Assembly: GCF_030440575.1 (NCBI RefSeq)
Contig: NZ_CP047189.1
Coordinates: 2,418,001-2,482,000 of the forward strand
DNA from: Corynebacterium ciconiae DSM 44920
GTDB lineage: Bacteria > Actinomycetota > Actinomycetes > Mycobacteriales > Mycobacteriaceae
DNA: 64,000 nucleotides
Reading direction: 5' to 3'
A program made the position numbers and the translations under genes. Shown here piece after piece: positions 1-64,000 of this stretch. Under the pieces are notes generated by a model. That model did no database searches and was not told the origin of the DNA. It saw nothing but the letters and a program-made list of their open reading frames with translations. Every line of letters starts with the position of its first letter. Positions within the stretch are counted from its first letter, which is position 1.

Positions 1-147
1 GCTGGGGTGACAGAGAAACACCTCGAGGATCTCCTCGTGCGCTGGACCACGATGCGCCGTGGCAATGAGTCACAGCCACGCCACGCCAAGATCGACCCCG
101 AGCCCACCACAGCCACCCACTCCACCACTACGAAGGAGGAGCAGTAA
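1..147 (+). CDS. C-terminal end of an unidentified protein (partial)
   Basis: Only the last 48 codons lie in the window, ending in TAA at 145-147. The visible tail is polar, rich in Thr, Lys and Glu, and has no membrane segment or motif I recognise, so no function is offered. The stop codon directly abuts the ATG of the YhgE/Pip gene, and a strong ribosome binding site (AAGGAGGA, 133-140) lies inside this tail. The two genes are therefore very likely one operon with coupled translation. Confidence 0.6.
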   Translation, partial: AGVTEKHLEDLLVRWTTMRRGNESQPRHAKIDPEPTTATHSTTTKEEQ

Positions 148-2211
148 ATGCTTGCCACACTGCATATCGGCAGCGAACTTCGCCGCTTCGGACGCGCCAA
201 GCTGGGCAAGATCGCCATCGTGGCCATCTGTCTGCTTCCCCTGCTCTACTCCACCCTGTATCTCTGGAGCTTCTGGGATCCCTTCGGCCGCCTCGACCGC
301 ATGCCCGTGGCCCTCGTTAACGAGGACAAGGGCGCCGAGGTGGATGGGCAGCAGCTCAACGCCGGTGAACAGATTGAGCAGGGCCTCCTTGAAGATCAGT
401 CCTTGGACTGGATCACCGTCACGGAGCAAGACGCCCTCGAGGGCGTGAAAACCGGCGAATACTATTTTGCGGTGACTCTGCCGGAGAACTTCTCTCAAGC
501 GGTGGCATCGCCGACCTCCGAAAACCCGGAGAAGGCCCGCATTGTGGCCCACTACAATGACGCCAACGGCTGGCTCTCCTCGCTCATCGGCCAAAACGCT
601 ATGCGCCAAGTACTGGGCGTGGTCTCCGACAAGATCGGCGCCCAGGCCGTGGACAAGCTGCTGGTGGGAGTGGTCAACGCCGGCGAGGGCATTCAGCGGG
701 CCGCCGACGGCGCAGCCCAATTGGATGAAGGCGCCACCACCCTCGACTCCGGCTTGGGCGAGATCCAAAAGGGCGCCGGCGACCTTGTTAATGGTCTCGA
801 GCGCAATAAGGAAGGCACCACCCAGCTGGTGGACGGCACCGGGCGGCTCCGCGATGGTGTGTCCCAGCTGCAGACCGGCTCTGGGGATCTAGCCAACGGC
901 ACCGAGCAGCTGGTCGATGGCACCGACCGCCTCAGCAGCGGCCTCGATCAAGCCATCGCTAAGCTGCAGAGCCTCACCGGAGAGGTCCACCACTACCACG
1001 CCACCGCCTCGGAGGCCTCCCAGGTCCAGGGCAACGTGGCTAATGATCTGCGCGATATCGCCAACGCCATCCGCATGATCCCCGACCCGTTGGCGCAGCA
1101 CGCCGCGGGCCAGGTGGATCACATCGCCCACCGGGTAGACACCGAGGGCGTGGGCCCGCACTCGCCGCTGAAGCAGGATCTTGACCGCATCAACGGCATC
1201 GCCGCGGACATTGATAATGGAAACCTCCCCGGCAAGCTCGGCGAACTCGTCGGCGGCGTGAACCAGCTCAACGACGGCGCCCATCGCCTCAACGACGGCG
1301 CTCACCGCCTCAATGAGGGCATTGGTGAGCTGGGCAATGGTGTCACCCAGCTGGATGATGGCGCCAACCAGCTCAACGATGGTGCCACGCAGCTGCTCGA
1401 GGGCGGCCACAAACTCGATGGCGCGCTCAGCAAGGCCAAGGATGGCTCCAGCAAGCTTTCCGAGGGCAGCACCGAGCTAGCCACCAAGCTCGGCCAGGCG
1501 GCCGAGGAGGCACCCGAGTGGTCGCCGGATCACCGCAAGACCATGGCAGAGACCATTGGTGGTCCGGTGGAGATCAACCAATCCAACTCTGGCGGCGATA
1601 ACACCTTCGGCGCTGGCCTTGCCCCCTTCTTCTTCTCGCTATCGCTGTATATCGGTAGCCTCGTGAGCTTCCTGCTGCTGCGCCCGCTGCAGGCCCGCGC
1701 CGTGGCAGCCGGCATCTCTCCGATGCGGGCCGCCATCGACGGCCTCGCCCCGGCCGGATTGATCGCCATGATCCAAGCGATCGTGGTCTCCAGCGCTACT
1801 GTGCTGGCCGTGCCGCTGGACCCGGCCACCTTCTTTGGGCTAACCGTGTTCATGATGCTCACCGCGCTTGTCTTCGCCGCGATGAACCAGGTGCTGATTG
1901 TCTTACTTGGCTCAGGCCCTGGCCGCGTGGCCAGTATGGCGCTCCTGATGGTGCAGCTTTTGGGCTCGGGTGGTCTCTACCCCGTGGAGACGGAACCGGA
2001 TTTCTGGAGTTGGATCCACCCCTTCCTGCCCATGACCTACACCGTCAACGGCTTCCGCCAGACGCTCTACGGAGATTTCGATGGCCGTATGTTGCAGGCC
2101 GTGATTGCGCTCTTCGTCTTCCTCGCGCTCTTCCTGGTGGGCACCGCCCTCGGTGCCCGGCGCGACAGAACATGGACCATGAAGAAGCTCCACCCACCCA
2201 TCGATTTCTAG
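148..2211 (+). CDS. YhgE/Pip family membrane protein
   Basis: 687 aa. There is one membrane segment near the N-terminus (about 22-42), then a long extracytoplasmic region, then about six hydrophobic segments from residue 490 to 670 resembling an ABC-2 type membrane domain. Roughly residues 185-435 carry many short repeats of the form LxDGxxxLxxG, the hallmark of the YhgE/Pip (phage infection protein-like) family, which predicts long helical or coiled-coil rods. Family members are linked to export of proteins or lipids and to phage adsorption, but the biochemical role is not settled. The ATG follows the upstream stop without a gap and has an AAGGAGGA ribosome binding site, so the start is secure. 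A hairpin follows the gene. Confidence 0.88.
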   Translation: MLATLHIGSELRRFGRAKLGKIAIVAICLLPLLYSTLYLWSFWDPFGRLDRMPVALVNEDKGAEVDGQQLNAGEQIEQGLLEDQSLDWITVTEQDALEGVKTGEYYFAVTLPENFSQAVASPTSENPEKARIVAHYNDANGWLSSLIGQNAMRQVLGVVSDKIGAQAVDKLLVGVVNAGEGIQRAADGAAQLDEGATTLDSGLGEIQKGAGDLVNGLERNKEGTTQLVDGTGRLRDGVSQLQTGSGDLANGTEQLVDGTDRLSSGLDQAIAKLQSLTGEVHHYHATASEASQVQGNVANDLRDIANAIRMIPDPLAQHAAGQVDHIAHRVDTEGVGPHSPLKQDLDRINGIAADIDNGNLPGKLGELVGGVNQLNDGAHRLNDGAHRLNEGIGELGNGVTQLDDGANQLNDGATQLLEGGHKLDGALSKAKDGSSKLSEGSTELATKLGQAAEEAPEWSPDHRKTMAETIGGPVEINQSNSGGDNTFGAGLAPFFFSLSLYIGSLVSFLLLRPLQARAVAAGISPMRAAIDGLAPAGLIAMIQAIVVSSATVLAVPLDPATFFGLTVFMMLTALVFAAMNQVLIVLLGSGPGRVASMALLMVQLLGSGGLYPVETEPDFWSWIHPFLPMTYTVNGFRQTLYGDFDGRMLQAVIALFVFLALFLVGTALGARRDRTWTMKKLHPPIDF

Positions 2212-2224
2212 CCGCCAGTCTCTC

Positions 2225-2259
2225 CCACCGCCGCTGCAGCCCCGCTGTGGCGGCGGTGG
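2225..2259 (+). terminator. Hairpin after the YhgE/Pip gene, possible terminator
   Basis: CCACCGCCGC (2225-2234) pairs perfectly with GCGGCGGTGG (2250-2259) around a 15-base loop, 14 bases after the stop codon. No T-run follows, so it may slow or end transcription only weakly, or protect the 3' end. Confidence 0.45.
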
Positions 2260-2274
2260 TGTGTGCAGGGAGAT

Positions 2275-2287
2275 GGCGTCGATAAGC
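2275..2287 (+). repeat. Iterated 13-mer GGCGTCGATAAGC (intergenic copy)
   Basis: Exact copy of the window-wide word, 16 bases after the hairpin that follows the YhgE/Pip gene. It is not part of any gene I can support. Confidence 0.8.
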
Positions 2288-2384
2288 GTGAGGCGTGGCG
2301 TGGGGAAGAACTTTATTGCCTGCCACCAGCGAGCACGACCTGGGTGAGCTGCACTAACACTGGTGGGGTGTGGGGTGGATTACG

Positions 2385-2390
2385 TATAAT
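2385..2390 (+). promoter_or_regulatory. -10 element TATAAT of the S9 peptidase gene
   Basis: A perfect TATAAT ends 10 bases before the ATG at 2401, and no Shine-Dalgarno sequence lies between. Transcription should begin at or just before the ATG, giving a leaderless or nearly leaderless mRNA. Confidence 0.75.
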
Positions 2391-2400
2391 CGGCGGAATT

Positions 2401-4551
2401 ATGAGCATCACTGCACCAGCTTCTACGCCGTCGGCGAGCGAGCTCGCCATCATTGAGTCCCCTACGGCCCTCGCGTGGGCGCAGGAATGGACCACCTCCA
2501 CTATCGAGCAGATCGACAGCCGAGCGGGCGGCCGCAGCGCACTACAACGCAAGCTGCGCGCCGCTCTCGATACCGATGCCCGCGTGCCGTATGTGACTCG
2601 GCGCGGGGAGTACCTCTACAACTTTTGGCGCGATAGCGATCATCCGCGCGGGCTGTGGCGGCGCACCAGCTATGAGTCCTATCTCAGTGAGGCACCGGAG
2701 TGGGAGATTCTGCTCGATGTGGATGCCCTCGCCGCCGAGGATGGGCACAGCTGGGTGTGGAAGGGTGCCCATGTGCGGGAACCGGAATGCGACCGAGCCC
2801 TCGTGCGGCTATCGCGCGGCGGCGGGGACGCCACCGTGATCCGCGAGTTCGATATCACCACCGCCAGCTTCGTTGAGGACCGCCCCTTCGAGTTGCCAGA
2901 GGATAAGTCTGATGTGTCGTGGGAGAGCCTAGACACCGTGATCCTGGGAACCAATGTGGGCGAGGGTTCGCTCACCGAGTCCGGCTATCCGGCGCGGGTG
3001 TATCGCTGGCACCGCGGCACCGATCCGCGTGAGGCCGAGCTGCTCTTTAGTGGCGAGCGCAGCGATATCGCCTCTGGCGGCTGGGCGGATCGCACCCCTG
3101 GTTTCGAACGCGTGCTCATCGAGCGCCGGTTGGATATGTTCACCGCGGAGAATTACCTGCTGCGCGAGTCGACGCCGGTACGCATCGACGTGCCCATCGA
3201 TTGCGAGATCATCGTGCACCGCTCCCAGATCTTCCTGCTGCCGCGCACCGAGTTTCACGGCGTACCTGCCGGCGGAGTGGGAGTGGCTGATTTCGACAGC
3301 TATATGCAGGATCCCGCAGCCGCCCACGTGCAGGTGATCTTTAGCCCCACCGAGCACCAGTCGCTGGAAACAGTGCACTTTACCCGCAGCTATGGGCTGA
3401 TTCAGGTATTGGACAATGTCAGCACCACTCTCTACCGCGTGCGGCTCGACGCGCCCGAGGACTGTGTGCGGTTAAAGATTCCGGAGCTGGCCAGCACGAG
3501 CGTGGTGGCCACCTCCCCGATGTCAGAGGATCCGGACATCGGCGAGGAGGTGTGGCTGTACTCCTCCAGCTTCACCACTCCTGATTCGCTGCTGCGGGCC
3601 GACGCCCGCTACCCCGACACCTTCTCCACCGTGGTCAAACGCGCCCCCGAGCAGTTCGACACTTCCGAGATGAGCACCCGGCAATACTGGGCCACCTCGG
3701 CCGATGGCACCCGCATCCCCTACTTTGTTACCGGCCGCCTCGACGAGGAAGCAGACCCCAGTCCCAAGCCCTGCATGGTCCACGCTTATGGCGGTTTCGA
3801 GGTGGCACTGGTGCCTTCCTATTCGGCAGTCACCGGCATCGCTTGGCTGGCCAAGGGGCATCTATTTGTGCAAGCGAACCTCCGCGGCGGCAGCGAGTTC
3901 GGGCCGCAGTGGCACTCCCAAGCCACGAAGCTGCAGCGCCGTAAGGTCTTCGAGGATCACCAGGCCGTGCTCCGCGACCTCGTGGATCGCGGCCTGACCA
4001 CCCGCGAGCAGCTGGCAGTGCGCGGCGGATCCAATGGCGGGCTCCTCACCGCAGTAGCCCTCACCAGCTATCCCGAGCTCGTGGGCGCCGTGGTGAGCGA
4101 GGTGCCCTTGATCGACATGCTGCGCTATCACACCCTGCTGGCAGGAGCCTCCTGGGTGGCGGAATACGGCCACCCTGATATCCCCGAGGAGCGCGCCGTG
4201 ATCGAAAGTTACTCGCCGCTGCAGCGAGTCGTGCCGAACGATGAGACGGCCTATCCCCCGGCGCTGGTTACCACCTCCACCCGCGATGATCGAGTGCATC
4301 CCGCGCACGCCCGCTGGTTTGCTGCTGCGCTCGCCGCCGCCGGCCAGCCGGTGGACTATGTGGAAAACTCTGAGGGCGGCCACGCCGGAGCAGCGGATAA
4401 TGATCAGATCGCGTGGAAGCAGGCCATCGTCTATTCCTGGTTGGAGCAGCAGCTGGGCTGTGCGGAAGCGGCTGGCACCGCAGACACCGATGCGGCTGGC
4501 GCCTCCAACGCTGCCCGTCACGCTGCCCGCGACGCCGCCACGGACAGCTAG
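2401..4551 (+). CDS. Prolyl oligopeptidase family (S9) serine peptidase
   Basis: 716 aa from the ATG chosen because the TATAAT box at 2385-2390 excludes longer starts. The N-terminal ~430 residues match the seven-bladed propeller part of S9 enzymes. The C-terminal alpha/beta-hydrolase domain has GGSNGG with the nucleophile Ser544, the acid in RDDRVHP (Asp629/630) and the catalytic His661 in EGGHAG. Such enzymes cleave short peptides after proline or basic residues, mostly in the cytosol; no signal peptide is visible here. The last ~25 residues are Ala/Thr/Asp-rich and probably unstructured. The M1 aminopeptidase follows 41 bases later with its own promoter, so two peptide-degrading enzymes sit together. 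Confidence 0.9.
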   Translation: MSITAPASTPSASELAIIESPTALAWAQEWTTSTIEQIDSRAGGRSALQRKLRAALDTDARVPYVTRRGEYLYNFWRDSDHPRGLWRRTSYESYLSEAPEWEILLDVDALAAEDGHSWVWKGAHVREPECDRALVRLSRGGGDATVIREFDITTASFVEDRPFELPEDKSDVSWESLDTVILGTNVGEGSLTESGYPARVYRWHRGTDPREAELLFSGERSDIASGGWADRTPGFERVLIERRLDMFTAENYLLRESTPVRIDVPIDCEIIVHRSQIFLLPRTEFHGVPAGGVGVADFDSYMQDPAAAHVQVIFSPTEHQSLETVHFTRSYGLIQVLDNVSTTLYRVRLDAPEDCVRLKIPELASTSVVATSPMSEDPDIGEEVWLYSSSFTTPDSLLRADARYPDTFSTVVKRAPEQFDTSEMSTRQYWATSADGTRIPYFVTGRLDEEADPSPKPCMVHAYGGFEVALVPSYSAVTGIAWLAKGHLFVQANLRGGSEFGPQWHSQATKLQRRKVFEDHQAVLRDLVDRGLTTREQLAVRGGSNGGLLTAVALTSYPELVGAVVSEVPLIDMLRYHTLLAGASWVAEYGHPDIPEERAVIESYSPLQRVVPNDETAYPPALVTTSTRDDRVHPAHARWFAAALAAAGQPVDYVENSEGGHAGAADNDQIAWKQAIVYSWLEQQLGCAEAAGTADTDAAGASNAARHAARDAATDS

Positions 4552-4578
4552 CTGCGCCGATACCGCCGGTGCGCGGAC

Positions 4579-4584
4579 TAGACT
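4579..4584 (+). promoter_or_regulatory. -10 element TAGACT of the M1 aminopeptidase gene
   Basis: TAGACT ends 8 bases before the ATG at 4593 and no ribosome binding site precedes the ATG, which is the leaderless arrangement seen repeatedly in this window. Confidence 0.65.
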
Positions 4585-4592
4585 GAGCCGCG

Positions 4593-5966
4593 ATGAGTTC
4601 CTTCACACGCCTGCGCACCACCGACATCCCCGGCACAAGGGATCGCTACACGGGTGTGGACTTCAACCTTGGATTCCACATCCGTCACTACGGCCTCGAC
4701 CTCACCTACCGGGTCATGCCCAATCACCTCTCCGGCACGGCCACGTTGGATGTGCTCAGCTATCTTCCATTGACGCAGCTCACCGTGGACTGTGCCCGCA
4801 CCTTGAATGTGCGGCGGGTGAGCGCCCAGGCCGCCGGCGGGGCGCAGGTGAAGGTAAGGAAGTTCCGCCACCGCGGAGATAACAAGCTGGTAATCATCTT
4901 CGATCGTGAGGTGCCTGAAGACACCGAATTCAGCCTCGTCATCAGCTACTCCGGCAATCCCCAACCCATCCGTTCCCGCTGGGGCGAAATCGGGTGGGAG
5001 GAAACCGAAGCTGGGGCATTAGTGGCCAGCCAACCGCACGGCGCCCCCAGCTGGTTTCCCTGCGATGACACCCCAGATGAAAAGGCCCTCTACGACATCC
5101 GCGTAAGCGCCGATAACCCCTTCAGCGTGATCTGCACCGGCCAGCTGGTGGAGACCGTGCGCAAAAACTCCACCACAACCTGGCATTACCGCGTTGCCGA
5201 ACCGATGGCCACCTATCTCGCCTCGGTACAGATTGGCGAGTTCAGCACCATCGAGCTGGGCCGCGCGGGCACCGTGCCCGTACGCGCCTATGCCCCGGCG
5301 TCGCTGCGCGAACGGGTACTGCACGACTTCGCCGATCAGGCCCGCATGGTGCAGCTGTACACCGAGCTCTTCGGCCCCTACCCCTTCCCCGACTACCGGG
5401 TAGTCATCACCGCCGACCAGCTGGAAATCCCCCTAGAGGCGCACGGGCTATCAATCTTCGGCGCCAACCACGCCGACGGGGCCCGCACCTGGGAGCGGCT
5501 CATCGCCCACGAGCTCTCCCACCAATGGTTCGGCAACTCCCTCGGGGTGGCGCAGTGGGACGATATCTGGCTCAACGAAGGCTTTGCCTGCTACTGCGAA
5601 TGGCTCTGGTTCGAGCACTCCACCGGCACCCCCGCCGAACACTACGCCCGCGAGCACTACCAAAGACTCCAGGAAAAGCCACAGGATCTGCTCCTCGCCG
5701 ATCCTGGGCCGGCCGATATGTTCGATGATCGCCTCTACAAACGCGGCGCGCTGTTCGTGCACGCCCTGCGGCTGCTGCTCGGCGACACCGCCTTCTTTAC
5801 AGCGCTGCGTTCCTACGCCACCCGCGACCGCCACGGCGTGGTGGAGCCGGTGGATCTGTTCCACGCCCTGCGCGCCCACCTCGCCCCCGAGCGCCACCCC
5901 GAGCTCGAGCAGCTGCGCTCCGCCTGGCTGCTGTCCCTGCCGCTTCCGCCCTTCCCCACCGCCTAG
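4593..5966 (+). CDS. M1 family zinc metalloaminopeptidase
   Basis: 457 aa. The zinc site is complete: HELSH (His306, Glu307, His310) followed 19 residues later by Glu329 in NEGFA, the classic HExxH-x18-E gluzincin signature. The exopeptidase motif before it reads LEIPLEAHG, the form seen in the short actinobacterial members. At about 460 residues it lacks the long C-terminal helical domain of PepN, as is usual for this subgroup. It removes N-terminal residues from peptides in the cytosol. It probably acts after the upstream S9 peptidase in peptide turnover. Its TAG stop also forms part of the -10 box of the next gene. Confidence 0.9.
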   Translation: MSSFTRLRTTDIPGTRDRYTGVDFNLGFHIRHYGLDLTYRVMPNHLSGTATLDVLSYLPLTQLTVDCARTLNVRRVSAQAAGGAQVKVRKFRHRGDNKLVIIFDREVPEDTEFSLVISYSGNPQPIRSRWGEIGWEETEAGALVASQPHGAPSWFPCDDTPDEKALYDIRVSADNPFSVICTGQLVETVRKNSTTTWHYRVAEPMATYLASVQIGEFSTIELGRAGTVPVRAYAPASLRERVLHDFADQARMVQLYTELFGPYPFPDYRVVITADQLEIPLEAHGLSIFGANHADGARTWERLIAHELSHQWFGNSLGVAQWDDIWLNEGFACYCEWLWFEHSTGTPAEHYAREHYQRLQEKPQDLLLADPGPADMFDDRLYKRGALFVHALRLLLGDTAFFTALRSYATRDRHGVVEPVDLFHALRAHLAPERHPELEQLRSAWLLSLPLPPFPTA

Positions 5967-5976
5967 GATCACTCAC

Positions 5977-7209
5977 ATGCGCGCGCTGTCTCTCGCCACC
6001 ATCTTCGCGGCCCTCTCGGGATTCGTGGTGGTCATCGTGGCCTCTTGGGCCCTGCCCGAGGCCACCAACGCCGACTTCCAAGCATATTGGGGGCTTTTCT
6101 TCGCCCTCGCAGGGCTTATCGACGGCATCACGCAGGAAACCACCCGCGCCACCTCCGCGGTGCGCGCTGGGGCACATCCCCGCTCGGCACGCCCCGTCCG
6201 GCTCGCCGGAGTGGTGGCCATCATCGCCGGTATCACGATCCTCGCCACCGGCGGGGTGTGGATGGGATTTTTGCTACACCACGCCCACCCGGCCGCGATC
6301 GCCCTCTTCGCTATTGGCCTGTCCTCCTATGTGTTCCAAGCATTGCTCTCCGGTGTGCTCTCCGGGCTCAAGCAGTGGGGGGCATACGCCTGGTTGGTGA
6401 CTATCGACTCGGGTGTGCGCATGCTGGCCGCCGGTGTGGCGTGGTGGCGCGGCTGGGGAATCGGCGCCTTCTTACTCATCACCGTCCTAGGCGCCACCAC
6501 TTGGCTGCTCATCATTGCGCTCGCGCCGCAGGCCCGCGCCGCATTAGCCGCACCGGTGGATGTCACCTCGGCTGCGTATCGGCGGGGCGTCTTCTCCGCC
6601 ATGGCGGCCACTGGGGCCTCCGCCGCCCTGATTACCGGCTTCCCGCCACTGGTGCGCATCACCCACGGCACCGGCGATACCACCGCGGACGGGGTGAGCG
6701 TGGCGGCCATCATCATGGCGGTGCTGCTCACCCGCGCTCCCATCCTCGTTCCCACCCAGCGCTTCCAATCCGCCCTAGTGGTGTACTTCGTGGATCGCCG
6801 GGAGCGGCTGCTGCCTGCCTTGGTGACACCACTGGCTGCCGTGGCGGGGATCGGGCTTCTCGGCGCGGCTCTGGCCTGGCTGCTCGGGCCGTGGATACTG
6901 GGCTTGTTCCTCCCGGCCAGCTATGTGCTGCCCGGCTGGCTCCTAGCCGTGCTCACCTTTGCCTCCGCCTGCACCGGCTCGCTCATGATCACCGGCTGCG
7001 CCGCGTTGAGCCACGAACGCCACAGTGTCTATGTGCTCGGCTGGATTGTCGCCACCGCGAGTGCCTTCGCGGTACTTGCGCTGCCGCTACCCCTGAGCAC
7101 CGCAGTGTGCGCGGCGTTGATCCTCGGCCCTCTCATCGGGGTGGCGGTGCACATCATCTCTTTGTTGGGCGGCCACGTCCGGCGGGTAGGGAAGAATGCA
7201 CGGGTCTGA
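5977..7209 (+). CDS. Polytopic membrane protein, flippase-like
   Basis: 410 aa, strongly hydrophobic throughout, with about 11-12 predicted membrane helices and almost no soluble loops. The overall look is that of the MOP/polysaccharide-exporter type of flippase, but I see no diagnostic motif, so that is inference. The ATG at 5977 is preferred because TAGGAT (5964-5969), which overlaps the stop codon of the aminopeptidase gene, ends exactly 7 bases upstream; an open frame extends further upstream but runs through the aminopeptidase gene. A one-mismatch copy of the iterated 13-mer (6114-6126) encodes part of the second helix region. Confidence 0.7.
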   Translation: MRALSLATIFAALSGFVVVIVASWALPEATNADFQAYWGLFFALAGLIDGITQETTRATSAVRAGAHPRSARPVRLAGVVAIIAGITILATGGVWMGFLLHHAHPAAIALFAIGLSSYVFQALLSGVLSGLKQWGAYAWLVTIDSGVRMLAAGVAWWRGWGIGAFLLITVLGATTWLLIIALAPQARAALAAPVDVTSAAYRRGVFSAMAATGASAALITGFPPLVRITHGTGDTTADGVSVAAIIMAVLLTRAPILVPTQRFQSALVVYFVDRRERLLPALVTPLAAVAGIGLLGAALAWLLGPWILGLFLPASYVLPGWLLAVLTFASACTGSLMITGCAALSHERHSVYVLGWIVATASAFAVLALPLPLSTAVCAALILGPLIGVAVHIISLLGGHVRRVGKNARV

Positions 7210-7244
7210 GTAAGCCCCAAGAAAATGGTGTTCACTTCCATGTT

Positions 7245-7271
7245 TTGCTTAAGGGAACCTTTATGTAGGCT
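7245..7271 (+). promoter_or_regulatory. Promoter of the DoxX gene (TTGCTT ... TAGGCT)
   Basis: TTGCTT (7245-7250) and TAGGCT (7266-7271) are separated by 15 bases. The -10 box ends 8 bases before the GTG at 7280, again predicting a leaderless transcript. Confidence 0.55.
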
Positions 7272-7279
7272 GTGTAGTC

Positions 7280-7867
7280 GTGACTGTTTTTAAGGATATT
7301 TTCCAGCTCATCGCCCGTATTATTCTTGGCACCGTGCTTATTGCGCACGGTTGGCAGAAGATCAATGATTGGACTGTCTCTGGGGTAACCGAGAAGTTCA
7401 CCGACATGGGTGTGCCCAATCCCGAGCTCGCCGCACAATTCGCCTCCTACTTCGAGTTTGCCGGCGGCATCGCCATTGTTCTGGGCCTTTTGGTTCGCTT
7501 CGTGGGGCCTGTGCTCTTCGTGCTCATGGCTGGCGCCGCGTGGTTCGCGCACCGCGACGCGGGCATTTTCGTCTCCGATGGCGGCTGGGAGCTCGTGGGC
7601 GTAATCGGCGCCGCTGGGCTGCTGCTCGCCGCTGCTGGGGCCGGCCGCGTGTCCTTGGATCACCTCTTGGTGCGCCCCTTCCGTAACGGCAAGGATAAGG
7701 ACACCGAGTTCGACTCCACCGCTGGCTACACCCCGGCCGCAAGTACTACCGCGGCTACCACCCCTGCCACCGCACCGGCCACTAACGAGACCACCAGCTT
7801 CGATACCGAGACCACGGCATTCGATAGCTCGGATATCAACACCACCGGCTGGGATGAGAAGCGCTAA
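7280..7867 (+). CDS. DoxX family membrane protein
   Basis: 195 aa starting with GTG. Residues 1-125 form a DoxX domain with about four membrane helices, including the usual early RIILGTVLIAHGWQK segment and a HRDAG turn. After the last helix comes a ~60-residue tail rich in Thr and Ala that should be disordered. DoxX proteins are membrane partners of redox systems (in mycobacteria DoxX works with SodA and a thiosulfate sulfurtransferase), but no such partner is adjacent here. The start is fixed by the -10 box 8 bases upstream. A second, much shorter DoxX-like protein lies at 43724-44080. Confidence 0.85.
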   Translation: MTVFKDIFQLIARIILGTVLIAHGWQKINDWTVSGVTEKFTDMGVPNPELAAQFASYFEFAGGIAIVLGLLVRFVGPVLFVLMAGAAWFAHRDAGIFVSDGGWELVGVIGAAGLLLAAAGAGRVSLDHLLVRPFRNGKDKDTEFDSTAGYTPAASTTAATTPATAPATNETTSFDTETTAFDSSDINTTGWDEKR

Positions 7868-7890
7868 AGCCTAGACTCACCGCCACTTTT

Positions 7891-7924
7891 CACCGCCTCG
7901 CAGCCCTCAGCGCTCGAGGCGGTG
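7891..7924 (+). terminator. Hairpin between the DoxX and IclR genes
   Basis: CACCGCCTCG (7891-7900) pairs perfectly with CGAGGCGGTG (7915-7924) 23 bases after the DoxX stop. No T-run follows, so a terminator role is only likely, not certain. Confidence 0.45.
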
Positions 7925-7952
7925 TGTGCTATCTGGCGGCCGCGCGCTAAGC

Positions 7953-7980
7953 TACCGAACCGTTAGTTCCTCGGTATAGT
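7953..7980 (+). promoter_or_regulatory. Promoter and putative operator of the IclR regulator
   Basis: TACCGA (7953-7958) and TCGGTA (7971-7976) form an inverted repeat, and the right arm overlaps a good -10 box, TATAGT (7975-7980). A regulator binding this dyad would block RNA polymerase, as expected for an autoregulated IclR gene. That IclR itself binds here is inference. Confidence 0.5.
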
Positions 7981-8046
7981 GAGAGGCGTCCGCAAGCGCG
8001 CGGCCGACGAGTGCTACACCCTGAGCAGAAGGAGGACGTGAGAGAA

Positions 8047-8811
8047 GTGAGCGAGCACACCCGACGACACTCATCGCGGGTCCCAGCAGCCACCAACGTC
8101 CTTCGCATCCTAACGCTGCTGACCAGTATCGATGTCCCCGTCTCCGCCGCCCGCATCTACACCGAACTAGAGCTGCCGCGCTCCACGGTGTACCACCTGC
8201 TCACAGTCATGGAAGACGCCGGCTATGTGGTGCGCCTGCCCGAGGAAAAAACCTATGGTTTGGGCGTGGCGGCCTACGCGATGGCCTCGGCCTACACTAC
8301 GCAGCAGCCGCTGGTGCGCGTGGGCGCCCGTCATGCGAAGTTCCTCGCCGAGCTCATCGGCGGCAGCGCCCACATTTCCAAGCTCTCAGGCAGCGATGTC
8401 CTCTATATCTTGGAGGAGCGCAGCAAAAATGCCGCTAGCTTGCTTTTCGACGCTGGGGTGCGCATCCCGGCGTTCATCACCGCATCCGGCATGGCTATGC
8501 TGTCGCTGCGCTCGGAGCAGCAAGTAAAAGCCACCTATTCCACCTCGCCAGTGCCGAACCAGATGAGCTTCCGCGACATCATGGAACAGCTGGCGATCAT
8601 CCGCGAGCGCGGCTGGGCAGAGGAGAACGAACGCATCGACCGCGCTCACCGCTCCTTTTCTGCCCCTATCTTGGATCACCTAGGCCAGCCGGCCGCCGCG
8701 CTCGCGGTGTCCTTCCACATTGATTGCCCCGTCGATCCACGAGAGATCCTCGGCGAGGTTCGCACCCGCGCCGAGCTCATCTCCCACACCGTGTTCGGCC
8801 ACGAGCACTAG
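8047..8811 (+). CDS. IclR family transcriptional regulator
   Basis: About 254 aa. An N-terminal winged helix-turn-helix (AARIYTELELPRSTVYHLL, about residues 33-55) is followed by the IclR effector-binding domain, with the usual small-residue pattern around the ligand pocket (GVRIPAFITASGMAML). Start choice: AAGGAGG (8029-8035) lies 11 bases before GTG 8047 but only 2 bases before the in-frame GTG 8038, so 8047 is preferred. IclR proteins respond to small acids or aromatic compounds and often repress neighbours. The convergent alcohol dehydrogenase 13 bases downstream is a possible target, but no site is visible in front of it. Confidence 0.87.
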   Translation: MSEHTRRHSSRVPAATNVLRILTLLTSIDVPVSAARIYTELELPRSTVYHLLTVMEDAGYVVRLPEEKTYGLGVAAYAMASAYTTQQPLVRVGARHAKFLAELIGGSAHISKLSGSDVLYILEERSKNAASLLFDAGVRIPAFITASGMAMLSLRSEQQVKATYSTSPVPNQMSFRDIMEQLAIIRERGWAEENERIDRAHRSFSAPILDHLGQPAAALAVSFHIDCPVDPREILGEVRTRAELISHTVFGHEH

Positions 8812-8824
8812 CCGATCCGGCAGG

Positions 8825-9874
8825 CTAGTTCTCGAAGCTGGCGGTGTCGATAACGCACCTAAACTGCACCTCGCCTGCAACAACACGCTCGTAGGCGGCG
8901 TCCACCTCATGCACGGATACCTTCTCTATACGAGCCCCGATGCCATGGGCGGCACAAAAGTCCAGCATCTCTTGGGTCTGCTGGATGCCACCGATATTGG
9001 AGCCGGCGAGCACCTTAGCCCCACCCACCACGGAGCCGAAATGGAGCGGCTGCTGGCTCGGCGGCAGGCCCACCACCACCATCACGCCGTGCGGCTTGAG
9101 CAGCCCTAAGTAGGCATCCACATCGATGTCGGCGCTGATGGTGTTGAGAATAAAGTCGAACTCGCCGCGGTGCTGCTCAAAGAATCCCTCCTCGGTGGTA
9201 GCGAGGGTGCGCTCCGCCCCGAGCTCACGAGCCTGTTCCTCCTTGCGGAGACTCCGCGAAAGCACCGTTACTTTGGCACCTTTGGCAGCGGCGATCTGGA
9301 CAGCCATGTGCCCCAGCCCGCCGAGGCCCAGCACAGCCACGGTATCGCCTTCTCCCACGCCCCAGCGATCGATGGGCGCGTAGGTGGTGATCCCGGCACA
9401 CAGCAGCGGCGCAGCCTGGTCTAGCTCGATACCCTCCGGGATGCGGCAGACGAAGTTCTTATTCACCACCACTTTTTGGGAGTAGCCGCCCTGGGTGATG
9501 CTGCCGTCGACGTCCGTGGAGTTATAGGTGCCCACTGCCCCGTTGAGGCAGTCCTGCTCTTGGTTGTTGCGGCATTGCTCACACTCACCGCAGGAGTTGA
9601 CCATGCAGCCCACACCCACGCGTTCGCCGATGGCAAAGTCCGTGGCTTCGGAACCAACCTCGGTGACAACCCCAGCGATCTCGTGGCCCACGGTGAGCGG
9701 GAAGTGCGCCTCGCCCCACTCGTTGCGGATGGTGTGGATATCGCTGTGGCAAATACCCGCCGCCTTGATCTCGATCACCACATCGTCGGGCCGCGGATCA
9801 CGGCGGGTGATCTCGGCGATCTCAAAGGGGGAGTCGGGGGACGTCTTCTGCACAGCTTTTACGCGAAATGTCAT
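8825..9874 (-). CDS. Zinc-dependent alcohol dehydrogenase (YahK/CAD-like)
   Basis: 349 aa medium-chain dehydrogenase. The catalytic zinc ligands are in GICHSDIH and GHE. The structural-zinc lobe carries the four cysteines of C-GEC-xx-C-x7-C (SCGECEQCRNNQEQDC). The nucleotide fold starts with GLGGLGHMAVQIA. The layout fits the cinnamyl alcohol dehydrogenase/YahK group, which reduces a wide range of aldehydes with NADPH. The start is ATG 9874: a TAGCGT -10 box (9882-9887) ends 7 bases upstream, giving a leaderless transcript. Physiological substrate unknown. It is convergent with the IclR gene. Confidence 0.88.
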   Translation of the reverse strand: MTFRVKAVQKTSPDSPFEIAEITRRDPRPDDVVIEIKAAGICHSDIHTIRNEWGEAHFPLTVGHEIAGVVTEVGSEATDFAIGERVGVGCMVNSCGECEQCRNNQEQDCLNGAVGTYNSTDVDGSITQGGYSQKVVVNKNFVCRIPEGIELDQAAPLLCAGITTYAPIDRWGVGEGDTVAVLGLGGLGHMAVQIAAAKGAKVTVLSRSLRKEEQARELGAERTLATTEEGFFEQHRGEFDFILNTISADIDVDAYLGLLKPHGVMVVVGLPPSQQPLHFGSVVGGAKVLAGSNIGGIQQTQEMLDFCAAHGIGARIEKVSVHEVDAAYERVVAGEVQFRCVIDTASFEN

Positions 9875-9998
9875 GCCGCCCACGCTACAAAATAACAGCT
9901 AGCGGTGCTGTTTTTCATTATCGCCAGCTAGTGATAACGCCTCCGCGGGGGCACAGAAGCCACTGCACACGCCTGCGATTTTTCTTAAGATAGTCCTT

Positions 9999-11192
9999 AT
10001 GTTTGATTCCTCAGTCACCCTAGAAGGCAGCGTCATCAGCCTGACGCCGCTGAGCACCGACCACGCAGAGATCCTCGGCAGCGCCGCAGTGGATCTGCAC
10101 AAACAATACTGGTCGGGGGTGCCTAAGCCGGAGGATATGCCCAGCTATTTGGAGCGGCTCTGCGCCACCGCCAATAGTGGCCGTTCCCTGCCCCTCTTGG
10201 TGCGCTTGAACACCGACACCCGTGCCGTGGGTGTGACTGGGCTACAGGTAGACAACCCAGATGTTCCCACTGTCACGCTGAGCCACACGTGGGTCACCCG
10301 TGGCGCCCAGTCCACCCGCGTCTTCCCTGAGATTTTGGCGCTACTGATCAAGTACAGCTTCGACAGCCTCGGCGCCCAGCGTTTTTCCATGGTGGTACCC
10401 CGCACCAATATCCAGGCCCGCCGCGCCGCTGAGAAGGCGGATCTGCGCTACGAGGGCACCTTGCGCAGCGCCTCTCGTTTGGGTGACGGCAATGTGGACG
10501 ATGCGCTGGTGTACTCGGTGCTACCGCACGAGTTCCCCTCTCTCATGGCGGGGCTGCAGTACCGCATTGATCGCCCCATCCTTCCCGACGTGGCCACCGT
10601 GAGCACCCCGATCACCGAGGCTGCCGCGCGCCCCGCAAAGGCGGAGCCCGCCCACGATGAGCTCCCCAGCTTCCGCTATCACCCGGATCCGGTGATCACC
10701 GGCGCGATCGTGCGTAACGAGGACGCCGAATGCCCCTGTTGTGGCCGCAAGACGGGGTGGGCCTATATGTATCGGCCCTATGCGCTCGAGCGGGTAGAGA
10801 ATCTCTGCCCGTGGTGCATCGCTTCTGGTGCTGCCGCAGAGAAGTACGACGCCACCTTCGTTCCCACCGCCCCCGAGGGGATGTTGCCGGAGCGCGCCGA
10901 GGAATTGATGAAGCGCACTCCTTCTTTTGCTTCTTTCCAGGAGGAACAGTGGCAGTTCGCCGATGGTGATGCCTGCCAGTTCCTCGGTGTGGCCACCGCC
11001 GCTCAGCTGGAAAGCCTCAGCCCCGAGGAACGGGAGGAATCCGGCTTGGATGCGTCCTTCTTTAAGGAGGACTATCTCACTTGGCTGCGCGCCCAGCCGC
11101 GCGAGGAACTGCGGGCTCACGCCGATCCGTGTGTGTTCGCTTTCTCCTCCCTCAGCTCGGACAAGCTGAAGTTCTGGATGGATTTCAGCTAG
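9999..11192 (+). CDS. GNAT-like domain fused to a CbrC (UPF0167) domain
   Basis: 397 aa. Residues 1 to ~180 look like a RimJ/RimL-type GNAT acetyltransferase fold (SVISLTPLSTDH at the start, FDSLGAQRFSMVVPRTNIQARRAAEKADLRYEGTLR later). The acetyl-CoA loop is weakly conserved, so activity is uncertain. From about residue 222 the protein becomes a complete CbrC domain: LPSFRYHPDPV, a CPCC motif (Cys245-Cys248) and CPWC (Cys270, Cys273), which should bind one zinc ion, then the conserved C-terminal DPCVFAF block. E. coli CbrC is linked to colicin E2 tolerance; its biochemical role is unknown. TAAGAT (9986-9991) ends 7 bases before the ATG. Confidence 0.75.
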   Translation: MFDSSVTLEGSVISLTPLSTDHAEILGSAAVDLHKQYWSGVPKPEDMPSYLERLCATANSGRSLPLLVRLNTDTRAVGVTGLQVDNPDVPTVTLSHTWVTRGAQSTRVFPEILALLIKYSFDSLGAQRFSMVVPRTNIQARRAAEKADLRYEGTLRSASRLGDGNVDDALVYSVLPHEFPSLMAGLQYRIDRPILPDVATVSTPITEAAARPAKAEPAHDELPSFRYHPDPVITGAIVRNEDAECPCCGRKTGWAYMYRPYALERVENLCPWCIASGAAAEKYDATFVPTAPEGMLPERAEELMKRTPSFASFQEEQWQFADGDACQFLGVATAAQLESLSPEEREESGLDASFFKEDYLTWLRAQPREELRAHADPCVFAFSSLSSDKLKFWMDFS

Positions 11193-11257
11193 CTCTCAGC
11201 CGGGCCTACTAGGCTGTGAGGCCGTGAGATGTCCGCTAGGTGAAAGGTGTATTCACG

Positions 11258-12097
11258 GTGACTGATCCAAGCCTGACGGTGTTGATGACGGTGTACCACG
11301 GGACGACCGCCCCGCACGTACGCCAGGCGTTGGACAGTCTCTACGCCCAAACCCGCCCCGCCGAGGAGATCCTGCTGGTGCAGGACGGCCCCGTAGGCGA
11401 GGATGTGGCTGAGATCCTCGCTGAGGCCGAGGCCACCCGGGACGAGGTACGGGTGCTACGGCGCGAAAACAACGAGGGTAATGCGGTGGCTTCGGCGGCT
11501 GCAATGGCCACGCTCCGCACGGAGTTCTACGCCCGCCAAGACAGCGACGATATCTCCTATCCCGAGCGCTTCGAGCGCCAGCTTGCTTTCCTCGCCGAGC
11601 ACCCTGGGGTGGATCTGGTGGGCAGCGCCATGACAGAGTTTGTGGACTTCCCCGAGCAACCCACCGGGGTGCGGGCTCTGCCGGAAAGCCCCGCAGAGAT
11701 CAACCGGTATCTCACCATCAATAACCCCATCAACCATCCCACGGTCATGGCCCGCGTTGAGGCCATTCGCGCCGTGGGCGGGTATCAGCCGGTGCATTTG
11801 ATGGAAGACTATGACCTCATGGCGCGGCTGGTGGCCGACGGCAAGGTGCTGGCGAACATGACGGAAGAACTGGTGTATTTCCGAGTGGGCGATGCGCAAC
11901 TTTCGCGCCGCACCGGCCTCGACATGATCCACGCCGAGCTCACCATGCAGCGCCACCTTGTGGATTATGGCCTTGTTACCGCATTCCGCGCGGTGGGTAA
12001 TTTCCTCCTGCGGTCGACCTATCGCCTTCTGCCTAAGCAGCTGCTCACGCGGGTCTATCGGGTGCTCTTTCACCGCCGAATCCACGCCGAGAGGTGA
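11258..12097 (+). CDS. Family 2 glycosyltransferase
   Basis: About 279 aa, cytosolic. The GT-A fold is clear: LTVLMTVYHG near the N-terminus, the nucleotide-binding LVQDG, and the metal-binding RQDSDD (a DxD variant) near residue 95, then ERFERQLAFL. The acceptor side carries MEDYDLMARL, equivalent to the ED motif of family 2 enzymes. It lacks membrane helices, so it probably transfers sugar to a cell-envelope or capsule precursor at the inner face. Start: GTG 11258 follows a GAAAGG ribosome site; an in-frame GTG at 11240 has none. Donor and acceptor cannot be read from sequence. Confidence 0.85.
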   Translation: MTDPSLTVLMTVYHGTTAPHVRQALDSLYAQTRPAEEILLVQDGPVGEDVAEILAEAEATRDEVRVLRRENNEGNAVASAAAMATLRTEFYARQDSDDISYPERFERQLAFLAEHPGVDLVGSAMTEFVDFPEQPTGVRALPESPAEINRYLTINNPINHPTVMARVEAIRAVGGYQPVHLMEDYDLMARLVADGKVLANMTEELVYFRVGDAQLSRRTGLDMIHAELTMQRHLVDYGLVTAFRAVGNFLLRSTYRLLPKQLLTRVYRVLFHRRIHAER

Positions 12098-12098
12098 T

Positions 12099-12129
12099 GG
12101 GGATGAGGGCGGCGTCGACACGCATCCCC
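12099..12129 (+). other. Hairpin enclosing a near copy of the iterated 13-mer
   Basis: GGGGATG (12099-12105) pairs with CATCCCC (12123-12129). The loop contains GGCGTCGACACGC, one mismatch from the window-wide word. It begins two bases after the glycosyltransferase stop codon and may act as a weak terminator. Confidence 0.5.
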
Positions 12130-12200
12130 TGTGAGCTGGCGCGGAGATTCATTCACACCGCAGCGCGCGTGGCTGCCCCCAAACGCGGCTAGGAAATCAC

Positions 12201-12206
12201 TAGCAT
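12201..12206 (+). promoter_or_regulatory. -10 element TAGCAT of the DPM-like glycosyltransferase
   Basis: TAGCAT ends 7 bases before ATG 12214. This argues against the in-frame ATG at 12205, which overlaps the box. Confidence 0.6.
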
Positions 12207-12213
12207 GGCATGC

Positions 12214-12957
12214 ATGTCCGTTGTTGATTCTTCCCGCAGCGCCGATGACGCCCGCCGTCAGCCCGGCGACTATGCGGATACATGGTTGGTGATCCCCTGT
12301 TTTAATGAGGGGCCTGTGATCGGCGATGTGATCCGGCACGCCCGCCAGACCTTCCCCAATATCGTGGCGGTCAACGACGGCTCCAAGGATGACTCGGCCG
12401 CGGCCATCCACGCCGCGGGTGCGCATCTGGTGAACCATCCTGTGAACCTCGGCCAGGGAGCCGCTATTCAAACCGGCGTGGAATACGCCCGCGCCCAGCC
12501 CGGCGCGCAGAACTTTGTCACCTTCGACGCCGATGGCCAACACCAGGTCAAAGACGTGGTGGCCATGATCAATCGGCTGCGCACGGAGGATGTGGACATT
12601 ATCGTCGGCACCCGTTTTGGTCGGCCGCGCGCCGCTGATGACCAAGTGCCGCTGATTAAGCGCATCGTGTTAAAGACCGTGGTGCTGCTCTCGCGCCGCA
12701 CCCGCAAGTTGGGTTTGACTGACGCCCACAATGGTCTGCGTGTGTTCAACCGCACCGTGGCCGAGCAGCTCAACCTGCGCATGAACGGCATGAGTCACGC
12801 CAGCGAGTTTGTCACCCTCATGGACACCAACAAGTGGCGGGTGAGCGAACAGCCCGTGGATATTCTCTACACCGAGTATTCAATGAGCAAGGGCCAATCG
12901 CTGTTCAACGGAGTCAACATTTTGGCCGACGGATTTATCGCAAGGAACCTGTCATGA
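12214..12957 (+). CDS. Family 2 glycosyltransferase, polyprenyl-phosphate type
   Basis: 247 aa. It shows the dolichyl-phosphate-mannose-synthase pattern: TWLVIPCFNEGPVIGDVI, AVNDGSKDDS, NLGQGAAIQTGVEYA and FDADGQHQVKDV with the DAD metal site, then GTRFG. Such enzymes load a sugar from a nucleotide donor onto polyprenyl phosphate at the cytosolic face. The stop codon overlaps the ATG of a DUF2304 membrane protein (ATGA), a widespread pairing in which the small membrane protein probably anchors or flips the product. The leaderless start is set by TAGCAT 7 bases upstream. Confidence 0.87.
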   Translation: MSVVDSSRSADDARRQPGDYADTWLVIPCFNEGPVIGDVIRHARQTFPNIVAVNDGSKDDSAAAIHAAGAHLVNHPVNLGQGAAIQTGVEYARAQPGAQNFVTFDADGQHQVKDVVAMINRLRTEDVDIIVGTRFGRPRAADDQVPLIKRIVLKTVVLLSRRTRKLGLTDAHNGLRVFNRTVAEQLNLRMNGMSHASEFVTLMDTNKWRVSEQPVDILYTEYSMSKGQSLFNGVNILADGFIARNLS

Positions 12958-13358
12958 GTTCGGGACAAATCATTATGCAAATTGTTCTGCTGCTTGCCAC
13001 GATCGGCCTAGCAGTCTTTTTTGTGAGCCAGCGCAAAAAGGCCCGCGCTAAGGCCGGGGTGAAGCTCGGCTTTCTGGTGTTCTTGATCTCATGCATCTGG
13101 GCGATCGTGCGCCCCGATGACCTCACCGTGGTGGCTAATTGGCTCGGTGTTTCCCGAGGTACAGACCTTTTGCTCTACCTGCTGGTGGTGGCGTTCATGT
13201 TCACCACGATCTCTAGCTACATTCGTTTTCGCGAACAGGAACTGCGCTACGCTAGGCTAGCTCGCGCCGTCGCCCTGCAGACGGCGGTGCGCCCCGAAGC
13301 ACACGATCCATCCCTCGATGGCACCGACCCCAAGGCCACCGGCCTTGAAGAAAAGTGA
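12954..13358 (+). CDS. DUF2304 small membrane protein
   Basis: 134 aa with three hydrophobic segments (about 5-22, 38-52, 65-85) followed by a charged cytosolic tail. The sequence pattern, a short helix, a basic QRKKARAKAG loop and a GVSRGTDLLLYL segment, is that of DUF2304. Its ATG overlaps the stop of the glycosyltransferase by four bases, so the pair is translationally coupled. The family is nearly always found beside polyprenyl-phosphate glycosyltransferases; a role in anchoring or translocating the lipid-linked sugar is inferred from that context. Confidence 0.85.
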   Translation: MSSGQIIMQIVLLLATIGLAVFFVSQRKKARAKAGVKLGFLVFLISCIWAIVRPDDLTVVANWLGVSRGTDLLLYLLVVAFMFTTISSYIRFREQELRYARLARAVALQTAVRPEAHDPSLDGTDPKATGLEEK

Positions 13359-13371
13359 GACGACACCTTTT

Positions 13372-14484
13372 ATGCCTAAGGCCCCGAACAACGGACCGGA
13401 CCACACCCCTACCCCTGAGGACGCCGAGGACCTCACACCCAATAAGGATGCAGAGGCCGGCACCGAGCCCAACGCCACCACCTCTCCCGCCGAGGAAACC
13501 GGCACCGCCGACACGGGCGCGACCGGCGAGAGCGACGAAACGGGCGCAGCCACTGAGGCCGCTACCGAAAACGCCCCCGCCTCCCCTATCTCCCAGGTAC
13601 CCGCCGTCGTGTGGGCCCTTTTCGGCGTGCTGCTGTTGATCGCTGGGCTCGGCGGCTATGTGGTGGGGACGAAAGCCACGGAAGACACCGCTGCTCAGGC
13701 CGCGCCGTCTGCCGCGCAGCAGGACTCTGACGCTGCCGCCCCGCCGGAGGATTCCGAGGTGGAGAAGATGAGCAAGGAGGAGATCGCCGAGCTGGTCTCC
13801 CAAGTCGAGCCCGGCTCGGGCTCACTTGAGCCCGAGGCCAAGGATGGCGCATTTGATGCCACAATCTATGGGCCCAGCGGCGAGATTCAGTCCATGGCGG
13901 ACATCCTCAAGGTTGCTCGCCGCGACGCGAGCGATCCCTTCGCCTACGGCGCGGTGGATGCGCCGGTGGTGATTTCGGAATTCTCTGATTTCGAGTGCCC
14001 CTACTGCTCTCGCTATGCCAACACCACCGAGCCGGAGCTCATTGACCAGTACGTGAAAGATGGTCTGGTGCGTATCGAGTGGAATGATTACGCCATTAAC
14101 GGCCCCCATGCTGTTTCTGCCGCGCAGGCAGGCCGCGCCGCTGCTGCCCAAGGCAAGTTCTTCGCCTTCAAGCACGAGCTCTACACCGCCTCTAAGGACG
14201 TCAACGGCCACCCCGAGTTCGGCCGCGAGGACTTCATCCGCTTCGCCAAGGCCGCCGGGGTGGAAGACATTGATGCCTTCACCAAGGACCTGGACGATGA
14301 AACCTACGCCCAGCCGGTAGAGGAGGCTCAGGCCTACGCCAATGGCTTGGGTATTCAGGGCACCCCCAGCTTCGTGGTGGGCACCCGCTATGTTTCGGGC
14401 GCCCAGCCCACCGAGACCTTCGTTGAGGTTATTGATGTGGAGCTGGCGAAGGTCGCCGCAGGCGAGGTGAGTGTTCCACGATGA
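13372..14484 (+). CDS. Membrane-anchored DsbA-like thioredoxin-fold protein
   Basis: 370 aa. The first ~75 residues are acidic, Thr/Glu-rich and cytosolic. One membrane helix (about 78-99) follows, then an extracytoplasmic linker and a DsbA-type thioredoxin fold. The active site is CPYC (Cys209, Cys212) in FSDFECPYCSRY, and the cis-proline loop is GTPSFVVG near residue 325. It should catalyse disulfide exchange in secreted proteins. It overlaps the next gene, a CcdA electron channel, by four bases (ATGA), so the two form a redox pair in which CcdA passes electrons across the membrane. No clear ribosome site precedes ATG 13372. Confidence 0.85.
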   Translation: MPKAPNNGPDHTPTPEDAEDLTPNKDAEAGTEPNATTSPAEETGTADTGATGESDETGAATEAATENAPASPISQVPAVVWALFGVLLLIAGLGGYVVGTKATEDTAAQAAPSAAQQDSDAAAPPEDSEVEKMSKEEIAELVSQVEPGSGSLEPEAKDGAFDATIYGPSGEIQSMADILKVARRDASDPFAYGAVDAPVVISEFSDFECPYCSRYANTTEPELIDQYVKDGLVRIEWNDYAINGPHAVSAAQAGRAAAAQGKFFAFKHELYTASKDVNGHPEFGREDFIRFAKAAGVEDIDAFTKDLDDETYAQPVEEAQAYANGLGIQGTPSFVVGTRYVSGAQPTETFVEVIDVELAKVAAGEVSVPR

Positions 14485-15317
14485 CGTCGATCGGATTGTT
14501 CGGCGCGATAATCGCCGGCGTGCTCTCTATTCTCAGCCCCTGCTCGGCGCTGCTCTTGCCGGCGTTTTTCGCCTATGCATTCAGCTCCCGCACGGAGCTG
14601 ATCACCCGCACCGCCGTGTTCTTCCTCGGCCTCGTCGTGGTTCTCGCCCCCATTGGGGCGGGCGCGGGCGCGCTGGGGCAGTGGCTCAGCTCCGAACGTG
14701 ACACACTGATCACCGTCGGCGGAATCATCATGATTCTGCTGGGTGTGTTCATCTTCTTCGGCGGCGGCTTCCAGATTCCCGGAATGTCCTCGCTCGCCGG
14801 CAAAGTGGGCATGAATGCGGCAGGGTGGATCCCCACCTTCCTGCTCGGCGCGGTCTATGGCTTTGCTGGTTTTTGCGCCGGCCCGATGTTGGGCGCGGTG
14901 CTCACCACCGCCTTTGTGGCCTCCAACGTGGTCTACGGGATGGCCATCATGGCGGCCTATGCCTTGGGCATGACCCTGCCGCTCTTCCTGCTGGCCGCCC
15001 TGTGGGAGAAGTTCAACATCGGCGAGGCCGCGTGGCTGCGCGGAAAGAAGGTGCAGCTCGGTCCGCTCACACTGAACTCCACCAGCATGATCGCCGGGGT
15101 GTTCTTCATCATCCTGGGCGTGCTCTACATGGCCACCAACGCCACCACCAGTCTCGGCGGGTTGCTCTCTACCGACACCCAGGCCAACATTCAGCTGCGG
15201 GTGGCCACCCTGCTGATGAATATCAACGGCGCCATGGTGTTGCTCTTTGTGCTCAGCATCATCGCCCTTGTGCTGGCCTATAAATCCTTCACGGTTCCCG
15301 CCAAGGACAAGGACTAG
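14481..15317 (+). CDS. CcdA/DsbD-type transmembrane thiol-redox protein
   Basis: 278 aa with six to seven membrane helices. The two conserved cysteines that carry electrons lie in SILSPCSALLLPAFF (helix 1) and GFAGFCAGPMLG (helix 4), each next to prolines as in CcdA. It moves reducing power from cytosolic thioredoxin to extracytoplasmic thiol proteins. The partner is the DsbA-like protein encoded immediately upstream with an ATGA overlap. The gene ends against a strong hairpin shared with the convergent epimerase gene. Confidence 0.88.
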   Translation: MTSIGLFGAIIAGVLSILSPCSALLLPAFFAYAFSSRTELITRTAVFFLGLVVVLAPIGAGAGALGQWLSSERDTLITVGGIIMILLGVFIFFGGGFQIPGMSSLAGKVGMNAAGWIPTFLLGAVYGFAGFCAGPMLGAVLTTAFVASNVVYGMAIMAAYALGMTLPLFLLAALWEKFNIGEAAWLRGKKVQLGPLTLNSTSMIAGVFFIILGVLYMATNATTSLGGLLSTDTQANIQLRVATLLMNINGAMVLLFVLSIIALVLAYKSFTVPAKDKD

Positions 15318-15328
15318 CCTGCTCTAGC

Positions 15329-15341
15329 GCTTATCGACGCC
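15329..15341 (-). repeat. Iterated 13-mer (intergenic copy in a terminator stem)
   Basis: GCTTATCGACGCC on the plus strand. Its last seven bases form the beginning of the left arm of the hairpin at 15335-15382. Confidence 0.8.
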
Positions 15342-15382
15342 GCCCTCCCGCCCACATCAGCTCGGGCAGGAGGGCGGCGTCG
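15335..15382. terminator. Bidirectional hairpin between ccdA-like and epimerase genes
   Basis: CGACGCCGCCCTCC (15335-15348) and GGAGGGCGGCGTCG (15369-15382) form a perfect 14-bp stem with a 20-base loop, placed between two convergent genes. No T-run flanks it on either side, as is common for high-GC actinobacterial terminators. Confidence 0.65.
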
Positions 15383-15400
15383 TCACGCTCAAGCACCCCG

Positions 15401-16420
<1,020 letters not shown>

Positions 16421-16523
16421 TCACGCGCTAAGCTCGCTAAGAGAACGCGGCGCTCACCTATGATCCGCGCCTTTATAGTGCGCGTGGCGCACGACGTCCG
16501 AGAAAGGGGGCGAGCAGCTGGCT

Positions 16524-17171
16524 GTGGAAGAGATGGTGTTCCAGTGGCTCGAGCCACTCATGGCCTCGCCGTGGATCTACCTGCTGCTCGGGGGCGTGAC
16601 CTTTGGTGATGCGATCATCCCCGTGATCCCGGGCGAGTTGCCGATGAATCTCGCCGGAGCTTATTCCGGTATTTTCGGCTTCCCGCACCTGTTGCTCATC
16701 ATGCTGTGCTGTGCAGCCGGGGCGATTCTCGGCGATAATATCTGCTTCATCCTAGGCCGGAGCCTCACCCGCGCTATGGGGTATCTGCGCAACCGCAGCC
16801 GCCTACAAAAGGCTATGAACTGGGCTAATGACAATCTCCACCGACGCGACGCCTCGGTGATCGTGATTGCCCGGTTCATTCCTGGGGCGCGCTGGGTGAT
16901 CACTGTCATGCTCGGCTCCACGAACTACTCCCATGCCCGTTTCGCCTTCTTCGACGCCATCGGGGTGCTCATTTGGGCTATTCAAGGCACTCTCTTTGGT
17001 TACCTCGGCGGCTGGGTGTTTCGGGAGCAGCCGCTCATCGGCCTTATCTCCGGAATGGTGTTCGGTGTAGCCTCGGGGCTGGTGGTGGAGCGGCTGAGCC
17101 GTCGCTTCGCCCACCATATCCCTGAGCACACCACCGCGCGCACCACAGAATCGGCTAGCCGCGGAACGTAA
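16524..17171 (+). CDS. DedA family membrane protein
   Basis: 215 aa. The DedA/VTT domain is visible as [27 protein letters not shown], the glycine-rich [18 protein letters not shown] and the FIPGARW motif whose arginine is essential in E. coli DedA proteins. About five membrane helices. Family members move lipid carriers such as undecaprenyl phosphate across the membrane or affect membrane energetics. The GTG at 16524 is weakly supported by GAAAGGGGG upstream; the in-frame ATG 16533 is an alternative. Its 3' end overlaps the convergent gluQ gene by 17 bases. Confidence 0.87.
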
Positions 17172-18084
17172 CCGCGGTGCGCGGTAGCTGATCCATATCC
17201 CAGTGCTCAAGGATCTCCGCGGTGGAGCGCGCCCCCACCACCCCGAGCGATTCACCGAGGGCTTGGATGACATCCGCAGTGGAACTGTGCTGCTCCATCT
17301 GGTGGAGCGTCACCGCGCCATCGCGTTTCGCCAGCCGTCGTCCCTGCTCATTGAGCACTAGGGGCACGTGAACATACAGCGGCACTTCGTAGCCGAGCAG
17401 TCGGGCAAGATAGGCCTGGCGCGGCGCGGAGGGCAGCAGATCATCGCCCCGCACCACATGCCCCACCTGCTGGTGGTGATCATCCACCACCACCGCGAGG
17501 TTATAGGCCCAGTCGGGCGCCTGGCCACCACGGCGAAGCACGAAATCATCCACATCACCGCGATAATTGCCAGCCCAGTAGTCCTGCACGGTGCCGGAGG
17601 TGGCGTCGCTACGCAGCCGCAACGCCGGGTGCCGCCCAGTGGCCTCGAGTTCCTCGCGCTTGGCTTGGCGCTGCGCATCACTTAAGTCACGGCAGGTGCC
17701 GGGATAGTGCCCTGGGATGGCGTGCGGCGCCGAAGCTGCATGAGCGATGTCTTTGCGCGAGCAATAGCACTCATACACCAGCCCCCGCGCCCGCAGACTC
17801 TCCACCACGTGCTCATAGGCGGGAAAACGCTGGTGTTGGTAAAGCACCTCCCCGTCCCAGTCCAAGCCGATCCGCTGCAGATCCTCGAGCTGCTGCGCGG
17901 CGGATTCTAGGGAACTGCGCTGGGTATCCACATCCTCCACGCGCATATAAAACGGCAGCGAGTGAGAGCGGGCCACCAACCAAGAAATCAGCGCGGTGCG
18001 CAGGTTACCGAAGTGCAGTTCGCCGCTTGGCGACGGCGCGTAGCGGCCAGCACCAGCGATACGGGCATCAGCGGTTCCACTCAT
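17155..18084 (-). CDS. gluQ: Glutamyl-Q tRNA(Asp) synthetase
   Basis: 309 aa. It has the class I catalytic core of glutamyl-tRNA synthetase: [19 protein letters not shown] (HIGH-like) and [10 protein letters not shown] (KMSKS-like). It stops before the anticodon-binding domain, which defines the YadB/GluQ group. The zinc site is CYCSRKD followed by YPGTC. Known members attach glutamate to queuosine in tRNA-Asp. No queuosine-pathway gene is in this window. The start is ATG 18084, which overlaps the end of the upstream gene by 17 bases; the frame extends further upstream but only through that gene. Confidence 0.87.
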
Positions 18085-18658
18085 GCACATCAATCCCCTG
18101 GATCGGCATTTGTTCCTGCAGCTCCTCCACGGAATACGTGATGGCGTACTCCAACTCTTCAGTGGTGAGCAGCAGCAACTGCAGCGGCAAGGTGAGTTGA
18201 CCATGAGAACGCCTCGTCTGCTCGGGCTCCTCCCACAAGTGGGGCACACCCTGCTCCCATAGTTGCGGGGCAACAAGCAGCCCATGGCGGGTGGACAGCT
18301 CCGGTACCAGATCCGCCAGGATCGTCCCCGGCTGGGGCGCTGTCTCCTGCGAGTCATCACTCATGCGGGCCAGCGCCTGCTCAATAACCGTCGGCAACTG
18401 CTCGCGATGGGTTGGGGTAGTTTGCGCAATCAGCTCTACCCGAATATCTGCCTCGCTCAACGGATTCGCGGCCTCTGGCGGAGCCATCGCCCGCAGGCCC
18501 GTATCGATCGCGGAGGCATCCACAGTGACTGCGGTGGCCAGCTCGCCATACGAGAACAGGGCCATGCGGTGGCCTGACACGCTAAGCTCTTGCCATTCGG
18601 GCTGCTCGCCCAGCTGAAAGAGCTGGGCAAACCAGACGCTGATCTCTTCTGTATTCAT
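18068..18658 (-). CDS. Unrecognised protein, possibly suppressor-of-fused-like
   Basis: 196 aa, soluble and acidic, with no signal peptide. The middle and end ([48 protein letters not shown]) resemble the bacterial SUFU-like domain, whose members are often of unknown role, but I hold this loosely. The ATG at 18658 is used because the longer frame lacks support. The 3' end overlaps the gluQ start by 17 bases, so the two are co-transcribed. Confidence 0.6.
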
Positions 18659-18694
18659 CCCTCCAGTGTGGCACACCATCCCCAGCAAGGCGGT

Positions 18695-18710
18695 GAGGCC
18701 TCAAGGCCTC
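18695..18710 (-). other. Short perfect hairpin downstream of aspT
   Basis: GAGGCC and GGCCTC around a TCAA loop, about 75 bases beyond the aspT stop and just before the next minus-strand gene. No T-run, so its role as a terminator is uncertain. Confidence 0.35.
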
Positions 18711-18784
18711 GACAGCACAACTCCCCCGCGCCCGCCATAGGGCGAACACGAGGGAGGACAATGTGATTAGCGGCAGCGCTGGGC

Positions 18785-20056
18785 TTAATTGGCCAGCTTC
18801 TCCACGGCAGCAAGCAGCACACAGGTGGCCACGCCATCCATGGCTACTTCCACCTCATTCAGCGGCGGCATCGAGGGCGCCAGACGGAGATTACGATCGT
18901 TAGGATCCTGCTTTAGCGGGAAGGTGGACCCAGCCGCGGTGAGCTTGATGCCGGCTTCCTTGGCCAGCTCCACCACGCGGGAGGCGGTGCCATCGACCAC
19001 ATCGAGCGAGATGAAGTAGCCGCCCTTCGGGGAAGTCCACGACGCAATGCCGAGGCCACCAAGGCGAGACTCGAGGATTTCTAGCACGCTGTGGAACTTC
19101 GGCGCGAGTGAGCTGGCGTGCTGACGCATTACCTCGCGCACCCCTTCGGCCGAGCCGAAGTAGCGGGCATGGGCCAACTGATTCACCTTGTTCGGCCCAA
19201 TGCCGCGGATTCCCGCATGGGAGGCATACCACTCAAGGTTCGCGGAAGAGGAGGCGAAAATAGCCACACCAGAGCCGGCGAAGGTCACCTTCGAGGTAGA
19301 GGTGAGATACCAGAACCGGTTGGGGTGTCCAGCCTTCTTCGCCATCTCGAGGACGTTGTAATTCTCTGGGAACTCATCAAATACGTGAACCGCGTAGGCG
19401 TTATCCCACATGATGCGGAAATCGGGGGCGGCGGTGTCCATCTCCGCGAGCTCGCGGCAGACATCCTCAGAGAAGGTCACACCGGTGGGGTTGGAGAACA
19501 CCGGCACGGCCCACAGGCCCTTCACGCTCGGATCCTTTACCAGCTCGCGAATAGCGTCCATGTCCGGGCCGTTGTCCAGCATCGGCACCGTAACCATCTC
19601 GAATCCGAAGTGCTCGGTGATGGAGAAGTGGCGGTCATAGCCAGGGACGATGCAGATCCAGCGCAGCTTCTCCTCCTGCGACCACGGACGCGGGGAGTCG
19701 CAGTTACCGAAGGTGTAGGTCCAGCTCATGATGTCGAAAGCGATATTGAGGCTGGAAGAGTCACCAGCACAGACCTGGGCGAGGTCGAGCCCGAGCAGCT
19801 CGGCGTAGATCTCTCGGATATCCACAATGCCGTTCAGGCCGCCATAGTTGCGCACATCCACCCCATCGGCGGTGCGGTACTCGCCCTTACCGGGCAGGGC
19901 CAGCAATTCATCCGCGAAGCTCAGCTGCTCAGCGGAGGGCTTACCGCGGGTCAGATCCAGCTGCAGGTCACGCTGGACGAGCTCCTCATAACGATTGCGC
20001 GCATCAGCAGCAATCTCCTCGAACTCTTGCTGATTCATATCCTTCAGTTCGGTCAT
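18785..20056 (-). CDS. aspT: Aspartate aminotransferase, corynebacterial AspT type
   Basis: 423 aa, cytosolic, PLP-dependent fold type I. The PLP lysine is in STSKVTFAG, the aspartate that holds the pyridine nitrogen is in MWDNAYAVHVF, and VFSNPTGVTF carries the conserved NPTG. The N-terminal block DLQLDLTRGKPSAEQL and RWICIVPGYDRHF match the unusual subgroup known from C. glutamicum AspT. It interconverts aspartate/2-oxoglutarate and oxaloacetate/glutamate. In C. glutamicum aspT precedes dnaZX. Here tRNA-Ser and SRP RNA follow instead, and then a minus-strand acyltransferase. Confidence 0.88.
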   Translation of the reverse strand: MTELKDMNQQEFEEIAADARNRYEELVQRDLQLDLTRGKPSAEQLSFADELLALPGKGEYRTADGVDVRNYGGLNGIVDIREIYAELLGLDLAQVCAGDSSSLNIAFDIMSWTYTFGNCDSPRPWSQEEKLRWICIVPGYDRHFSITEHFGFEMVTVPMLDNGPDMDAIRELVKDPSVKGLWAVPVFSNPTGVTFSEDVCRELAEMDTAAPDFRIMWDNAYAVHVFDEFPENYNVLEMAKKAGHPNRFWYLTSTSKVTFAGSGVAIFASSSANLEWYASHAGIRGIGPNKVNQLAHARYFGSAEGVREVMRQHASSLAPKFHSVLEILESRLGGLGIASWTSPKGGYFISLDVVDGTASRVVELAKEAGIKLTAAGSTFPLKQDPNDRNLRLAPSMPPLNEVEVAMDGVATCVLLAAVEKLAN

Positions 20057-20401
20057 GGTGCGACCCGCCTTTTCGTCACAGTCGTCGATGGTGGTGCCTG
20101 TCCCGCCCTCGTGGGCATCCAGGCGCGTTCGATTCCGTACCTACTCTACTGGCCATGCAGCCGTTTTCCTATGGCTCACTCAGATTGGTGAGCAACCGCC
20201 CCACATCCGCTGTCGCCCGAGGCCATAGGGACAAGCACCACCAAATGTTAGATTAGACACCCCCCTAAATTAACACGAAAGGGACATATGGCGGCTTCGT
20301 GTGAGATTAAAGAAGGCCTAATTTCACACGGATCCCACAGTGAGCGTCAATGGTGTGAGAATAATGCCCCCACGCCCGAGATCTACCAGCCTCCCAACAT
20401 A
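20057..20401. other. Non-coding region upstream of aspT with an 11-bp dyad
   Basis: Holds the likely aspT promoter (minus strand, TAGAGT near 20145). It also holds GTGTGAGATTA (20299-20309) facing TAATTTCACAC (20319-20329), matching in 10 of 11 pairs. On the plus strand a TTAGAT box, a GAAAGGGA ribosome site and ATG 20288 precede this dyad, but the frame runs into the tRNA-Ser terminator and gene, so I do not call a protein. Confidence 0.45.
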
Positions 20402-20402
20402 G

Positions 20403-20443
20403 AAAAATCTCCCGCATGCACCGAGAAATGGTACATGCGGGAG
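20403..20443 (-). terminator. Rho-independent terminator of tRNA-Ser
   Basis: On the minus strand CTCCCGCATGTACC (20443-20430) pairs with GGTGCATGCGGGAG (20422-20409) with one G-T pair, followed by ATTTTT (20408-20403). It lies 6 bases beyond the tRNA. Confidence 0.88.
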
Positions 20444-20449
20444 ATAATG

Positions 20450-20538
20450 TGGCGGAGGATGTGGGATTTGAACCCACGAGGGGCGTGAACCCCGCACGCG
20501 TTCCAGGCGTGTGACATAGGCCGCTAGTCGAATCCTCC
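20450..20538 (-). tRNA. tRNA-Ser (anticodon GGA)
   Basis: An 89-base class II tRNA with a 7-bp acceptor stem GGAGGAT/ATCCTCC, anticodon stem CACGC/GCGTG with loop CTGGAAC, a long variable arm CGGGGTTCACGCCCC and T-arm GTGGGTTCAAATCCCAC. Discriminator G and CCA are encoded. The GGA anticodon reads UCC and UCU. Confidence 0.97.
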
Positions 20539-20695
20539 ATGCCAAACACAAGCGCCATAGCGCCTCTGTTCGCTAGATACACTACACACACTCACTGCTA
20601 AAGCCAAAAACAGCCTCTTAGCTGGCAGCTCTGCAGTGCCCACCACCGCGGCCTGCGCCCCGTCGCGCCGCATCCGATCCTCGGCTGCCTACCTT

Positions 20696-20725
20696 TTGCG
20701 CAGGGCCTGTGGCTATTGCTAAGGT
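20696..20725 (+). promoter_or_regulatory. Promoter of the SRP RNA gene
   Basis: TTGCGC (20696-20701) and TAAGGT (20720-20725) with an 18-base spacer; the -10 box ends 6-7 bases before the predicted RNA 5' end. Confidence 0.65.
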
Positions 20726-20731
20726 GGATCA

Positions 20732-20824
20732 CGGATTCCACGCGGCGTCCATCTTGCGAACTCCCCCAGGGCAGGAATGCAGCAAGGGTCAGCGAGCTCT
20801 GACGGGTGCGTGGGATCCCTTTAT
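20732..20824 (+). ncRNA. ffs: Signal recognition particle RNA (4.5S type)
   Basis: The hairpin closes with GGATTCCACGC (20733-20743) against GCGTGGGATCC (20808-20818). The tip holds the conserved SRP domain IV elements: the asymmetric loop side GGGCAGGAATGCAGCAAGGG and the AACTCCCCC strand. A short T-rich end (CTTTATCGTTT) follows. The RNA binds Ffh to deliver nascent membrane proteins. The exact ends are inferred from pairing and the promoter. Confidence 0.92.
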
Positions 20825-20874
20825 CGTTTCTGGGCAGTTGTAGGCCCTTTCTCTCGATCTCCCCTAAGGGCAGG

Positions 20875-22785
20875 CTAGACACCGCACTCGCCGGGAATTG
20901 TCTTCTCATCATCGACCCATTGCTGTAAAGCATTCTCAATAGCGGCTATATAGGCGAGCGCACCCTGCGGGACAGGGTGGATGAGATCCTCACGCAGCAG
21001 CTCCGGATGATCCCGCACCGCATGGCACCAATCGGCCACGTACACATTCTCATGCGTCGCAGCTGCGTCCAGCACTTCCTGCTCCGCCTCAGCCATGTAC
21101 CAGCGATCCCCATAGGGCAGCACCAACACAACCACACGATCAGGGCCAATGCTGCGAAGTAGATCCTCCATGAGCCCTTCATAGGCCCCACTCGCCGCAC
21201 CATTCGTGCCGAAGCTCAGCACGACGAAGGGATCGAGGGTGCCTTCGCCGTCCATCCGTTGCACCACCTCGAGGGCTTCCTTGTAGTGCGAAGACACCGA
21301 GGCGCTGACATAAATGCCAGGAAATTCCTCGGCCAGCGCCTCGGAGGAGGCAAGCATCACGGAATCGCCGATGGCACTGATACGATCCCCCGCCGGCATC
21401 ACTCGGTTCTCGTTGTGGAGCTCATCGGCCTGCTCGGCTTCGCGTTGCTGAGCGGCAAGCACGGCGAGGTCTCGTTCGAGCTGGGTCTGCGAGGGACTGG
21501 TGGCTAGGGCAAAAGCGGTGGTGCAGGCGGTGAGCGCCACGACTGCACCTGCCGCTTCCTTGCGCCGCAGACGCTTCTTTTCAATCACCGCGTTGGCGCT
21601 ACGCGTGTACCAGAGCGCGCCGATAACCGCCCTGTAGCCATGGCGACGAATCGGCGTTTCGATGTAGGCGAACGACCACGCCGACAACGGCAGTGACACC
21701 AGCGAGGCGATCAGCCCCACCACAATCGGATGGCGCCCATCTCCCACAGCGCGACCAAGTTGAGTACACAGCACCACCACCGGCCAATGCCACAGATAAA
21801 GAGAAAAAGACACCCGGCCGAGCCAGCGCATCGGAGCCCGGTCAAAGATGCGCGGCACCGGCCCAGCACCCACCACCACGGCCCACACCAGCACAGCGCT
21901 GCTTATCGACGCCACGAGCAAGCCACCGCGGTAGGTAATCGGCGCAGTATCGGCCATGCTCAGCAGCAGCACCCCCAGCACCGCCAAGGCCACCACAGCG
22001 CCACGGCCTAGCCAGCGGCGCATGGTCGGGGTGTAGTGTTCAGTCGGCCACGAGTCGGCCCGACTATCGCCGCGACGGCTTGTGAGCACCACGGCTGCAG
22101 CAGCGCCGATGAGAAGACCATACGCATGGGTGTCCGTGCCGTAATACACGCGCGTGGGATCCACCTCGGGATCGTAGGAGTGGACCATCCACGCGAAAGA
22201 CGCTGCTGCGAGCACCACCAGCACTGCTGCCACACGCCGGACCCGTAGGCGTGTCCGCGTCAGGGCTACAAATAACAGTGGAAACAGCAAATAAAACTGC
22301 TCCTCCACCGCCAGCGACCAGTAGTGGGCGAACACCTGCACGCCACTGTCAGCGAAATACGATTGGGCCCCTGCGATCTGCACCCAGTTATTGACGAAGA
22401 AGAGCGTGCCAAAGAACTGGGAGCGCAAGCCCACCGAAGGATCTCCCCCGACCACACCAGCTAGGGCTGTCACCACCACCAACACCACGATCGCAGCGGG
22501 AAATATCCGGCGGATGCGGCGCAGCCAAAAATCCTTCAGGTCAACGCGCCCAGTTACCGCGCGTTCCCGCACAAGCAAGGAGGTAATGAGAAACCCCGAC
22601 AGCACAAAGAAGATATCCACTCCAAGATACCCGCCAGGCAGCAGACCTCCGAAGAAGTGGTACAGCACCACGGAACCCACAGCGAGCCCGCGAAGACCAT
22701 CAATGGCGCCCACCTTGCGTACCGTGAATGCGTGTCGTGACGGCGAGGTAGCGCCGGCCGCGCGCACGGTGGAGGAGGAAGACAT
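20875..22785 (-). CDS. Acyltransferase-3/SGNH O-acetyltransferase (OatA-like)
   Basis: 636 aa. Residues 20-380 are an acyltransferase-3 membrane domain with about ten helices, including DGLRGLAVGSVVLYHFF with the conserved His and LGVDIFFVLSGFLIT, plus WSLAVEEQFYL. After a basic linker and one more helix comes an SGNH esterase domain outside the cell: GDSVMLASS (nucleophile Ser) and DLIHPVPQG with the Asp-His pair. OatA-type proteins move acetyl groups across the membrane onto peptidoglycan or other wall glycans; the acceptor here is unknown. Start: ATG 22785 has AGAGAGG five bases upstream, so the GTG two codons earlier is disfavoured. Residues around 21901-21913 are encoded by an iterated 13-mer and use a rare ATA codon. 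Confidence 0.9.
   Translation of the reverse strand: MSSSSTVRAAGATSPSRHAFTVRKVGAIDGLRGLAVGSVVLYHFFGGLLPGGYLGVDIFFVLSGFLITSLLVRERAVTGRVDLKDFWLRRIRRIFPAAIVVLVVVTALAGVVGGDPSVGLRSQFFGTLFFVNNWVQIAGAQSYFADSGVQVFAHYWSLAVEEQFYLLFPLLFVALTRTRLRVRRVAAVLVVLAAASFAWMVHSYDPEVDPTRVYYGTDTHAYGLLIGAAAAVVLTSRRGDSRADSWPTEHYTPTMRRWLGRGAVVALAVLGVLLLSMADTAPITYRGGLLVASISSAVLVWAVVVGAGPVPRIFDRAPMRWLGRVSFSLYLWHWPVVVLCTQLGRAVGDGRHPIVVGLIASLVSLPLSAWSFAYIETPIRRHGYRAVIGALWYTRSANAVIEKKRLRRKEAAGAVVALTACTTAFALATSPSQTQLERDLAVLAAQQREAEQADELHNENRVMPAGDRISAIGDSVMLASSEALAEEFPGIYVSASVSSHYKEALEVVQRMDGEGTLDPFVVLSFGTNGAASGAYEGLMEDLLRSIGPDRVVVLVLPYGDRWYMAEAEQEVLDAAATHENVYVADWCHAVRDHPELLREDLIHPVPQGALAYIAAIENALQQWVDDEKTIPGECGV
21901..21913 (-). 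repeat. Iterated 13-mer inside the acyltransferase gene
   Basis: Read on the coding strand as gcG-TCG-ATA-AGC, encoding Ala-Ser-Ile-Ser. Use of ATA, a rare Ile codon in a GC-rich genome, suggests the DNA word itself is being kept. Confidence 0.75.
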
Positions 22786-22836
22786 GGGCACCTCTCTGGG
22801 CTGGAGGAAAAGGTGGGGTGCTCCAGAGTGTAGCGC

Positions 22837-23676
22837 CTAGGTGCTTTGGGCCACCGCCATGAACGTAGTTACCGCCGCATCGAGCTGCTCTTCGCTGAGC
22901 AATCCCGTGGCGGTATTTCTTTGCGAAGGGTGATAACACCCCACCACGCGCACCTCGCCCCACTCGGCACGCACAGTGGCGGTGGTGTTGTGGCCAAAGC
23001 GGGGCCGCGGAGACACTCCCTCCCAGCCGAGCCGGCGACCAATCTGAAACACACTATCCCAACCAATGCGGCCCAAAGCGAGGATCGCTACCGGCTGAAG
23101 CAACTCCATCTCCCGCACGCTCCACGCGCGGCAGGTGTGCTTCTCTTCGGCATGAGGGGCGTTGCCAGGTGGGGCACAATGCACGGCGGGAATAATGCGC
23201 GCACCCGAGAGTTGAAGACCATCTCCTGCGGCCACGCTCTCCGGCTGGTTACACGCCCCTGCCTTAAACAGGGCGCGATACAGCCACTCGCCCGCGGGAT
23301 CGCCAGCAAAGTTGCGGCCGGTCCGATTGCTGCCATGTGCAGAAGGTGCCAACCCCACGATCACCCGCCGCGCCGTGGTAGATCCGAAGCTGGGCACCGG
23401 CCGTGACCAATACGGCTGATCCCGAAAGGCGGCACGCTTCGTGCGTGCCACATGTGCGCGCCACTCCACCAGCCGAGGGCACGCAGCACACACCGACACC
23501 ACCGCCTGAAGCTGCTGCACCGTCTCTGCCGACGCGGCTAGCTGGGCGCAGTGATTTGCAGAATGGGCCACGGGGGTGGCGGCGGTAGCAGGATCCTCCG
23601 GCCACCCGGTGCCCGGCGGCACGGGAGAGCTAAAGCATTGACCGGTGATCGGGTGCGGCGCAGGTGTGTCCGACAC
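22837..23676 (-). CDS. udgB: Type 5 uracil-DNA glycosylase (UdgB)
   Basis: 279 aa. The family 5 motifs are clear: GLAPSAHGSNRTGRNFAGDPAGEWLYRAL and HPSQRNTATG. Cysteines that should hold a 4Fe-4S cluster occur in CAACPRL, AVHCAPP and HTCRAW. Family 5 enzymes remove uracil and some oxidised or deaminated bases, acting without the polar residue used by family 1. A GTG start at 23676 is used. The gene follows the FAD-dependent oxidoreductase by seven bases, so they are probably co-transcribed. Confidence 0.9.
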   Translation of the reverse strand: MSDTPAPHPITGQCFSSPVPPGTGWPEDPATAATPVAHSANHCAQLAASAETVQQLQAVVSVCAACPRLVEWRAHVARTKRAAFRDQPYWSRPVPSFGSTTARRVIVGLAPSAHGSNRTGRNFAGDPAGEWLYRALFKAGACNQPESVAAGDGLQLSGARIIPAVHCAPPGNAPHAEEKHTCRAWSVREMELLQPVAILALGRIGWDSVFQIGRRLGWEGVSPRPRFGHNTTATVRAEWGEVRVVGCYHPSQRNTATGLLSEEQLDAAVTTFMAVAQST

Positions 23677-23683
23677 AGCCGAC

Positions 23684-24904
23684 CTAGCTTGGCTGCTGCG
23701 CTAGGAGCATGTCCCGCACGATCTCCGCAGCGGCCTGCCCAGAGGCTATAGCGCCATCAGTGGAGGCATTGCCAAAGTTGTCGCCGCAGGCGACTACTCG
23801 TTCGTGCCGCACCGCCTTCGGGCCACTGGGGTCACCAGGGGCCACGGCCGGCAAGGTATTGGGCACATCATGCGTGGCCAAGCACCGCCACGTCGACGTA
23901 TCCACCCCATAGATGTCAGCCAGCTGGCGACGGGTCTCCTCCTCGCTGGGCTCCTCGCTATCGCTGAGTGTCAGAGCAGCAACGAGGTGCTGGCCAGCTG
24001 GGGCGTACTCGGGGGCGATATGACTGATGACGCAGGTGGTAGTCACCGGCCCGCACTCACCAGAGTCGCCGCGGCCGTCGATGTGCACCGCCGCAGTGTC
24101 GCTGGGCGCCTGATCTGCGGCGAACCAGAAGGTGCGCGTGCCATGCATCGCGGGAGCCTCTCCACCCTTAAGCTCCGCGGAAGCCTCAAGGCCGGCGGCA
24201 AGAACAATACTGCGGGCACGCAACTCCTTCTCCCCTACCCACACAGAGGCCGTGGCGGCATCGATTCGGCTCACCGGCTGATTCAGCCGCACATCCAATC
24301 CCTCGGCCATGATCCGCGGCAGGGTGCGCATGCCGCCAGTGGGCACACCGGGAGTTCCGGCCATAAACATCGATAGCAGCCAAGCGGTGTGACGGAAGGA
24401 TGTACTGCCGTCGCGTTCTGCTACCACCCCGGCGAGGAAGGGGTCGAGAACGTGGCGTCGTAAAGCGCCAGTAAAACCAGCCTTGTCGCAGGCCTCGGCT
24501 CGGCTGGTGTCCGCGCCGGGAAGCTCCTTGAGCAGGCGCAGCGCGGCCACATCCTCTTTAGACACCAGCCCAGAGCGGAGCATGCCGGGCAGTGCTTGTG
24601 GCCGGCGCGTGGGATCGACGAGCTCGACTAGGTCGGTATCGGTGCGTACTCGCAGTGCTCGGGGGAAAGAACGCATACCCAGGCGGGTGATATCGATGCT
24701 GGAGCGCAGATGCCGATACGCCGGATTAAGGATCTGAAAACCACGATCCAGCACGAATCCGTCCACCTCCTCGCTGGCGATCCTCCCACCCACACGATCA
24801 CGGGCTTCGAGGACAACGACACTCACACCGTGTTCCTGCAGGGCGCGGGCCGCAGCTAGACCTGCCACACCGGCACCAATAACAATGACATCGGAGGTAG
24901 ACAT
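23684..24904 (-). CDS. FAD-dependent amine-oxidase-like oxidoreductase
   Basis: 406 aa, cytosolic. The N-terminal dinucleotide fold VIGAGVAGLAAARAL ends with EARDRVGGRI, the arginine-glycine motif of the amine oxidase/phytoene desaturase superfamily. The C-terminus holds VACGDNFGNASTDGAIASGQAAA, which closes the FAD site. The sequence is nearer to bacterial FAD oxidoreductases of unknown substrate than to known monoamine oxidases. AAGGAG lies 11 bases before the ATG. Confidence 0.82.
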   Translation of the reverse strand: MSTSDVIVIGAGVAGLAAARALQEHGVSVVVLEARDRVGGRIASEEVDGFVLDRGFQILNPAYRHLRSSIDITRLGMRSFPRALRVRTDTDLVELVDPTRRPQALPGMLRSGLVSKEDVAALRLLKELPGADTSRAEACDKAGFTGALRRHVLDPFLAGVVAERDGSTSFRHTAWLLSMFMAGTPGVPTGGMRTLPRIMAEGLDVRLNQPVSRIDAATASVWVGEKELRARSIVLAAGLEASAELKGGEAPAMHGTRTFWFAADQAPSDTAAVHIDGRGDSGECGPVTTTCVISHIAPEYAPAGQHLVAALTLSDSEEPSEEETRRQLADIYGVDTSTWRCLATHDVPNTLPAVAPGDPSGPKAVRHERVVACGDNFGNASTDGAIASGQAAAEIVRDMLLAQQPS

Positions 24905-24951
24905 AAACGATGTGCTCCTTCGGGATCTGAAGCTTCGAGAAAGGTGACGTG

Positions 24952-25467
24952 TTAAAGCTCGACGGTGCCGCTATCGCCCGTGGGACGTTGATCAGACACG
25001 ATGCCCGAGATCATGCGCACCATCAAGGATGGGCGCGAGGGGCTATCCCAGTATTGAGCGGACTCGCCGCGGACGATGAGGAGCACCTTGTTGGTGTTAT
25101 CAGGAGTTTCATCCTTCTCCGAGAAGGCATCCGTGCCTGGCCCCCACAGCTCAGCAAGCGTGTCTGCGTCCTCGGAGATCTCACCCACGCCCGCAACCGA
25201 GACGAACGACATGTCATCGTTAAAAGCTAGATTCACTTGCGCCCCATCAGCCTGCTGGGCGGTATCGCCATCCTTGGGCACGATGAACACAATGTCGCCG
25301 TTATCGCGCACCTCCTGAACCGTCATGGGTCGCGAAACCAGAGCACCCGCACTATCGGCGGTGGTGACCATGGCGAAGCGCGCCGAGCGGATCAGATCGC
25401 GCACTGTCTGGCGCTGCTCTTCAGCGCGCTCCGAGGACTGGGACTGGGTTTGTTCTGTAGCACTCAT
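24952..25467 (-). CDS. Pyridoxamine-5'-phosphate-oxidase-like (general stress protein 26) protein
   Basis: 171 aa. The split-barrel flavin-binding domain spans about residues 20-150: ARFAMVTTADSAGALVSRPM, DIVFIVPKDG, VNLAFNDD, then the ELWGPG block and NKVLLIVRGESAQYWDSPS. This order is that of the GSP26/PPOX subgroup, which binds FMN or F420 and is often stress-induced. The specific reaction is unknown. A TAGGAT box (25474-25479) ends six bases before the ATG, indicating leaderless mRNA. Confidence 0.83.
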   Translation of the reverse strand: MSATEQTQSQSSERAEEQRQTVRDLIRSARFAMVTTADSAGALVSRPMTVQEVRDNGDIVFIVPKDGDTAQQADGAQVNLAFNDDMSFVSVAGVGEISEDADTLAELWGPGTDAFSEKDETPDNTNKVLLIVRGESAQYWDSPSRPSLMVRMISGIVSDQRPTGDSGTVEL

Positions 25468-25541
25468 AGGGCCATCCTAGGCGGATGCTCGCCCCGCCGG
25501 CATCGCCGGAGATGCGCGCATGAGCTCTCATCAACGATTGC

Positions 25542-25745
25542 TCAACGCGAAGCTTTCAGCAGAGTGGTGCAATCACCTTCAACGAGCAGGGCCTCGCGGT
25601 TCGTCAGAGTACGCAGCTGAGCATCCGAGTTGTTATCCACAATATGTTGCGCAGCCTGCGCGAACGGCTCCTCGCCGTCATGCGGAACCACAAGCGCAAC
25701 GATGAATAAGCTACTGACCCCACGGCTCCGCGAGTGTTCGCATGC
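25542..25745 (-). pseudogene. Possible remnant of a small gene (no start codon)
   Basis: A 67-codon stop-free frame that reads like real protein at its end (LFIVALVVPHDGEEPFAQAAQ, then a TLTNREALLVEGD segment) and stops at 25542-25544. It has no ATG near its beginning, is closed upstream by TAG at 25746-25748, and no ribosome site is visible. The family is not recognised. It could be the 3' part of a gene whose beginning has been lost, or chance. Confidence 0.35.
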
Positions 25746-25749
25746 CTAG

Positions 25750-26451
25750 TTATTGGGAGCGGAGCTGAGCATCAAGTGCACCGAGCGCACTGCGCACACA
25801 CGCAATCTTGAGCCCACCGCTGACCAGCGGCCACAGGAAAGGTGCAGCAGCACCCGCCGGCTGCTTCCGCTGGGGATCTACTGCCGCCCAATATGCGGCG
25901 TGCAACGCCATCAGAGCCATCGCCTGCACTCCACATAGCTCCGCACGGGAGGCCACCGACAGTGCTTCCGGAGACTCGCTGCCACGATGCTTGACGGATC
26001 CAACACGCCGGGCAAGCTGGGGCAGCATCGCCACCACGCCGGCTATTGCCGCCGGAAGCGCCGCCGCCACAGCACCTGGAGCCCACTTTTTCGGCCGACC
26101 AGTCAACGACCAACTGACAGGCGCGGTGTCTTGCCGCGCCACGGCTACTGCCCCAGCTGCCACTGCAGCGCCACCAATCCACGGCCCCAGCTGCAGCACT
26201 CGCCGCAAGCTCTGAGGGATATGCGCTGCAAGATCGGGCAGGGAATCATCGGCACGAATCCAGCCCGCTTTCACTGCAACGGCCCCAAGGTTAAGATCCC
26301 AACCGAGCCCCAGGGTGCGAGGCACAAACAAACTCGGATTCTCTGGCTCGAAACTATCGAGCACCGCATCCTGGTCACCTTGCCAGAGTGAAGACACCGG
26401 CAGACCGAACATATGTCGCTGGCCATTGTCATCATAAGTGCACCACTTCAT
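25750..26451 (-). CDS. DUF5808-type membrane protein
   Basis: 233 aa. Near residues 35-57 is PENPSLFVPRTLGLGWDLNLG, which matches the DUF5808 signature (a D/N-P-x-LFVP-x-GxGWxxN pattern). Behind it come two or three weakly hydrophobic segments (about 92-107, 128-145) and Ala-rich helices. DUF5808 proteins are typically encoded next to a PadR-like regulator, as here, where the PadR gene ends 9 bases upstream. The role is unknown; regulation of the pair by PadR is likely. Confidence 0.7.
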   Translation of the reverse strand: MKWCTYDDNGQRHMFGLPVSSLWQGDQDAVLDSFEPENPSLFVPRTLGLGWDLNLGAVAVKAGWIRADDSLPDLAAHIPQSLRRVLQLGPWIGGAAVAAGAVAVARQDTAPVSWSLTGRPKKWAPGAVAAALPAAIAGVVAMLPQLARRVGSVKHRGSESPEALSVASRAELCGVQAMALMALHAAYWAAVDPQRKQPAGAAAPFLWPLVSGGLKIACVRSALGALDAQLRSQ

Positions 26452-26460
26452 AAGTTTCTC

Positions 26461-26781
26461 TCAGTCCTTTCCTGTCACTATCGCCACTGCCTGCGCAAGC
26501 AGCTCCCATTCCTCCGAGAGCCCCGTGAGGCGCTTCCGCCCAGCGGTAGTGAGTTTGTATATTTTGCGAGGTGGCCCGACAGGAGATTCCTCCCACGCTG
26601 TAGCCACCAACGCAGTTTTGCGGAGACGAGCGAGAAGCGGATAGATCGTGCCGGAAGAGACCTCCAATCCCGCCTCATCACGAAGCCGCTCAAGAACCTC
26701 ACCGCCATACGATGGCTTCGCCTCAAGAAGACCGAGGACAACCAACTCGATCGCCCCCTTACGCAGCTGTGACTCTGCCAC
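26461..26781 (-). CDS. PadR family transcriptional regulator
   Basis: 106 aa. A PadR winged helix: LRKGAIELVVLGLLEAKPSYGGEVLERLR, then the recognition region SSGTIYPLLARLRKTALV and the wing PRKIYKLTTAGRKRL, with a short C-terminal dimerisation helix. GTG 26781 is chosen because AAGGAG lies six bases upstream; the earlier in-frame GTG 26799 has no such site. A palindrome lies just upstream (26800-26820). It is the first gene of a two-gene unit with the DUF5808 protein. Confidence 0.87.
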   Translation of the reverse strand: MAESQLRKGAIELVVLGLLEAKPSYGGEVLERLRDEAGLEVSSGTIYPLLARLRKTALVATAWEESPVGPPRKIYKLTTAGRKRLTGLSEEWELLAQAVAIVTGKD

Positions 26782-26799
26782 GACCACTCCTTGCTTCAC

Positions 26800-26820
26800 C
26801 TAGTATCTTGCTATACATAG
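26800..26820. promoter_or_regulatory. Putative PadR operator
   Basis: CTAGTAT (26800-26806) and ATACATAG (26813-26820) form a near-perfect dyad around CTTGCT, directly in front of the padR-like gene, AT-rich within a GC-rich genome. PadR proteins bind such spaced dyads and repress their own operon. Confidence 0.5.
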
Positions 26821-26964
26821 TAGCACCGCAGTATATTCATGCAACCAGCACGCAGTAGCCGTCCTGAGACCGCAAGGTATCCACGGCCGAGCCACGTGAA
26901 TACCTTGCAGCACCAACGCGCTATACCGCCCCGCCGATGGACTTAATTAAGTCTCTAAAAACGG

Positions 26965-27111
26965 TTGACGGCTCCATTCTCCTTCTGTAGACTCCGCTTC
27001 ACTTACTTTTACATTCACACCTATTGGGAGCCTGGTCTATTCCGATGAAGCTATGATCTCCACTCGGCATCGCCGAGAAGCCACATGCACATCAGCATTT
27101 TGGAGATCGCT
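26965..27111 (+). promoter_or_regulatory. Strong promoter and ~110-base leader of the ABC-F gene
   Basis: TTGACG (26965-26970) and TAGACT (26988-26993) at the ideal 17-base spacing predict transcription from about 27000. The leader holds a three-codon frame ATG-AAG-CTA-TGA (27045-27056), then a hairpin CTCGGC/GCCGAG (27062-27076). Such leaders are known in other ABC-F resistance genes, where ribosome stalling controls readthrough. No T-run follows the hairpin, so attenuation is only a suggestion. Confidence 0.55.
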
Positions 27112-28755
27112 ATGCCCAATATCGACGTTTCACATCTATCTTTCTCGTTCTCTGCTCGACCTCTTTTGGAGAACGTCCCTTTCACTCTCGAAGACAATCA
27201 TCGTGCCGCTTTAGTGGGGCCCAATGGATCTGGGAAAACCACTCTCTTGCGCCTACTACGTGGAGAATTAACTCCCGATTCCGGCGCCGTTACCGTAGGT
27301 GGCATCCAGACAGACAGCCCCCTGTGTGTCCCAGAAGCCTCGCGCACTCAAGGCACTGCTCAGGACTATCTGGACTTAGTCTTGGCGAAACCGCGCGCGA
27401 TGCTCGCCCGATTCGATGAGCTCGCAGCAGAACTTGCCGACGCTTCCTCGTCTTCAGACTTTGCCGGAGAGTATGACCAACTCCTCACTGCTTTGACTTC
27501 TGCGGATGTGTGGTCACTTGAGAGCCGCATTGAGAAGACTCTCGAAGGTTTAGGGTTGAAACAGCTTGTCGAGAACAATCTACAAAGTCCGCTGAGCACC
27601 CTATCTCCTGGACAGGTGGGACGGCTTGAGCTGGCTGGACTCATCCTTGTTCAGCCTCCCGTTCTTATTTTGGACGAACCTACTAACCACCTCGACGCGT
27701 CAGCCATTGACTTCTTGACGGGCCAAGTAAATAGTTGGCTGGGGCCTGTACTCATAGCAAGCCACGATCGTGCTTTCATCGAGGACACGGCCACCGTTAT
27801 CTACGACCTCGATATTGCCCATTGGCAAGCATTGGTTACGGCGGAAGGTGGCAACCCTCTGCCGGGAATGTATCGCTTTGCTGGGAAATATAGTGAGTCC
27901 CTCAAAGAGAAGCGTGACGCACAGGAAAAACATCAAGCGCTTCACTCAGCCCAGCAGCACGACAAGCGAGCTATTCGTTTGCATCGTCGCGGCAGCGAGG
28001 ATATCGCTCGCGGCGGAGCAAAGTTAGAAAGTGCTGAAGGATCCGCGCGTAAATTCTTTTCGGACCGCGCATCCAAGACCGCCTTAAGGCGAACCCGAAA
28101 CGATGACCAGCGCCTTAAAGAGTTGAGCATGCACGAGGTGCGCAAACCTCGGGACTACCAGCTAAAGCTCAACCTGCCTCCGATCGTCCCTGGCGGTGGT
28201 TTGGCGGTGAGTACACGTGAGGCAGCGCTGACCGGAAGGCTTCAGCCCACTACGTTTGATCTTGGTTGTGGCGAACACCTTTTGCTCACTGGAACCAACG
28301 GAGCTGGAAAAACAACCCTCTTACGCTGGATCGCCAGTGGATGCCCACCAAGTTCCGCTCCACACGAGGCGAGCGGCACGATAAGCGTCTCCGGTCGACT
28401 CGCCATCGTGCCTCAACGCCTGCCACAGCTAGGCGATCCCTACTTTACCGAGGAGCACTGGGCACATGGCATTGGCGAACTCGGTTCCGGAGTTATGCAC
28501 CCCTCATTGTGGTCCACTCCGATCCAAGACCTCTCAGCCGGTAACCAACGGCGTAGCCAGATCGCGGCTGCAACCGCACAACAACCCGAAATATTAGTCA
28601 TCGACGAACCAACCAACTATCTTGACGTGGCCGCCATCGAGGCATTACAAGCAGCTTTGGATGCATGGAACGGCACCCTCATCATCGCCAGCCATGACCG
28701 CTGGCTTATCGAGCATTGGCAGGGCACGAGGCTACACCTGCACTCAGCGCAGTAA
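27112..28755 (+). CDS. ABC-F family ribosome-protection-type ATPase
   Basis: 547 aa, two ABC domains and no membrane part. Domain 1: GPNGSGKTTLLRLL, LSPGQVGRLELAG, VLILDEPTNHLD. Domain 2: GTNGAGKTTLLRWI, LSAGNQRRSQIA, ILVIDEPTNYLD. The linker (about 245-355) is long, basic and rich in Arg/Lys, the region that reaches the peptidyl-transferase centre in antibiotic-resistance ABC-F proteins. ATG 27112 has GGAG eight bases upstream. The gene is less GC-rich and uses more A/T-ending codons than its neighbours, which points to transfer. A resistance role is plausible but not proven; the drug cannot be predicted. Confidence 0.85.
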   Translation: MPNIDVSHLSFSFSARPLLENVPFTLEDNHRAALVGPNGSGKTTLLRLLRGELTPDSGAVTVGGIQTDSPLCVPEASRTQGTAQDYLDLVLAKPRAMLARFDELAAELADASSSSDFAGEYDQLLTALTSADVWSLESRIEKTLEGLGLKQLVENNLQSPLSTLSPGQVGRLELAGLILVQPPVLILDEPTNHLDASAIDFLTGQVNSWLGPVLIASHDRAFIEDTATVIYDLDIAHWQALVTAEGGNPLPGMYRFAGKYSESLKEKRDAQEKHQALHSAQQHDKRAIRLHRRGSEDIARGGAKLESAEGSARKFFSDRASKTALRRTRNDDQRLKELSMHEVRKPRDYQLKLNLPPIVPGGGLAVSTREAALTGRLQPTTFDLGCGEHLLLTGTNGAGKTTLLRWIASGCPPSSAPHEASGTISVSGRLAIVPQRLPQLGDPYFTEEHWAHGIGELGSGVMHPSLWSTPIQDLSAGNQRRSQIAAATAQQPEILVIDEPTNYLDVAAIEALQAALDAWNGTLIIASHDRWLIEHWQGTRLHLHSAQ

Positions 28756-28792
28756 TTGTTGGCGGTACCGATTGGATGTGGCTCGGTAAGCT

Positions 28793-29040
28793 CTACCTAC
28801 TTGGAAAGAACTCGGAGGCAGGTCCTTGGTAGAGCTTGCACTCGATGACGTCAGTAGGCAGGCCCCAGCGCCAACACTCGTGGAGCTGCTCAACGAGGTC
28901 CACGTACCGGGCGTACTCGGAAGTCCGTCATCCAGAGGTTTTCCTCCACCCGAGACCAGCCGCCACTCTCCTGTCCACGATGAGGGGCCGGCGAGTATCA
29001 ACTGGAGTAGGGCGACCGGCAGCTTAGTAGAGCAACTAGG
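28793..29040 (-). pseudogene. Frameshifted gene remnant
   Basis: Two adjacent minus-strand frames read as one protein if a frameshift near 28921-28930 is undone. The first ends LAGPSSWTGEWRLVSGGG followed by KPLDD. The second continues TSEYARYVDLVEQL, then HECWRWGLPTDVIECKLYQG, and stops at 28793-28795. Neither part has a start codon with a ribosome site. The family is not recognised. It sits beside the ABC-F gene in the accessory patch. The rest of 28756-29236 shows nothing else I can support. Confidence 0.4.
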
Positions 29041-29236
29041 TAAAACGCCGATCCAAGGCATGTGATCCTTGCATGGCTCTGTTCTGTAGCCTGCCCCTGC
29101 AATTGCTCGAGGAAACGATAGCCGATGGCTGGCGCCCCTAACCTCCCAGTTGTCCTGTGCAGAACCCCCGTCCGACGAGGGCACATTCTGATCATCAACC
29201 CGACCGGCGGTTAACCCCTGTATCCACCAAAGAAGC

Positions 29237-29267
29237 AGCCCCACCTTCCGAGAGCGAAGGTGGGGCT
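29237..29267. terminator. Terminator hairpin next to tRNA-Thr
   Basis: AGCCCCACCTTC (29237-29248) and GAAGGTGGGGCT (29256-29267), a perfect 12-bp stem with a 7-base loop. On the minus strand it is followed by GCTTCTTT. On the plus strand TTTTTT follows at a short distance. It ends tRNA-Thr transcription and may work in both directions. Confidence 0.85.
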
Positions 29268-29282
29268 GACCTGTTTTTTCTG

Positions 29283-29358
29283 TGGAGCCGCCTGCGAGAA
29301 TCGAACTCGCGACCTTCTCATTACGAGTGAGATGCTCTACCGACTGAGCTAAGGCGGC
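29283..29358 (-). tRNA. tRNA-Thr (anticodon CGT)
   Basis: 76 bases including CCA. Acceptor stem GCCGCCT/AGGCGGC, D-arm AGCTCAGTCGGTAGAGC, anticodon stem TCTCA/TGAGA with loop CTCGTAA, T-arm GCGAGTTCGATTCTCGC. CGT reads ACG threonine codons. Confidence 0.97.
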
Positions 29359-29441
29359 CAGCGTAGCGGCGCATCATGCACCGCCATTACCGACTGGAAG
29401 TTTAGCGCACCACAGCGCACATTCCTAAATCCGCCCGTCGG

Positions 29442-30626
29442 CTACTGCTCCACCCCGTATGCCAATCGGAATTTCCCGATCATGGCATCCAACGCCACCG
29501 TGGGGCGGACGTTGAAAGTGAGCATCTCACGACACTCCGCGATTGCATCAATGCAGCGCAGCAACCCCGGCACGCCCACCTGCTGGGCAAGATCGCGCGA
29601 GAGTCCATCGAAATCTGGGTGCGTCAAGCTTGTCGACGCCGCGCTCGCCACGATAATCGCATCCCTATACAGTCCCGCTAGGTCGGTGAGCGCCAAATCG
29701 AGCGCATCGTGGGTGGAACGGGTCCGGCGGCGCTTGTGCTGTTTTTCGAGTTCTTTCAGCTCGCCCCTGCTGCCCCGCAGTGCCGCAGCGGTGCCTTTAC
29801 CCCTCGACCCCATGCCCAGAGATTGTTTGAGCTCATCTACTTCCCGCTCATTGTGGGCGGCTAGGGTGCTGTCGGTTTCGTCTTCGATCACTTTCACCAG
29901 AGCTGCTACGTCTTGAAAGGCGCTGGAACCATGGTTGACGAGCTCAGCGAGCTGCAGCACTCTCGCGCGTCGCTTCTGCGCTTGGGTATCGGTGGCGAGG
30001 TGGCGGGCTCGTCCGATGTGCCCGCTGGAGGCTGCTGCCGCCAAGTGCGCGGCACGTTTGTTCGTCACTCCTTCGCGGATCAGGAGCTCAGCCACAGCTT
30101 CTGGGCTGGGCATCGGGATGTACAGGTGGCGGCAGCGTGAACGCAGCGTGACCGAGAAGTCCTCGGGGTCGGTCGAGGGGGCGCAGAAGATCATGACCGT
30201 CCGCTCTGGCGGCTCTTCCACGGTCTTCAACAAAGCATTGGAGGATTCGGAGCCCAGACGATCGGCGTCCTCGATGATGATGACGCGCCACCGCCCATGG
30301 GTGGGGGCGGTGTTGGCGAGCGGAATGATGCGGTCGCGTACCTGTGCCACTGGGATCACCACCCCATCGGGCACCAAGCGATACACGTCAGGATGGGTGC
30401 CCGCGAACACCATCCGGCAGCCCTCGCATCGCCCGCAGCCGTAGCCGCCGGGGGTTTCACACACGAGCGCGGCAGCGAATGCTTGTGCGGCCACGGATCG
30501 ACCAGAGCCGGGCGGGCCCGTGAGGAGCCACGCGTGGGTCATGTGCTCGGGGTGGGAGGCGGCGTCGATAAGCACCTGCGCCACACTCGTCGCCCCAGCG
30601 AGGCGGTTGAATACTTCGGAGCTCAC
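29442..30626 (-). CDS. holB: DNA polymerase III delta' subunit
   Basis: 394 aa clamp-loader subunit. The P-loop region TGPPGSGRSVAAQ is present, a zinc-binding cluster CGYGCGRCEGC-like segment follows (GGYGCGRCEGCRMVF), then EDADRLGSESSNALLKTVEEPP and the SRC motif in LRSRCRH. The C-terminal half holds the helical collar. Delta' helps load the sliding clamp during replication. The GTG start is supported by TACGCT (30635-30640) ending 8 bases upstream. It is divergent from cyaB, 53 bases away. Two exact iterated 13-mers fall inside this gene. Confidence 0.88.
   Translation of the reverse strand: MSSEVFNRLAGATSVAQVLIDAASHPEHMTHAWLLTGPPGSGRSVAAQAFAAALVCETPGGYGCGRCEGCRMVFAGTHPDVYRLVPDGVVIPVAQVRDRIIPLANTAPTHGRWRVIIIEDADRLGSESSNALLKTVEEPPERTVMIFCAPSTDPEDFSVTLRSRCRHLYIPMPSPEAVAELLIREGVTNKRAAHLAAAASSGHIGRARHLATDTQAQKRRARVLQLAELVNHGSSAFQDVAALVKVIEDETDSTLAAHNEREVDELKQSLGMGSRGKGTAAALRGSRGELKELEKQHKRRRTRSTHDALDLALTDLAGLYRDAIIVASAASTSLTHPDFDGLSRDLAQQVGVPGLLRCIDAIAECREMLTFNVRPTVALDAMIGKFRLAYGVEQ
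29628..29640 (-). repeat. Iterated 13-mer inside holB (C form)
   Basis: GCTTGTCGACGCC on the plus strand; on the coding strand it encodes Ala-Ser-Thr-Ser near the end of the protein. Confidence 0.75.
30561..30573 (+). repeat. Iterated 13-mer inside holB (T form)
   Basis: GGCGTCGATAAGC on the plus strand; on the coding strand CTT-ATC-GAC-GCC encodes Leu-Ile-Asp-Ala near the N-terminus. Confidence 0.75.
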
Positions 30627-30679
30627 GACAAACTAGCGTAGCTCACCTAAACGAAGGCCAACTGATTAAAGTAATTGCT

Positions 30680-32206
30680 ATGACTCGATTGGCACGGGCA
30701 CTGAAATGGCTCTGGGGAACCGCGTGGCCGCTCTATGGCGCCACCGTCCTTGTGTCTAACCTGCTGGGTGCCGTGGCCATCATGGCGTTCATCCACTACC
30801 TCATTCCGCTGCCCGAGGGCACGAACTTTGGGCAGTCGCGTTTCGATGTCCCCTCCATCGGCATCTTCTACGTCGTCTTCGCTGTGATTGTTGGCGCTAT
30901 CGCCACCTACTACCTGTTCAAACCGGTACTGATGTGGCAGCGCCACCCAGACGAGCATGACCGCAACATGGTGCGCAACCTCGTGATGCGCATTCCCGTG
31001 TACCAAGCGATCATCGCTGGGGTGGTGTGGCTGATTGGGATTGCGATTCTCACCATCGTGGCCAGCAGTGTCTCTGGGCGCTTCGCCGCAGTGATCTTCT
31101 TCGCCACGCTTCTCGGCGGCTGCGCCGTGGTGCTTCTCACCTACTTTGAGGCGCAGCGTCTCGTGCGCCCTGTAGCCACCCAGGCGCTTGCTCGGCGCTT
31201 CGAGGACTCCACTCTCGAGCCACCCGTCTCACACCGCATGCGGCTGACATGGCTGTCCACCACCGCCATGCCGATCATCGGCATCATGCTGCTACTCATG
31301 GGGCAATCGGTGGGCTACTTCACCGATGAGCCGGCTGACATTCTCCCCGCCATTCTGGCGCTGTGCGTACTCGCGCTCATCACGGGGCTCCTCGCCACCA
31401 CCTTGCTGATTATGAGCGTGGTGGATCCGATTATGGAGCTTCAAGACGCCATCAATCGCGTGCGTCGGGGCGAAAACGGCGTAGCCGTGGACATCTACGA
31501 TGGCTCCGAGGTGGGTGTGCTGCAGGCAGGCTTCAACGAGATGATGCGCGGATTGCGCGAACGCCAACGAGTGCGCGACATCTTCGGTCGCTATGTGGGC
31601 ACAGAGGTCGCCAGCCGCGCCCTCGAAGAGCGCCCCACCCTCGGCGGCGAAGACCGCAAGGTGGCGGTGCTTTTCGTGGACGTCATCGGCTCCACCACCT
31701 TCGCCGTGCACCACACCCCCGAGGAAGTAGTTACCGTGCTCAACGAGTTCTTCGAGCACGTGGTGGAATCCGTGCATGAGCACCGCGGCATCATCAACAA
31801 GTTCCAAGGCGATGCCGCCCTTGCAGTCTTCGGGGCGCCGGTTTCGCTTTCCGACGCCACCGGCGCCGCCCTAGCCACCGCGCGTGATCTGCAGCGCCGG
31901 CTCAAAGACAGCCAGCTGGAATGCGGGATTGGCGTCGCCACCGGCAACGTGGTGGCCGGCCACATCGGCGGGCACGACCGCTTCGAGTACACCGTGATCG
32001 GCGATGCGGTCAATCAGGCCGCCCGTCTCACCGAGCTCGCCAAGGACACCCCGGGCAAGACTCTCACCTCGGCATCGACGCTGCGCGACGCCAACGAGGC
32101 CGAGCAAGCCCGGTGGACCGTGCTGAAATCCGTGGAACTGCGCGGGCGCCAGGAAATGACCCAGCTCGCCCGCCCGATCCGCCCCACCTTGGCGGACCGC
32201 TCCTAG
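30680..32206 (+). CDS. cyaB: Membrane-bound class III adenylate cyclase
   Basis: 508 aa. Six membrane helices fill about residues 10-255, a HAMP linker follows (PIMELQDAINRVRRGE), then the catalytic domain from about 330. Metal-binding aspartates are in VAVLFVDVIGSTTF and KFQGDAALAVFG; the transition-state region is TVIGDAVNQAARLTELA. It makes cAMP from ATP. In C. glutamicum the single adenylate cyclase CyaB, also near topA, supplies cAMP to GlxR, whose gene lies at 52175-52858 here. TAAAGT (30667-30672) ends 7 bases before the ATG, so the mRNA is leaderless. Its stop codon interlocks with that of the convergent Nudix gene in one CTAG. Confidence 0.93.
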   Translation: MTRLARALKWLWGTAWPLYGATVLVSNLLGAVAIMAFIHYLIPLPEGTNFGQSRFDVPSIGIFYVVFAVIVGAIATYYLFKPVLMWQRHPDEHDRNMVRNLVMRIPVYQAIIAGVVWLIGIAILTIVASSVSGRFAAVIFFATLLGGCAVVLLTYFEAQRLVRPVATQALARRFEDSTLEPPVSHRMRLTWLSTTAMPIIGIMLLLMGQSVGYFTDEPADILPAILALCVLALITGLLATTLLIMSVVDPIMELQDAINRVRRGENGVAVDIYDGSEVGVLQAGFNEMMRGLRERQRVRDIFGRYVGTEVASRALEERPTLGGEDRKVAVLFVDVIGSTTFAVHHTPEEVVTVLNEFFEHVVESVHEHRGIINKFQGDAALAVFGAPVSLSDATGAALATARDLQRRLKDSQLECGIGVATGNVVAGHIGGHDRFEYTVIGDAVNQAARLTELAKDTPGKTLTSASTLRDANEAEQARWTVLKSVELRGRQEMTQLARPIRPTLADRS

Positions 32207-32625
32207 GCCGTCAGCCGCGGGAAAATCTCCGTGACCATGAGCGGGGCGCAGTCCACCCCGTAGTCGGAGACGCGCTGCGGATCCATCCACAGCACTTCCT
32301 CGATCTCTGCGGCGGGTGTAATCTCCGCGGCCTGCTCGGCGCTGAGCGTGCGCGTGCACACAAACACATCGGCCGAGACCACCCAGCCCGCCTCATTGGC
32401 GGCGGGGGCCTCTAGTCGGCCCAGCGGCGTGAGCTCTTCAGGAGCAAGAACCAGCCCGATCTCTTCCTCGAGCTCGCGGATTCCCGTCTCTACTGGGTCC
32501 TCACCCAGCTCGGGCTTTCCGCCGGGCTGCATGAACCGAGAGGTTCCGCGCTTCCGCACGGTCAGCACACGGCCCTGCTCATCCCGAATCACTACTGCGC
32601 TTACCCGCACCACATCTGCAGCCAT
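32203..32625 (-). CDS. Nudix hydrolase (MutT-like)
   Basis: 140 aa. The Nudix box is intact: GKPELGEDPVETGIRELEEE followed by IGL, giving G-x5-E-x7-REL-x-EE-x-GL. GTSRFMQPGGKPE precedes it, as in MutT-type NTP pyrophosphohydrolases, which clean up oxidised nucleotides or other nucleoside diphosphate derivatives. The ATG overlaps the topA stop by one base (TAATG), so it is translated from the topA mRNA. Confidence 0.87.
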   Translation of the reverse strand: MAADVVRVSAVVIRDEQGRVLTVRKRGTSRFMQPGGKPELGEDPVETGIRELEEEIGLVLAPEELTPLGRLEAPAANEAGWVVSADVFVCTRTLSAEQAAEITPAAEIEEVLWMDPQRVSDYGVDCAPLMVTEIFPRLTA

Positions 32626-35600
32626 TACTGTGCCGAACGCCTCCTCGACCCCGCCTTCACCACGTTCTTCGTGGTGCGCTTCACCGACTTCTTGCTGGAC
32701 TTCTTGCTAGCTTTTTTGCTGGCCTTTTTGCTCGCCTTTTTACGCGATTTCTTCGCCGACTTCGAGGCCGAGGGATTCTCCGCCTCCTTTGCGCGTCGTT
32801 CAGACAGCAGCTCGCAGGCCCGGGCATCCGTCATCGTCTCGGGAGTGTCCCCCTTACGCAGCGAGGCATTGGTGGTGCCATCGGTGACGTAGGGGCCAAA
32901 GCGGCCATCCTTCACCGACATCGGCTTACCCGAGACGTCATTATCACCCAGTTGCTTCAACGGCGGCTTGGCGGCGGCCCGCCCCCGGCGCTTCGGCTCG
33001 GCATAGATGCGTCGAGCCTGCTCAAGGGTGACGGTGAAGATCTGCTCCTCATCACCCAAAGAACGGGAATCATTGCCCTTCTTCAGATACGGGCCATAGC
33101 GGCCATTCTGGGCGGTAATCAGCTCCCCATCCGCTGGGTCCACGCCCACCTCGCGAGGCAGCGACAGCAGCTTCAAGGCCTCCTCGAGGGTGACCGTTGC
33201 CGGTTCCATCGAGCTAAACAGCGAGGCAGTGCCGGGCTTGAGCCGCTCATCGATAATCTCGCGGATACGCTTTTCCTTCTGCTTCGCCGCAGTCTTGGTC
33301 TCCCAATTCTTGGCGCGCTTACCCTCCTTGGCACGCTCAGCGTCCTCGGCTGCGCGTTCCTCGGCGATGATCGTTTCCGCGACATCGAGGATGTGGCTCT
33401 CCTCGTCCTCAGTCACCAGCTCCGTCACATAGGGGCCATAACGGCCCTCCTTGGCCACCACCATGCGGCCATTCTCTGGGTTACGGCCCAGCTCTCGGCC
33501 GCCCTGCGGGGTGGCAAAAAGCTTCTCCGCAGCATCGAGCGTGATCTCGTCTGGGGTGGTGGAATCCGGCAGGTTGGCCCGCTGATACTCGGGGCTGCCA
33601 TCGGATTGGGTGCCCACCACGCGCTCCAAGTAAGGGCCGTAGCGGCCCACGCGCACCACAATGGCGCGTCCCTGCTCGTCGTCGAAGAGCTTCAGGGAAT
33701 TGACGGACCGAGCATCAATGCTTTCGAGGTTGTCGTCGATAAGCGATTTCAGCCCACCGGACCGAGCGATCGACTCAGCCGTGTTCTTCGAAGCGGCCTT
33801 GTTTCCAAAATAGAAATCGCTGAGCCAATGGTGGCCATCTTCATTGCCCACCGCAATATCGTCTAGCTCGTCTTCCATCGACGAGGTGAAGTCATAATCC
33901 ACCAATGCCGAGAAGTTCGACTCCATCAAACCCACCACGGCAAACGCCACCCACGAGGGAACCAGGGCATTGCCGCGAGGGAACACATAACCGCGATCCT
34001 GAATGGTCTTGATAATCGAGGCGTACGTGGACGGACGGCCGATACCGAGATCCTCCATCTTCTTCACCAAGCTTGCCTCGGTGTAGCGTGCCGGAGGATT
34101 CGTAGCATGGCTTTCCGCATGCACATCCTTCGTCAGCAAGTCATCGCCCGCGCTCAAGCGCGGCAAACGCTTCTCGGCGTTATCAGCCACGTTGCGACCA
34201 TCAGCCAAGCGGGAGGTTTCCACATACGCCTTCAAGAAACCGGGGAACGTAATCGAACGCCCCGTGGCGGAGAACTCCACCTCCTGCTCACCGGAGGACA
34301 ACTGGGCAGTACCGGCGATACTCACCTTCATCGAGGTCCCCTTGGCATCCGCCATCTGGGAGGCCACGGTGCGCTGCCAAATCAGCTCATAGAGCTTGAA
34401 CTCCTCGGCATCCAACTGGCCAGATAGCGACGTAGGCGTAGCGAAAGACTCACCCGCCGGCCGAATCGCCTCGTGCGCCTCCTGGGAGTTTTTCACCTTT
34501 CGCGAATACTGCCGCGGGCTAGAGGGCACGTAGCTCTCGCCGTACAGCTCACGCGCCTGCACCCGCGCCGCCTCCTGGCCCGCACGGGAGAGCGTGGTGG
34601 AGTCGGTACGCATATAAGTGATGTGACCGTTTTCGTAGAGGCGCTGCGCGATGCGCATCGTCCGCTCCGAGGTGTAATGCAGCTTGCGGCCGGCCTCCTG
34701 CTGCAGCGTGGAGGTCATAAACGGCGGATAGGGCTTACGAGTATAGGGCTTTTCCTCCACCGCGCTCACCCGCAGAGGCTGACCCTTCAGGCCCTCTTCG
34801 AGTGCCTCAGCGGCGGATTTATCAATCACCACCACATCATCCGGCTTACGCAGCACGCCATCATCATTGAAGTCACGGCCCTGGGCGATGCGCTTACCGT
34901 CCACGCCGGTGAGCTTCGCCTGAAAATCTCGGGGCTCATCAGCCTTGGCGTTCTGCGCGGCCACCTCGGCCACCAAGTCCCAGTACTCGGCGGAAACGAA
35001 GGACATGCGCTCCCGCTCGCGTTCCACGATCACGCGAGTGGCCACGGACTGGACGCGCCCTGCGGATAGCCGCGGCATTACTTTCTTCCACAGCACTGGG
35101 GAGATCTCATAGCCGTAGAGCCGATCCAAGATGCGGCGCGTCTCCTGAGCATCCACCAAGTTCATATCCAGCTCACGGGTGTTTTCCGCGGCCGCCACAA
35201 TGGCGGGCTTGGTGATCTCGTTGAACACCATGCGCCGCACCGGAATCTTCGGTTTAAGCACCTCGAGCAGGTGCCACGCGATGGCCTCGCCCTCACGGTC
35301 GGGGTCTGTAGCCAGGTAGAGCTCGTCTACTTGCTTCAGCTTCTTCTTGAGATCCGCGACCTTTTTCTTCTTATCGGGGCTCACCAAGTAGAGCGGCGCG
35401 AACTCATTGTTCACGTCCACGCCCAGCCGGGCCCACGACTCCTTCTTGTATTTCGCGGGAATGTCCGCAGCACCGCGCGGGAGGTCACGAATGTGCCCCA
35501 CCGATGCTTCGACGATGTAGTCATCGCCCAAATACGGCTGGATCTTCCTCGCCTTGGTCGCCGACTCGACAATCACTAGGCGCTTCGTTCCTTCAGCCAC
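32625..35600 (-). CDS. topA: DNA topoisomerase I
   Basis: 991 aa type IA enzyme. Toprim domain RLVIVESATKARKIQ with the acidic DPDREGEAIAWH motif; active-site Tyr329 in ITYMRTDSTTLS. The C-terminal half has no zinc fingers. Instead it has four repeats of the GRYGPYL/V kind (GRYGPYLER, GRYGPYVTE, GRYGPYLKK, GRFGPYVTD), the actinobacterial form, and ends in a Lys/Ser/Ala-rich tail of about 45 residues that should help processive DNA binding. It relaxes negative supercoils. GTG 35600 has AGGAAAGG five bases upstream. A one-mismatch copy of the iterated word lies at 33732-33744. Confidence 0.96.
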   Translation of the reverse strand: MAEGTKRLVIVESATKARKIQPYLGDDYIVEASVGHIRDLPRGAADIPAKYKKESWARLGVDVNNEFAPLYLVSPDKKKKVADLKKKLKQVDELYLATDPDREGEAIAWHLLEVLKPKIPVRRMVFNEITKPAIVAAAENTRELDMNLVDAQETRRILDRLYGYEISPVLWKKVMPRLSAGRVQSVATRVIVERERERMSFVSAEYWDLVAEVAAQNAKADEPRDFQAKLTGVDGKRIAQGRDFNDDGVLRKPDDVVVIDKSAAEALEEGLKGQPLRVSAVEEKPYTRKPYPPFMTSTLQQEAGRKLHYTSERTMRIAQRLYENGHITYMRTDSTTLSRAGQEAARVQARELYGESYVPSSPRQYSRKVKNSQEAHEAIRPAGESFATPTSLSGQLDAEEFKLYELIWQRTVASQMADAKGTSMKVSIAGTAQLSSGEQEVEFSATGRSITFPGFLKAYVETSRLADGRNVADNAEKRLPRLSAGDDLLTKDVHAESHATNPPARYTEASLVKKMEDLGIGRPSTYASIIKTIQDRGYVFPRGNALVPSWVAFAVVGLMESNFSALVDYDFTSSMEDELDDIAVGNEDGHHWLSDFYFGNKAASKNTAESIARSGGLKSLIDDNLESIDARSVNSLKLFDDEQGRAIVVRVGRYGPYLERVVGTQSDGSPEYQRANLPDSTTPDEITLDAAEKLFATPQGGRELGRNPENGRMVVAKEGRYGPYVTELVTEDEESHILDVAETIIAEERAAEDAERAKEGKRAKNWETKTAAKQKEKRIREIIDERLKPGTASLFSSMEPATVTLEEALKLLSLPREVGVDPADGELITAQNGRYGPYLKKGNDSRSLGDEEQIFTVTLEQARRIYAEPKRRGRAAAKPPLKQLGDNDVSGKPMSVKDGRFGPYVTDGTTNASLRKGDTPETMTDARACELLSERRAKEAENPSASKSAKKSRKKASKKASKKASKKSSKKSVKRTTKNVVKAGSRRRSAQ

Positions 35601-36113
35601 GGTTACCTTTCCTCGCGTGGGGGCAGCCTGGGCGCCGCCTGACGGCACTCGTGGCTGCTGCTCACGTGTGTTGGAGCTATCTAAAGATGGTTAATGAGGT
35701 TGGCGGTGGTGAGCTCGCGGCGGACACAGCCACATGTCGTGCCCGCGTACAGCACGCCCGCGCTGCCGCACGATCCGACCACTACGGCTACCGGTGCGCT
35801 GCCCGCGCGACTGCGCAGACACATCTGCACCAGTACCCATCTTCTTTATCTGTGGTCATTTAGCGTACACAGTAATATATGGGTCTTCCACGGTGCTATC
35901 TGGGGTACCAGCAACGGGGGACACCGCCCCTGTGGGCTTCGACCCCACTACCCACAGTGGAAGCACTACCGCAGCGGCATGAATATCAACTTCGGCATGC
36001 GCCACGCTCGCGCCGCTTGCGCCGCACGCTCGCGCGGTGCGGTGCATGCTCGCGCCGTGCGACAAGCGGCCGCTCACACCGCTCGATGCGACGCACCCTG
36101 ACCGCGGCATGCA
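35601..36113. other. 513-base non-coding region between topA and cspA
   Basis: No frame here looks like a gene. It holds the topA 5' region (a TAGATA box near 35680 on the minus strand). It also holds a perfect hairpin CTGTGGG (35930-35936)/CCCACAG (35951-35957), and three copies of CAYGCTCGCGCSG at 36003, 36025 and 36045. The copies are 20-22 bases apart, so they face the same side of the helix. Confidence 0.5.
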
Positions 36114-36145
36114 CCACAAAAGCCCAGCGCATTACACGCTGGGCT
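36114..36145 (-). terminator. Rho-independent terminator of cspA
   Basis: On the minus strand AGCCCAGCG (36145-36137) pairs with CGCTGGGCT (36129-36121), followed by TTTTGTG. It lies 39 bases beyond the cspA stop. Confidence 0.85.
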
Positions 36146-36183
36146 TGAGCTACGATCGGCACATAGTCCGATACGCGGGGGGG

Positions 36184-36387
36184 TTAGAGAGCAGTCACAG
36201 CCTGTGCCTGCGGACCCTTGGCGCCCTCGCCGATCTCGAACTCAACCTTTTGGTTCTCCTCGAGGGTGCGGAAGCCGCCGCCCTGAATCTCGGAGTAGTG
36301 GACGAAGACGTCTTCGGAGCCGTCCTCAGGAGCGATGAAACCAAAGCCCTTTTCCGCGTTGAACCATTTCACAGTTCCCTGTGCCAT
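36184..36387 (-). CDS. cspA: Cold-shock protein
   Basis: 67 aa, a single cold-shock domain. Both RNA-binding motifs are present: [12 protein letters not shown] (RNP1) and DVFVHYSEI (RNP2). It binds single-stranded RNA or DNA and acts as an RNA chaperone. The ATG at 36387 gives the standard length; a longer frame has no support. No strong ribosome site precedes it. The segment before the ATG (AGAAAAAGATTTGAGTT) is A/T-rich, as in many cold-shock leaders. A terminator follows. Confidence 0.93.
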
Positions 36388-36725
36388 AAAAACTAACTCA
36401 AATCTTTTTCTTGAAGTGCGATACAGCCTGGCTCCTACTGCACGAGCCATGCCGGGAAGGCGTCTCATTCACCGGATTGTTCACAACGTGGTGTGGCGCT
36501 CTTACGTGGCGCTAACAAACTCTTCGATTCCTCTGTGTGCCCACCATGTGGGCTGGTCACATCTGATGCTTCATAAGCTGTCAGAAAACGTCCGACCGAG
36601 CTCCAGTGTGTCACGTTTTAGACCCAAGGGATAGTCTATATTTGAAAAATATCGCTTTTCCGCAGCTCACACCCCACATACTATTTTTTCTCTAGCCGCT
36701 AAAAGCAACAGAAAGTAGCGCAATC
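36388..36725. other. Divergent regulatory region between cspA and the helicase gene
   Basis: 338 bases without a gene. The minus strand carries the cspA leader and promoter. The plus strand near 36630-36720 is AT-rich (TAGTCTATATTTGAAAAATATCG) and should hold the helicase promoter; AGAAAG lies 10 bases before its ATG. GTGTGTCACG at 36606-36615 is only a partial match to a GlxR site. Confidence 0.4.
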
Positions 36726-39059
36726 ATGTCTCGTTTCGGTGCGGAACTCACCAACGTCATCAGCACTGCGCTGCCCACCGCCACGCCGACATTCATTGGC
36801 ACCCGACCGAGCCGTCTCGCCACCCACCGCGACTGGCCCGACTGGGTCCTCCCCGAGCTGCGCACCTACCTAGAAGCCGAAGGCATCACCCGCCCCTACG
36901 CTCACCAGGTGGAGTGCGCCGAATCGGTATATTCCGGCCGCGACACGATCATCTCCACCGGCACATCCTCCGGAAAATCCCTCGGCTATCTGCTGCCCAT
37001 TCTCACCACCCTCGCCGCCGATGATCGCACCTGCGCGCTGTATATCACCCCCACCAAGGCCCTGGGCAATGACCAGCTCCACACCGTGTCCCAACTGTGT
37101 TCCACCTTGTCTGCGCTTGACGACGTCGCCCCGCACCCCTACGACGGCGACACCCCCATCGACGCCCGCCGGCCAATCCGCGACGCCTCTCGCTTCGTGT
37201 TCACCACCCCGGACATGCTGCACGCCTCCATCTTGGCCGCCCACGGTTCCTGGACTCGACTGTTGCGCAATCTCCGCTATGTGGTGATCGACGAAGCTCA
37301 TGTCTACCGCGGGCTGTTTGGCGCCCATGTAGCTCTCGTGCTGCGGCGTCTGCGTCGGCTGTGTGCCCACTACGGCGGGCACCCCACCTTTGTGCTTGCC
37401 TCGGCTACCTCCCGTGACCCCGCGGCGCACGCCAGCAGGCTCATCGATGTGCCCGACTTCGATATCACCAGCGTGGATCACGACACGGCCCCAGCGGGTG
37501 AGCAAACCATCATGCTGCTCGAGCCCTCTCTCATTGACAGCGAGGAGGACCAACCGCCCCAGCGGCGCGCCGCCAGCACCGAGGCGGCCGATGTGATGGC
37601 CCTGCTGCTCGCAGAAGGGGCGCGCACGTTGACATTTGTGCGTTCTCGCCACAGCGCTGAAACTGTGGCGCTGCGCTGTGCCGAACAACTCATTCACGCC
37701 GGACACCGCGACTATGCACGGCGCATCGCCAGCTACCGAGCCGGCTACACCCGCGAAGATCGCCGCGCCCTCGAACGGGCTCTAGACGAGGACGACCTGC
37801 TCGGGGTAGCCACCACCAATGCCCTCGAGCTGGGTATCGATATCGGTGGTATTGATGCCGTGGTTTCTGCTGGTTTCCCAGGAACAGTGGCCTCCATGTG
37901 GCAGCAAGCTGGCCGAGCCGGCCGTCGCGGCCAAGGCTCACTGTATGTGTTGGTGGCCCGCAGCGACCCGATGGACACCTATCTCATTCGCCACCCCGAG
38001 GCGCTTCTCGAACGCCCCCTCGAAGAGCATGTGTTCGATCCCACGAACCCGTATGTGGTGAGCGAACACGTACTCTGCGCCGCCGCAGAAAAGCCCTTGA
38101 GCATCGCCGATGTGGATTCCCTCGGTGCCACCGCCGTGGTGGACGAGCTCGTGGCCACTCGGCTTCTGCGGCACCGAAACGGGCACTACTATCCCGCCGA
38201 TCTCCGGCACGCGGACACCATCCACAGCCAGGTGGCACTGCGCGGCACCGAAGGCGGAGAGGTTCTGATCGTGGATGCCACCGATGGCCGTCTGCTGGGC
38301 ACCGTGGACCCGGCGCGCGCCCAAGCCCAGGTGTTTCCCGGCGCGGTGTATCTGCATCAGGGTGCCAGCTTTGTGGTGGATGAGTTGGATGTGGAGGAGA
38401 ATCTCGCCCTCGTCCACCCCGAGCAGCCGCCCTATTCCACCTTTTCGCGCACGTCCACCACGCTGCGGATCCTGTCTGCCCCCGAGGAGGACGCATTGGT
38501 GAATTACTCGCCTGGATTGTGGGTGGCGAATGTGGAGGTGGAGGTGACCAAACAGGTCACCGGCTACGTCAAGCGCTACACCAATGGCCAGCCGCTGGAG
38601 GAGATCCCGCTGGAGATGCCGCCGCAGGTGTTACGCACCCGTGCGGTGTCTTATACCCTTGATCCCGCGATCCTCGATCAACTGCGCGTTTCTGCCGCTG
38701 AGGCGCCCGGCGCATTGCACGCGGCAGAGCATGCCGCGATCGGCATCCTGCCCCTGTTTGCCACCTGCGATCGCTGGGATATCGGCGGGGTGTCCACGGT
38801 GGAGCATCCGGACACAGGGTTGCCGACGGTGTTTGTCTACGACGGCCACGAGGGCGGGGCAGGTTTCGCTGACACTGGCTTCCGCCGTTTCCCCGAGTGG
38901 ATCAACGCCACTTTTGAGGCTGTGCGTTCCTGCCCCTGCGCCGAGGGGTGCCCTTCGTGTGTGCAGTCACCCAAGTGCGGCAACGGCAACCACCCTTTGG
39001 ATAAGGATGCAGCCATCGCCGTACTGGGGGCATTGGCGAGCATGACTGGGGCCGCCTAG
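36726..39059 (+). CDS. DEAD/DEAH-box helicase with DUF1998 (MrfA/YprA-like)
   Basis: 777 aa superfamily 2 helicase. Motif I STGTSSGKSLGYLLP, motif II VIDEAHVYRG, motif III SATS, motif V ATNALELGIDIGGIDAV, motif VI QQAGRAGRRGQGS. The C-terminal DUF1998 region ends with four cysteines, CPCAEGCPSC then KCGNGNH, which bind metal. B. subtilis MrfA (YprA) with the same layout unwinds DNA in repair of mitomycin lesions. In actinobacteria this helicase sits next to the Tad genes, so the neighbours are named helicase/secretion neighbourhood proteins; a functional tie is unproven. Confidence 0.9.
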   Translation: MSRFGAELTNVISTALPTATPTFIGTRPSRLATHRDWPDWVLPELRTYLEAEGITRPYAHQVECAESVYSGRDTIISTGTSSGKSLGYLLPILTTLAADDRTCALYITPTKALGNDQLHTVSQLCSTLSALDDVAPHPYDGDTPIDARRPIRDASRFVFTTPDMLHASILAAHGSWTRLLRNLRYVVIDEAHVYRGLFGAHVALVLRRLRRLCAHYGGHPTFVLASATSRDPAAHASRLIDVPDFDITSVDHDTAPAGEQTIMLLEPSLIDSEEDQPPQRRAASTEAADVMALLLAEGARTLTFVRSRHSAETVALRCAEQLIHAGHRDYARRIASYRAGYTREDRRALERALDEDDLLGVATTNALELGIDIGGIDAVVSAGFPGTVASMWQQAGRAGRRGQGSLYVLVARSDPMDTYLIRHPEALLERPLEEHVFDPTNPYVVSEHVLCAAAEKPLSIADVDSLGATAVVDELVATRLLRHRNGHYYPADLRHADTIHSQVALRGTEGGEVLIVDATDGRLLGTVDPARAQAQVFPGAVYLHQGASFVVDELDVEENLALVHPEQPPYSTFSRTSTTLRILSAPEEDALVNYSPGLWVANVEVEVTKQVTGYVKRYTNGQPLEEIPLEMPPQVLRTRAVSYTLDPAILDQLRVSAAEAPGALHAAEHAAIGILPLFATCDRWDIGGVSTVEHPDTGLPTVFVYDGHEGGAGFADTGFRRFPEWINATFEAVRSCPCAEGCPSCVQSPKCGNGNHPLDKDAAIAVLGALASMTGAA

Positions 39060-39136
39060 CTGAGCCCCGTGGACTCTGCATCGATTACACACAGCCTCCG
39101 CGACACCAACACCCCTAGGCGGTGTGCGGCACAGCG

Positions 39137-39451
39137 CTAGAGCGGCCCAGCACGCGCCGTCGCTTCCTTCCCGCGCACAGTGGTTTCCACCACGATGTCG
39201 GCATCGTGAAGAGTGCAGGAGCTGAGCTCGGCAGCATTGTCTTGCGCTACCTTAGCGGCCACCCCGCAGCCATCGTGGCCTTCGCTGTGACCATAGGCCC
39301 CTGCAACCGCTGCCATATCGGCGGCGAGCTGGGCGTGATGCCGGGCGATGATCCCGCTACCGAGGGTGGCCATGCCCGCCAAGATGCTGCACAGCAGAGC
39401 GATCATAGCCACGAGCAGGATGGTGGCGTGGCCCCGATCATCTCGCCACAT
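39137..39451 (-). CDS. TadE/G-like protein of the helicase/secretion neighbourhood
   Basis: 104 aa. A short basic/acidic N-terminus (MWRDDRG) is followed by one hydrophobic helix (HATILLVAMIALLCSILAGMATLGSG), then an extracytoplasmic domain with three cysteines. This is the pattern of the Rv3654c-type pseudopilin-like proteins. The glycine before the helix could be a processing site, but the Glu at +5 of true pseudopilins is missing. It is the last gene of the Tad operon; its ATG overlaps the preceding stop by one base (TGATG). Confidence 0.75.
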   Translation of the reverse strand: MWRDDRGHATILLVAMIALLCSILAGMATLGSGIIARHHAQLAADMAAVAGAYGHSEGHDGCGVAAKVAQDNAAELSSCTLHDADIVVETTVRGKEATARAGPL

Positions 39452-39825
39452 CAGTGTTCACCACGCTCGGCGTCGGCAGTGTATTCCACCGGAAAGCGAG
39501 CAGTGGCATGCACGCTACCGAAAGGCGAAGGCATCGCCGCCGTGGCTTCCATCACCCCATTGCTGGAGGTGATGTCTACCTTTCCCCGCGCCGGCTCGTA
39601 GCGCTCACCTATCGCGGCGGCCCGGGCTGCTGCGCCTGCGGTATCGACCGCCGAAAGATAGCTGGCTAAGGCCACCATGCCGCTGATCGTGAGGGCGAAC
39701 ACCAGTACCAGCGAGGCCAATCCTAGGGCGGCCTCGATGGTGACGGAGCCGTCGGTGTCCGCAGCGAAACCTCGGCTAGCTCGGCGAGTTGGATAGCGCA
39801 TCGGTGATGATGGATTCGATGGCAT
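39451..39825 (-). CDS. TadE-like pseudopilin
   Basis: About 124 aa. DTDGSVTIEAALGLASLVLVFALT shows a class III prepilin-type signal: Gly, then SVTIE with Glu at +5, then a hydrophobic helix. An extracytoplasmic domain of about 75 residues follows. TadE-like minor pseudopilins help build Flp pili. Start: ATG 39825 has GGAG nine bases upstream and lies inside the end of the flp-like gene; ATG 39801 is an alternative. Confidence 0.75.
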   Translation of the reverse strand: MPSNPSSPMRYPTRRASRGFAADTDGSVTIEAALGLASLVLVFALTISGMVALASYLSAVDTAGAAARAAAIGERYEPARGKVDITSSNGVMEATAAMPSPFGSVHATARFPVEYTADAERGEH

Positions 39826-39979
39826 CTGACACCGCTCCGGAATTGATGACGAGAAAGAGAACCCCGGCGAGCGCGGCGGCAGCAAGACTGCCCATAGCGT
39901 ATTCGATGGTGCTCATCCCCTCCTCTTCACGGTGCAGCTGGGCGAGACGAGCCTGGATGAGGTGATAGATGGTGTTCAT
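39776..39979 (-). CDS. flp: Flp-type pilin (DUF4244)
   Basis: 67 aa. After a 21-residue leader ending in EEEG comes MSTIEYAMGSLAAAALAGVLFLVI. This gives a cleavage site Gly21/Met22 with Glu at +5 and Tyr at +6, exactly the G-xxxx-EY rule of Flp prepilins. The mature protein would be about 46 residues, nearly all helix. DUF4244 is the actinobacterial form. It should polymerise into a thin pilus. AAAGGA lies 11 bases before the ATG. No prepilin peptidase gene is nearby. Confidence 0.82.
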   Translation of the reverse strand: MNTIYHLIQARLAQLHREEEGMSTIEYAMGSLAAAALAGVLFLVINSGAVSDAIESIITDALSNSPS

Positions 39980-40009
39980 AATGTTTGTGTCCTTTTCTGT
40001 TTAGTGGAT

Positions 40010-40558
40010 CTAGAAAATAGTGCTGGCAATATCAACGATGATGGGAACGAGTCCCAAGATGAGAAACGCCGGTAGGAAGCACACAGCCAGCGGGATGGCG
40101 ATGATCACCCCGGCGCGCTCAGCGGTGGCACGCTGTGAGGTTTCTGCTGTGTGCCGCACCGAGGCGGCAATCCTGTCGAGCCCACTGGCAATGGAGGTGC
40201 CGCCGCGGCTGCTCATCACCGCCAGTTCGGCGACGGGAGCGAGCACGCTGTGGCCTAGCAGTGGCTGCCAAGACTTCTCGGCACTGCAGCCCAGTCGAAG
40301 CAGGGCTGCCACGGTGTCCCAGAGCTGCCGATCGGCCGCTACGGCCACGCTGGCCACGGCGCTCACGGCGGCGGCATGGGACATCCCGCCGCTGATGCAT
40401 GCCGCGAGTAATTCAATGTCTGCGGCGCGTTCATGCGGACTGGCCACTGGATCATCGCGGGGCCGGCGGGTTTGGACGTTGGACGCCGTGGCCAGCCGGG
40501 CGCGGGCCGTGGGCTGGGGATAGGCCAGAAGGGCAAGGGCAAGGAGAAGGAAGGTCAT
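40010..40558 (-). CDS. tadC: TadC-like type II/IV secretion F-domain protein
   Basis: 182 aa with membrane helices near residues 1-18 and at the C-terminus (VIIAIPLAVCFLPAFLILGLVPIIVDIAS). Between them is a helical GspF domain (ELLAACISGGMSHAAAVSAVA, RGGTSIASGLDRIA). It pairs with TadB to form the inner-membrane platform of the Tad pilus. Its ATG overlaps the tadB-like stop by four bases (ATGA). Confidence 0.82.
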   Translation of the reverse strand: MTFLLLALALLAYPQPTARARLATASNVQTRRPRDDPVASPHERAADIELLAACISGGMSHAAAVSAVASVAVAADRQLWDTVAALLRLGCSAEKSWQPLLGHSVLAPVAELAVMSSRGGTSIASGLDRIAASVRHTAETSQRATAERAGVIIAIPLAVCFLPAFLILGLVPIIVDIASTIF

Positions 40559-41352
40559 GATGAGGGGCACCCCCGTGCTTTGTTGATGATCGAGTACGTC
40601 CACAGAACGCCGCCGCAGATGAGAGCGGTTCCCACGAGCAGCAACACCCCGCCGAGGGAGGTGCCACTGAGAAAGGCCAGTGGCGCGGCTCCCATGAGGC
40701 TGCCGAGTCCCACCCCGAGCGCCGGCAGCAAGCTGAGGATCACGGCGGTGGCCATGGGTCCCTGCAGTGCCGCCTGCACGGAGCTGTCATGGCGCTGTGC
40801 CTGGTCGAGTTGCTGCTGAGTGCGCTCTAAAAGGCTCGCCAGCCCGATACCGTGGTGTTCGCTGAGCTGCCACAGCGCTCCGATCCGCGTGAGTTCTGGC
40901 GCCTCGGTGGCACCTATCAACGCTGGGGCTGGGCTGCGGCCGCTGCGGATGCGGTTGACGGCCGCTGCGAGTGGATGCGTGATTGGAGTTGAGGACACAG
41001 CGTCGGCAGCGGTGGCGAGGGCGTGTTGCAGGCTCGCTCCGGCACGGATGCTTGCTGCACACACTCCAGCGCACTGTCCAGCTGCGGCGGCTGCGCGCTG
41101 TCGGCGGCGTCGACGATGCATATCCCGCAGCACATAGCCGATGGTTGCCGCGGCCATAAGCGCGGCGATGCTGAGTGTGACTGCCCGGAGCAGGACGATG
41201 GCGGTGGCCGCAAGCATCACACCGATGACCCACGGGGTACCGCCGCGTCGTGCCGTAGCGCGATGGTAGATGCGTCTGGCTGGGCGTGCACCGGTGGCAC
41301 ACAGCACCGCCCCGGCGAGAGCGAGCAGGGTTAATGGCGGCGCGGTGATCAT
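40555..41352 (-). CDS. tadB: TadB-like type II/IV secretion F-domain protein
   Basis: 265 aa. Two N-terminal helices, a GspF-type helical domain (CAGVCAASIRAGASLQHALA, ELTRIGALWQLSEHHGIGLASLLERTQQQL) and two C-terminal helices (MATAVILSLLPALGVGLGSLMG, GTSLGGVLLLVGTALICGG). This is the larger platform protein. ATG 41352 overlaps the TadA stop as ATGA. Confidence 0.84.
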   Translation of the reverse strand: MITAPPLTLLALAGAVLCATGARPARRIYHRATARRGGTPWVIGVMLAATAIVLLRAVTLSIAALMAAATIGYVLRDMHRRRRRQRAAAAAGQCAGVCAASIRAGASLQHALATAADAVSSTPITHPLAAAVNRIRSGRSPAPALIGATEAPELTRIGALWQLSEHHGIGLASLLERTQQQLDQAQRHDSSVQAALQGPMATAVILSLLPALGVGLGSLMGAAPLAFLSGTSLGGVLLLVGTALICGGVLWTYSIINKARGCPSS

Positions 41353-42485
41353 CGCTGCCACCTCTCGGCGATGGCCAAGCCCTGTGAGCCGGAGGTGCGC
41401 GCATCCCAGATCACTTCGATCGTCACTGGGTCAGAGCGCACCAGCCCGATCTGGCTCACGATGCGCCCGGTGGCGGTGCGCCGCATCCCGATGATCACCT
41501 CCACCGCAGCGGTGAGCTGGGTGTGCAATGCCTCTCGTGACATTCCACCGAGGGTGGCGAGCGCCTCCATGCGGGCGGGAACCTCACTGAGCGAGTTAGC
41601 GTGAATGGTGCCCGCCCCACCTTCGTGCCCGGTGTTGAGCGCGGCGAGAAGATCCACAATCTCGGCGCCGCGAATCTCGCCCACCACGATGCGATCGGGC
41701 CGCATCCTTAAGGCTTGTCGCAGCAGATGAGCAAGGGTGATCTCTCCTCGCCCTTCGGCATTGGCCCCCACACTCACGAGGTTCACCACGTGCGGGTGAG
41801 CCGGCGATAGCTCTGCTGTGTCTTCGATGCAGATGATGCGTTCGCGGGGATCGGCCTTAGCAAGTAGCGCCGAGAGCATGGTGGTTTTGCCCGATCCGGT
41901 CCCGCCGACCACCACAAAGGATTTCCGTGCCGCCACCATCGCGGAAAGAAATACGGAGACTTCCTCTGGCATAGTGCCGCGTTGTGTCAACTGTTCAAGG
42001 TTGGTGGCTGCAGAGCGCAACATTCTTAAGCTCAATAGCGGGCCACTATCGCTCGGCGGATCGAGCAGCGCATGCACCCTGATGGAGCTGCCGTCGGGGC
42101 GGCGCAGTTTTCCATCGGCGAAGGGTTGGGCATCGTCGAGGCGCCGACCGCAGGCCACCGCTAGCCGCGTCGCCAGCGCCCGGATGTGTTCTTCGGAGTC
42201 GAAGCTCAGCTGTGCTTTCTCCATTCCCTGGCCTCGATCGAAGTAGATCTGATCCACCCCGTTGACCACCACATCTGTGATCCCCTCGAGGCTGCACAGC
42301 CCTTCGAGGATGCCAACTCCAGTGGAGTCGTGGCGCAACTTCTGCAGCAGGGCAAACACGTCTCGATCGGAGATCACTCCCGCTTCGTGGCGGATGAGAT
42401 CGGCGATCATAGCGGCGTCTGGGTTGGGGTGATCAGATTCGGCCAGCTTGGCGTGGACGGCGTCCAGAATGTGCTCGGTATTCAT
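41349..42485 (-). CDS. tadA: TadA/CpaF-type secretion ATPase
   Basis: 378 aa. Walker A GGTGSGKTTMLSALLA, Asp box ICIEDTAEL, Walker B-like RMRPDRIVVGEIRGAEIVDLL and the His box GHEGGAGTIHANS of type II/IV secretion ATPases. The N-terminal domain (about 1-130) is the CpaF type, including DVVVNGVDQIYFDRG. It powers assembly, and perhaps retraction, of Flp pili by hydrolysing ATP at the platform. It sits second in the operon, 7 bases after the CpaE-like gene. Confidence 0.9.
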   Translation of the reverse strand: MNTEHILDAVHAKLAESDHPNPDAAMIADLIRHEAGVISDRDVFALLQKLRHDSTGVGILEGLCSLEGITDVVVNGVDQIYFDRGQGMEKAQLSFDSEEHIRALATRLAVACGRRLDDAQPFADGKLRRPDGSSIRVHALLDPPSDSGPLLSLRMLRSAATNLEQLTQRGTMPEEVSVFLSAMVAARKSFVVVGGTGSGKTTMLSALLAKADPRERIICIEDTAELSPAHPHVVNLVSVGANAEGRGEITLAHLLRQALRMRPDRIVVGEIRGAEIVDLLAALNTGHEGGAGTIHANSLSEVPARMEALATLGGMSREALHTQLTAAVEVIIGMRRTATGRIVSQIGLVRSDPVTIEVIWDARTSGSQGLAIAERWQR

Positions 42486-42492
42486 GGCCGCC

Positions 42493-43566
42493 TCACCACT
42501 GCTGTCCCATAGGATGGGCCTGCTCGAGATCGGTGCAGATATCCGCTACGGCCCGCCCCAGCACGCGCGGGCATCGGCCGCGCAGCCCGCCCTGCTCGAG
42601 TTGTTTAGCCACTGCAGTGGTGAAGCGAAATTCCGCGCTGATGGTGATCCCAGCAACGGTCTCCACCTCTGCAGCACTTAAGGAGGCCCAGGTGCGGGCG
42701 ACGGTGACAAAGCTCAACGGCACGTGACTGCGACGCAATTCAGACAGTTGGGCACTGATCGCACACACCGCACGCACTTCTCGGGGCACGATCACCACGA
42801 GATGGTCAAGATAGGCCACAATGTCTGGATCGAGGGCATCAGCCCGGGGCAAATCCACCACCGTGTAGCCCTCTTCTCGTAGGCTGCGCAGCGCACCCAA
42901 AATGGTCTCGGTAGTAAGCGGGGCGGCATCAAAACGATCCCTGCTGCTGCTCACACAGCTCGCTGCGGCGGTAGGCAGCACCTCACGCACATCGGCGGCG
43001 CCGAGGCTGCCCTGGCTAAAATCCAGTTCATCCCATCGTGGCCCTGGCTCGTCCTCCACCCCGAGTAGCAGGTCCATTCCCCCGCTGGGGTCTGTACCCA
43101 CCACCGTGGTGGGGGCGAGTTCTGACAGCTGCACGCCCAGCGCCGCGGCAAAGGTACTCACCCCGCAGCCGCCGGTGCAGCCAGTAACTCCCACCACCAG
43201 CCCTTCTTCGGTGCGCACGGCCCGCCCGAGATCAGTGAGTAGGCCTGCTGCCTCGGCCGGCAAAGCATAGGCCTGCTCGGCGTGGATCTTCATGGCCAGC
43301 TCAAAGTTCACCGGCGTCTGATCTGCGGCGATGAGAAAGACTTTTTCTCGGCGCGGCTGTGGCCGCTCCAGCAAGAACTGCGCGCCTTCCTCGTCCACCA
43401 CGATGGCAAAAGCGGAATGATGGTGGCGCGCCAGTTCCTCGGCGGTAGAAACCTCCACCACCTGACGCGCAGTGGCGGCGGCGATGTGAATCGCCTCTGG
43501 GTGGACGAGAGGGTCGAAGACTGCGATAACAACGGGGGCGTGGGCCTGATCACGGGTGCTGCTCAT
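42493..43566 (-). CDS. CpaE-like/septum-site-determining MinD-family protein
   Basis: 357 aa. A receiver-like N-terminal part (about 1-115) is followed by a MinD/ParA-type ATPase fold: VVGVTGCTGGCGVSTFAAALGVQL is a deviant Walker A in which the signature lysines are not evident, then VVGTDPSGGMDLLLG and VVDLPRADALDPDIVAYLDHLVVIVP. It corresponds to Rv3660c (Ssd) of M. tuberculosis and to CpaE, which places Tad machinery in the cell. The missing P-loop lysine suggests weak or no ATPase activity. First gene of the Tad operon. Confidence 0.83.
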   Translation of the reverse strand: MSSTRDQAHAPVVIAVFDPLVHPEAIHIAAATARQVVEVSTAEELARHHHSAFAIVVDEEGAQFLLERPQPRREKVFLIAADQTPVNFELAMKIHAEQAYALPAEAAGLLTDLGRAVRTEEGLVVGVTGCTGGCGVSTFAAALGVQLSELAPTTVVGTDPSGGMDLLLGVEDEPGPRWDELDFSQGSLGAADVREVLPTAAASCVSSSRDRFDAAPLTTETILGALRSLREEGYTVVDLPRADALDPDIVAYLDHLVVIVPREVRAVCAISAQLSELRRSHVPLSFVTVARTWASLSAAEVETVAGITISAEFRFTTAVAKQLEQGGLRGRCPRVLGRAVADICTDLEQAHPMGQQW

Positions 43567-43621
43567 GGCTGCAGAGTGTGCTGCACTCCGCCATCCACGG
43601 CATCTCAGTAACGAGCAAGGC

Positions 43622-43656
43622 TGTGCATAACCTCTCTGTCGGAGGAGTTATGCACA
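43622..43656. other. Perfect 10-bp inverted repeat upstream of the Tad operon
   Basis: TGTGCATAAC (43622-43631) and GTTATGCACA (43647-43656). The inner bases CTC/GAG can extend the stem. It lies 56 bases before the CpaE-like start and 68 bases after the DoxX-like stop. Without a T-run it may be an operator, a cruciform or a 3' stem. Each arm holds TTATGCACA, one base from a DnaA box. Confidence 0.55.
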
Positions 43657-43723
43657 ACCGCCCCTGCTGGGCGCTGCGGCATCGAGCAAACTGGCTCTAG
43701 GATGAGACGGTTGGGCGCGCTCT

Positions 43724-44080
43724 TTAGACCAGCACACACACCATGGTCACGCAGGAGAGCACCCACATGCCTAAGCAATTCACCCTGAACGCCATGCCGG
43801 TGGCCCCGGCGCGGATATGCGCCCAGATGGCGCAACTGAAATAGGCGATCACTCCAGCGGTGGCAGCAGCCGCGAGACCGGGAATCCAGATACCTGCGAT
43901 CAATCCGACCGCCGCGAGGAGCTTCACCACGATGAGCACCCACCACCAGTCCTCGGGGAAATGCACACTCCGAAGGCACTCCGCGATGAATGCGGGTGGC
44001 CGGAGCGAAAGGATGGCGTCGACAAGCAACACGGCTGCGAGAAACGCTGGTGCGATCCACCAAGTGGGGACGAGAATCAT
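43724..44080 (-). CDS. DoxX-like small membrane protein
   Basis: 118 aa with four membrane helices and almost no loops; the EDWWWVLIVVKLLAAVGLIAGIW segment matches the DoxX-like family. GGAG lies 8 bases before the ATG. It starts 11 bases after the TetR stop, so it is the second gene of a TetR-controlled unit and the likely target of that regulator. The function of this small DoxX subgroup is unknown; it often accompanies TetR or PadR genes. Confidence 0.8.
   Translation of the reverse strand: MILVPTWWIAPAFLAAVLLVDAILSLRPPAFIAECLRSVHFPEDWWWVLIVVKLLAAVGLIAGIWIPGLAAAATAGVIAYFSCAIWAHIRAGATGMAFRVNCLGMWVLSCVTMVCVLV
44015..44027 (+). repeat. Iterated 13-mer inside the DoxX-like gene
   Basis: GGCGTCGACAAGC on the plus strand; on the coding strand CTT-GTC-GAC-GCC encodes Leu-Val-Asp-Ala in the first helix. 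Confidence 0.75.
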
Positions 44081-44091
44081 TGTGGGGCTCC

Positions 44092-44670
44092 TCAGGGGCA
44101 GATGATGCCCGCAAAAACGGGTCGGATCTGGGCAGTCAGTGATGGGGGCGGATCATCAGGTGCAGCGGACCACATGAACACCATGCCCACATAAGCGGCA
44201 TGTAAGGCGACCGCACGGTGGTGGGCGGTGATGGCATCTAGCTCGGTGTACTCGCGCAACTGTGCCTCGAAGACAGCCACGAGGCGGGTGGCGAGATCGG
44301 TGAACACGGCAGAGCTGTGCCGGCCGCTGACGAGGATGGAGGCATACGCTTGGCCGAGCTCGCGGTGGCTGTGGAAAAGATCCACGAAGGGCTGCACTGC
44401 GGCGCAGGCGGCATCAAGACAGGATGTACCGACTACTGGGGAATCGGCCTCGAGGGCACGCTGATGCTCGTCGATGAGCTCGTCGAATACCTCAACGAGT
44501 AGTGCTTCCTTATCACCGGCGGCCATCACCGAGCCCACGCTCACCCCCGCGTGTTGGGCAATATCGCGAACGGTGGTGCGCTGAAATCCGCGCTGGTGAA
44601 ACAGATGCCGGGCGGCGTTACGGACACAGAGCCGAGTGGCCTGTTTGGCTTCGCGGCGTGGGGTAGCCAT
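44092..44670 (-). CDS. TetR family transcriptional regulator
   Basis: 192 aa. The helix-turn-helix is AARHLFHQRGFQRTTVRDIAQHAGVSVGSVMAA (about residues 20-52), and the rest is a helical ligand-binding domain. ATG 44670 has AGGAGG four bases upstream; a GTG one codon earlier is too close to that site. Two tandem palindromes overlap its promoter (44680-44709), so it almost certainly represses itself and the DoxX-like gene that follows. Inducer unknown. Confidence 0.88.
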   Translation of the reverse strand: MATPRREAKQATRLCVRNAARHLFHQRGFQRTTVRDIAQHAGVSVGSVMAAGDKEALLVEVFDELIDEHQRALEADSPVVGTSCLDAACAAVQPFVDLFHSHRELGQAYASILVSGRHSSAVFTDLATRLVAVFEAQLREYTELDAITAHHRAVALHAAYVGMVFMWSAAPDDPPPSLTAQIRPVFAGIICP

Positions 44671-44679
44671 CACTCCTCC

Positions 44680-44709
44680 TGAACATATTCACTGAACACG
44701 TTCATTATA
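44680..44709 (-). promoter_or_regulatory. TetR operator pair overlapping a TATAAT promoter
   Basis: TGAACATATTCA (44680-44691) and TGAACACGTTCA (44693-44704) are two copies of a 12-bp palindrome, centres 13 bases apart. They directly follow a perfect minus-strand TATAAT (44709-44704). Binding would cover the transcription start. Confidence 0.75.
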
Positions 44710-44756
44710 GGACGCATGTACCCATATGCGCACAACGGTCTCGGCAGAAGAGAATG

Positions 44757-44855
44757 ACTCGGAGATAAGGAGACGGCCCGCGCGGGATGGGGGGGTGGTA
44801 AGCGCGGGCCGTCTGCGGTAACCCGGCCATTCGGGGGGGACGGGCCGGGGCAGAC
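44757..44855 (-). ncRNA. 6C small RNA
   Basis: Two GC-rich hairpins whose loops each contain seven cytosines. Stem 1 is CCCGGCC/GGCCGGG with loop CGTCCCCCCCGAAT. Stem 2 is AGACGGCCCGCGC (44814-44802) with GCGCGGGCCGTCT (44783-44771) around a C7 loop. A -10 box TATACA (44866-44861) puts the start near 44855. The C-rich double-hairpin layout defines the actinobacterial 6C RNA. In M. tuberculosis the same RNA lies between the CpaE-like gene Rv3660c and the HAD gene Rv3661, as here. The 3' end is approximate. Confidence 0.85.
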
Positions 44856-45011
44856 CACACTGTATATCGGGGTCGTGCGGTTCCGAGTATGTCATAGCTT
44901 CAATAGCACGTCAATAGCCCCGTAGAGGCATAAAGATGCAGGCCCAGCCGCTTCCAAGTAGCATCACACGTACCACTTTATTCACATCTGTATCGCATAA
45001 GGGGGTGAGCC

Positions 45012-45824
45012 ATGACCTCACCACAGCACCAGGAAGCACCGATCGCTGCCTTTTTTGATCTCGACAAAACAATCATCGCCACCTCCTCGGCCTTCGCCTT
45101 CGGCCGCACGCTCGTCTCTCACGGAATGCTGAGCACCAAAGACGCCCTCGCGCTCGTGCTCGCCGAAACGGGCTACATGATTTCCGGCCACTCCCAAGCG
45201 CAGATGGATGACACCAAAGACCAGCTCACACAGATGGTCGCGGGACTAAAGATCGAGGATCTGCAGCACACCATCGATCACACTCTGCTCCACCGCGTGG
45301 TGCCCACAATTTTCGCCGAGGCCCGCGAACTCATCGACACCCACCATGCCCGCGGCCACGACGTGATCATCATTTCCGCCTCGGTGAAGGAACTGGTCGA
45401 TCCCATCGCTCGCGAACTCGGGGCAGATCGCACCATCACCACCCAGCTCGAGGTGGTCGACGGCACCTACACCGGCGAGCTCGAGCTGTACTGCCGCGGC
45501 GAAACCAAAGCCGCCGAAATCACAGACCTCGCCCGCAGCCTGGGCTATGACCTCTCCCAGTGCTACGGCTACTCCGACTCCGCCACGGACATCCCCATGC
45601 TCGAGGCAGTGGGGCATCCCTATGCCGTCAACCCCGACCGCGCATTAAAAAAGCACGCCCTGCGCTCTAACTGGCCGGTACTCAACTTCAAAAACCCAGT
45701 TCCACTACTATCCAGCCCTTCTAAAAAAGACCTTGGCATCGGCGGCGCTGTGGCCGCGGCCCTCGCCCTCGGGGTGGGAAGCTGGTGGCTCAGCACCCAC
45801 TGGGGCGAGTTACGCTCCAGCTAG
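45012..45824 (+). CDS. HAD-IB family phosphatase
   Basis: 270 aa. Catalytic FFDLDKTI (nucleophile Asp16, acid Asp18), then IISASVKEL (motif II Ser), the lysine region CRGETKAAEI, and YSDSATDIPMLEAVGHPYAVNPDRAL (motif IV). This is the SerB-like IB subfamily often annotated as a putative phosphoserine phosphatase. The C-terminus ends in one membrane helix (IGGAVAAALALGVGSWWLS), so the enzyme is membrane-attached. AAGGGGG lies just upstream. It corresponds to Rv3661 in the Tad/6C neighbourhood. Confidence 0.9.
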   Translation: MTSPQHQEAPIAAFFDLDKTIIATSSAFAFGRTLVSHGMLSTKDALALVLAETGYMISGHSQAQMDDTKDQLTQMVAGLKIEDLQHTIDHTLLHRVVPTIFAEARELIDTHHARGHDVIIISASVKELVDPIARELGADRTITTQLEVVDGTYTGELELYCRGETKAAEITDLARSLGYDLSQCYGYSDSATDIPMLEAVGHPYAVNPDRALKKHALRSNWPVLNFKNPVPLLSSPSKKDLGIGGAVAAALALGVGSWWLSTHWGELRSS

Positions 45825-45873
45825 CCGCCCCGCACCAAGCAACCACCCCGCACAGCCCCGCACAGCCCCGCGC

Positions 45874-46491
45874 CTAAAACCGCTCCGCCACCCGCGCCGC
45901 TTCTTCCCCGCCGCGCACCCACGCCTGAAAGTGCGCTGCGGCCAGCGCGTCCACCTCGCCGCGGCAGTAGCCCTCAATCAGGGCGGTGTGCGCGGCCGGA
46001 TCGCGCAACAGATAGGGCTCGGGCATGGCCACGCCCTTCGGGTCCAGCCCGGAGGCCATGGCATTGAGCCGCACTGTGGCAAATCCCACGACCATAGAGC
46101 GTTCCCCGAAAATGTGGTGGCCGAGGATCTCTCCGTGGAGCAGGGCGCAGGTCTCTACCTGCCCCACCAGTGGCGCTAGCGCGGTGAGTCGTGACGCGTG
46201 CCGCTCGGGTAGCCCCTCACCGCCGGCAAGCCGGTCCACTTTGGCCATGACCTGCAGCGGAGCGCGCTGGAAGGTGTCCGCGAGCGCGGGGGTGAGGACC
46301 CCATATACCTCTAGGGCATTCACCTCAGAGCCACCTGCGATTTTGCTGAGAGACTGCGCTCCCACGAGGGCGGAGTGGGCGCTGGTAGCCGCGGCATCGC
46401 GCAAATTGGCGCGCTTGCGGTGAGCGGTAGCAATACTCGCGTATGCGTCATTGATATGCTGGTGAATGGCTGGATTGCGGAATACATCCAT
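45874..46491 (-). CDS. Conserved actinobacterial protein, degenerate Fic-like
   Basis: 205 aa, helical, soluble. The segment VETCALLHGEILGHHIFGERSMVVGFATVRLNA aligns in spirit with the Fic core (HxxFxxGNGRxxR) but lacks the glycine-asparagine-glycine-arginine active loop, so AMP transfer is not expected. Homologues sit beside the HAD phosphatase gene in other actinobacteria under names such as putative oxidoreductase, for which I see no evidence. Function unknown. Confidence 0.6.
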   Translation of the reverse strand: MDVFRNPAIHQHINDAYASIATAHRKRANLRDAAATSAHSALVGAQSLSKIAGGSEVNALEVYGVLTPALADTFQRAPLQVMAKVDRLAGGEGLPERHASRLTALAPLVGQVETCALLHGEILGHHIFGERSMVVGFATVRLNAMASGLDPKGVAMPEPYLLRDPAAHTALIEGYCRGEVDALAAAHFQAWVRGGEEAARVAERF

Positions 46492-46602
46492 GGCGGCCGA
46501 GGTCGAAGCCTTTCCGTGTCGAGTTCACACCCGCGCCGTATTCGTGGCACGATGGTGCACAACTGAAGTCTAAGAAAATACCACTAACGGAGGATCAAGA
46601 CG

Positions 46603-47112
46603 GTGAGCAGTTCAAAGGGAATGTACAGCGAAGGGGCACATGCTTTTTCGCCGAAGGTTAACTCGATTCCCCTCAGCGACGCCGACACCCGCGGCCCCGG
46701 CGAGGGCTCCATCGGTAACCTCGTGAGCGACGCCACTGCGCAGATGTCCAATCTTTTCCGCGCCGAGGTCGAGCTGGCAAAGGCCGAGGTTGCTCAGGAA
46801 GCCAAGAAGGGAGCCATCGGTGGTGGCCTCTTCGGCGTGGCCGGCACGGTCGCCCTCTACTCGTCCTTCTTCTTTTTCTTCTTCCTCGCCGAGCTGCTGT
46901 CCACCTGGCTGTCGCGCTGGGCGGCCTTCCTCATCGTCTTCATCATCATGGTGGTTCTGGCCGCTGCCCTGGCCCTCTTTGGCTGGCGCAAGGTGAAGAC
47001 CATCGGCAAGCCCGAGAAGACGGTGCAGTCGGTTAATGATCTCAAGACCCTTGTCCCGGGCAAGGCCACCAAGAACCTCGAGAAGCGCGAACAGGACGGG
47101 ATGTACACCTAA
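46603..47112 (+). CDS. Phage-holin-superfamily III/DUF1469-like membrane protein
   Basis: 169 aa. A polar N-terminus leads to the conserved LVSDATAQMSNLFRAEVELAKAEVAQEAKKGAIG helix, followed by two membrane helices (VAGTVALYSSFFFFFFLAEL and WAAFLIVFIIMVVLAAALALF) and a basic tail. Despite the family name these chromosomal proteins are not phage holins; no phage genes are present. GTG 46603 has GGAGGA eight bases upstream. It corresponds in position to the Rv3669-type membrane protein next to the EphE/MarP genes. Confidence 0.82.
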   Translation: MSSSKGMYSEGAHAFSPKVNSIPLSDADTRGPGEGSIGNLVSDATAQMSNLFRAEVELAKAEVAQEAKKGAIGGGLFGVAGTVALYSSFFFFFFLAELLSTWLSRWAAFLIVFIIMVVLAAALALFGWRKVKTIGKPEKTVQSVNDLKTLVPGKATKNLEKREQDGMYT

Positions 47113-47223
47113 GCCGTCGGTGCGCGTGCCCTAATCCCCTCTTCCCTCACGTATTCTTGCTAGGGAACAGGGGATTTCCTTATCTTTGCTTCCACCCCTC
47201 GAGTTTGTGAAGGAGTCTCTGCT

Positions 47224-48198
47224 GTGTCTCGTCGTCCGCTGCTTCAGCGACTGATCCCACCGCGCTGGCGGCGCGAGCACGCCGAGGATGAGGCTGCCTC
47301 CTCCCCCACGATCCCCAGTGCAGTGGCCCTCGAAGGCGACTATGAGCACGAGTGGATCCACACCCGTGGCATTCGTCTTCATGCCGCCACCGCCGGCGAT
47401 CCCCATGATCCGCTCATCGTGTTTGTGCACGGCGCGCTCGGCGGCTGGTTCGATTACCGCCACATCCTTCCCACCGTCGCGGCCGCCGGCTTTCATTGTG
47501 TCGCTATCGATATGCGCGGTTTCGGCATGTCAGACAAGCCGCCCAGCGATTATGATCTGCGCACGCTCGCCGGCGATGTCTATGGTGTCATCCACGCAAC
47601 GGGCCATCAGGACGCGCTCGTGGTGGGCCATGCCGCCGGCGGCGCGGTGGGCTGGGCCCTCGCTATTCACCACCCAGAGGCCATGCGGGGTTTGGTCTCG
47701 ATCGCCGCTTCCCATCCCACGGATCTGCGGCGCGCCACCTTCAGTTATCCGTGGCTGTTTGGCACTCCCATCATCCGCCACGCCGGCGCGTTGATGCCCT
47801 CCCGTGTGCATGGGCTTGTAACCACCCCGCAATCCACGGCGCGGGTCAACTTGGTTGCCAACACCGCCGAGGGCTTTCACGCCACCTCAGCGGGAAGGAC
47901 GGAGCTGCAGCTGCGCACGGTGGCCTATAGCATCGCTAATACTTCCCAGGCGCGGGCCAAGGTGGCGCGGATCGAGCTTGCCCCGGTGCCGCTGCGGTGG
48001 ATGACAGCCCCGGTGAATCTTCCCGTACTGCTCATCCAGGATTCCTCTACTCCCTGGGAGAAGCTGGCCGAGCGAGCCGCCAAGCGCGTCACCTCCACAA
48101 CCAAGGTGGTGCACATTCCGCACACCAAGAACATTCCGCACCTTGAGGCCCCTGCGAGCGTCAGTTCCGTGCTCGTCTCTTTCGCCCGTTCGCTCTAA
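47224..48198 (+). CDS. Alpha/beta-hydrolase-fold protein with Ala at the nucleophile position
   Basis: 324 aa. The fold is complete: VFVHGALGGWFDYRHILP (oxyanion loop), AIDMRGFGMSDKPPSDYDL and the nucleophile elbow. The elbow reads GHAAGG, with Ala137 where Ser (esterases) or Asp (epoxide hydrolases) is expected. A late histidine lies in IPHTKNIPHLEAP. Place and size match EphE (Rv3670), the neighbour of MarP in mycobacteria. With Ala in the elbow, ordinary hydrolysis is unlikely; it may be a binding protein or use a different residue. GAAGGAG lies eight bases before GTG 47224. Confidence 0.82.
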   Translation: MSRRPLLQRLIPPRWRREHAEDEAASSPTIPSAVALEGDYEHEWIHTRGIRLHAATAGDPHDPLIVFVHGALGGWFDYRHILPTVAAAGFHCVAIDMRGFGMSDKPPSDYDLRTLAGDVYGVIHATGHQDALVVGHAAGGAVGWALAIHHPEAMRGLVSIAASHPTDLRRATFSYPWLFGTPIIRHAGALMPSRVHGLVTTPQSTARVNLVANTAEGFHATSAGRTELQLRTVAYSIANTSQARAKVARIELAPVPLRWMTAPVNLPVLLIQDSSTPWEKLAERAAKRVTSTTKVVHIPHTKNIPHLEAPASVSSVLVSFARSL

Positions 48199-48231
48199 GG
48201 CGCTTATCGACGCCACCTCGCCGCAAGCGCC
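48199..48231. terminator. Hairpin between convergent hydrolase and marP genes
   Basis: GGCGCTT (48199-48205) pairs with AAGCGCC (48225-48231). The stem starts directly after the hydrolase stop codon and shares bases with an exact iterated 13-mer. No T-run. Confidence 0.5.
48202..48214 (-). repeat. Iterated 13-mer between convergent genes
   Basis: GCTTATCGACGCC on the plus strand, beginning inside the left arm of the hairpin at 48199-48231. Confidence 0.8.
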
Positions 48232-48240
48232 CCCGCATGC

Positions 48241-49431
48241 CTAGCCGAGAACGCAGGCTCCGGTGTCTACTGGCCCGTCGAGCGCTTCCGCATCGGCCAC
48301 GTGCTTGTCCACTTCGGCGCGAGTGAGGGCATAGCCGGTGTCGGTGTCATCGGCAGCCGCGCCAAAGACCACTCCCATCACGTGGCCGTCATCGCTCAGC
48401 AGCGGACCGCCGGAGTTGCCCTCCCGGATGGTTCCGCGCACGGTGTAGACCTCGCGATCTACGCGCTGGTCGGCATAGATGGTGGGGCTGTTAATGAGCA
48501 AAGAGTCGATGATACGGGCCGGAGCGGCTTCGAAGGGGCCGGACTCGGGAAAGCCCATCACCACGGCATCATCGCCGCTCTGGGCGGGCGCCTCTGTCCA
48601 AGGCAGCGGATCCAGCCCTAAACCATCGGTGGCGAGAATCGCTATGTCGATCACGGGGTTGTAGTACACGACTCGCGCGGTGTGATAGCCCACGACGGTA
48701 TCCAGATCCACTTCGTTAGTTCCGGCCACCACGTGGGCATTCGTCATAATTCGATCTGGGGCCACCACGAAACCAGAGCCCATGAGCCGCCGCTGGCATT
48801 GAGGGGCTTCGCCGATGATGTGCACCACCGAGGGGCGTACCCGTTCCACCATTTCCACATCGGCAACCTCGATGCGAGGCGCCTGCACCTGCTCTGGGCG
48901 GGGGTTTTGGAAGGGCGAGGTGATCATGGGCATGCCCGAATCATTCAGCAGCACCCGCAGCTTGTCGGTGAGCGCCGCCAATGCGCGCGGGGAGTGGGTA
49001 TCCACTTGTTGCAGCACCGTGGAGTTACGCACCCCCTTCGCCAGCCGCGAGTTGCCCTCTGCCAGCGGGATCGCCAGCAGCCATGCCACGATGAGCACCA
49101 CCAGCACCTGGAAGACAGCGCCGGCGAAGGAATCTACCCGGCGCGCCTGCGGGTGGGTCACCTTCTCCCGCAACGAGGCCCCTGCGGTACCACCGATGAA
49201 GTAGCCGATACAGGCGGCGATCACCAGCACCGTCACCGCGATCACCACACGCAGCTGGTTGCTTGCGGTTTGCTGCATGGCCAGCGGGGCGAGGGCGAAG
49301 CCGATGACGAGCCCGGCGGCCACACCAATGAAGGAAAACATCGAGCCCACGATGCCGTGGCGCCACCCGTCGACAAGCGCAAAGAGCAAGAGGAACACCA
49401 CGATGGCGTCCACTATCACGCTGGGATCCAT
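48241..49431 (-). CDS. marP: MarP-type membrane serine protease
   Basis: 396 aa. Residues 1-160 form a CvpA-like domain with four membrane helices (SVIVDAIVVFLLLFALVDGW at the start). A trypsin-like protease domain outside the cell has His233 (TNAHVVAG), Asp262 (VIDIAILAT) and Ser340 (EGNSGGPLL). This matches M. tuberculosis MarP (Rv3671c), needed for resistance to acid and oxidative stress. It is the last gene of a minus-strand unit with a Nudix, a thioredoxin-like and the nth gene, the same order as in mycobacteria. Confidence 0.92.
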   Translation of the reverse strand: MDPSVIVDAIVVFLLLFALVDGWRHGIVGSMFSFIGVAAGLVIGFALAPLAMQQTASNQLRVVIAVTVLVIAACIGYFIGGTAGASLREKVTHPQARRVDSFAGAVFQVLVVLIVAWLLAIPLAEGNSRLAKGVRNSTVLQQVDTHSPRALAALTDKLRVLLNDSGMPMITSPFQNPRPEQVQAPRIEVADVEMVERVRPSVVHIIGEAPQCQRRLMGSGFVVAPDRIMTNAHVVAGTNEVDLDTVVGYHTARVVYYNPVIDIAILATDGLGLDPLPWTEAPAQSGDDAVVMGFPESGPFEAAPARIIDSLLINSPTIYADQRVDREVYTVRGTIREGNSGGPLLSDDGHVMGVVFGAAADDTDTGYALTRAEVDKHVADAEALDGPVDTGACVLG

Positions 49432-49478
49432 TTAGAGCGCCTCTCTTCTCTGCGGCAGGGACATAGTGATTCTAGGGG

Positions 49479-50204
49479 CTAGAAGTGGCGTTCATTGTTA
49501 CGCGACGCGGCCAAGGTGGCGCGCAAATCGTACACGCGATCCTGCGCCCACGGCCGAGCCCAACCGGCCTGGGCTAAAGCTGCACTCAGGATACCGCCCG
49601 TGAAGCCCCACACAATGTAGCCACGACACCTAAATGCTGGGCCGCGCCAGGAACCATGACCCACCATGAGCCGATTATCCGGCTCAACGAGCTCTGCGAT
49701 GGGGGCGCGGAAGACATCGTCGGTCTCCTCAAGACTCACCGCTGAGACCTCGGCGGGGGCGTGCTGATAGGCGATCACCGGATATACCGGATAGCCAGTG
49801 CGGCGCACATGCACTTCCTCCATTTGGGCCAAGGGGGTCACCGCTGCCCGGTTTAAGCCCGTCTCCTCGTGAGCTTCGCGCAGCGCACAGTCCACCGCGT
49901 TGACATCGCTGGGATCCACGCGGCCGCCGGGGAAGGCAATCTGGCCGGAGTGGTTGCGCATCCGCGGCGAGCGGTGTGTAAGCAGCACGCTAGCGCTCGG
50001 CGGAAGCTGAGGGGGCTGGGAGGGGCCGTCGATAAGCATGAGCACCGCGGCCTGTCGATCCCGTTGGGGGCCGGCATACCGGGCTCGATCGGACAACGCC
50101 CGATGCACATGCCCGCCATCCACCGCGCGAACCAGCGGCTGCAGCCACACCGGCGCCGCCTCAGGACGCAGGCGGGTATTCGCCCCAGGGGAATCAGAGA
50201 ACAT
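49479..50204 (-). CDS. Nudix hydrolase, CoA pyrophosphatase (NudL-like)
   Basis: 241 aa. The sequence around the Nudix box reads SGQIAFPGGRVDPSDVNAVD then CALREAHEETGL. The extra upstream RSPRMRNHSGQIAFPGG (the UPF0035 pattern) marks the CoA-pyrophosphatase group that splits CoA into phosphopantetheine and ADP. The ATG at 50204 overlaps the preceding TGA by one base (TGATG), so translation is coupled to the thioredoxin-like gene. Equivalent to Rv3672c. Confidence 0.87.
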   Translation of the reverse strand: MFSDSPGANTRLRPEAAPVWLQPLVRAVDGGHVHRALSDRARYAGPQRDRQAAVLMLIDGPSQPPQLPPSASVLLTHRSPRMRNHSGQIAFPGGRVDPSDVNAVDCALREAHEETGLNRAAVTPLAQMEEVHVRRTGYPVYPVIAYQHAPAEVSAVSLEETDDVFRAPIAELVEPDNRLMVGHGSWRGPAFRCRGYIVWGFTGGILSAALAQAGWARPWAQDRVYDLRATLAASRNNERHF

Positions 50205-50773
50205 CACACTGCCTCCTCCAATTCCTCCACCGAGGAGAAGGGCTGCGGCAAAATCCGGTCCACCTCACCATCGCGCAGCACCACCGTCACCGGCACCACC
50301 GGCGGCAGCGACCATGCTTCGGCGGCAGCGCCGTCCGCATCCTGGAAACTGGGCAGATCGATCCCGAGATCATCAAGCAGGGCGGCTCCGCGGCCTGCGT
50401 CGCGATCAGCGTGCACTCCCACCACGGTCACCTCTGGGTGTCGCGCCGCGTACTGCTCGATCACCGGCAGCTCCTCGCGGCAGGGGCCACACCACCACGC
50501 CCACACATTCACCAGCACCAGCGGCGAGGCCTCGCCGGTGGTTCGAGCACCCAGGCAGGGCAACTCCACGCCGAGCTGTGCCTCGGGGCAGTCTGGGCGA
50601 GTCCCTGCAGCCGGGGAAGGGGCGGGTGTATCGGCAGTGCTCTGATCGTGATGCTGATCGCTGCCCTGAGGCGGCTGTGTGTCGGAGCTACGGAGCTGCT
50701 GTGCCACGATCACCGCAATAAGAATGATGGAGACCACAACGAACCCTGCAAACCAACGCAGATGCGAGCGCAT
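50204..50773 (-). CDS. Membrane-anchored thioredoxin-like protein (TlpA/ResA type)
   Basis: 189 aa. One N-terminal membrane helix (FAGFVVVSIILIAVIVAQQL), a flexible acidic linker, then a thioredoxin fold with WCGPC in NVWAWWCGPCREELP. TlpA-like proteins reduce disulfides outside the membrane; the CcdA protein at 14481 could supply electrons. The ATG is directly beside the nth stop codon, and the gene overlaps the Nudix start. Equivalent to Rv3673c. Confidence 0.88.
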   Translation of the reverse strand: MRSHLRWFAGFVVVSIILIAVIVAQQLRSSDTQPPQGSDQHHDQSTADTPAPSPAAGTRPDCPEAQLGVELPCLGARTTGEASPLVLVNVWAWWCGPCREELPVIEQYAARHPEVTVVGVHADRDAGRGAALLDDLGIDLPSFQDADGAAAEAWSLPPVVPVTVVLRDGEVDRILPQPFSSVEELEEAV

Positions 50774-51529
50774 CTATCCCTCCTCAATCCCAGCGAGCTG
50801 CAGCAGATGCTCACGCACCGCGCCGTCGGGGGCGCGCAGCAACTTCCGCGCATCAGGCACCTCCGCTGGGCCCACGCGACCGAAGCTCGGGCACTGTTTC
50901 CTCAGAAAGCATACCCCGCAGGCTGCGCGGCGCGAGTGGCAGATCTGGCGGCCATGGTAGATGATGCGGTGGGAAAAATCAGTCCACTCGGACTGCGGCA
51001 ATTGAGTGGCTAGCACCGCCTCCACCTTCACCGGATCCTCGTGCTCGGTGAGCTCCAGCCGCCGCACGCAGCGACCAAAATGAGTATCCACAGTGAGACC
51101 TGGAACATCGAAAGCATTACCCAACACCACATTCGCAGTCTTACGCCCCACTCCAGGCAGGGCTGTGAGCTCGGCGAGCGTGCCGGGAACCTCCCCGCCG
51201 TGCTGCTCACACAGGGCGAGCGCGATGCCCGCGACCGCTTTAGCTTTGTTGCGATAGAATCCCGTGGGTCTGATCAACTCCTCGAGCTCTTCTGGACTGG
51301 CCTCTGCCATCGCCTCCGGCGTGGGGAATCGGCCAAAAAGACGCGGGGTCACCTCATTGACGCGTTTGTCCGTGCACTGCGCGCTGAGTACCGTCGCGAT
51401 CAGTAGCTCGAAAGCAGTAGAGAAATCGAGAGCGCAGCGCGCATCCGGGTAGCCGGCTTCGAGCAGCCTGCTGATCTTGCGCGCGCGACGCGTGCGGGCG
51501 AGCGGTGTGGTGCCAAAGGTTCGTCCCAT
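50774..51529 (-). CDS. nth: Endonuclease III
   Basis: 251 aa. Helix-hairpin-helix with catalytic Lys (LPGVGRKTANVVL), catalytic Asp in VDTHFGR, and the 4Fe-4S loop C-x6-C-x2-C-x5-C at the end (CHSRRAACGVCFLRKQC). It removes oxidised pyrimidines and nicks the abasic site. Start: ATG 51529, because TAGTCT (51542-51537) ends 7 bases upstream; a longer frame has no support and would cover the divergent small gene. First gene of the nth-thioredoxin-nudix-marP unit. Confidence 0.93.
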   Translation of the reverse strand: MGRTFGTTPLARTRRARKISRLLEAGYPDARCALDFSTAFELLIATVLSAQCTDKRVNEVTPRLFGRFPTPEAMAEASPEELEELIRPTGFYRNKAKAVAGIALALCEQHGGEVPGTLAELTALPGVGRKTANVVLGNAFDVPGLTVDTHFGRCVRRLELTEHEDPVKVEAVLATQLPQSEWTDFSHRIIYHGRQICHSRRAACGVCFLRKQCPSFGRVGPAEVPDARKLLRAPDGAVREHLLQLAGIEEG

Positions 51530-51590
51530 AGATATAAGACTAAGCCACGCGAGATCGCCCCAGTTTGCCCCACTAGTAGAATGGAGTCCC

Positions 51591-51782
51591 ATGAGTTCAC
51601 TTTTTGCACTTGCCACCCCAGTAGTACTGGCGGTTTTCGCCATGGGCATGGAGCGCTGCGAGAGCTCCTCCACCACCTCGCGCATCCGGAAGCAGCGGCG
51701 CGAACAGCAACAGGCTGTCACCCTCGCCCAAGCGGAGCGCGAAACCACCGCCGAGCACACCTCGGATCAGGCCGCAGCCTAA
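51591..51782 (+). CDS. Small membrane protein, neighbour of nth and glxR
   Basis: 63 aa. One membrane helix (LFALATPVVLAVFAMGM) followed by a charged Arg/Glu/Gln-rich cytosolic helix, possibly coiled-coil. TAGAAT (51577-51582) ends 8 bases before the ATG, so it is leaderless. A small membrane protein sits at the same place in M. tuberculosis (Rv3675, between nth and crp). Function unknown. Confidence 0.72.
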   Translation: MSSLFALATPVVLAVFAMGMERCESSSTTSRIRKQRREQQQAVTLAQAERETTAEHTSDQAAA

Positions 51783-52174
51783 GACCTCCCACCTTTTTGC
51801 TTGTGTGAGTTTCTCAGGCTTCTATGAAGTGATCACATAAATTCGCCTTGGCGCGCTACATCACATGGCGGGGGTGAGTAGCTCACATTCACCCCCAAAT
51901 TTGCACAGCTGCACAGCGGTAGCCCACTCTGTGGAATCGCCAAAAACCTCCCTACCTGCACCTTTCCTGAGTCGGCATGGCAAGATGTCAAATAGTGACA
52001 CACTCCATAGTAGGATGAGTGGAGACGAAGACGGCGCGGGTGCGCGCCCCACATGGCCGAAACGTGACCGATAGATGTTTGGATATGTTGGTATACAGAC
52101 ACTCTTTGGTATGTGGGCCCCACCTCACTAGCACCCCTACCGCCATACTCAGCGAAGATACAAGGAGTTACACA
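51783..52174. other. glxR upstream region with three TGTGA-N5-TCACA-like dyads
   Basis: No gene. Three dyads share the form of a cAMP-receptor site but have a 5-base rather than 6-base spacer: 51805-51819 (TGTGA/TCAGG), 51824-51838 (TATGA/TCACA) and 51873-51887 (GGTGA/TCACA). Closer to glxR are TATGTT and TATACA boxes near 52085-52100. In C. glutamicum glxR is known to be self-regulated. Confidence 0.4.
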
Positions 52175-52858
52175 GTGGAATCCGTACAGGAAATCTTGTC
52201 GCGGGCAGGCATCTTTCAGGGTGTCGACCCAGTGGCGGTAGCCACCCTCATTCAGGATCTGGAGACCGTGCGTTTCCCGCGCGGCACCACCATCTTCGAG
52301 GAAGGCGAGCCCGGTGACCGGCTGTACATCATTACCTCCGGCAAGGTGAAGCTGGCCCGCCACTCCGCCGATGGCCGCGAGAACCTGCTCACCGTGATGG
52401 GCCCCTCCGACATGTTCGGTGAGCTGTCCATCTTCGACCCCGGCCCGCGCACCAGCGCCGCTGTCTGTGTCACCGAAGTCCAGGCTGCCACCATGAACTC
52501 CGAGATGCTGCGGAAGTGGATCGCTGACCACCCCGAAATCTCCGAGCAGCTGCTGCGCGTGCTGGCCCGTCGCCTGCGCCGCACCAACAACTCGCTGGCC
52601 GATCTCATCTTCACGGACGTGCCCGGCCGCGTGGCCAAGACCCTGCTGCAGCTGGCCAACCGCTTCGGTACCCAAGAAGGCGGCGCACTGCGCGTGAACC
52701 ACGACCTCACCCAAGAGGAGATCGCCCAGCTGGTGGGCGCCTCCCGTGAGACCGTGAACAAGGCGCTCGCCACCTTCGCCCACCGCGGCTGGATCCGCCT
52801 CGAGGGCAAGTCGGTGCTCATTGTTGCCACCGACCAGCTGGCCCGCCGCGCCCGCTAA
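52175..52858 (+). CDS. glxR: cAMP-responsive global regulator GlxR (Crp/Fnr family)
   Basis: 227 aa. The cyclic-nucleotide-binding domain (about 10-120) holds the phosphate-binding cassette [17 protein letters not shown] with the Glu and Arg that hold cAMP. A long dimer helix leads to the winged helix with recognition helix [23 protein letters not shown]. Equivalent to Rv3676 (Crp) and to GlxR, which binds TGTGANNTANNTCACA and controls well over a hundred corynebacterial genes. GTG 52175 has AAGGAG eight bases upstream. The cyclase that feeds it, CyaB, is 20 kb away in this window. Confidence 0.95.
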
Positions 52859-52878
52859 CACTGCAGTTCATCACCGCC

Positions 52879-52923
52879 ACACCGCCGCACTGCCCCTGCT
52901 GATTCGCGAGGGTGCGGCGGTGT
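52879..52923 (+). terminator. Hairpin after glxR
   Basis: ACACCGCCGCAC (52879-52890) pairs perfectly with GTGCGGCGGTGT (52912-52923), 20 bases after the glxR stop. No T-run follows. Confidence 0.55.
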
Positions 52924-52956
52924 TCGCGTATCTCGGTCCCGCCGCTGTGAAGCCGG

Positions 52957-52996
52957 ACAAAAAAAGGGCGGCACCGCCTTGTCGCAGTGCCACCCT
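52957..52996 (-). terminator. Rho-independent terminator of the MBL gene
   Basis: On the minus strand AGGGTGGCAC (52996-52987) pairs with GTGCCGCCCT (52974-52965) and runs into TTTTTTTG. It lies 20 bases after the MBL stop codon. Confidence 0.87.
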
Positions 52997-53015
52997 TATC
53001 GCTGTAGTCGGGCCC

Positions 53016-53837
53016 CTACTTGGAAGGAACCTCCACGCCGAGATAGCGCAACGTCACCCGAGTGGATTGCTCCGCCGCATGGCGCAATACCGGATCCACA
53101 TCGGTGTAAATCTCATCAATCAAGCTGCGCACAGTGGCCTTATCACCGAGCTTTTCCAGCGCGTCCTTCACCTGCTGCAGGCGCATCTTGCGCCGCTCAA
53201 TGTATTTCTTGGCGAAGACGGAAATGTCCTCCGCATCCGGGCCGTGGCCCGGCAGCAGCCGCACCTTCTTGCCCCGCTTCTTCAGCATCTTCAGCGTTCG
53301 CAGGTACGCCTCCAGATCTCCATCGGTCTCGGAGATCATGGTGGTGTGCCGGCCGGCGATCGTGTCACCGGTAATAATGCCTTCCAAGGTAGAGCTAGCG
53401 GGCTTGCCAGACCACACAAATAGGCACACCGAGTCACTGGTGTGGCCGGGGGTGTGCACCACCTCGATCTGCGGGGTCACACCCTCAACTTTGATGATCT
53501 CGCCATCCTCCAGCGGCGCCCCTCCCACGCAGTAGCGTTTATCGAAGGCCCGCACCGGTGCGCCGGTGAGCTGCCGGATCCGCTGTGCAGAGTCCGCATG
53601 ATCGGCGTGGCGGTGCGTCAACAGCACCTCCGCTACCTCAGAGGCATTCTTATTGAGCACATTCAAGTGCCCCTCATCCTCCGGTCCGGGATCCACCACG
53701 ATGCTGCGGGGATCTCCCTCGGCGCGAATAACCCACGAGTTGGTGCCCTCGAGTGAGCTGTAGCCGGGGTTGGGGCACAGCACCACTCCCACGGACGGAG
53801 ATACTGGGCGTAGCTGACTATAAGCGGGATGCTCCAT
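53016..53837 (-). CDS. MBL-fold metallohydrolase
   Basis: 273 aa. The zinc motif is THRHADHADSA (HxHxDH), with further ligands in VVHTPGHTSDS and ITGDTIAG; the late His is in LLPGHGPD. The C-terminal helical part RKMRLQQVKDALEKL belongs to the beta-lactamase-like/LACTB2-like group, some of whose members act on RNA or thioesters. Equivalent to Rv3677c next to crp. ATG 53837 is preferred to 53843 because TAAGCT (53850-53845) ends exactly 7 bases before it. Confidence 0.87.
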   Translation of the reverse strand: MEHPAYSQLRPVSPSVGVVLCPNPGYSSLEGTNSWVIRAEGDPRSIVVDPGPEDEGHLNVLNKNASEVAEVLLTHRHADHADSAQRIRQLTGAPVRAFDKRYCVGGAPLEDGEIIKVEGVTPQIEVVHTPGHTSDSVCLFVWSGKPASSTLEGIITGDTIAGRHTTMISETDGDLEAYLRTLKMLKKRGKKVRLLPGHGPDAEDISVFAKKYIERRKMRLQQVKDALEKLGDKATVRSLIDEIYTDVDPVLRHAAEQSTRVTLRYLGVEVPSK

Positions 53838-53878
53838 ACCCATTAGCTTAACCCCGATACTTGGTTCTCGACCATTAA

Positions 53879-54340
53879 TTAGGCCCGCTTTTCGACGACA
53901 AGCTCAACCTCAACCGGCGCCCCCAGCGGCAGTTCAGCCACCCCGACTGCGGAGCGCACATGCTGTCCTGCCTCACCAAAGATCTCGCCGATGAGTTCCG
54001 ATGCCCCATTGACCACAGCGGGCTGAGCGTGAAAGCCTTCCGCGCTGGCCACAAAGCCCGTAATTTTCAGCACCCGTGCCACATTATCGATGCCCACCAC
54101 GGAGTCCACGGCGGCGAGAGCATTCAGCACCGCACAGCGGGCACAGTCCTGAGCCTGCTCGGCGGAGACGGTGTCACCCACCTTGCCGGTGATTTTCAGC
54201 TCGCCATTAACGAAGGGCAGCTGCCCCGAGGTCCACACCTGGTTTCCCACCTCGGCAGCGGGAATATAAGCGGCCACCGGCGCGGCGACCTCCGGCAGAG
54301 TGATACCAAGCTCCTGCAGCCGAGCGCTGATGCTAGTCAT
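53879..54340 (-). CDS. RidA family protein
   Basis: 153 aa. The YjgF/YER057c/UK114 fold is visible: VWTSGQLPFVNGELKITGKVGDTVSAEQAQDCARCAVLNALAAV and ending in RSAVGVAELPLGAPVEVELVVEKRA with the active-site Arg. RidA proteins hydrolyse reactive enamine/imine intermediates from PLP enzymes. Equivalent to Rv3678c. Its start overlaps the end of the DUF4177-like gene by 8 bases. Confidence 0.87.
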   Translation of the reverse strand: MTSISARLQELGITLPEVAAPVAAYIPAAEVGNQVWTSGQLPFVNGELKITGKVGDTVSAEQAQDCARCAVLNALAAVDSVVGIDNVARVLKITGFVASAEGFHAQPAVVNGASELIGEIFGEAGQHVRSAVGVAELPLGAPVEVELVVEKRA

Positions 54341-54491
54341 TTTTCACCCGCTTCATGTAGGCCACCAGATTCTCCGGGTTCGGGCCCGGGATCACGGTGA
54401 CGAGCTCCCAGCCGTCTTCCCCCCAGGTATCCAGGATTTGTTTGGTGGCGTGGCTAATCAGCGGCACAGTGGCGTATTCCCATTGAGTCAT
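54333..54491 (-). CDS. Small DUF4177-like protein
   Basis: 52 aa: WEYATVPL..., then ILDTWGEDGWELVTVIPGPNPENLVAYMKR. The W-E-Y start and the GWELV core match DUF4177 small proteins. Position and size match Rv3678A in mycobacteria. TAAGGT (54504-54499) ends 7 bases before the ATG, so it is leaderless, and the gene runs into ridA with an 8-base overlap. Function unknown. Confidence 0.8.
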   Translation of the reverse strand: MTQWEYATVPLISHATKQILDTWGEDGWELVTVIPGPNPENLVAYMKRVKND

Positions 54492-54565
54492 GAGCCCTAC
54501 CTTAGTGATCTCCGCGCCCCCGCGCGGCGCCGCCCCCACCCCCAGGGTGAACTAGACACAATTCA

Positions 54566-54606
54566 CAAAAATACGGACCCGAAACTTGCATAACTTACGG
54601 ATCCGT
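54566..54606 (-). terminator. Terminator of the whcA gene
   Basis: On the minus strand ACGGATCC (54606-54599) pairs with GGGTCCGT (54580-54573) with one G-T pair, followed by ATTTTTG. It lies about 40 bases after the whcA stop. Confidence 0.7.
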
Positions 54607-54645
54607 CATTTTTGCTACAGAAATTGTATCTGCTGTTCAGTGCGG

Positions 54646-54996
54646 CTAAATTCCCACCAGTTCGCCGCCACGTGCCAGATAGTTGGACCAATCCTCGATG
54701 TGGGGATTCTTCCGCAATAGTGCACGGCGCTGGCGCTCCGTCAGCCCGCCCCAGACTCCGAACTCGATCCGGTTATCAAGGGCATCGGCCAAACAATGGG
54801 TGCTCACGGGGCATTCTTCACAGATTTGGGCCGCCCGGCGCTGGGCCGCGCCACGGACAAACAAAGCATCCGGATCGCCGCTGCGACAACGCGCCCGAGT
54901 GACCCAATCTTCGCGCTCGATGGACTCGGTGGAGGAGGAGTGCATTCCGCTGGGGGCCGCTTCTCGGTTCAAAATGAGTGAAGTAGTCATCTCCAA
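54646..54996 (-). CDS. whcA: WhiB family iron-sulfur regulator (WhiB4/WhcA type)
   Basis: 116 aa. Four cluster-binding cysteines, Cys37, Cys59, Cys62 and Cys68 (C-x21-CEEC-x5-C), then the GVWGGLTERQRRALLRK turn and basic region that contacts DNA or sigma factor. In C. glutamicum WhcA represses oxidative-stress genes and its gene is next to ponA; in M. tuberculosis WhiB4 is next to ponA2. Start: TTG 54996 has GAGAGG six bases upstream; ATG 54990 gives a protein two residues shorter and is the alternative. Divergent from ponA. Confidence 0.9.
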   Translation of the reverse strand: MEMTTSLILNREAAPSGMHSSSTESIEREDWVTRARCRSGDPDALFVRGAAQRRAAQICEECPVSTHCLADALDNRIEFGVWGGLTERQRRALLRKNPHIEDWSNYLARGGELVGI

Positions 54997-55115
54997 AACA
55001 CGCCTCTCATTGATCAGCTATTTGATACGTGTAAGTGTATTCACAGGGACGCGGGGGTGTCGAATACTGAATAAAAAGGGGGTAATTCAGGATTCACAAG
55101 CGGCAGACGGTTGCG

Positions 55116-55121
55116 TACTGT
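55116..55121 (+). promoter_or_regulatory. -10 element TACTGT of ponA
   Basis: TACTGT ends 7 bases before GTG 55129. The frame has an earlier TTG at 55111, but the spacing rule seen across this window favours GTG 55129 as a leaderless start. Confidence 0.6.
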
Positions 55122-55128
55122 AAGGGAG

Positions 55129-57501
55129 GTGTCCAGCATTGAATCCTTGGGAAAAGTTCTCATCGCCACCGTTGCCGCTGGTGTGTTGAGTGCCGTGGCG
55201 TTGACGCCGCTGGCGGGACTCTCCGGCGCGGCAGTCGCCCGCGCCCATGAATCGATGGCCTCTGACATCGAGAACCTCACCGATGGCACCGCCCCTGGCG
55301 TGACCGAGATCCAAGACAGGCACGGTGCGCCCATGGCTTGGCTCTACACTCAGCGCCGCTTTGAGGTGCCCCCGGATAGGATTTCCGATGCCATGAAGCA
55401 GGCCATCGTCTCTATCGAGGATCGCCGCTTTTATGAGCACGACGGGGTGGATTGGCAAGGCGCCGGCCGCGCCATGGTGAAAAACATGCTCGCCGGCAGC
55501 GTGCTGGAGGGCGCGTCCACCTTGGATCAGCAGTACATCAAGAACTATGCGCTCTTGGTGGAAGCGGATAATGATGAGGAACAGGCCGAGGCCATCGAAA
55601 CCTCCTATACCCGCAAGTTCCGAGAGATCCGCGCCGCCGCCGAGCTAGAGAAGCGGCTCAACAAGGACGAGATCTTGGGGCGCTATCTCAACCTCGTGCC
55701 TTTTGGTAATGGCGCCTACGGAGTAGAGGCCGCCGCCCGCACCTACTTCGGAGTGAGCGCCGCGGAGCTCACCGTGCCCCAGGCCGCCACTCTGGCCGGC
55801 ATCGTGCAGTCCTCCTCCATGCTGGACCCCTACAACAACATTGAAGGTGTCACCTCCCGCCGAAACCTAGTGCTCAACGCCATGGCGGAGATGAACTACA
55901 TCAGCCGCGAGGATGCCGATGCCTTCGCCATGGAGCCGCTAGGAGTGCTGGACGAGCCCCAAGGACTTCCCAATGGCTGCATCACCACCGGCGATCGTGG
56001 TTTCTTCTGTGATTATGTGATTCGCTATCTCGCAGATAAGGGCATCAGCGAGGAGGATCTGCGCACGAACGCCTACACCATCCGCACCTCGCTCGATCCC
56101 GAGGTGCAAACCGCCGCCAAGAATGCCGTGACCACCTACACCGACCCCCACGCCCCAGGTGTGGCCGAGGTGATGAACGTGATCAAACCGGGCAAGTACT
56201 CCCGCGAGATTCAGGCCATGGTCTCCTCGCGCACCTATGGCCTCAATGGTGAGGCCGGGGAGACGATCCTGCCGCAGGCCTCCACCATGGTGGGCAATGG
56301 CGCCGGGTCAGTATTCAAGGTGTTTACCGCCGCCGCGGCGATCGAACAGGGCATGGGTATCGACACGCAGCTGTCTGTACCGAAGCGTTACGAGGCCTAT
56401 GGGCTTGGCGAGGGCGGCGCCGAAGGCTGCCCGCCTGGCGCGTATTGCGTGGAAAACGCCGGCACCTATCCGCCCAAGATGTCCTTGAAGGGCGCACTGG
56501 CGAAATCTCCGAACACTCCCTTCGTGGAGCTCATTGAGAAGGTCGGGGTGGGCTCCGTGGTGGATCTGTCGGTGAAGATGGGCCTGCGCTCCTATAGCGC
56601 CCCAGGCAGCTTCGATGGGGAAAGCTCCATCGCTGAGTACATGAAGAATTCCAACCTGGGCTCCTACACGCTCGGCCCGACGGCGGTGAATCCGCTCGAG
56701 TTATCGAATGTGGGCGCCACCATCGCCTCCGACGGCATTTGGTGCGAGCCCAATCCGGTGATGGAGATGACCGACCGCGAGGGCAAGGAGGTTGAGCTAG
56801 ACCGCCCCGAATGCGAGCGGGCACTATCGAGTGGCGTGGCTCAGGCGCTCAGCGACGCCTTAAGCGATGATTTCCACACCGGCACCGCCTCCGAGTCGGC
56901 GAAGTCGATGGGCTGGAGCGGCTCGGCCGCCGGCAAGACCGGCACCACCGAATCCAACCAGTCGAGCTCCTTCCTCGGCTTCAACTCTGGTTTTGCCGCC
57001 GCCCCCTATATCTACAACGACGGCACCTCCACTTCCCCGCTGTGTACCTCCCCGGTGCGGCAGTGCGGCCGCGGTGATCTCTACGGCGGCAAGGAGCCGG
57101 CGCGCACCTGGATTTCCGCAGCCCAGCAGGTACCCGCCGCGAGCAACGGCAACCTCGAGGCCGCGGATGGCCGCTTCCGCCAAGGAACCGCCAAGGATCG
57201 AATTCCGAAGGTGGTGGGCATGCAGGAAAAGGATGCGGTGCGCACTATCGAAGAGGCCGGCTTCCGCGCCCAGGTTCAGTTCGTCACCGGCAATGGCACC
57301 CCGCGCGGGCAGGTGAAAGAGATCAAGCACGATGCGGTGGTACACGAGGGGTCCACGGTGACTCTGAATGTTTCCGATGGCTCGGCCCCGCCGCCACCTC
57401 CACCGCCGCCAGCCCCGCGTCCGCGCTCGGAGCCGCTGCCGCCGCTGCCGAACACCGACGAGATCGCCGATGCGATCAACGATATTCTGCGAAACCTCTA
57501 G
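55129..57501 (+). CDS. ponA: Bifunctional class A penicillin-binding protein with a PASTA domain
   Basis: 790 aa. One N-terminal membrane helix. Glycosyltransferase-51 domain with catalytic Glu97 in IVSIEDRRFYEHDG and the EGASTLDQQYIKN motif. Transpeptidase domain with Ser394-x-x-Lys397 (GSVFKVF), Ser460-x-Asn462 (SPNTPF) and Lys603-Thr-Gly (GKTGTTE). One PASTA domain (about 690-755) begins RIPKVVGMQEKDAV, then a proline-rich tail. It polymerises and cross-links peptidoglycan outside the membrane. Equivalent to PonA2 (Rv3682), paired with a WhiB gene. The stop codon shares a CTAG with the convergent yqeY-like gene. Confidence 0.93.
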   Translation: MSSIESLGKVLIATVAAGVLSAVALTPLAGLSGAAVARAHESMASDIENLTDGTAPGVTEIQDRHGAPMAWLYTQRRFEVPPDRISDAMKQAIVSIEDRRFYEHDGVDWQGAGRAMVKNMLAGSVLEGASTLDQQYIKNYALLVEADNDEEQAEAIETSYTRKFREIRAAAELEKRLNKDEILGRYLNLVPFGNGAYGVEAAARTYFGVSAAELTVPQAATLAGIVQSSSMLDPYNNIEGVTSRRNLVLNAMAEMNYISREDADAFAMEPLGVLDEPQGLPNGCITTGDRGFFCDYVIRYLADKGISEEDLRTNAYTIRTSLDPEVQTAAKNAVTTYTDPHAPGVAEVMNVIKPGKYSREIQAMVSSRTYGLNGEAGETILPQASTMVGNGAGSVFKVFTAAAAIEQGMGIDTQLSVPKRYEAYGLGEGGAEGCPPGAYCVENAGTYPPKMSLKGALAKSPNTPFVELIEKVGVGSVVDLSVKMGLRSYSAPGSFDGESSIAEYMKNSNLGSYTLGPTAVNPLELSNVGATIASDGIWCEPNPVMEMTDREGKEVELDRPECERALSSGVAQALSDALSDDFHTGTASESAKSMGWSGSAAGKTGTTESNQSSSFLGFNSGFAAAPYIYNDGTSTSPLCTSPVRQCGRGDLYGGKEPARTWISAAQQVPAASNGNLEAADGRFRQGTAKDRIPKVVGMQEKDAVRTIEEAGFRAQVQFVTGNGTPRGQVKEIKHDAVVHEGSTVTLNVSDGSAPPPPPPPPAPRPRSEPLPPLPNTDEIADAINDILRNL

Positions 57502-57944
57502 CTCAGTTTGGCTTTCACTACAGCGGAGATGCGGGCACCGTCGGCTTGGCCGGCGGCCTGCGCTGTGGCGGCCTTCATTACCGCACCCATCTCGCGCATG
57601 GAGGACGCGCCGGTGTCGGCGATGCAAGAATCGACCAGTTCCTCCAGCTCGGCGTCACTGAGCTGGGCTGGCTGGTAGCTCTGTAGCACGGCGATCTCGG
57701 CTTCTTCGGTGGCGGCGAGTTCGTCTCGGCCGGCATCACGATAGGTTGTGACGGATTCACGGCGCTTCTTGATTTCGCGGGCGATGACGGTGAGGATGTC
57801 GGCGTCGACAAGCTCGGAGCCAGAAGAGGTCTTCTCGTACTGCAGCGCAGAGAGCAGCTGGCGGATGGCATTGGAGCGCTGCTTATCGCGGGCTTTCATG
57901 GACTCTTTGAGATCGGCGCGGATCTGTTGTTCTAATTCGCTCAT
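57498..57944 (-). CDS. GatB/YqeY domain protein
   Basis: 148 aa. A complete YqeY fold: SELEQQIRADLKESMKARDKQRSNAIRQLLSALQ at the start and SSMREMGAVMKAATAQAAGQADGARISAVVKAKL at the end. The domain resembles the tRNA-binding tail of GatB and may bind tRNA; the role of stand-alone YqeY is unclear. Convergent with ponA. Confidence 0.88.
   Translation of the reverse strand: MSELEQQIRADLKESMKARDKQRSNAIRQLLSALQYEKTSSGSELVDADILTVIAREIKKRRESVTTYRDAGRDELAATEEAEIAVLQSYQPAQLSDAELEELVDSCIADTGASSMREMGAVMKAATAQAAGQADGARISAVVKAKLS
57801..57813 (+). repeat. Iterated 13-mer inside the yqeY-like gene
   Basis: GGCGTCGACAAGC on the plus strand; on the coding strand CTT-GTC-GAC-GCC encodes Leu-Val-Asp-Ala. Confidence 0.75.
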
Positions 57945-57973
57945 GCCTCAACGATATCGCTAGGGTGTGAGGT

Positions 57974-58879
57974 GTGACTGCATTATTCCGCCGACTTGGC
58001 TCCGCGAGCGCCGCCGTCGCCGCCGTGGGAGTAGGCACCCTACTCAAGGGCATCGATAACACCAGCGACTTCCGCCTCGACACCATCGAGCTGCCGCTGC
58101 TGGAACCTGGGGTGCTGCGCGAAAAGGAGTCCTTCGACATCCTCCACATCGCGGATCTGCACATGCTGCCCTCGCAAGGAGACAAGCAGCAGTTCGTCTC
58201 CGAGTTGGCGGCATGCAGCCCCGATCTGGTGATCAACACCGGCGATAATCTCGGCGACCCCCAGGCGGTGCCCTATGTGCTGCAGGCACTGAATCCGCTG
58301 CTGGATGTGCCCGGAATGTTCGTCTTCGGTACGAATGACTACTTCGCGCCGCGCCCGGTGAACCCCTTTACTTATCTGGTGGGCAAAAAACGCACCCCCT
58401 CCCGTGTGGAGCTGCCGTGGAAGGGCATGCGGGCCGCGTTCATTGAACGAGGCTGGCACGATGCCACCCATAAGAGAGTAGAGGTCAAGGTGGGCGATGT
58501 GCGCCTGGCCGTGGCTGGGGTGGATGATCCGCACCATGATCTCGATGATTATGGTCTCATCGCCGGCGCCCCCAACCCAGATGCTGATCTGTCCATCGCG
58601 CTCACCCACTCCCCCGAGCCCCGAGTGCTGCAACGCTTCGCCGCCGACGGCTACCAGCTGAGCATCTCTGGCCACACCCACGGCGGGCAGATCTGCTTGC
58701 CCGGTGGGCGTTCCATCGTGACCAACTGCGGGATAGACCGCGAGCGCGCCCACGGGTTGCACCGCTTCGAGCAAATGCACATGTATGTTTCCCCCGGCTT
58801 GGGCACCTCCAAGTACGCACCGGTGCGGCTGAACTGCCCGCCCACCGCCACCCTGCTACGCATCACGGAACACCGCTAG
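57974..58879 (+). CDS. Metallophosphoesterase
   Basis: 301 aa. Calcineurin-like metal motifs in order: ILHIADLHMLP, NTGDNLGDP, GTNDYFAP, ALTHSPEP and SGHTHGGQICLP. The N-terminal helix (ASAAVAAVGVGTLLKGIDNT) may anchor it to the membrane. Such proteins hydrolyse phosphodiesters or UDP-diacylglucosamine-like lipids; the substrate is unknown. It neighbours ponA in other actinobacteria. TAGGGT (57961-57966) ends 7 bases before GTG 57974, so it is leaderless. Confidence 0.88.
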   Translation: MTALFRRLGSASAAVAAVGVGTLLKGIDNTSDFRLDTIELPLLEPGVLREKESFDILHIADLHMLPSQGDKQQFVSELAACSPDLVINTGDNLGDPQAVPYVLQALNPLLDVPGMFVFGTNDYFAPRPVNPFTYLVGKKRTPSRVELPWKGMRAAFIERGWHDATHKRVEVKVGDVRLAVAGVDDPHHDLDDYGLIAGAPNPDADLSIALTHSPEPRVLQRFAADGYQLSISGHTHGGQICLPGGRSIVTNCGIDRERAHGLHRFEQMHMYVSPGLGTSKYAPVRLNCPPTATLLRITEHR

Positions 58880-58887
58880 CTGCTGTT

Positions 58888-58917
58888 TTGTAGTTTCCTC
58901 AGGCCCTGTCCTATAGT
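58888..58917 (+). promoter_or_regulatory. Promoter of tRNA-Pro
   Basis: TTGTAG (58888-58893) and TATAGT (58912-58917) with an 18-base spacer, about 14 bases before the mature tRNA. Confidence 0.6.
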
Positions 58918-58931
58918 GTTTCAGGTAGCAA

Positions 58932-59008
<77 letters not shown>

Positions 59009-59013
59009 TTAAG

Positions 59014-59049
59014 AAAAGGTCAATCACCATCTGCGGTGATTGGCCTTTT
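59014..59049. terminator. Bidirectional terminator between tRNA-Pro and the M20 gene
   Basis: AAAAGGTCAATCACC (59014-59028) and GGTGATTGGCCTTTT (59035-59049) form a 15-bp stem with one wobble pair and a 6-base loop. A/T-runs flank both sides, so it can end transcription from either direction. Confidence 0.9.
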
Positions 59050-59057
59050 CGCCTGTC

Positions 59058-60296
59058 TCAACCCAGCTCGCCCGCCAGCAGCCGCCGCACCACGGCGGTG
59101 AGCACTTCCACCCCGGCGAGACAGTCGGCATCACTGGTGCACTCGGCCTCGTTGTGGGAGATCCCATCCACACTGGGTACAAAGAGCATCACGGTGGGCA
59201 CGATCTCTTTAAGGTTCGTGGAATCATGCCCGGCCACGGTGTACACATCATGCGGCTGGTAGCCGCATGCGATGGCCGCAGCCCGGCCCAGCTGCACTCC
59301 CGCCTCCGGATAGGGGTTGAGCGCCCACTCATGCGTGGCCTCGAGGGTGATGGTCGTGCGAGATTCCTCCGCGGCCTCGGCGGTGATCTCGTGCAGCCGC
59401 TCGTGGGCGGCGGCGAGGATCTCGCTGTGTGGGGAGCGTAGATCCACGTTAAACACGACCTCGCGGGCGATCGTCACTGGGGAGTTGGGCTGCACGCTCA
59501 GCTGCGCCACGGAGCTATGCAGCTGTCCGGCTGGATACTCGGCGCACAACCGGCGCACCGCGGCGATCACCACGGCGGCCCCCACCAGAGCGTCGCGCCG
59601 ATCCTCCATGAGCGTGGATCCGGTGTGCCCCTGCTCGCCGCGCACCACCGCGCGATACTTCCTCGCGCCCCAGGTGGCGGTGACTACCCCGATCTGGGCG
59701 CCTACCTGCTCGAGGGTCTTTCCTTGTTCCACGTGAATCTCCGCATAAGCGCAGATATCAGGTGGGGTGTGCGAGCCGGCTGGGCCGGACCAGGCTGCCC
59801 GGTCGAGCGCCTCCCGCACGCTCACCCCCTGCAGGTCGGTGGCGTTGAGAGCGTCGACAAGCGGCAGCGTCCCACAAAACACTCCGCTGCCCATCATCGA
59901 TGGGGTGAAGCGGGAGCCTTCCTCATTGAACCAGTTGACCACCGCGAGATTCCGGCGCGGCGGATTCTCCTCACAGCCAGCGCGCAGGCGCTCAGCCGCG
60001 TGCGCAGCGGCAAGCACCCCGTAGGCTCCGTCGAAACGCCCCGCCCGGGGCTGGGAGTCAAGGTGCGAGCCCACCAGCACATAGGGTGCGCCGGGCTGGA
60101 ATTCGAAGAGGCCGAACTGGTTGCCGATGGCATCGTAGATCACCGTCGCCCCCATGGCACCCAGCAGGTGCTCCAGCCATGCGCGAGCCTCGCAGTCCGC
60201 AGCTGATGCCGCCTGCCGCTCCACCCCGCCGGCGGGCGTGGAGCCGATGCGGGAGAGCTCGGCGAAATCCTTAAGGAAAGGGGAGTTCCTCGCCAT
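59058..60296 (-). CDS. M20-type amidase (N-carbamoyl-L-amino acid hydrolase/allantoate amidohydrolase)
   Basis: 412 aa, cytosolic. Di-metal site: GSHLDSQPRAGRFDGAYG (His, Asp), NWFNEEGSRF (Glu-Glu), YAEIHVEQG (His) and GISHNEAE (His). The GHDSTNL segment contributes to substrate binding. The group hydrolyses N-carbamoyl amino acids, ureidoglycine or allantoate, freeing ammonia. It starts 21 bases after the amidohydrolase stop, so the two form one operon, likely under the divergent PucR protein, which fits a purine/ureide or amide nitrogen pathway. An AGCGTCGACAAGC near-copy of the iterated word lies at 59850-59862. Confidence 0.87.
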   Translation of the reverse strand: MARNSPFLKDFAELSRIGSTPAGGVERQAASAADCEARAWLEHLLGAMGATVIYDAIGNQFGLFEFQPGAPYVLVGSHLDSQPRAGRFDGAYGVLAAAHAAERLRAGCEENPPRRNLAVVNWFNEEGSRFTPSMMGSGVFCGTLPLVDALNATDLQGVSVREALDRAAWSGPAGSHTPPDICAYAEIHVEQGKTLEQVGAQIGVVTATWGARKYRAVVRGEQGHTGSTLMEDRRDALVGAAVVIAAVRRLCAEYPAGQLHSSVAQLSVQPNSPVTIAREVVFNVDLRSPHSEILAAAHERLHEITAEAAEESRTTITLEATHEWALNPYPEAGVQLGRAAAIACGYQPHDVYTVAGHDSTNLKEIVPTVMLFVPSVDGISHNEAECTSDADCLAGVEVLTAVVRRLLAGELG

Positions 60297-60317
60297 GACT
60301 GCGCCGCCTCCTCGCTC

Positions 60318-61937
60318 TTAGATCTCGCCGTAGACCACGTCGCCGCCCAGGATCGTGGCCTGCACCTGCAGCTGTCCGATCTCTTCAGACGCCACCTCGA
60401 GCGGGTTTCGATCAAGCAGCACACAATCCGCCAGCTGGCCCGGCATGATCTGGCCCTTAAGCCCCGCCCAGCCGGTGGCCGCAGCCGAACCGGCGGTGTA
60501 GGCGTAGAGGGCTTGTTCCGCGCTGAGCCGCTCGTTCTCGCCATACACCTGTCCAGATTGGGTGGTGCGCAGCACGAAGGACTCGATGGCCTTCAAAGGC
60601 GCCCCCTCAGCCACTGGCCGATCCGAGCTGCCGGGCAGGATGAGCCCGGCGTCGAGAAGCCTGCGGGCGGGGTAGGAAAACGCGGCGCGCTCGGTGCCCA
60701 ACACGCTCGCCATGGAATCGCCGAAGGCGTGCACGAATCGGGGCTGCGGCACAATCACAATGGGACGCCCGCCGATGGTGTCCAGTTGATCGTTACGCAC
60801 CACCCCGCCGTGCTCGATGCGGTGGGGAATCTCCGGCGCGCCGAAGGTGTCGATCGCCTCGGAGAGAATGGAGATGGACAGATCCACTGCAGCGTCGCCG
60901 AGAGCGTGCAAGGCCAGCGACCAGCCCGCCGCCGCGGCCCCTAGGGCCTGGCGGCGCATGTGCTCCGGGTCGCCCTGGAAGTAGCCGTGGTGGGGGCAGC
61001 ACACATAGTCTTGCGTCATCGCCGCCGTGGTGCCGAGAATGGAACCATCAGTGAACATCTTGGTGGGGCCGATCTGCAGCCACTCATCACCCAGACCAGT
61101 GCGGATGCCGCCATCCAGCCCGTAGCCGAAGCCATCCGACTCGTGGCCGCCGATCTCATGCAGTGCATCAATAGTGGGCATGATCTGCATTCGGGTATGA
61201 CGCGTGGCCTGCTGATAAGCTCCGATCTCGCGCGGGCTATGCCCGATCCAGCCGCCAGCCACCCCGCAATCCGTGACCGAGGTGAGCCCCTCCTGCAGGT
61301 AGTGCGCGGTGGCCGTCTCAATTGCGGCGGCGATCTCGGCGTTGGACTCCGGCAACAGCACCTGCTGAATCAAACGCATGGCGTTCTCATCCAACAACCC
61401 CGTAGCCTGGCCGGTACTGTCGCACACCACCTCACCGCCTTCCACCTGCGGCGGATTCTGCGGATCTACTCCTGCGGCACGCAGCGCCGCGGTGTTCACC
61501 GTGTTCGCATGCCCCGAGTTGTGCTTGATCAACAATGGCCGACCACCGGCAGCTCGGTCGAGCTCAGCGATCCCCAACTCCCCGTCCTTGAGGGCGCTGG
61601 GGCGGAAACCCGAGGCAATCACCCATTCCTCAGCACCGAGGCTGGCGGCCGCCGCAGCCACCTTCTCATAAACATCGCTCGTGGTGTGTACCGCGGAGAG
61701 GTCCACCTCCGAAAGCGTCTGGCCAAACCAGACCGTGTGGGCGTGGGCGTCATTGAAACCAGGGACGATCGTTGCCCCACCGGCGTCGATACGGCGGTCG
61801 GCGGGAAGCCGCCGCGCAGCATCATCCACCGCCACGAAGCGACCCTGCATCATCGCCACCGCCGTGGCGACCGGCCGCGCCGGATCCTGAGTGAGGATCG
61901 TGGCATTCTCTACCAACACAATCGGGCTATGGCTCAT
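60318..61937 (-). CDS. YtcJ-like metal-dependent amidohydrolase
   Basis: 539 aa, amidohydrolase-3 family. Metal ligands: FNDAHAHTVWFGQT (HxH), HALGDAAVD, RIEHGG and the final Asp in GSSDRPV. N-terminal beta-sandwich IVLVENATILTQDPARP and C-terminal LKGQIMPGQLADCVLLDRNPLE are typical. YtcJ-type enzymes deformylate or open cyclic amides; the substrate is unknown. GAGGAGG lies about 10 bases before the ATG. Transcribed with the M20 gene and divergent from the PucR gene 123 bases away. A near-copy of the iterated word (GGCGTCGAGAAGC) is at 60648-60660. Confidence 0.87.
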   Translation of the reverse strand: MSHSPIVLVENATILTQDPARPVATAVAMMQGRFVAVDDAARRLPADRRIDAGGATIVPGFNDAHAHTVWFGQTLSEVDLSAVHTTSDVYEKVAAAAASLGAEEWVIASGFRPSALKDGELGIAELDRAAGGRPLLIKHNSGHANTVNTAALRAAGVDPQNPPQVEGGEVVCDSTGQATGLLDENAMRLIQQVLLPESNAEIAAAIETATAHYLQEGLTSVTDCGVAGGWIGHSPREIGAYQQATRHTRMQIMPTIDALHEIGGHESDGFGYGLDGGIRTGLGDEWLQIGPTKMFTDGSILGTTAAMTQDYVCCPHHGYFQGDPEHMRRQALGAAAAGWSLALHALGDAAVDLSISILSEAIDTFGAPEIPHRIEHGGVVRNDQLDTIGGRPIVIVPQPRFVHAFGDSMASVLGTERAAFSYPARRLLDAGLILPGSSDRPVAEGAPLKAIESFVLRTTQSGQVYGENERLSAEQALYAYTAGSAAATGWAGLKGQIMPGQLADCVLLDRNPLEVASEEIGQLQVQATILGGDVVYGEI

Positions 61938-62047
61938 AAAACTGCTGCCTCCTCGGGTAGTGCATTCGATGCAGCTAGCCTAGTGCCACAACGCCTCTGC
62001 CTACCCCAACACACCCACAACGGTGGTTTTGGCTAGCAGCAGACCAG

Positions 62048-62053
62048 TACAGT
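62048..62053 (+). promoter_or_regulatory. -10 element TACAGT of the PucR gene
   Basis: TACAGT ends 7 bases before ATG 62061, favouring it over the in-frame GTG 62055. Confidence 0.6.
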
Positions 62054-62060
62054 TGTGCAT

Positions 62061-63191
62061 ATGCACGATGAGCACTGGCACAGCCTCCTCACCCAAGCGC
62101 GAGACACAGTCACGATCATCGTGGACGAGTTCATCGCCACCTTCCACAACCAAGGCGGCTACTCCGCTCATAGTGTCAGCGAGGAGGAGCTACGCGACAC
62201 CGCGGAAGACATTCTCAGCATGTTCATCGACGCCCTCCTCGGCCGCGTCGACGAGCAGCACTTCCGCTCCCACGCCGAAGCCCTCGGCCAGCGCCGCGCC
62301 AGCCAAGGCATAGCGCTCACAGCGCTTATCGACGCCATCCAACTGGACTTCGTTGTGCTATGGACCAGGCTGAGAGAACTTGCCGGCGCCGAAGCCATGC
62401 CCGCCCTCGTGGACAACGTGGAAAAACTCCACCGCCTGGTCTCCCACTACAGCTTCTGGGTGCGCGATTCCTATGTGCGCCGCACCGCCGAATCCGCCCA
62501 TAACCTTCGCCTCGCCAATCTCCGCTTCGTGGACCGGCTCCTATCCGCCAGCCGTATCGGCCCGCTCGGGCTTACGGAAATCGCCGACGCCCTCGGCCTC
62601 GATGTCAACGGCCACTTCCACTGCCTGTGCGTGCACCCCAACGACGCCCACCACGCCCGCACTGTCCTAGAGCCACTCAGTTCCAAAGGCGCAACCTTCG
62701 AGCACAACTACCACGGGATGTACGTGGTGTTCTGGGCCACCCACACCAGCGTGGACACCGCCACTGTTCGCAGCGTCCCCGGGCTCATCTTCCGCGATGT
62801 CCCCGGCCTGGCCGGGGTACGCACCGCCGCCCACTCCGCGCCCAGCATTTTCAAATCCACCGGGGCACCCACCCAGCTCGCCGACGCTTCCGAGCTACGC
62901 TGGGCCGTCGCCGGCGACGCCCTCAGCAGCCTCGACAACGGAGAGATGACCACCTACACCGCCGCGCTGGCCGGGCTGCGGGACAAAAAGGACCCCAGCA
63001 TCGATACGCTCTGGGCCTATCTACGCACCGGCTCCCTGAAAGAGGCCTCCGAGATTTCCTTCTGCCACCGCAATACCGTGATCAACCGGCTGAAACTGAT
63101 CAAAAACCTCACCGGTCTCGACCCCACCGTTCCCGTGGACGCCACCCTGCTACTCCTCGCTCTTCAGCGCCGCAGCACCGACACACCCTAA
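62061..63191 (+). CDS. PucR/CdaR family transcriptional regulator
   Basis: 376 aa. An N-terminal helical domain (about 1-140) of the RsbRD-like kind is followed by a GGDEF-like variable region. The C-terminal PucR helix-turn-helix reads IDTLWAYLRTGSLKEASEISFCHRNTVINRLKLIKNLTG. PucR-type proteins usually activate purine or amino-acid catabolic genes in response to a pathway metabolite. The divergent amidohydrolase-M20 operon and the downstream transporter are the obvious targets. An exact iterated 13-mer lies at 62324-62336. Confidence 0.87.
   Translation: MHDEHWHSLLTQARDTVTIIVDEFIATFHNQGGYSAHSVSEEELRDTAEDILSMFIDALLGRVDEQHFRSHAEALGQRRASQGIALTALIDAIQLDFVVLWTRLRELAGAEAMPALVDNVEKLHRLVSHYSFWVRDSYVRRTAESAHNLRLANLRFVDRLLSASRIGPLGLTEIADALGLDVNGHFHCLCVHPNDAHHARTVLEPLSSKGATFEHNYHGMYVVFWATHTSVDTATVRSVPGLIFRDVPGLAGVRTAAHSAPSIFKSTGAPTQLADASELRWAVAGDALSSLDNGEMTTYTAALAGLRDKKDPSIDTLWAYLRTGSLKEASEISFCHRNTVINRLKLIKNLTGLDPTVPVDATLLLLALQRRSTDTP
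62324..62336 (-). repeat. Iterated 13-mer inside the PucR gene
   Basis: GCTTATCGACGCC on the plus strand; CTT-ATC-GAC-GCC encodes Leu-Ile-Asp-Ala, the same four residues as the copy in holB. Confidence 0.75.
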
Positions 63192-63310
63192 GTGGCCTGC
63201 CGCTGTGCGATTGCATAGCTCCACACGCCGGTGGGCGCGGAAAAGGCCCAGTTTTTCCCCTGTGCTGGGGGATACATCCTGCACCGACCCCGCTGCCCTC
63301 TCTAGCCTTG

Positions 63311-63326
63311 TGTGCAATGCACCACA
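63311..63326 (+). promoter_or_regulatory. Candidate GlxR site before the MHS transporter gene
   Basis: TGTGC-AATGCA-CCACA keeps the TGTG and CACA ends at the correct 6-base spacing of TGTGA-N6-TCACA, with one changed base in each arm and AT rather than TA at the centre. It lies just after a TAGCCT box (63302-63307 region) where binding would repress. Confidence 0.35.
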
Positions 63327-63345
63327 TAGAGCTAGGAGGCTCGAT

Positions 63346-64000
63346 ATGAGCAGGACTGATCCCACATCCCTGAGCGGGGATCCGCAGGCGGATCCTTCCA
63401 CCCCCGGCGCGACCGCCCCGGGGCAGGACCGCAACCACACCACTGTGCAGGTAGATCCCCGCGAGGTGGGTAAGATCGCCCGCGCCGCGTTCGTGGGTAC
63501 CGTGCTGGAGTGGTACGACTTCTTCCTTTTCGGCACCGCCTCGGCGCTGCTCTTTCATTATCTGTTCTTCTCCGGCACAGACGACGCCACCGCCACGCTG
63601 GCGGTGTTCGCCACCTTTGGTGTGGGCTTTTTCGCCCGCCCCTTCGGCGCGGTGATCTTCGGCCGGATTGGCGACAAGCTGGGCCGACGTCCAGCCCTGA
63701 TCCTGTCGATCGTGGTGATCGGCGTGGCCACGGGCCTGATCGGTCTGCTGCCCACCTATAGCTCCATCGGTATCTGGGCGCCGATCCTGCTGACTGTGAT
63801 GCGGCTAGGCCAGGGTGTAGCCGTGGGTGGCGAGTGGGGCGGCGCCACCACGATGGCCATCGAGCACGCCCCGCCGGAGAAACGCGGCCGCTATGCTGCG
63901 TTGATCCAAATCGGCTCCCCGGTGGGCACGCTGCTGTCCTCGGGGGTATTCGCCCTCGTGTTGCTGCTGCCAGAGGAGACCGTGGACTCGTGGGCGTGGC
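63346..64000 (+). CDS. Metabolite:H+ symporter (MHS family, MFS), partial
   Basis: First 218 codons of a major facilitator transporter; it runs off the window. After a ~45-residue polar N-terminus come helix 1 with AAFVGTVLEWYDFFLFGTASAL, the A-motif FGRIGDKLGRRPALI and the MHS hallmark RLGQGVAVGGEWGGATTMAIEHAP. Relatives carry proline/betaine, citrate, shikimate or other carboxylates with protons. CTAGGAGG lies six bases before the ATG. It follows the PucR gene by 154 bases and probably imports the substrate of the amidohydrolase module. Confidence 0.87.
   Translation, partial: MSRTDPTSLSGDPQADPSTPGATAPGQDRNHTTVQVDPREVGKIARAAFVGTVLEWYDFFLFGTASALLFHYLFFSGTDDATATLAVFATFGVGFFARPFGAVIFGRIGDKLGRRPALILSIVVIGVATGLIGLLPTYSSIGIWAPILLTVMRLGQGVAVGGEWGGATTMAIEHAPPEKRGRYAALIQIGSPVGTLLSSGVFALVLLLPEETVDSWAW

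Follow-up and report, generated by a model that had tools for sequence, protein, structure and literature searches.

A short word dispersed through Corynebacterium chromosomes: species dialects and a putative role in DNA uptake

The chromosome of Corynebacterium ciconiae carries several hundred copies of a 13-base word which belongs to a genus-wide Corynebacterium family with dialects. Its copy number, core, placement, conservation, dialects and taxonomic range, and the presence of com and tad genes, can be read directly from the genomes. The word is best explained as a putative uptake word, read by a Tad/Com machine and unrelated to DUS and USS, and it is probably the DNA uptake sequence of a family peculiar to Corynebacterium, serving as a self-recognition tag for natural transformation. 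We lean, with less assurance, towards a third system of sequence-specific uptake that evolved independently and operates via a Tad pilus across the mycolate layer, in which dialects differ between related species and bar gene exchange.

To our knowledge, uptake words occur only in Neisseriaceae and Pasteurellaceae, and we know of no sequence-specific DNA uptake outside the Proteobacteria. The purpose of such words has long been disputed, the choice lying between selection for DNA of kin and a drive arising from biased uptake. If the proposed role is correct, many Corynebacterium species would transform naturally, and a third family with clear dialects, combined with a different envelope and pilus, would provide an independent replicate for this dispute. 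Moreover, the dialects would predict which species exchange genes, in a genus that holds common human commensals, and the word placed on donor DNA would be a simple tool for the laboratory genetics of harmless species. Among the matches listed in our literature search there was no report of competence or of uptake sequences in Corynebacterium, nor of this word.

The word, its core and its placement

Within the window, the whole 64-kb stretch of DNA that was analysed, all nine predicted exact copies were present at the places and on the strands given for them, as were all six copies predicted to carry one mismatch, yielding a total of 15 against 0.24 expected. Chance had been judged too low to produce the exact copies, and none appeared in 100 dinucleotide shuffles of the window. 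Since position 7 varies and a GG ahead of the core is preferred but not fixed, the true core is CGTCGANAAGC, which occurs 17 times in the window, with nine copies on the plus strand and eight on the minus strand (Table 1). One-mismatch neighbours of the core are at about background level unless the change falls on the first base or on the position that is free.

Table 1. Copies of the word or its core, and tad genes, in the window; gene or spacer status of the copies is from our own gene caller.
Feature	Positions	Strand	Context or basis of assignment
Word copy	2275..2287	+	Spacer, but within a longer ORF if the GTG at 2263 is taken as its start
Core copy	6114..6124	-	Antisense in gene
Core copy, A at position 7	8442..8452	-	Antisense in gene
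Word copy	15329..15341	-	Spacer between convergent genes
Word copy	21901..21913	-	Sense in gene
Word copy	29628..29640	-	Sense in gene
Word copy	30561..30573	+	Antisense in the gene that holds copy 29628..29640
Core copy	33734..33744	+	Antisense in gene
TadE/G-like minor pilin, here TadF	39137..39451	-	PF13400, 20.2 bits, below the cut-off of 22.3
TadE-like minor pilin	39451..39801	-	No Pfam match; assigned by alignment and by its place in the gene order
Flp-like major pilin	39776..39979	-	Pfam DUF4244; Flp is our reading
TadC	40010..40570	-	T2SSF
TadB	40555..41361	-	T2SSF
TadA/CpaF-type ATPase	41349..42485	-	T2SSE, 175.9 bits
Ssd/TadZ-like protein, proposed part of uptake machine	42493..43566	-	Assigned by gene order; no Pfam match
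Word copy	44015..44027	+	Spacer
Word copy	48202..48214	-	Spacer between convergent genes
Core copy	49368..49378	+	Antisense in gene
Core copy	50027..50037	+	Scored as spacer, though covered by a 242-aa ORF
Core copy	53887..53897	-	Sense in gene
Word copy	57801..57813	+	Antisense in gene
Core copy	59852..59862	+	Antisense in gene
Core copy, G at position 7	60650..60660	+	Antisense in gene
Word copy	62324..62336	-	Antisense in gene

The complete chromosome of 2.58 Mb, for which a count had been proposed, contains 306 exact copies (139 forward and 167 reverse) and none of the reversed-word control, while the wider pattern GCRTCGRNAAGC occurs 552 times against 13 for its control. The 11-base core has a density of one per approximately 4 kb. 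In 464 kb sampled, the word was the most over-represented of the 9- to 14-mers seen at least eight times, and CGTCGATAAGC was found 69 times, with 1.9 expected from an order-5 Markov model. Abundance on this wide scale, with copy numbers in the hundreds or thousands that greatly exceed expectation, is a trait of uptake sequences. The concentration of 50 of 72 gene copies in one reading frame (x-Leu-Ile/Val/Phe/Leu-Asp) would be in keeping with an excess that merely reflects the use of codons and oligonucleotides, but synonymous-codon shuffles generate only about 2.5 copies in genes against the 72, the Markov value is similarly low and 46 copies lie in spacers. An artefact of composition or codon use, next to impossible on these figures, was rejected, the count being far above both expectations.

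The even spread claimed in the original prediction was borne out, with a mean of 5.1 core copies per 20 kb and a variance of 2.4 (n=21 stretches). Clustering of the matS/parS type was absent from 20 stretches across the chromosome, each 20-kb stretch holding 3 to 8 copies. The strand bias relative to replication, which the prediction had singled out as worth examining, was assessed with chromosome arms judged by GC skew. Summed over the sample, one arm carries 24 forward and 33 reverse core copies and the other 29 and 33, and there is no replichore polarity (57 versus 62 copies), nor any strand bias of the KOPS/Chi type. A strand-polar motif was rejected on the basis of the balanced strands in both arms. 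Over 242 Corynebacterium genomes the strands carry 10,680 and 10,857 copies. Uptake sequences likewise occur in both orientations and show no polarity with respect to replication.

In a sample of 119 copies, 72 fall within genes, in DNA that is 81% coding, and spacers, with 46 copies, hold an excess. Orientation within genes is skewed, with 55 copies in one direction and 17 in the other, where synonymous shuffles give 1.1 and 1.4. Occurrence in both genes and spacers, an excess in spacers and a favoured orientation in reading frames are all traits of uptake sequences. Spacer density, estimated from 40 copies in gaps of up to 800 bases, is 1.61 per kb between convergent genes, 0.71 between co-directional genes and 0.46 between divergent genes. 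No bias to gene ends was detected, the successive fifths of gene length holding 13, 17, 18, 14 and 11 of 73 copies. Copies in spacers exhibit the conserved core and a G-rich upstream flank; nothing is conserved beyond about 25 bases and inverted pairs are rare, unlike a longer element or hairpin of the REP/MITE type. The hairpin sites that had been claimed were not supported: an inverted match of at least 7 bases lies near 7 of the 119 copies and 109 of 1260 random places, or, for spacers alone, 3 of 46 copies and 19 of 235 random places, and pairs of the terminator type are not enriched.

Dialects and concerted change within the genus

Counts in related species, also proposed originally, revealed a genus-wide family with species-specific spellings. 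At least 20 exact copies are present in 150 of 242 Corynebacterium genomes, and in 149 genomes outside the genus the word is near control level. A further 92 genomes fall below 20 exact copies, and in 79 of them the wider pattern GCRTCGRNAAGC was counted. This pattern is present in at least 100 copies in 24 of these 79, where the spelling is often GCATCGGNAAGC, and in fewer than 40 copies in 46, a level classed as background with a cut-off of our own choice. Spellings among the dialects include GGCGTCGAYAAGC, GGCATCGGCAAGC and GCATCGAYAAGC. The dialects are nearly exclusive, GCATCGGNAAGC occurring 464 times in genome G143, 422 times in G169 and 279 times in G006 and once in G000, and dialects among relatives are a trait of both known groups of uptake words.

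Neither of the outcomes that would have refuted the original prediction occurred, the count being far above expectation and positions being conserved in a close relative: a sister species retains 12 of 13 alignable copies, compared with 20% (0.196) for random words. Moreover, the spelling of retained sites changes together between related species. Sites spelt with A in Corynebacterium sp. ACRPS carry G at four of five places in C. kefirresidentii and at four of six in C. yonathiae, with the fixed positions retained, whereas non-family CATCG reads CGTCG in just 11 of 155 and 12 of 140 cases (7 to 9%) in the same two relatives. The A/G difference has exceptions: at two of the A sites of ACRPS a G-dialect relative also has A, the three G-spelt sites of ACRPS remain G, and C. 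kefirresidentii disagrees with C. yonathiae on this base at 2 of the 13 sites that are retained. ACRPS turned out to be close to G006, and its spelling may therefore not constitute an independent change.

Uptake genes, known systems and alternative explanations

Competence machinery is expected alongside uptake sequences, and the genome encodes comEA, comEC and dprA in addition to the Tad locus; the genes assigned to the Tad/Flp machine reported in the window lie at 39137..43566 (minus strand). Across the genus, 241 of 242 genomes have comEC, among them those poor in the word, and 125 of 131 have a T2SSE match above the cut-off. For closer study 20 Tad loci were fetched around TadA and 20 com loci around ComEC, and the presence of these two genes in their loci follows from that choice; comEA occurs in all 20 com loci and the Tad core in all 20 Tad loci, again including word-poor species. 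Presence of the machinery therefore does not predict the word, and com/tad presence failed as a predictor. No T2SSE match reaches the cut-off in two draft genomes rich in the word, G021 with 247 copies and G226 with 388. In the set of 20 Tad loci, tblastn missed Ssd three times and TadE and TadF five times each, always in a word-poor genome, but absence of TadF was dropped as a word-poor marker because the four of the five tblastn-negative loci that were read (G010, G014, G130 and G233, but not G033) each contain a plausible TadF ORF. Trees of 20 and of 21 genomes place word-poor and word-rich species largely in separate clades, and gene associations are therefore confounded by descent. A search for the receptor by uneven protein divergence between ACRPS and G-dialect relatives yielded no protein that stood out.

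For the mechanism we infer binding, uptake, a receptor and a drive. Double-stranded DNA bearing the word would be bound by a surface protein that reads sequence, for which ComEA or one of the minor pilins of the Tad/Flp pilus is the likeliest candidate; the pilus would pull the bound DNA across the outer layer of mycolates, from where ComEA and ComEC would pass it inward, and DprA and RecA would recombine it. We propose that DNA with the tag enters and recombines more frequently, so that the word builds up and persists at hundreds of sites. As receptor specificity drifts, sites would change together, giving rise to dialects.

DUS of Neisseriaceae are read by ComP, and type IVa pili serve DUS systems, whereas a Tad pilus locus is found here. 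The word is the same as neither DUS nor USS: it differs from the DUS in sequence, phylum, the rarity of inverted pairs and the putative status of its uptake, and its core CGTCGANAAGC is unrelated to the USS AAGTGCGGT. The USS flank beyond the core is known to be informative, and the upstream flank of our word is G-rich. Neisseriaceae DUS are likewise short, over-represented genome-wide and divided into dialects around a constant part, although at 2245 to 5918 copies per genome they are several-fold more numerous (PMC3630211); our word, set beside them, lies on both strands, in genes and spacers. Pasteurellaceae USS form subtypes between species, as the dialects do here (PMC3630211), and share the spacer excess, with 65% of H. 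influenzae USS in ORFs where coding is about 86%, and the favoured orientation in frames reported for known uptake words (PMC2346458). They are, however, drawn to gene ends (PMC2346458), whereas our word shows neither this bias nor terminator-like pairs. Neither feature defines uptake sequences: inverted pairs that serve as terminators are common among them, and the gene-end bias is confined to Pasteurellaceae. In the actinobacterium Micrococcus luteus, which has tad and com genes as here, tad genes are required for transformation (PMC4322843); the summary of that study mentions no uptake word (PMC4322843), and competence in Corynebacterium is putative.

The uptake sequence suggested in the original prediction is partly supported: abundance, conserved positions, dialects, lack of polarity and spacer excess stand in its favour, while the hairpins did not hold up and the presence of com and tad genes is no guide to whether a genome is rich or poor in the word. 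KOPS, Chi and other polar words are also short, frequent and genome-wide, but this word lacks replichore polarity, and its dialects, concerted site change, absence of polarity and excess in spacers are closer to what is seen in uptake sequences than to motifs of chromosome polarity. A site for chromosome organisation or segregation, to which a nucleoid protein or one associated with condensin would bind so as to structure the whole chromosome, would account for the even spacing, the positions conserved in the sister species and the core with its G-rich flank in spacers. We regard it as rather unlikely, given the lack of strand polarity and of regional clustering in the sample, the concerted change of dialects between related species, the near-control counts outside the genus and the 46 Corynebacterium genomes with the wider pattern at background.

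A Chi-type recombination signal or gene-conversion hotspot, read by a recombination helicase-nuclease, is unlikely. Hundreds of short copies at fixed places that change jointly fit any drive by biased recombination, but Chi sites are biased to one replication strand and this word is not, and the Chi words known to us are shorter and less sharply defined than this 11-base core, whose neighbours are near background. A self-mark shielding the chromosome from a defence nuclease would likewise agree with dialects that follow species, with the even spread and with conservation; at one core per 4 kb, far sparser than known modification marks, this seems highly improbable. Regulatory sites, terminators or parts of dispersed repeats would explain why spacers, especially convergent ones, are enriched, but most sampled copies are in genes, divergent spacers have the lowest density, inverted pairs are not enriched and no conserved element extends beyond the flank, leaving scarcely any probability for this explanation.

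Possible further dialects and viral matches

Matches to the word were found in at least 120 stretches of viral contigs, a single one in each of the 80 listed, numbers from which we draw no conclusion. A candidate dialect GCGTCCACTAT in G014 was dropped when four of its five copies proved to be two pairs of identical longer repeats, and no related word headed the lists of over-represented words for G030, G070 and G233. Two of the 46 genomes at background hint at further dialects that share GGCGTC: in G015, GGTGGCGTCG occurs 21 times in 116 kb, with 1.8 expected and two copies of the reversed control, and in G130, GGCGTCAATAA occurs five times in 56 kb against 0.02 expected. GGTGGCGTCG was also seen in G233, with six copies, and in 28 kb of sequence from G010, with four, and the reversed control was at 0 in both.

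Copy number, sharpness and placement of the word

All nine exact and six one-mismatch copies of the 13-base word listed for the window in the original prediction were recovered at their positions. A genome-wide count, which it had proposed, yielded 306 exact copies in the complete 2,584,365-base chromosome, 139 forward and 167 reverse, and none of the reversed word used as control. In a 464-kb sample, consisting of 20 stretches of 20 kb and the window, the word heads every over-representation list for words of 9 to 14 bases seen at least eight times and, in the Markov comparison also suggested there, CGTCGATAAGC was observed 69 times against 1.9 expected under an order-5 model.

The core, CGTCGANAAGC, is present in 119 copies in this sample, with T (69), C (26), A (15) or G (9) at position 7, and GG is favoured directly ahead of it. 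The word is sharp, because single-base neighbours of the 12-base GCGTCGATAAGC occur at near-background levels, except for those differing at core position 7 or the first base. For copies in spacers, a G-rich flank extends upstream for about 14 bases, with RY on the downstream side.

Assigned with our own simple codon-based gene caller, 72 core copies are genic, 46 lie in spacers and one straddles the two, in DNA that is 81% coding. The genic copies are antisense in 55 cases and sense in 17, where 100 synonymous-codon shuffles give 1.1 and 1.4, respectively, and the frame x-Leu-[Ile/Val/Phe/Leu]-Asp accounts for 50 of the 72. Within gaps of at most 800 bases, spacer densities per kb are 1.61 for convergent (9 copies), 0.71 for co-directional (24) and 0.46 for divergent genes (7). 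The even spread claimed earlier holds, with a mean of 5.11 and a variance of 2.39 per 20 kb, and the strand bias relative to replication that had been raised is absent, with 24 forward and 33 reverse copies on one arm and 29 and 33 on the other (arms defined by GC skew). Neither an enrichment of inverted matches close to core copies nor a concentration of core copies at gene ends was detected.

Range and dialects

The genus, as grouped in the genome collection, comprises 242 genomes including that of C. ciconiae. Exact copies number at least 20 in 150 of these, at least 100 in 92 and at most four in 63, with a maximum of 521, and strand totals are 10,680 forward and 10,857 reverse. The pattern GCRTCGRNAAGC occurs 552 times in the C. 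ciconiae genome (control, 13). Elsewhere in the family and order, in 149 genomes from 55 other genera, it is about as frequent as the control, the top count being 71 (control, 97) and the top ratio noticed 24 to 7; in 1.36 Mb of non-Corynebacterium loci it was found six times and the control 12 times.

Among 79 word-poor genomes (fewer than 20 exact copies), GCRTCGRNAAGC reaches at least 100 copies in 24, 40 to 99 in nine and fewer in 46, the highest control being 24. Sampling of eight genomes at 100 kb each, of which seven are word-poor and one is word-rich, revealed species-specific spellings, or dialects: the related word GGCATCGGCAAGC in genomes G143 and G006, and words of the CATCGAYAAGC and CATCGGNAAGC types in G063 and G083. 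No clear related word emerged from the samples of G014 and G030. GCATCGGNAAGC occurs 464 times in G143, 422 times in G169 and once in C. ciconiae. CATCGRNAAGC is present in 755 copies in Corynebacterium sp. ACRPS (control, 4) and in 80, 108 and 97 copies in its relatives ACRPO, C. yonathiae and C. kefirresidentii (controls 5, 5 and 9).

Samples of the basal, word-poor genomes G015 and G130 (L063-L067, L165; L168, L352, L353) carry other frequent words with the GGCGTC of the family followed by A-/G-rich tails, possibly further dialects. Words such as GCGGATGGAGC and GGAGCTGCTGG, frequent in the sample of G033 (L167, L354, L355), perhaps come from a repetitive coding region.

Retention and respelling of sites

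Conservation of position in a relative, another check put forward originally, was seen in Corynebacterium sp. 74A, whose LepA shares 98% identity with the C. ciconiae protein and which shows 82.4% identity to the window over aligned parts. All ten fixed positions are kept by 12 of the 13 alignable core copies of the window (17 in total) and, in the reverse direction, by 12 of 14 alignable copies of sp. 74A (22 in total); the random-word expectation for the window against sp. 74A is 0.196. The eight family-wide fixed positions are kept at 8 of 13 aligned sites between ACRPS and C. kefirresidentii (background 0.21), at 9 of 12 between ACRPS and C. yonathiae (0.20) and at 13 of 14 between the latter two species (0.41).

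Retained ACRPS sites spelt CATCG rather than CGTCG have G in place of the A at four of five sites in C. kefirresidentii and four of six in C. yonathiae; for non-family CATCG conserved at its other four bases, CGTCG is found instead in 11 of 155 and 12 of 140 cases, respectively. Near lepA, the switch is seen at all three retained sites against C. yonathiae and both against ACRPO, one site being common to the two comparisons. The sites therefore hold their position and tend to respell together. Such behaviour is what a change in one recogniser would be expected to produce. The rule is not strict, however: A is kept in a relative at two A sites, all three G-spelt ACRPS sites remain G, and in 2 of 13 retained sites this base is not the same in C. 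kefirresidentii as in C. yonathiae. Moreover, since the TadA of ACRPS is 98% identical to that of G006, which has the same spelling, the A/G difference may date from an old split rather than from a recent change.

Competence genes and known uptake sequences

The Tad/Flp machine ascribed to the window was confirmed, with the gene order ssd-tadA-tadB-tadC-flp-tadE-tadF. Twenty Tad loci, ten word-rich and ten word-poor, were fetched around TadA, and in all of them it is followed by TadB, TadC and Flp matches. TadA identity to that of the window is 55 to 63% for all ten word-rich loci and 42 to 47% for eight of the word-poor ones, the exceptions being G014 (60%) and G233 (58%). In trees built from TadA (21 rows) and from the helicase encoded next to it (20 rows), the divergent word-poor genomes form one clade, and the Tad difference between word-rich and word-poor genomes is confounded by descent. 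comEA was found in every one of the 20 com loci examined, of which ten come from word-poor genomes, and the word-rich drafts G021 and G226 gave no T2SSE match above the cut-off; gene presence is therefore no predictor of the word.

Corynebacteria possess a mycolate outer layer, so that DNA must be caught at the cell surface, a situation shared with the Neisseriaceae and Pasteurellaceae, the two known groups with uptake sequences. The word is free in orientation, evenly spread and sharp, occurs within genes as well as in spacers, keeps its positions, and shows both dialects and concerted respelling. Taken together, these traits match the uptake sequences of those two families (PMC3630211, PMC2346458) more closely than any other class of word considered. 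Unlike those sequences, the Corynebacterium word lacks terminator pairs and gene-end bias. A study of M. luteus shows that transformation by an actinobacterium using Tad pili is possible (PMC4322843). For the word we infer an uptake function, a receptor and drive. Among the open-literature matches listed, neither this word nor any Corynebacterium uptake sequence is described in titles and abstract openings; the mentions of Corynebacterium in passages of PMC5217627 concern CRISPR-related words in three species.

Coordinates of com, dprA and RNA genes
Feature	Location	Remark
comEA	660 kb, C. ciconiae chromosome	helix-hairpin-helix and SLBB
comEC	660 kb, C. ciconiae chromosome; L018:9091-10536 (fetched locus)	481 aa; sole domain match, Competence membrane domain
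dprA	1.63 Mb, C. ciconiae chromosome	
comEC of G166	G166:C1:543012-543797	broken by stop codon
Bacterial small signal recognition particle RNA	20730-20824, window	
tRNA	29286-29358, window	
tRNA	58932-59005, window	

Frames of comEC are similarly short in many word-rich species and span 650 to 810 aa in several word-poor species, with the word-rich G019 (741) and G149 (697) as exceptions. In G001, G072 and G255, comEC is represented by two matches each, beside 28, 67 and 174 remaining exact words, respectively, as if competence had been lost recently.
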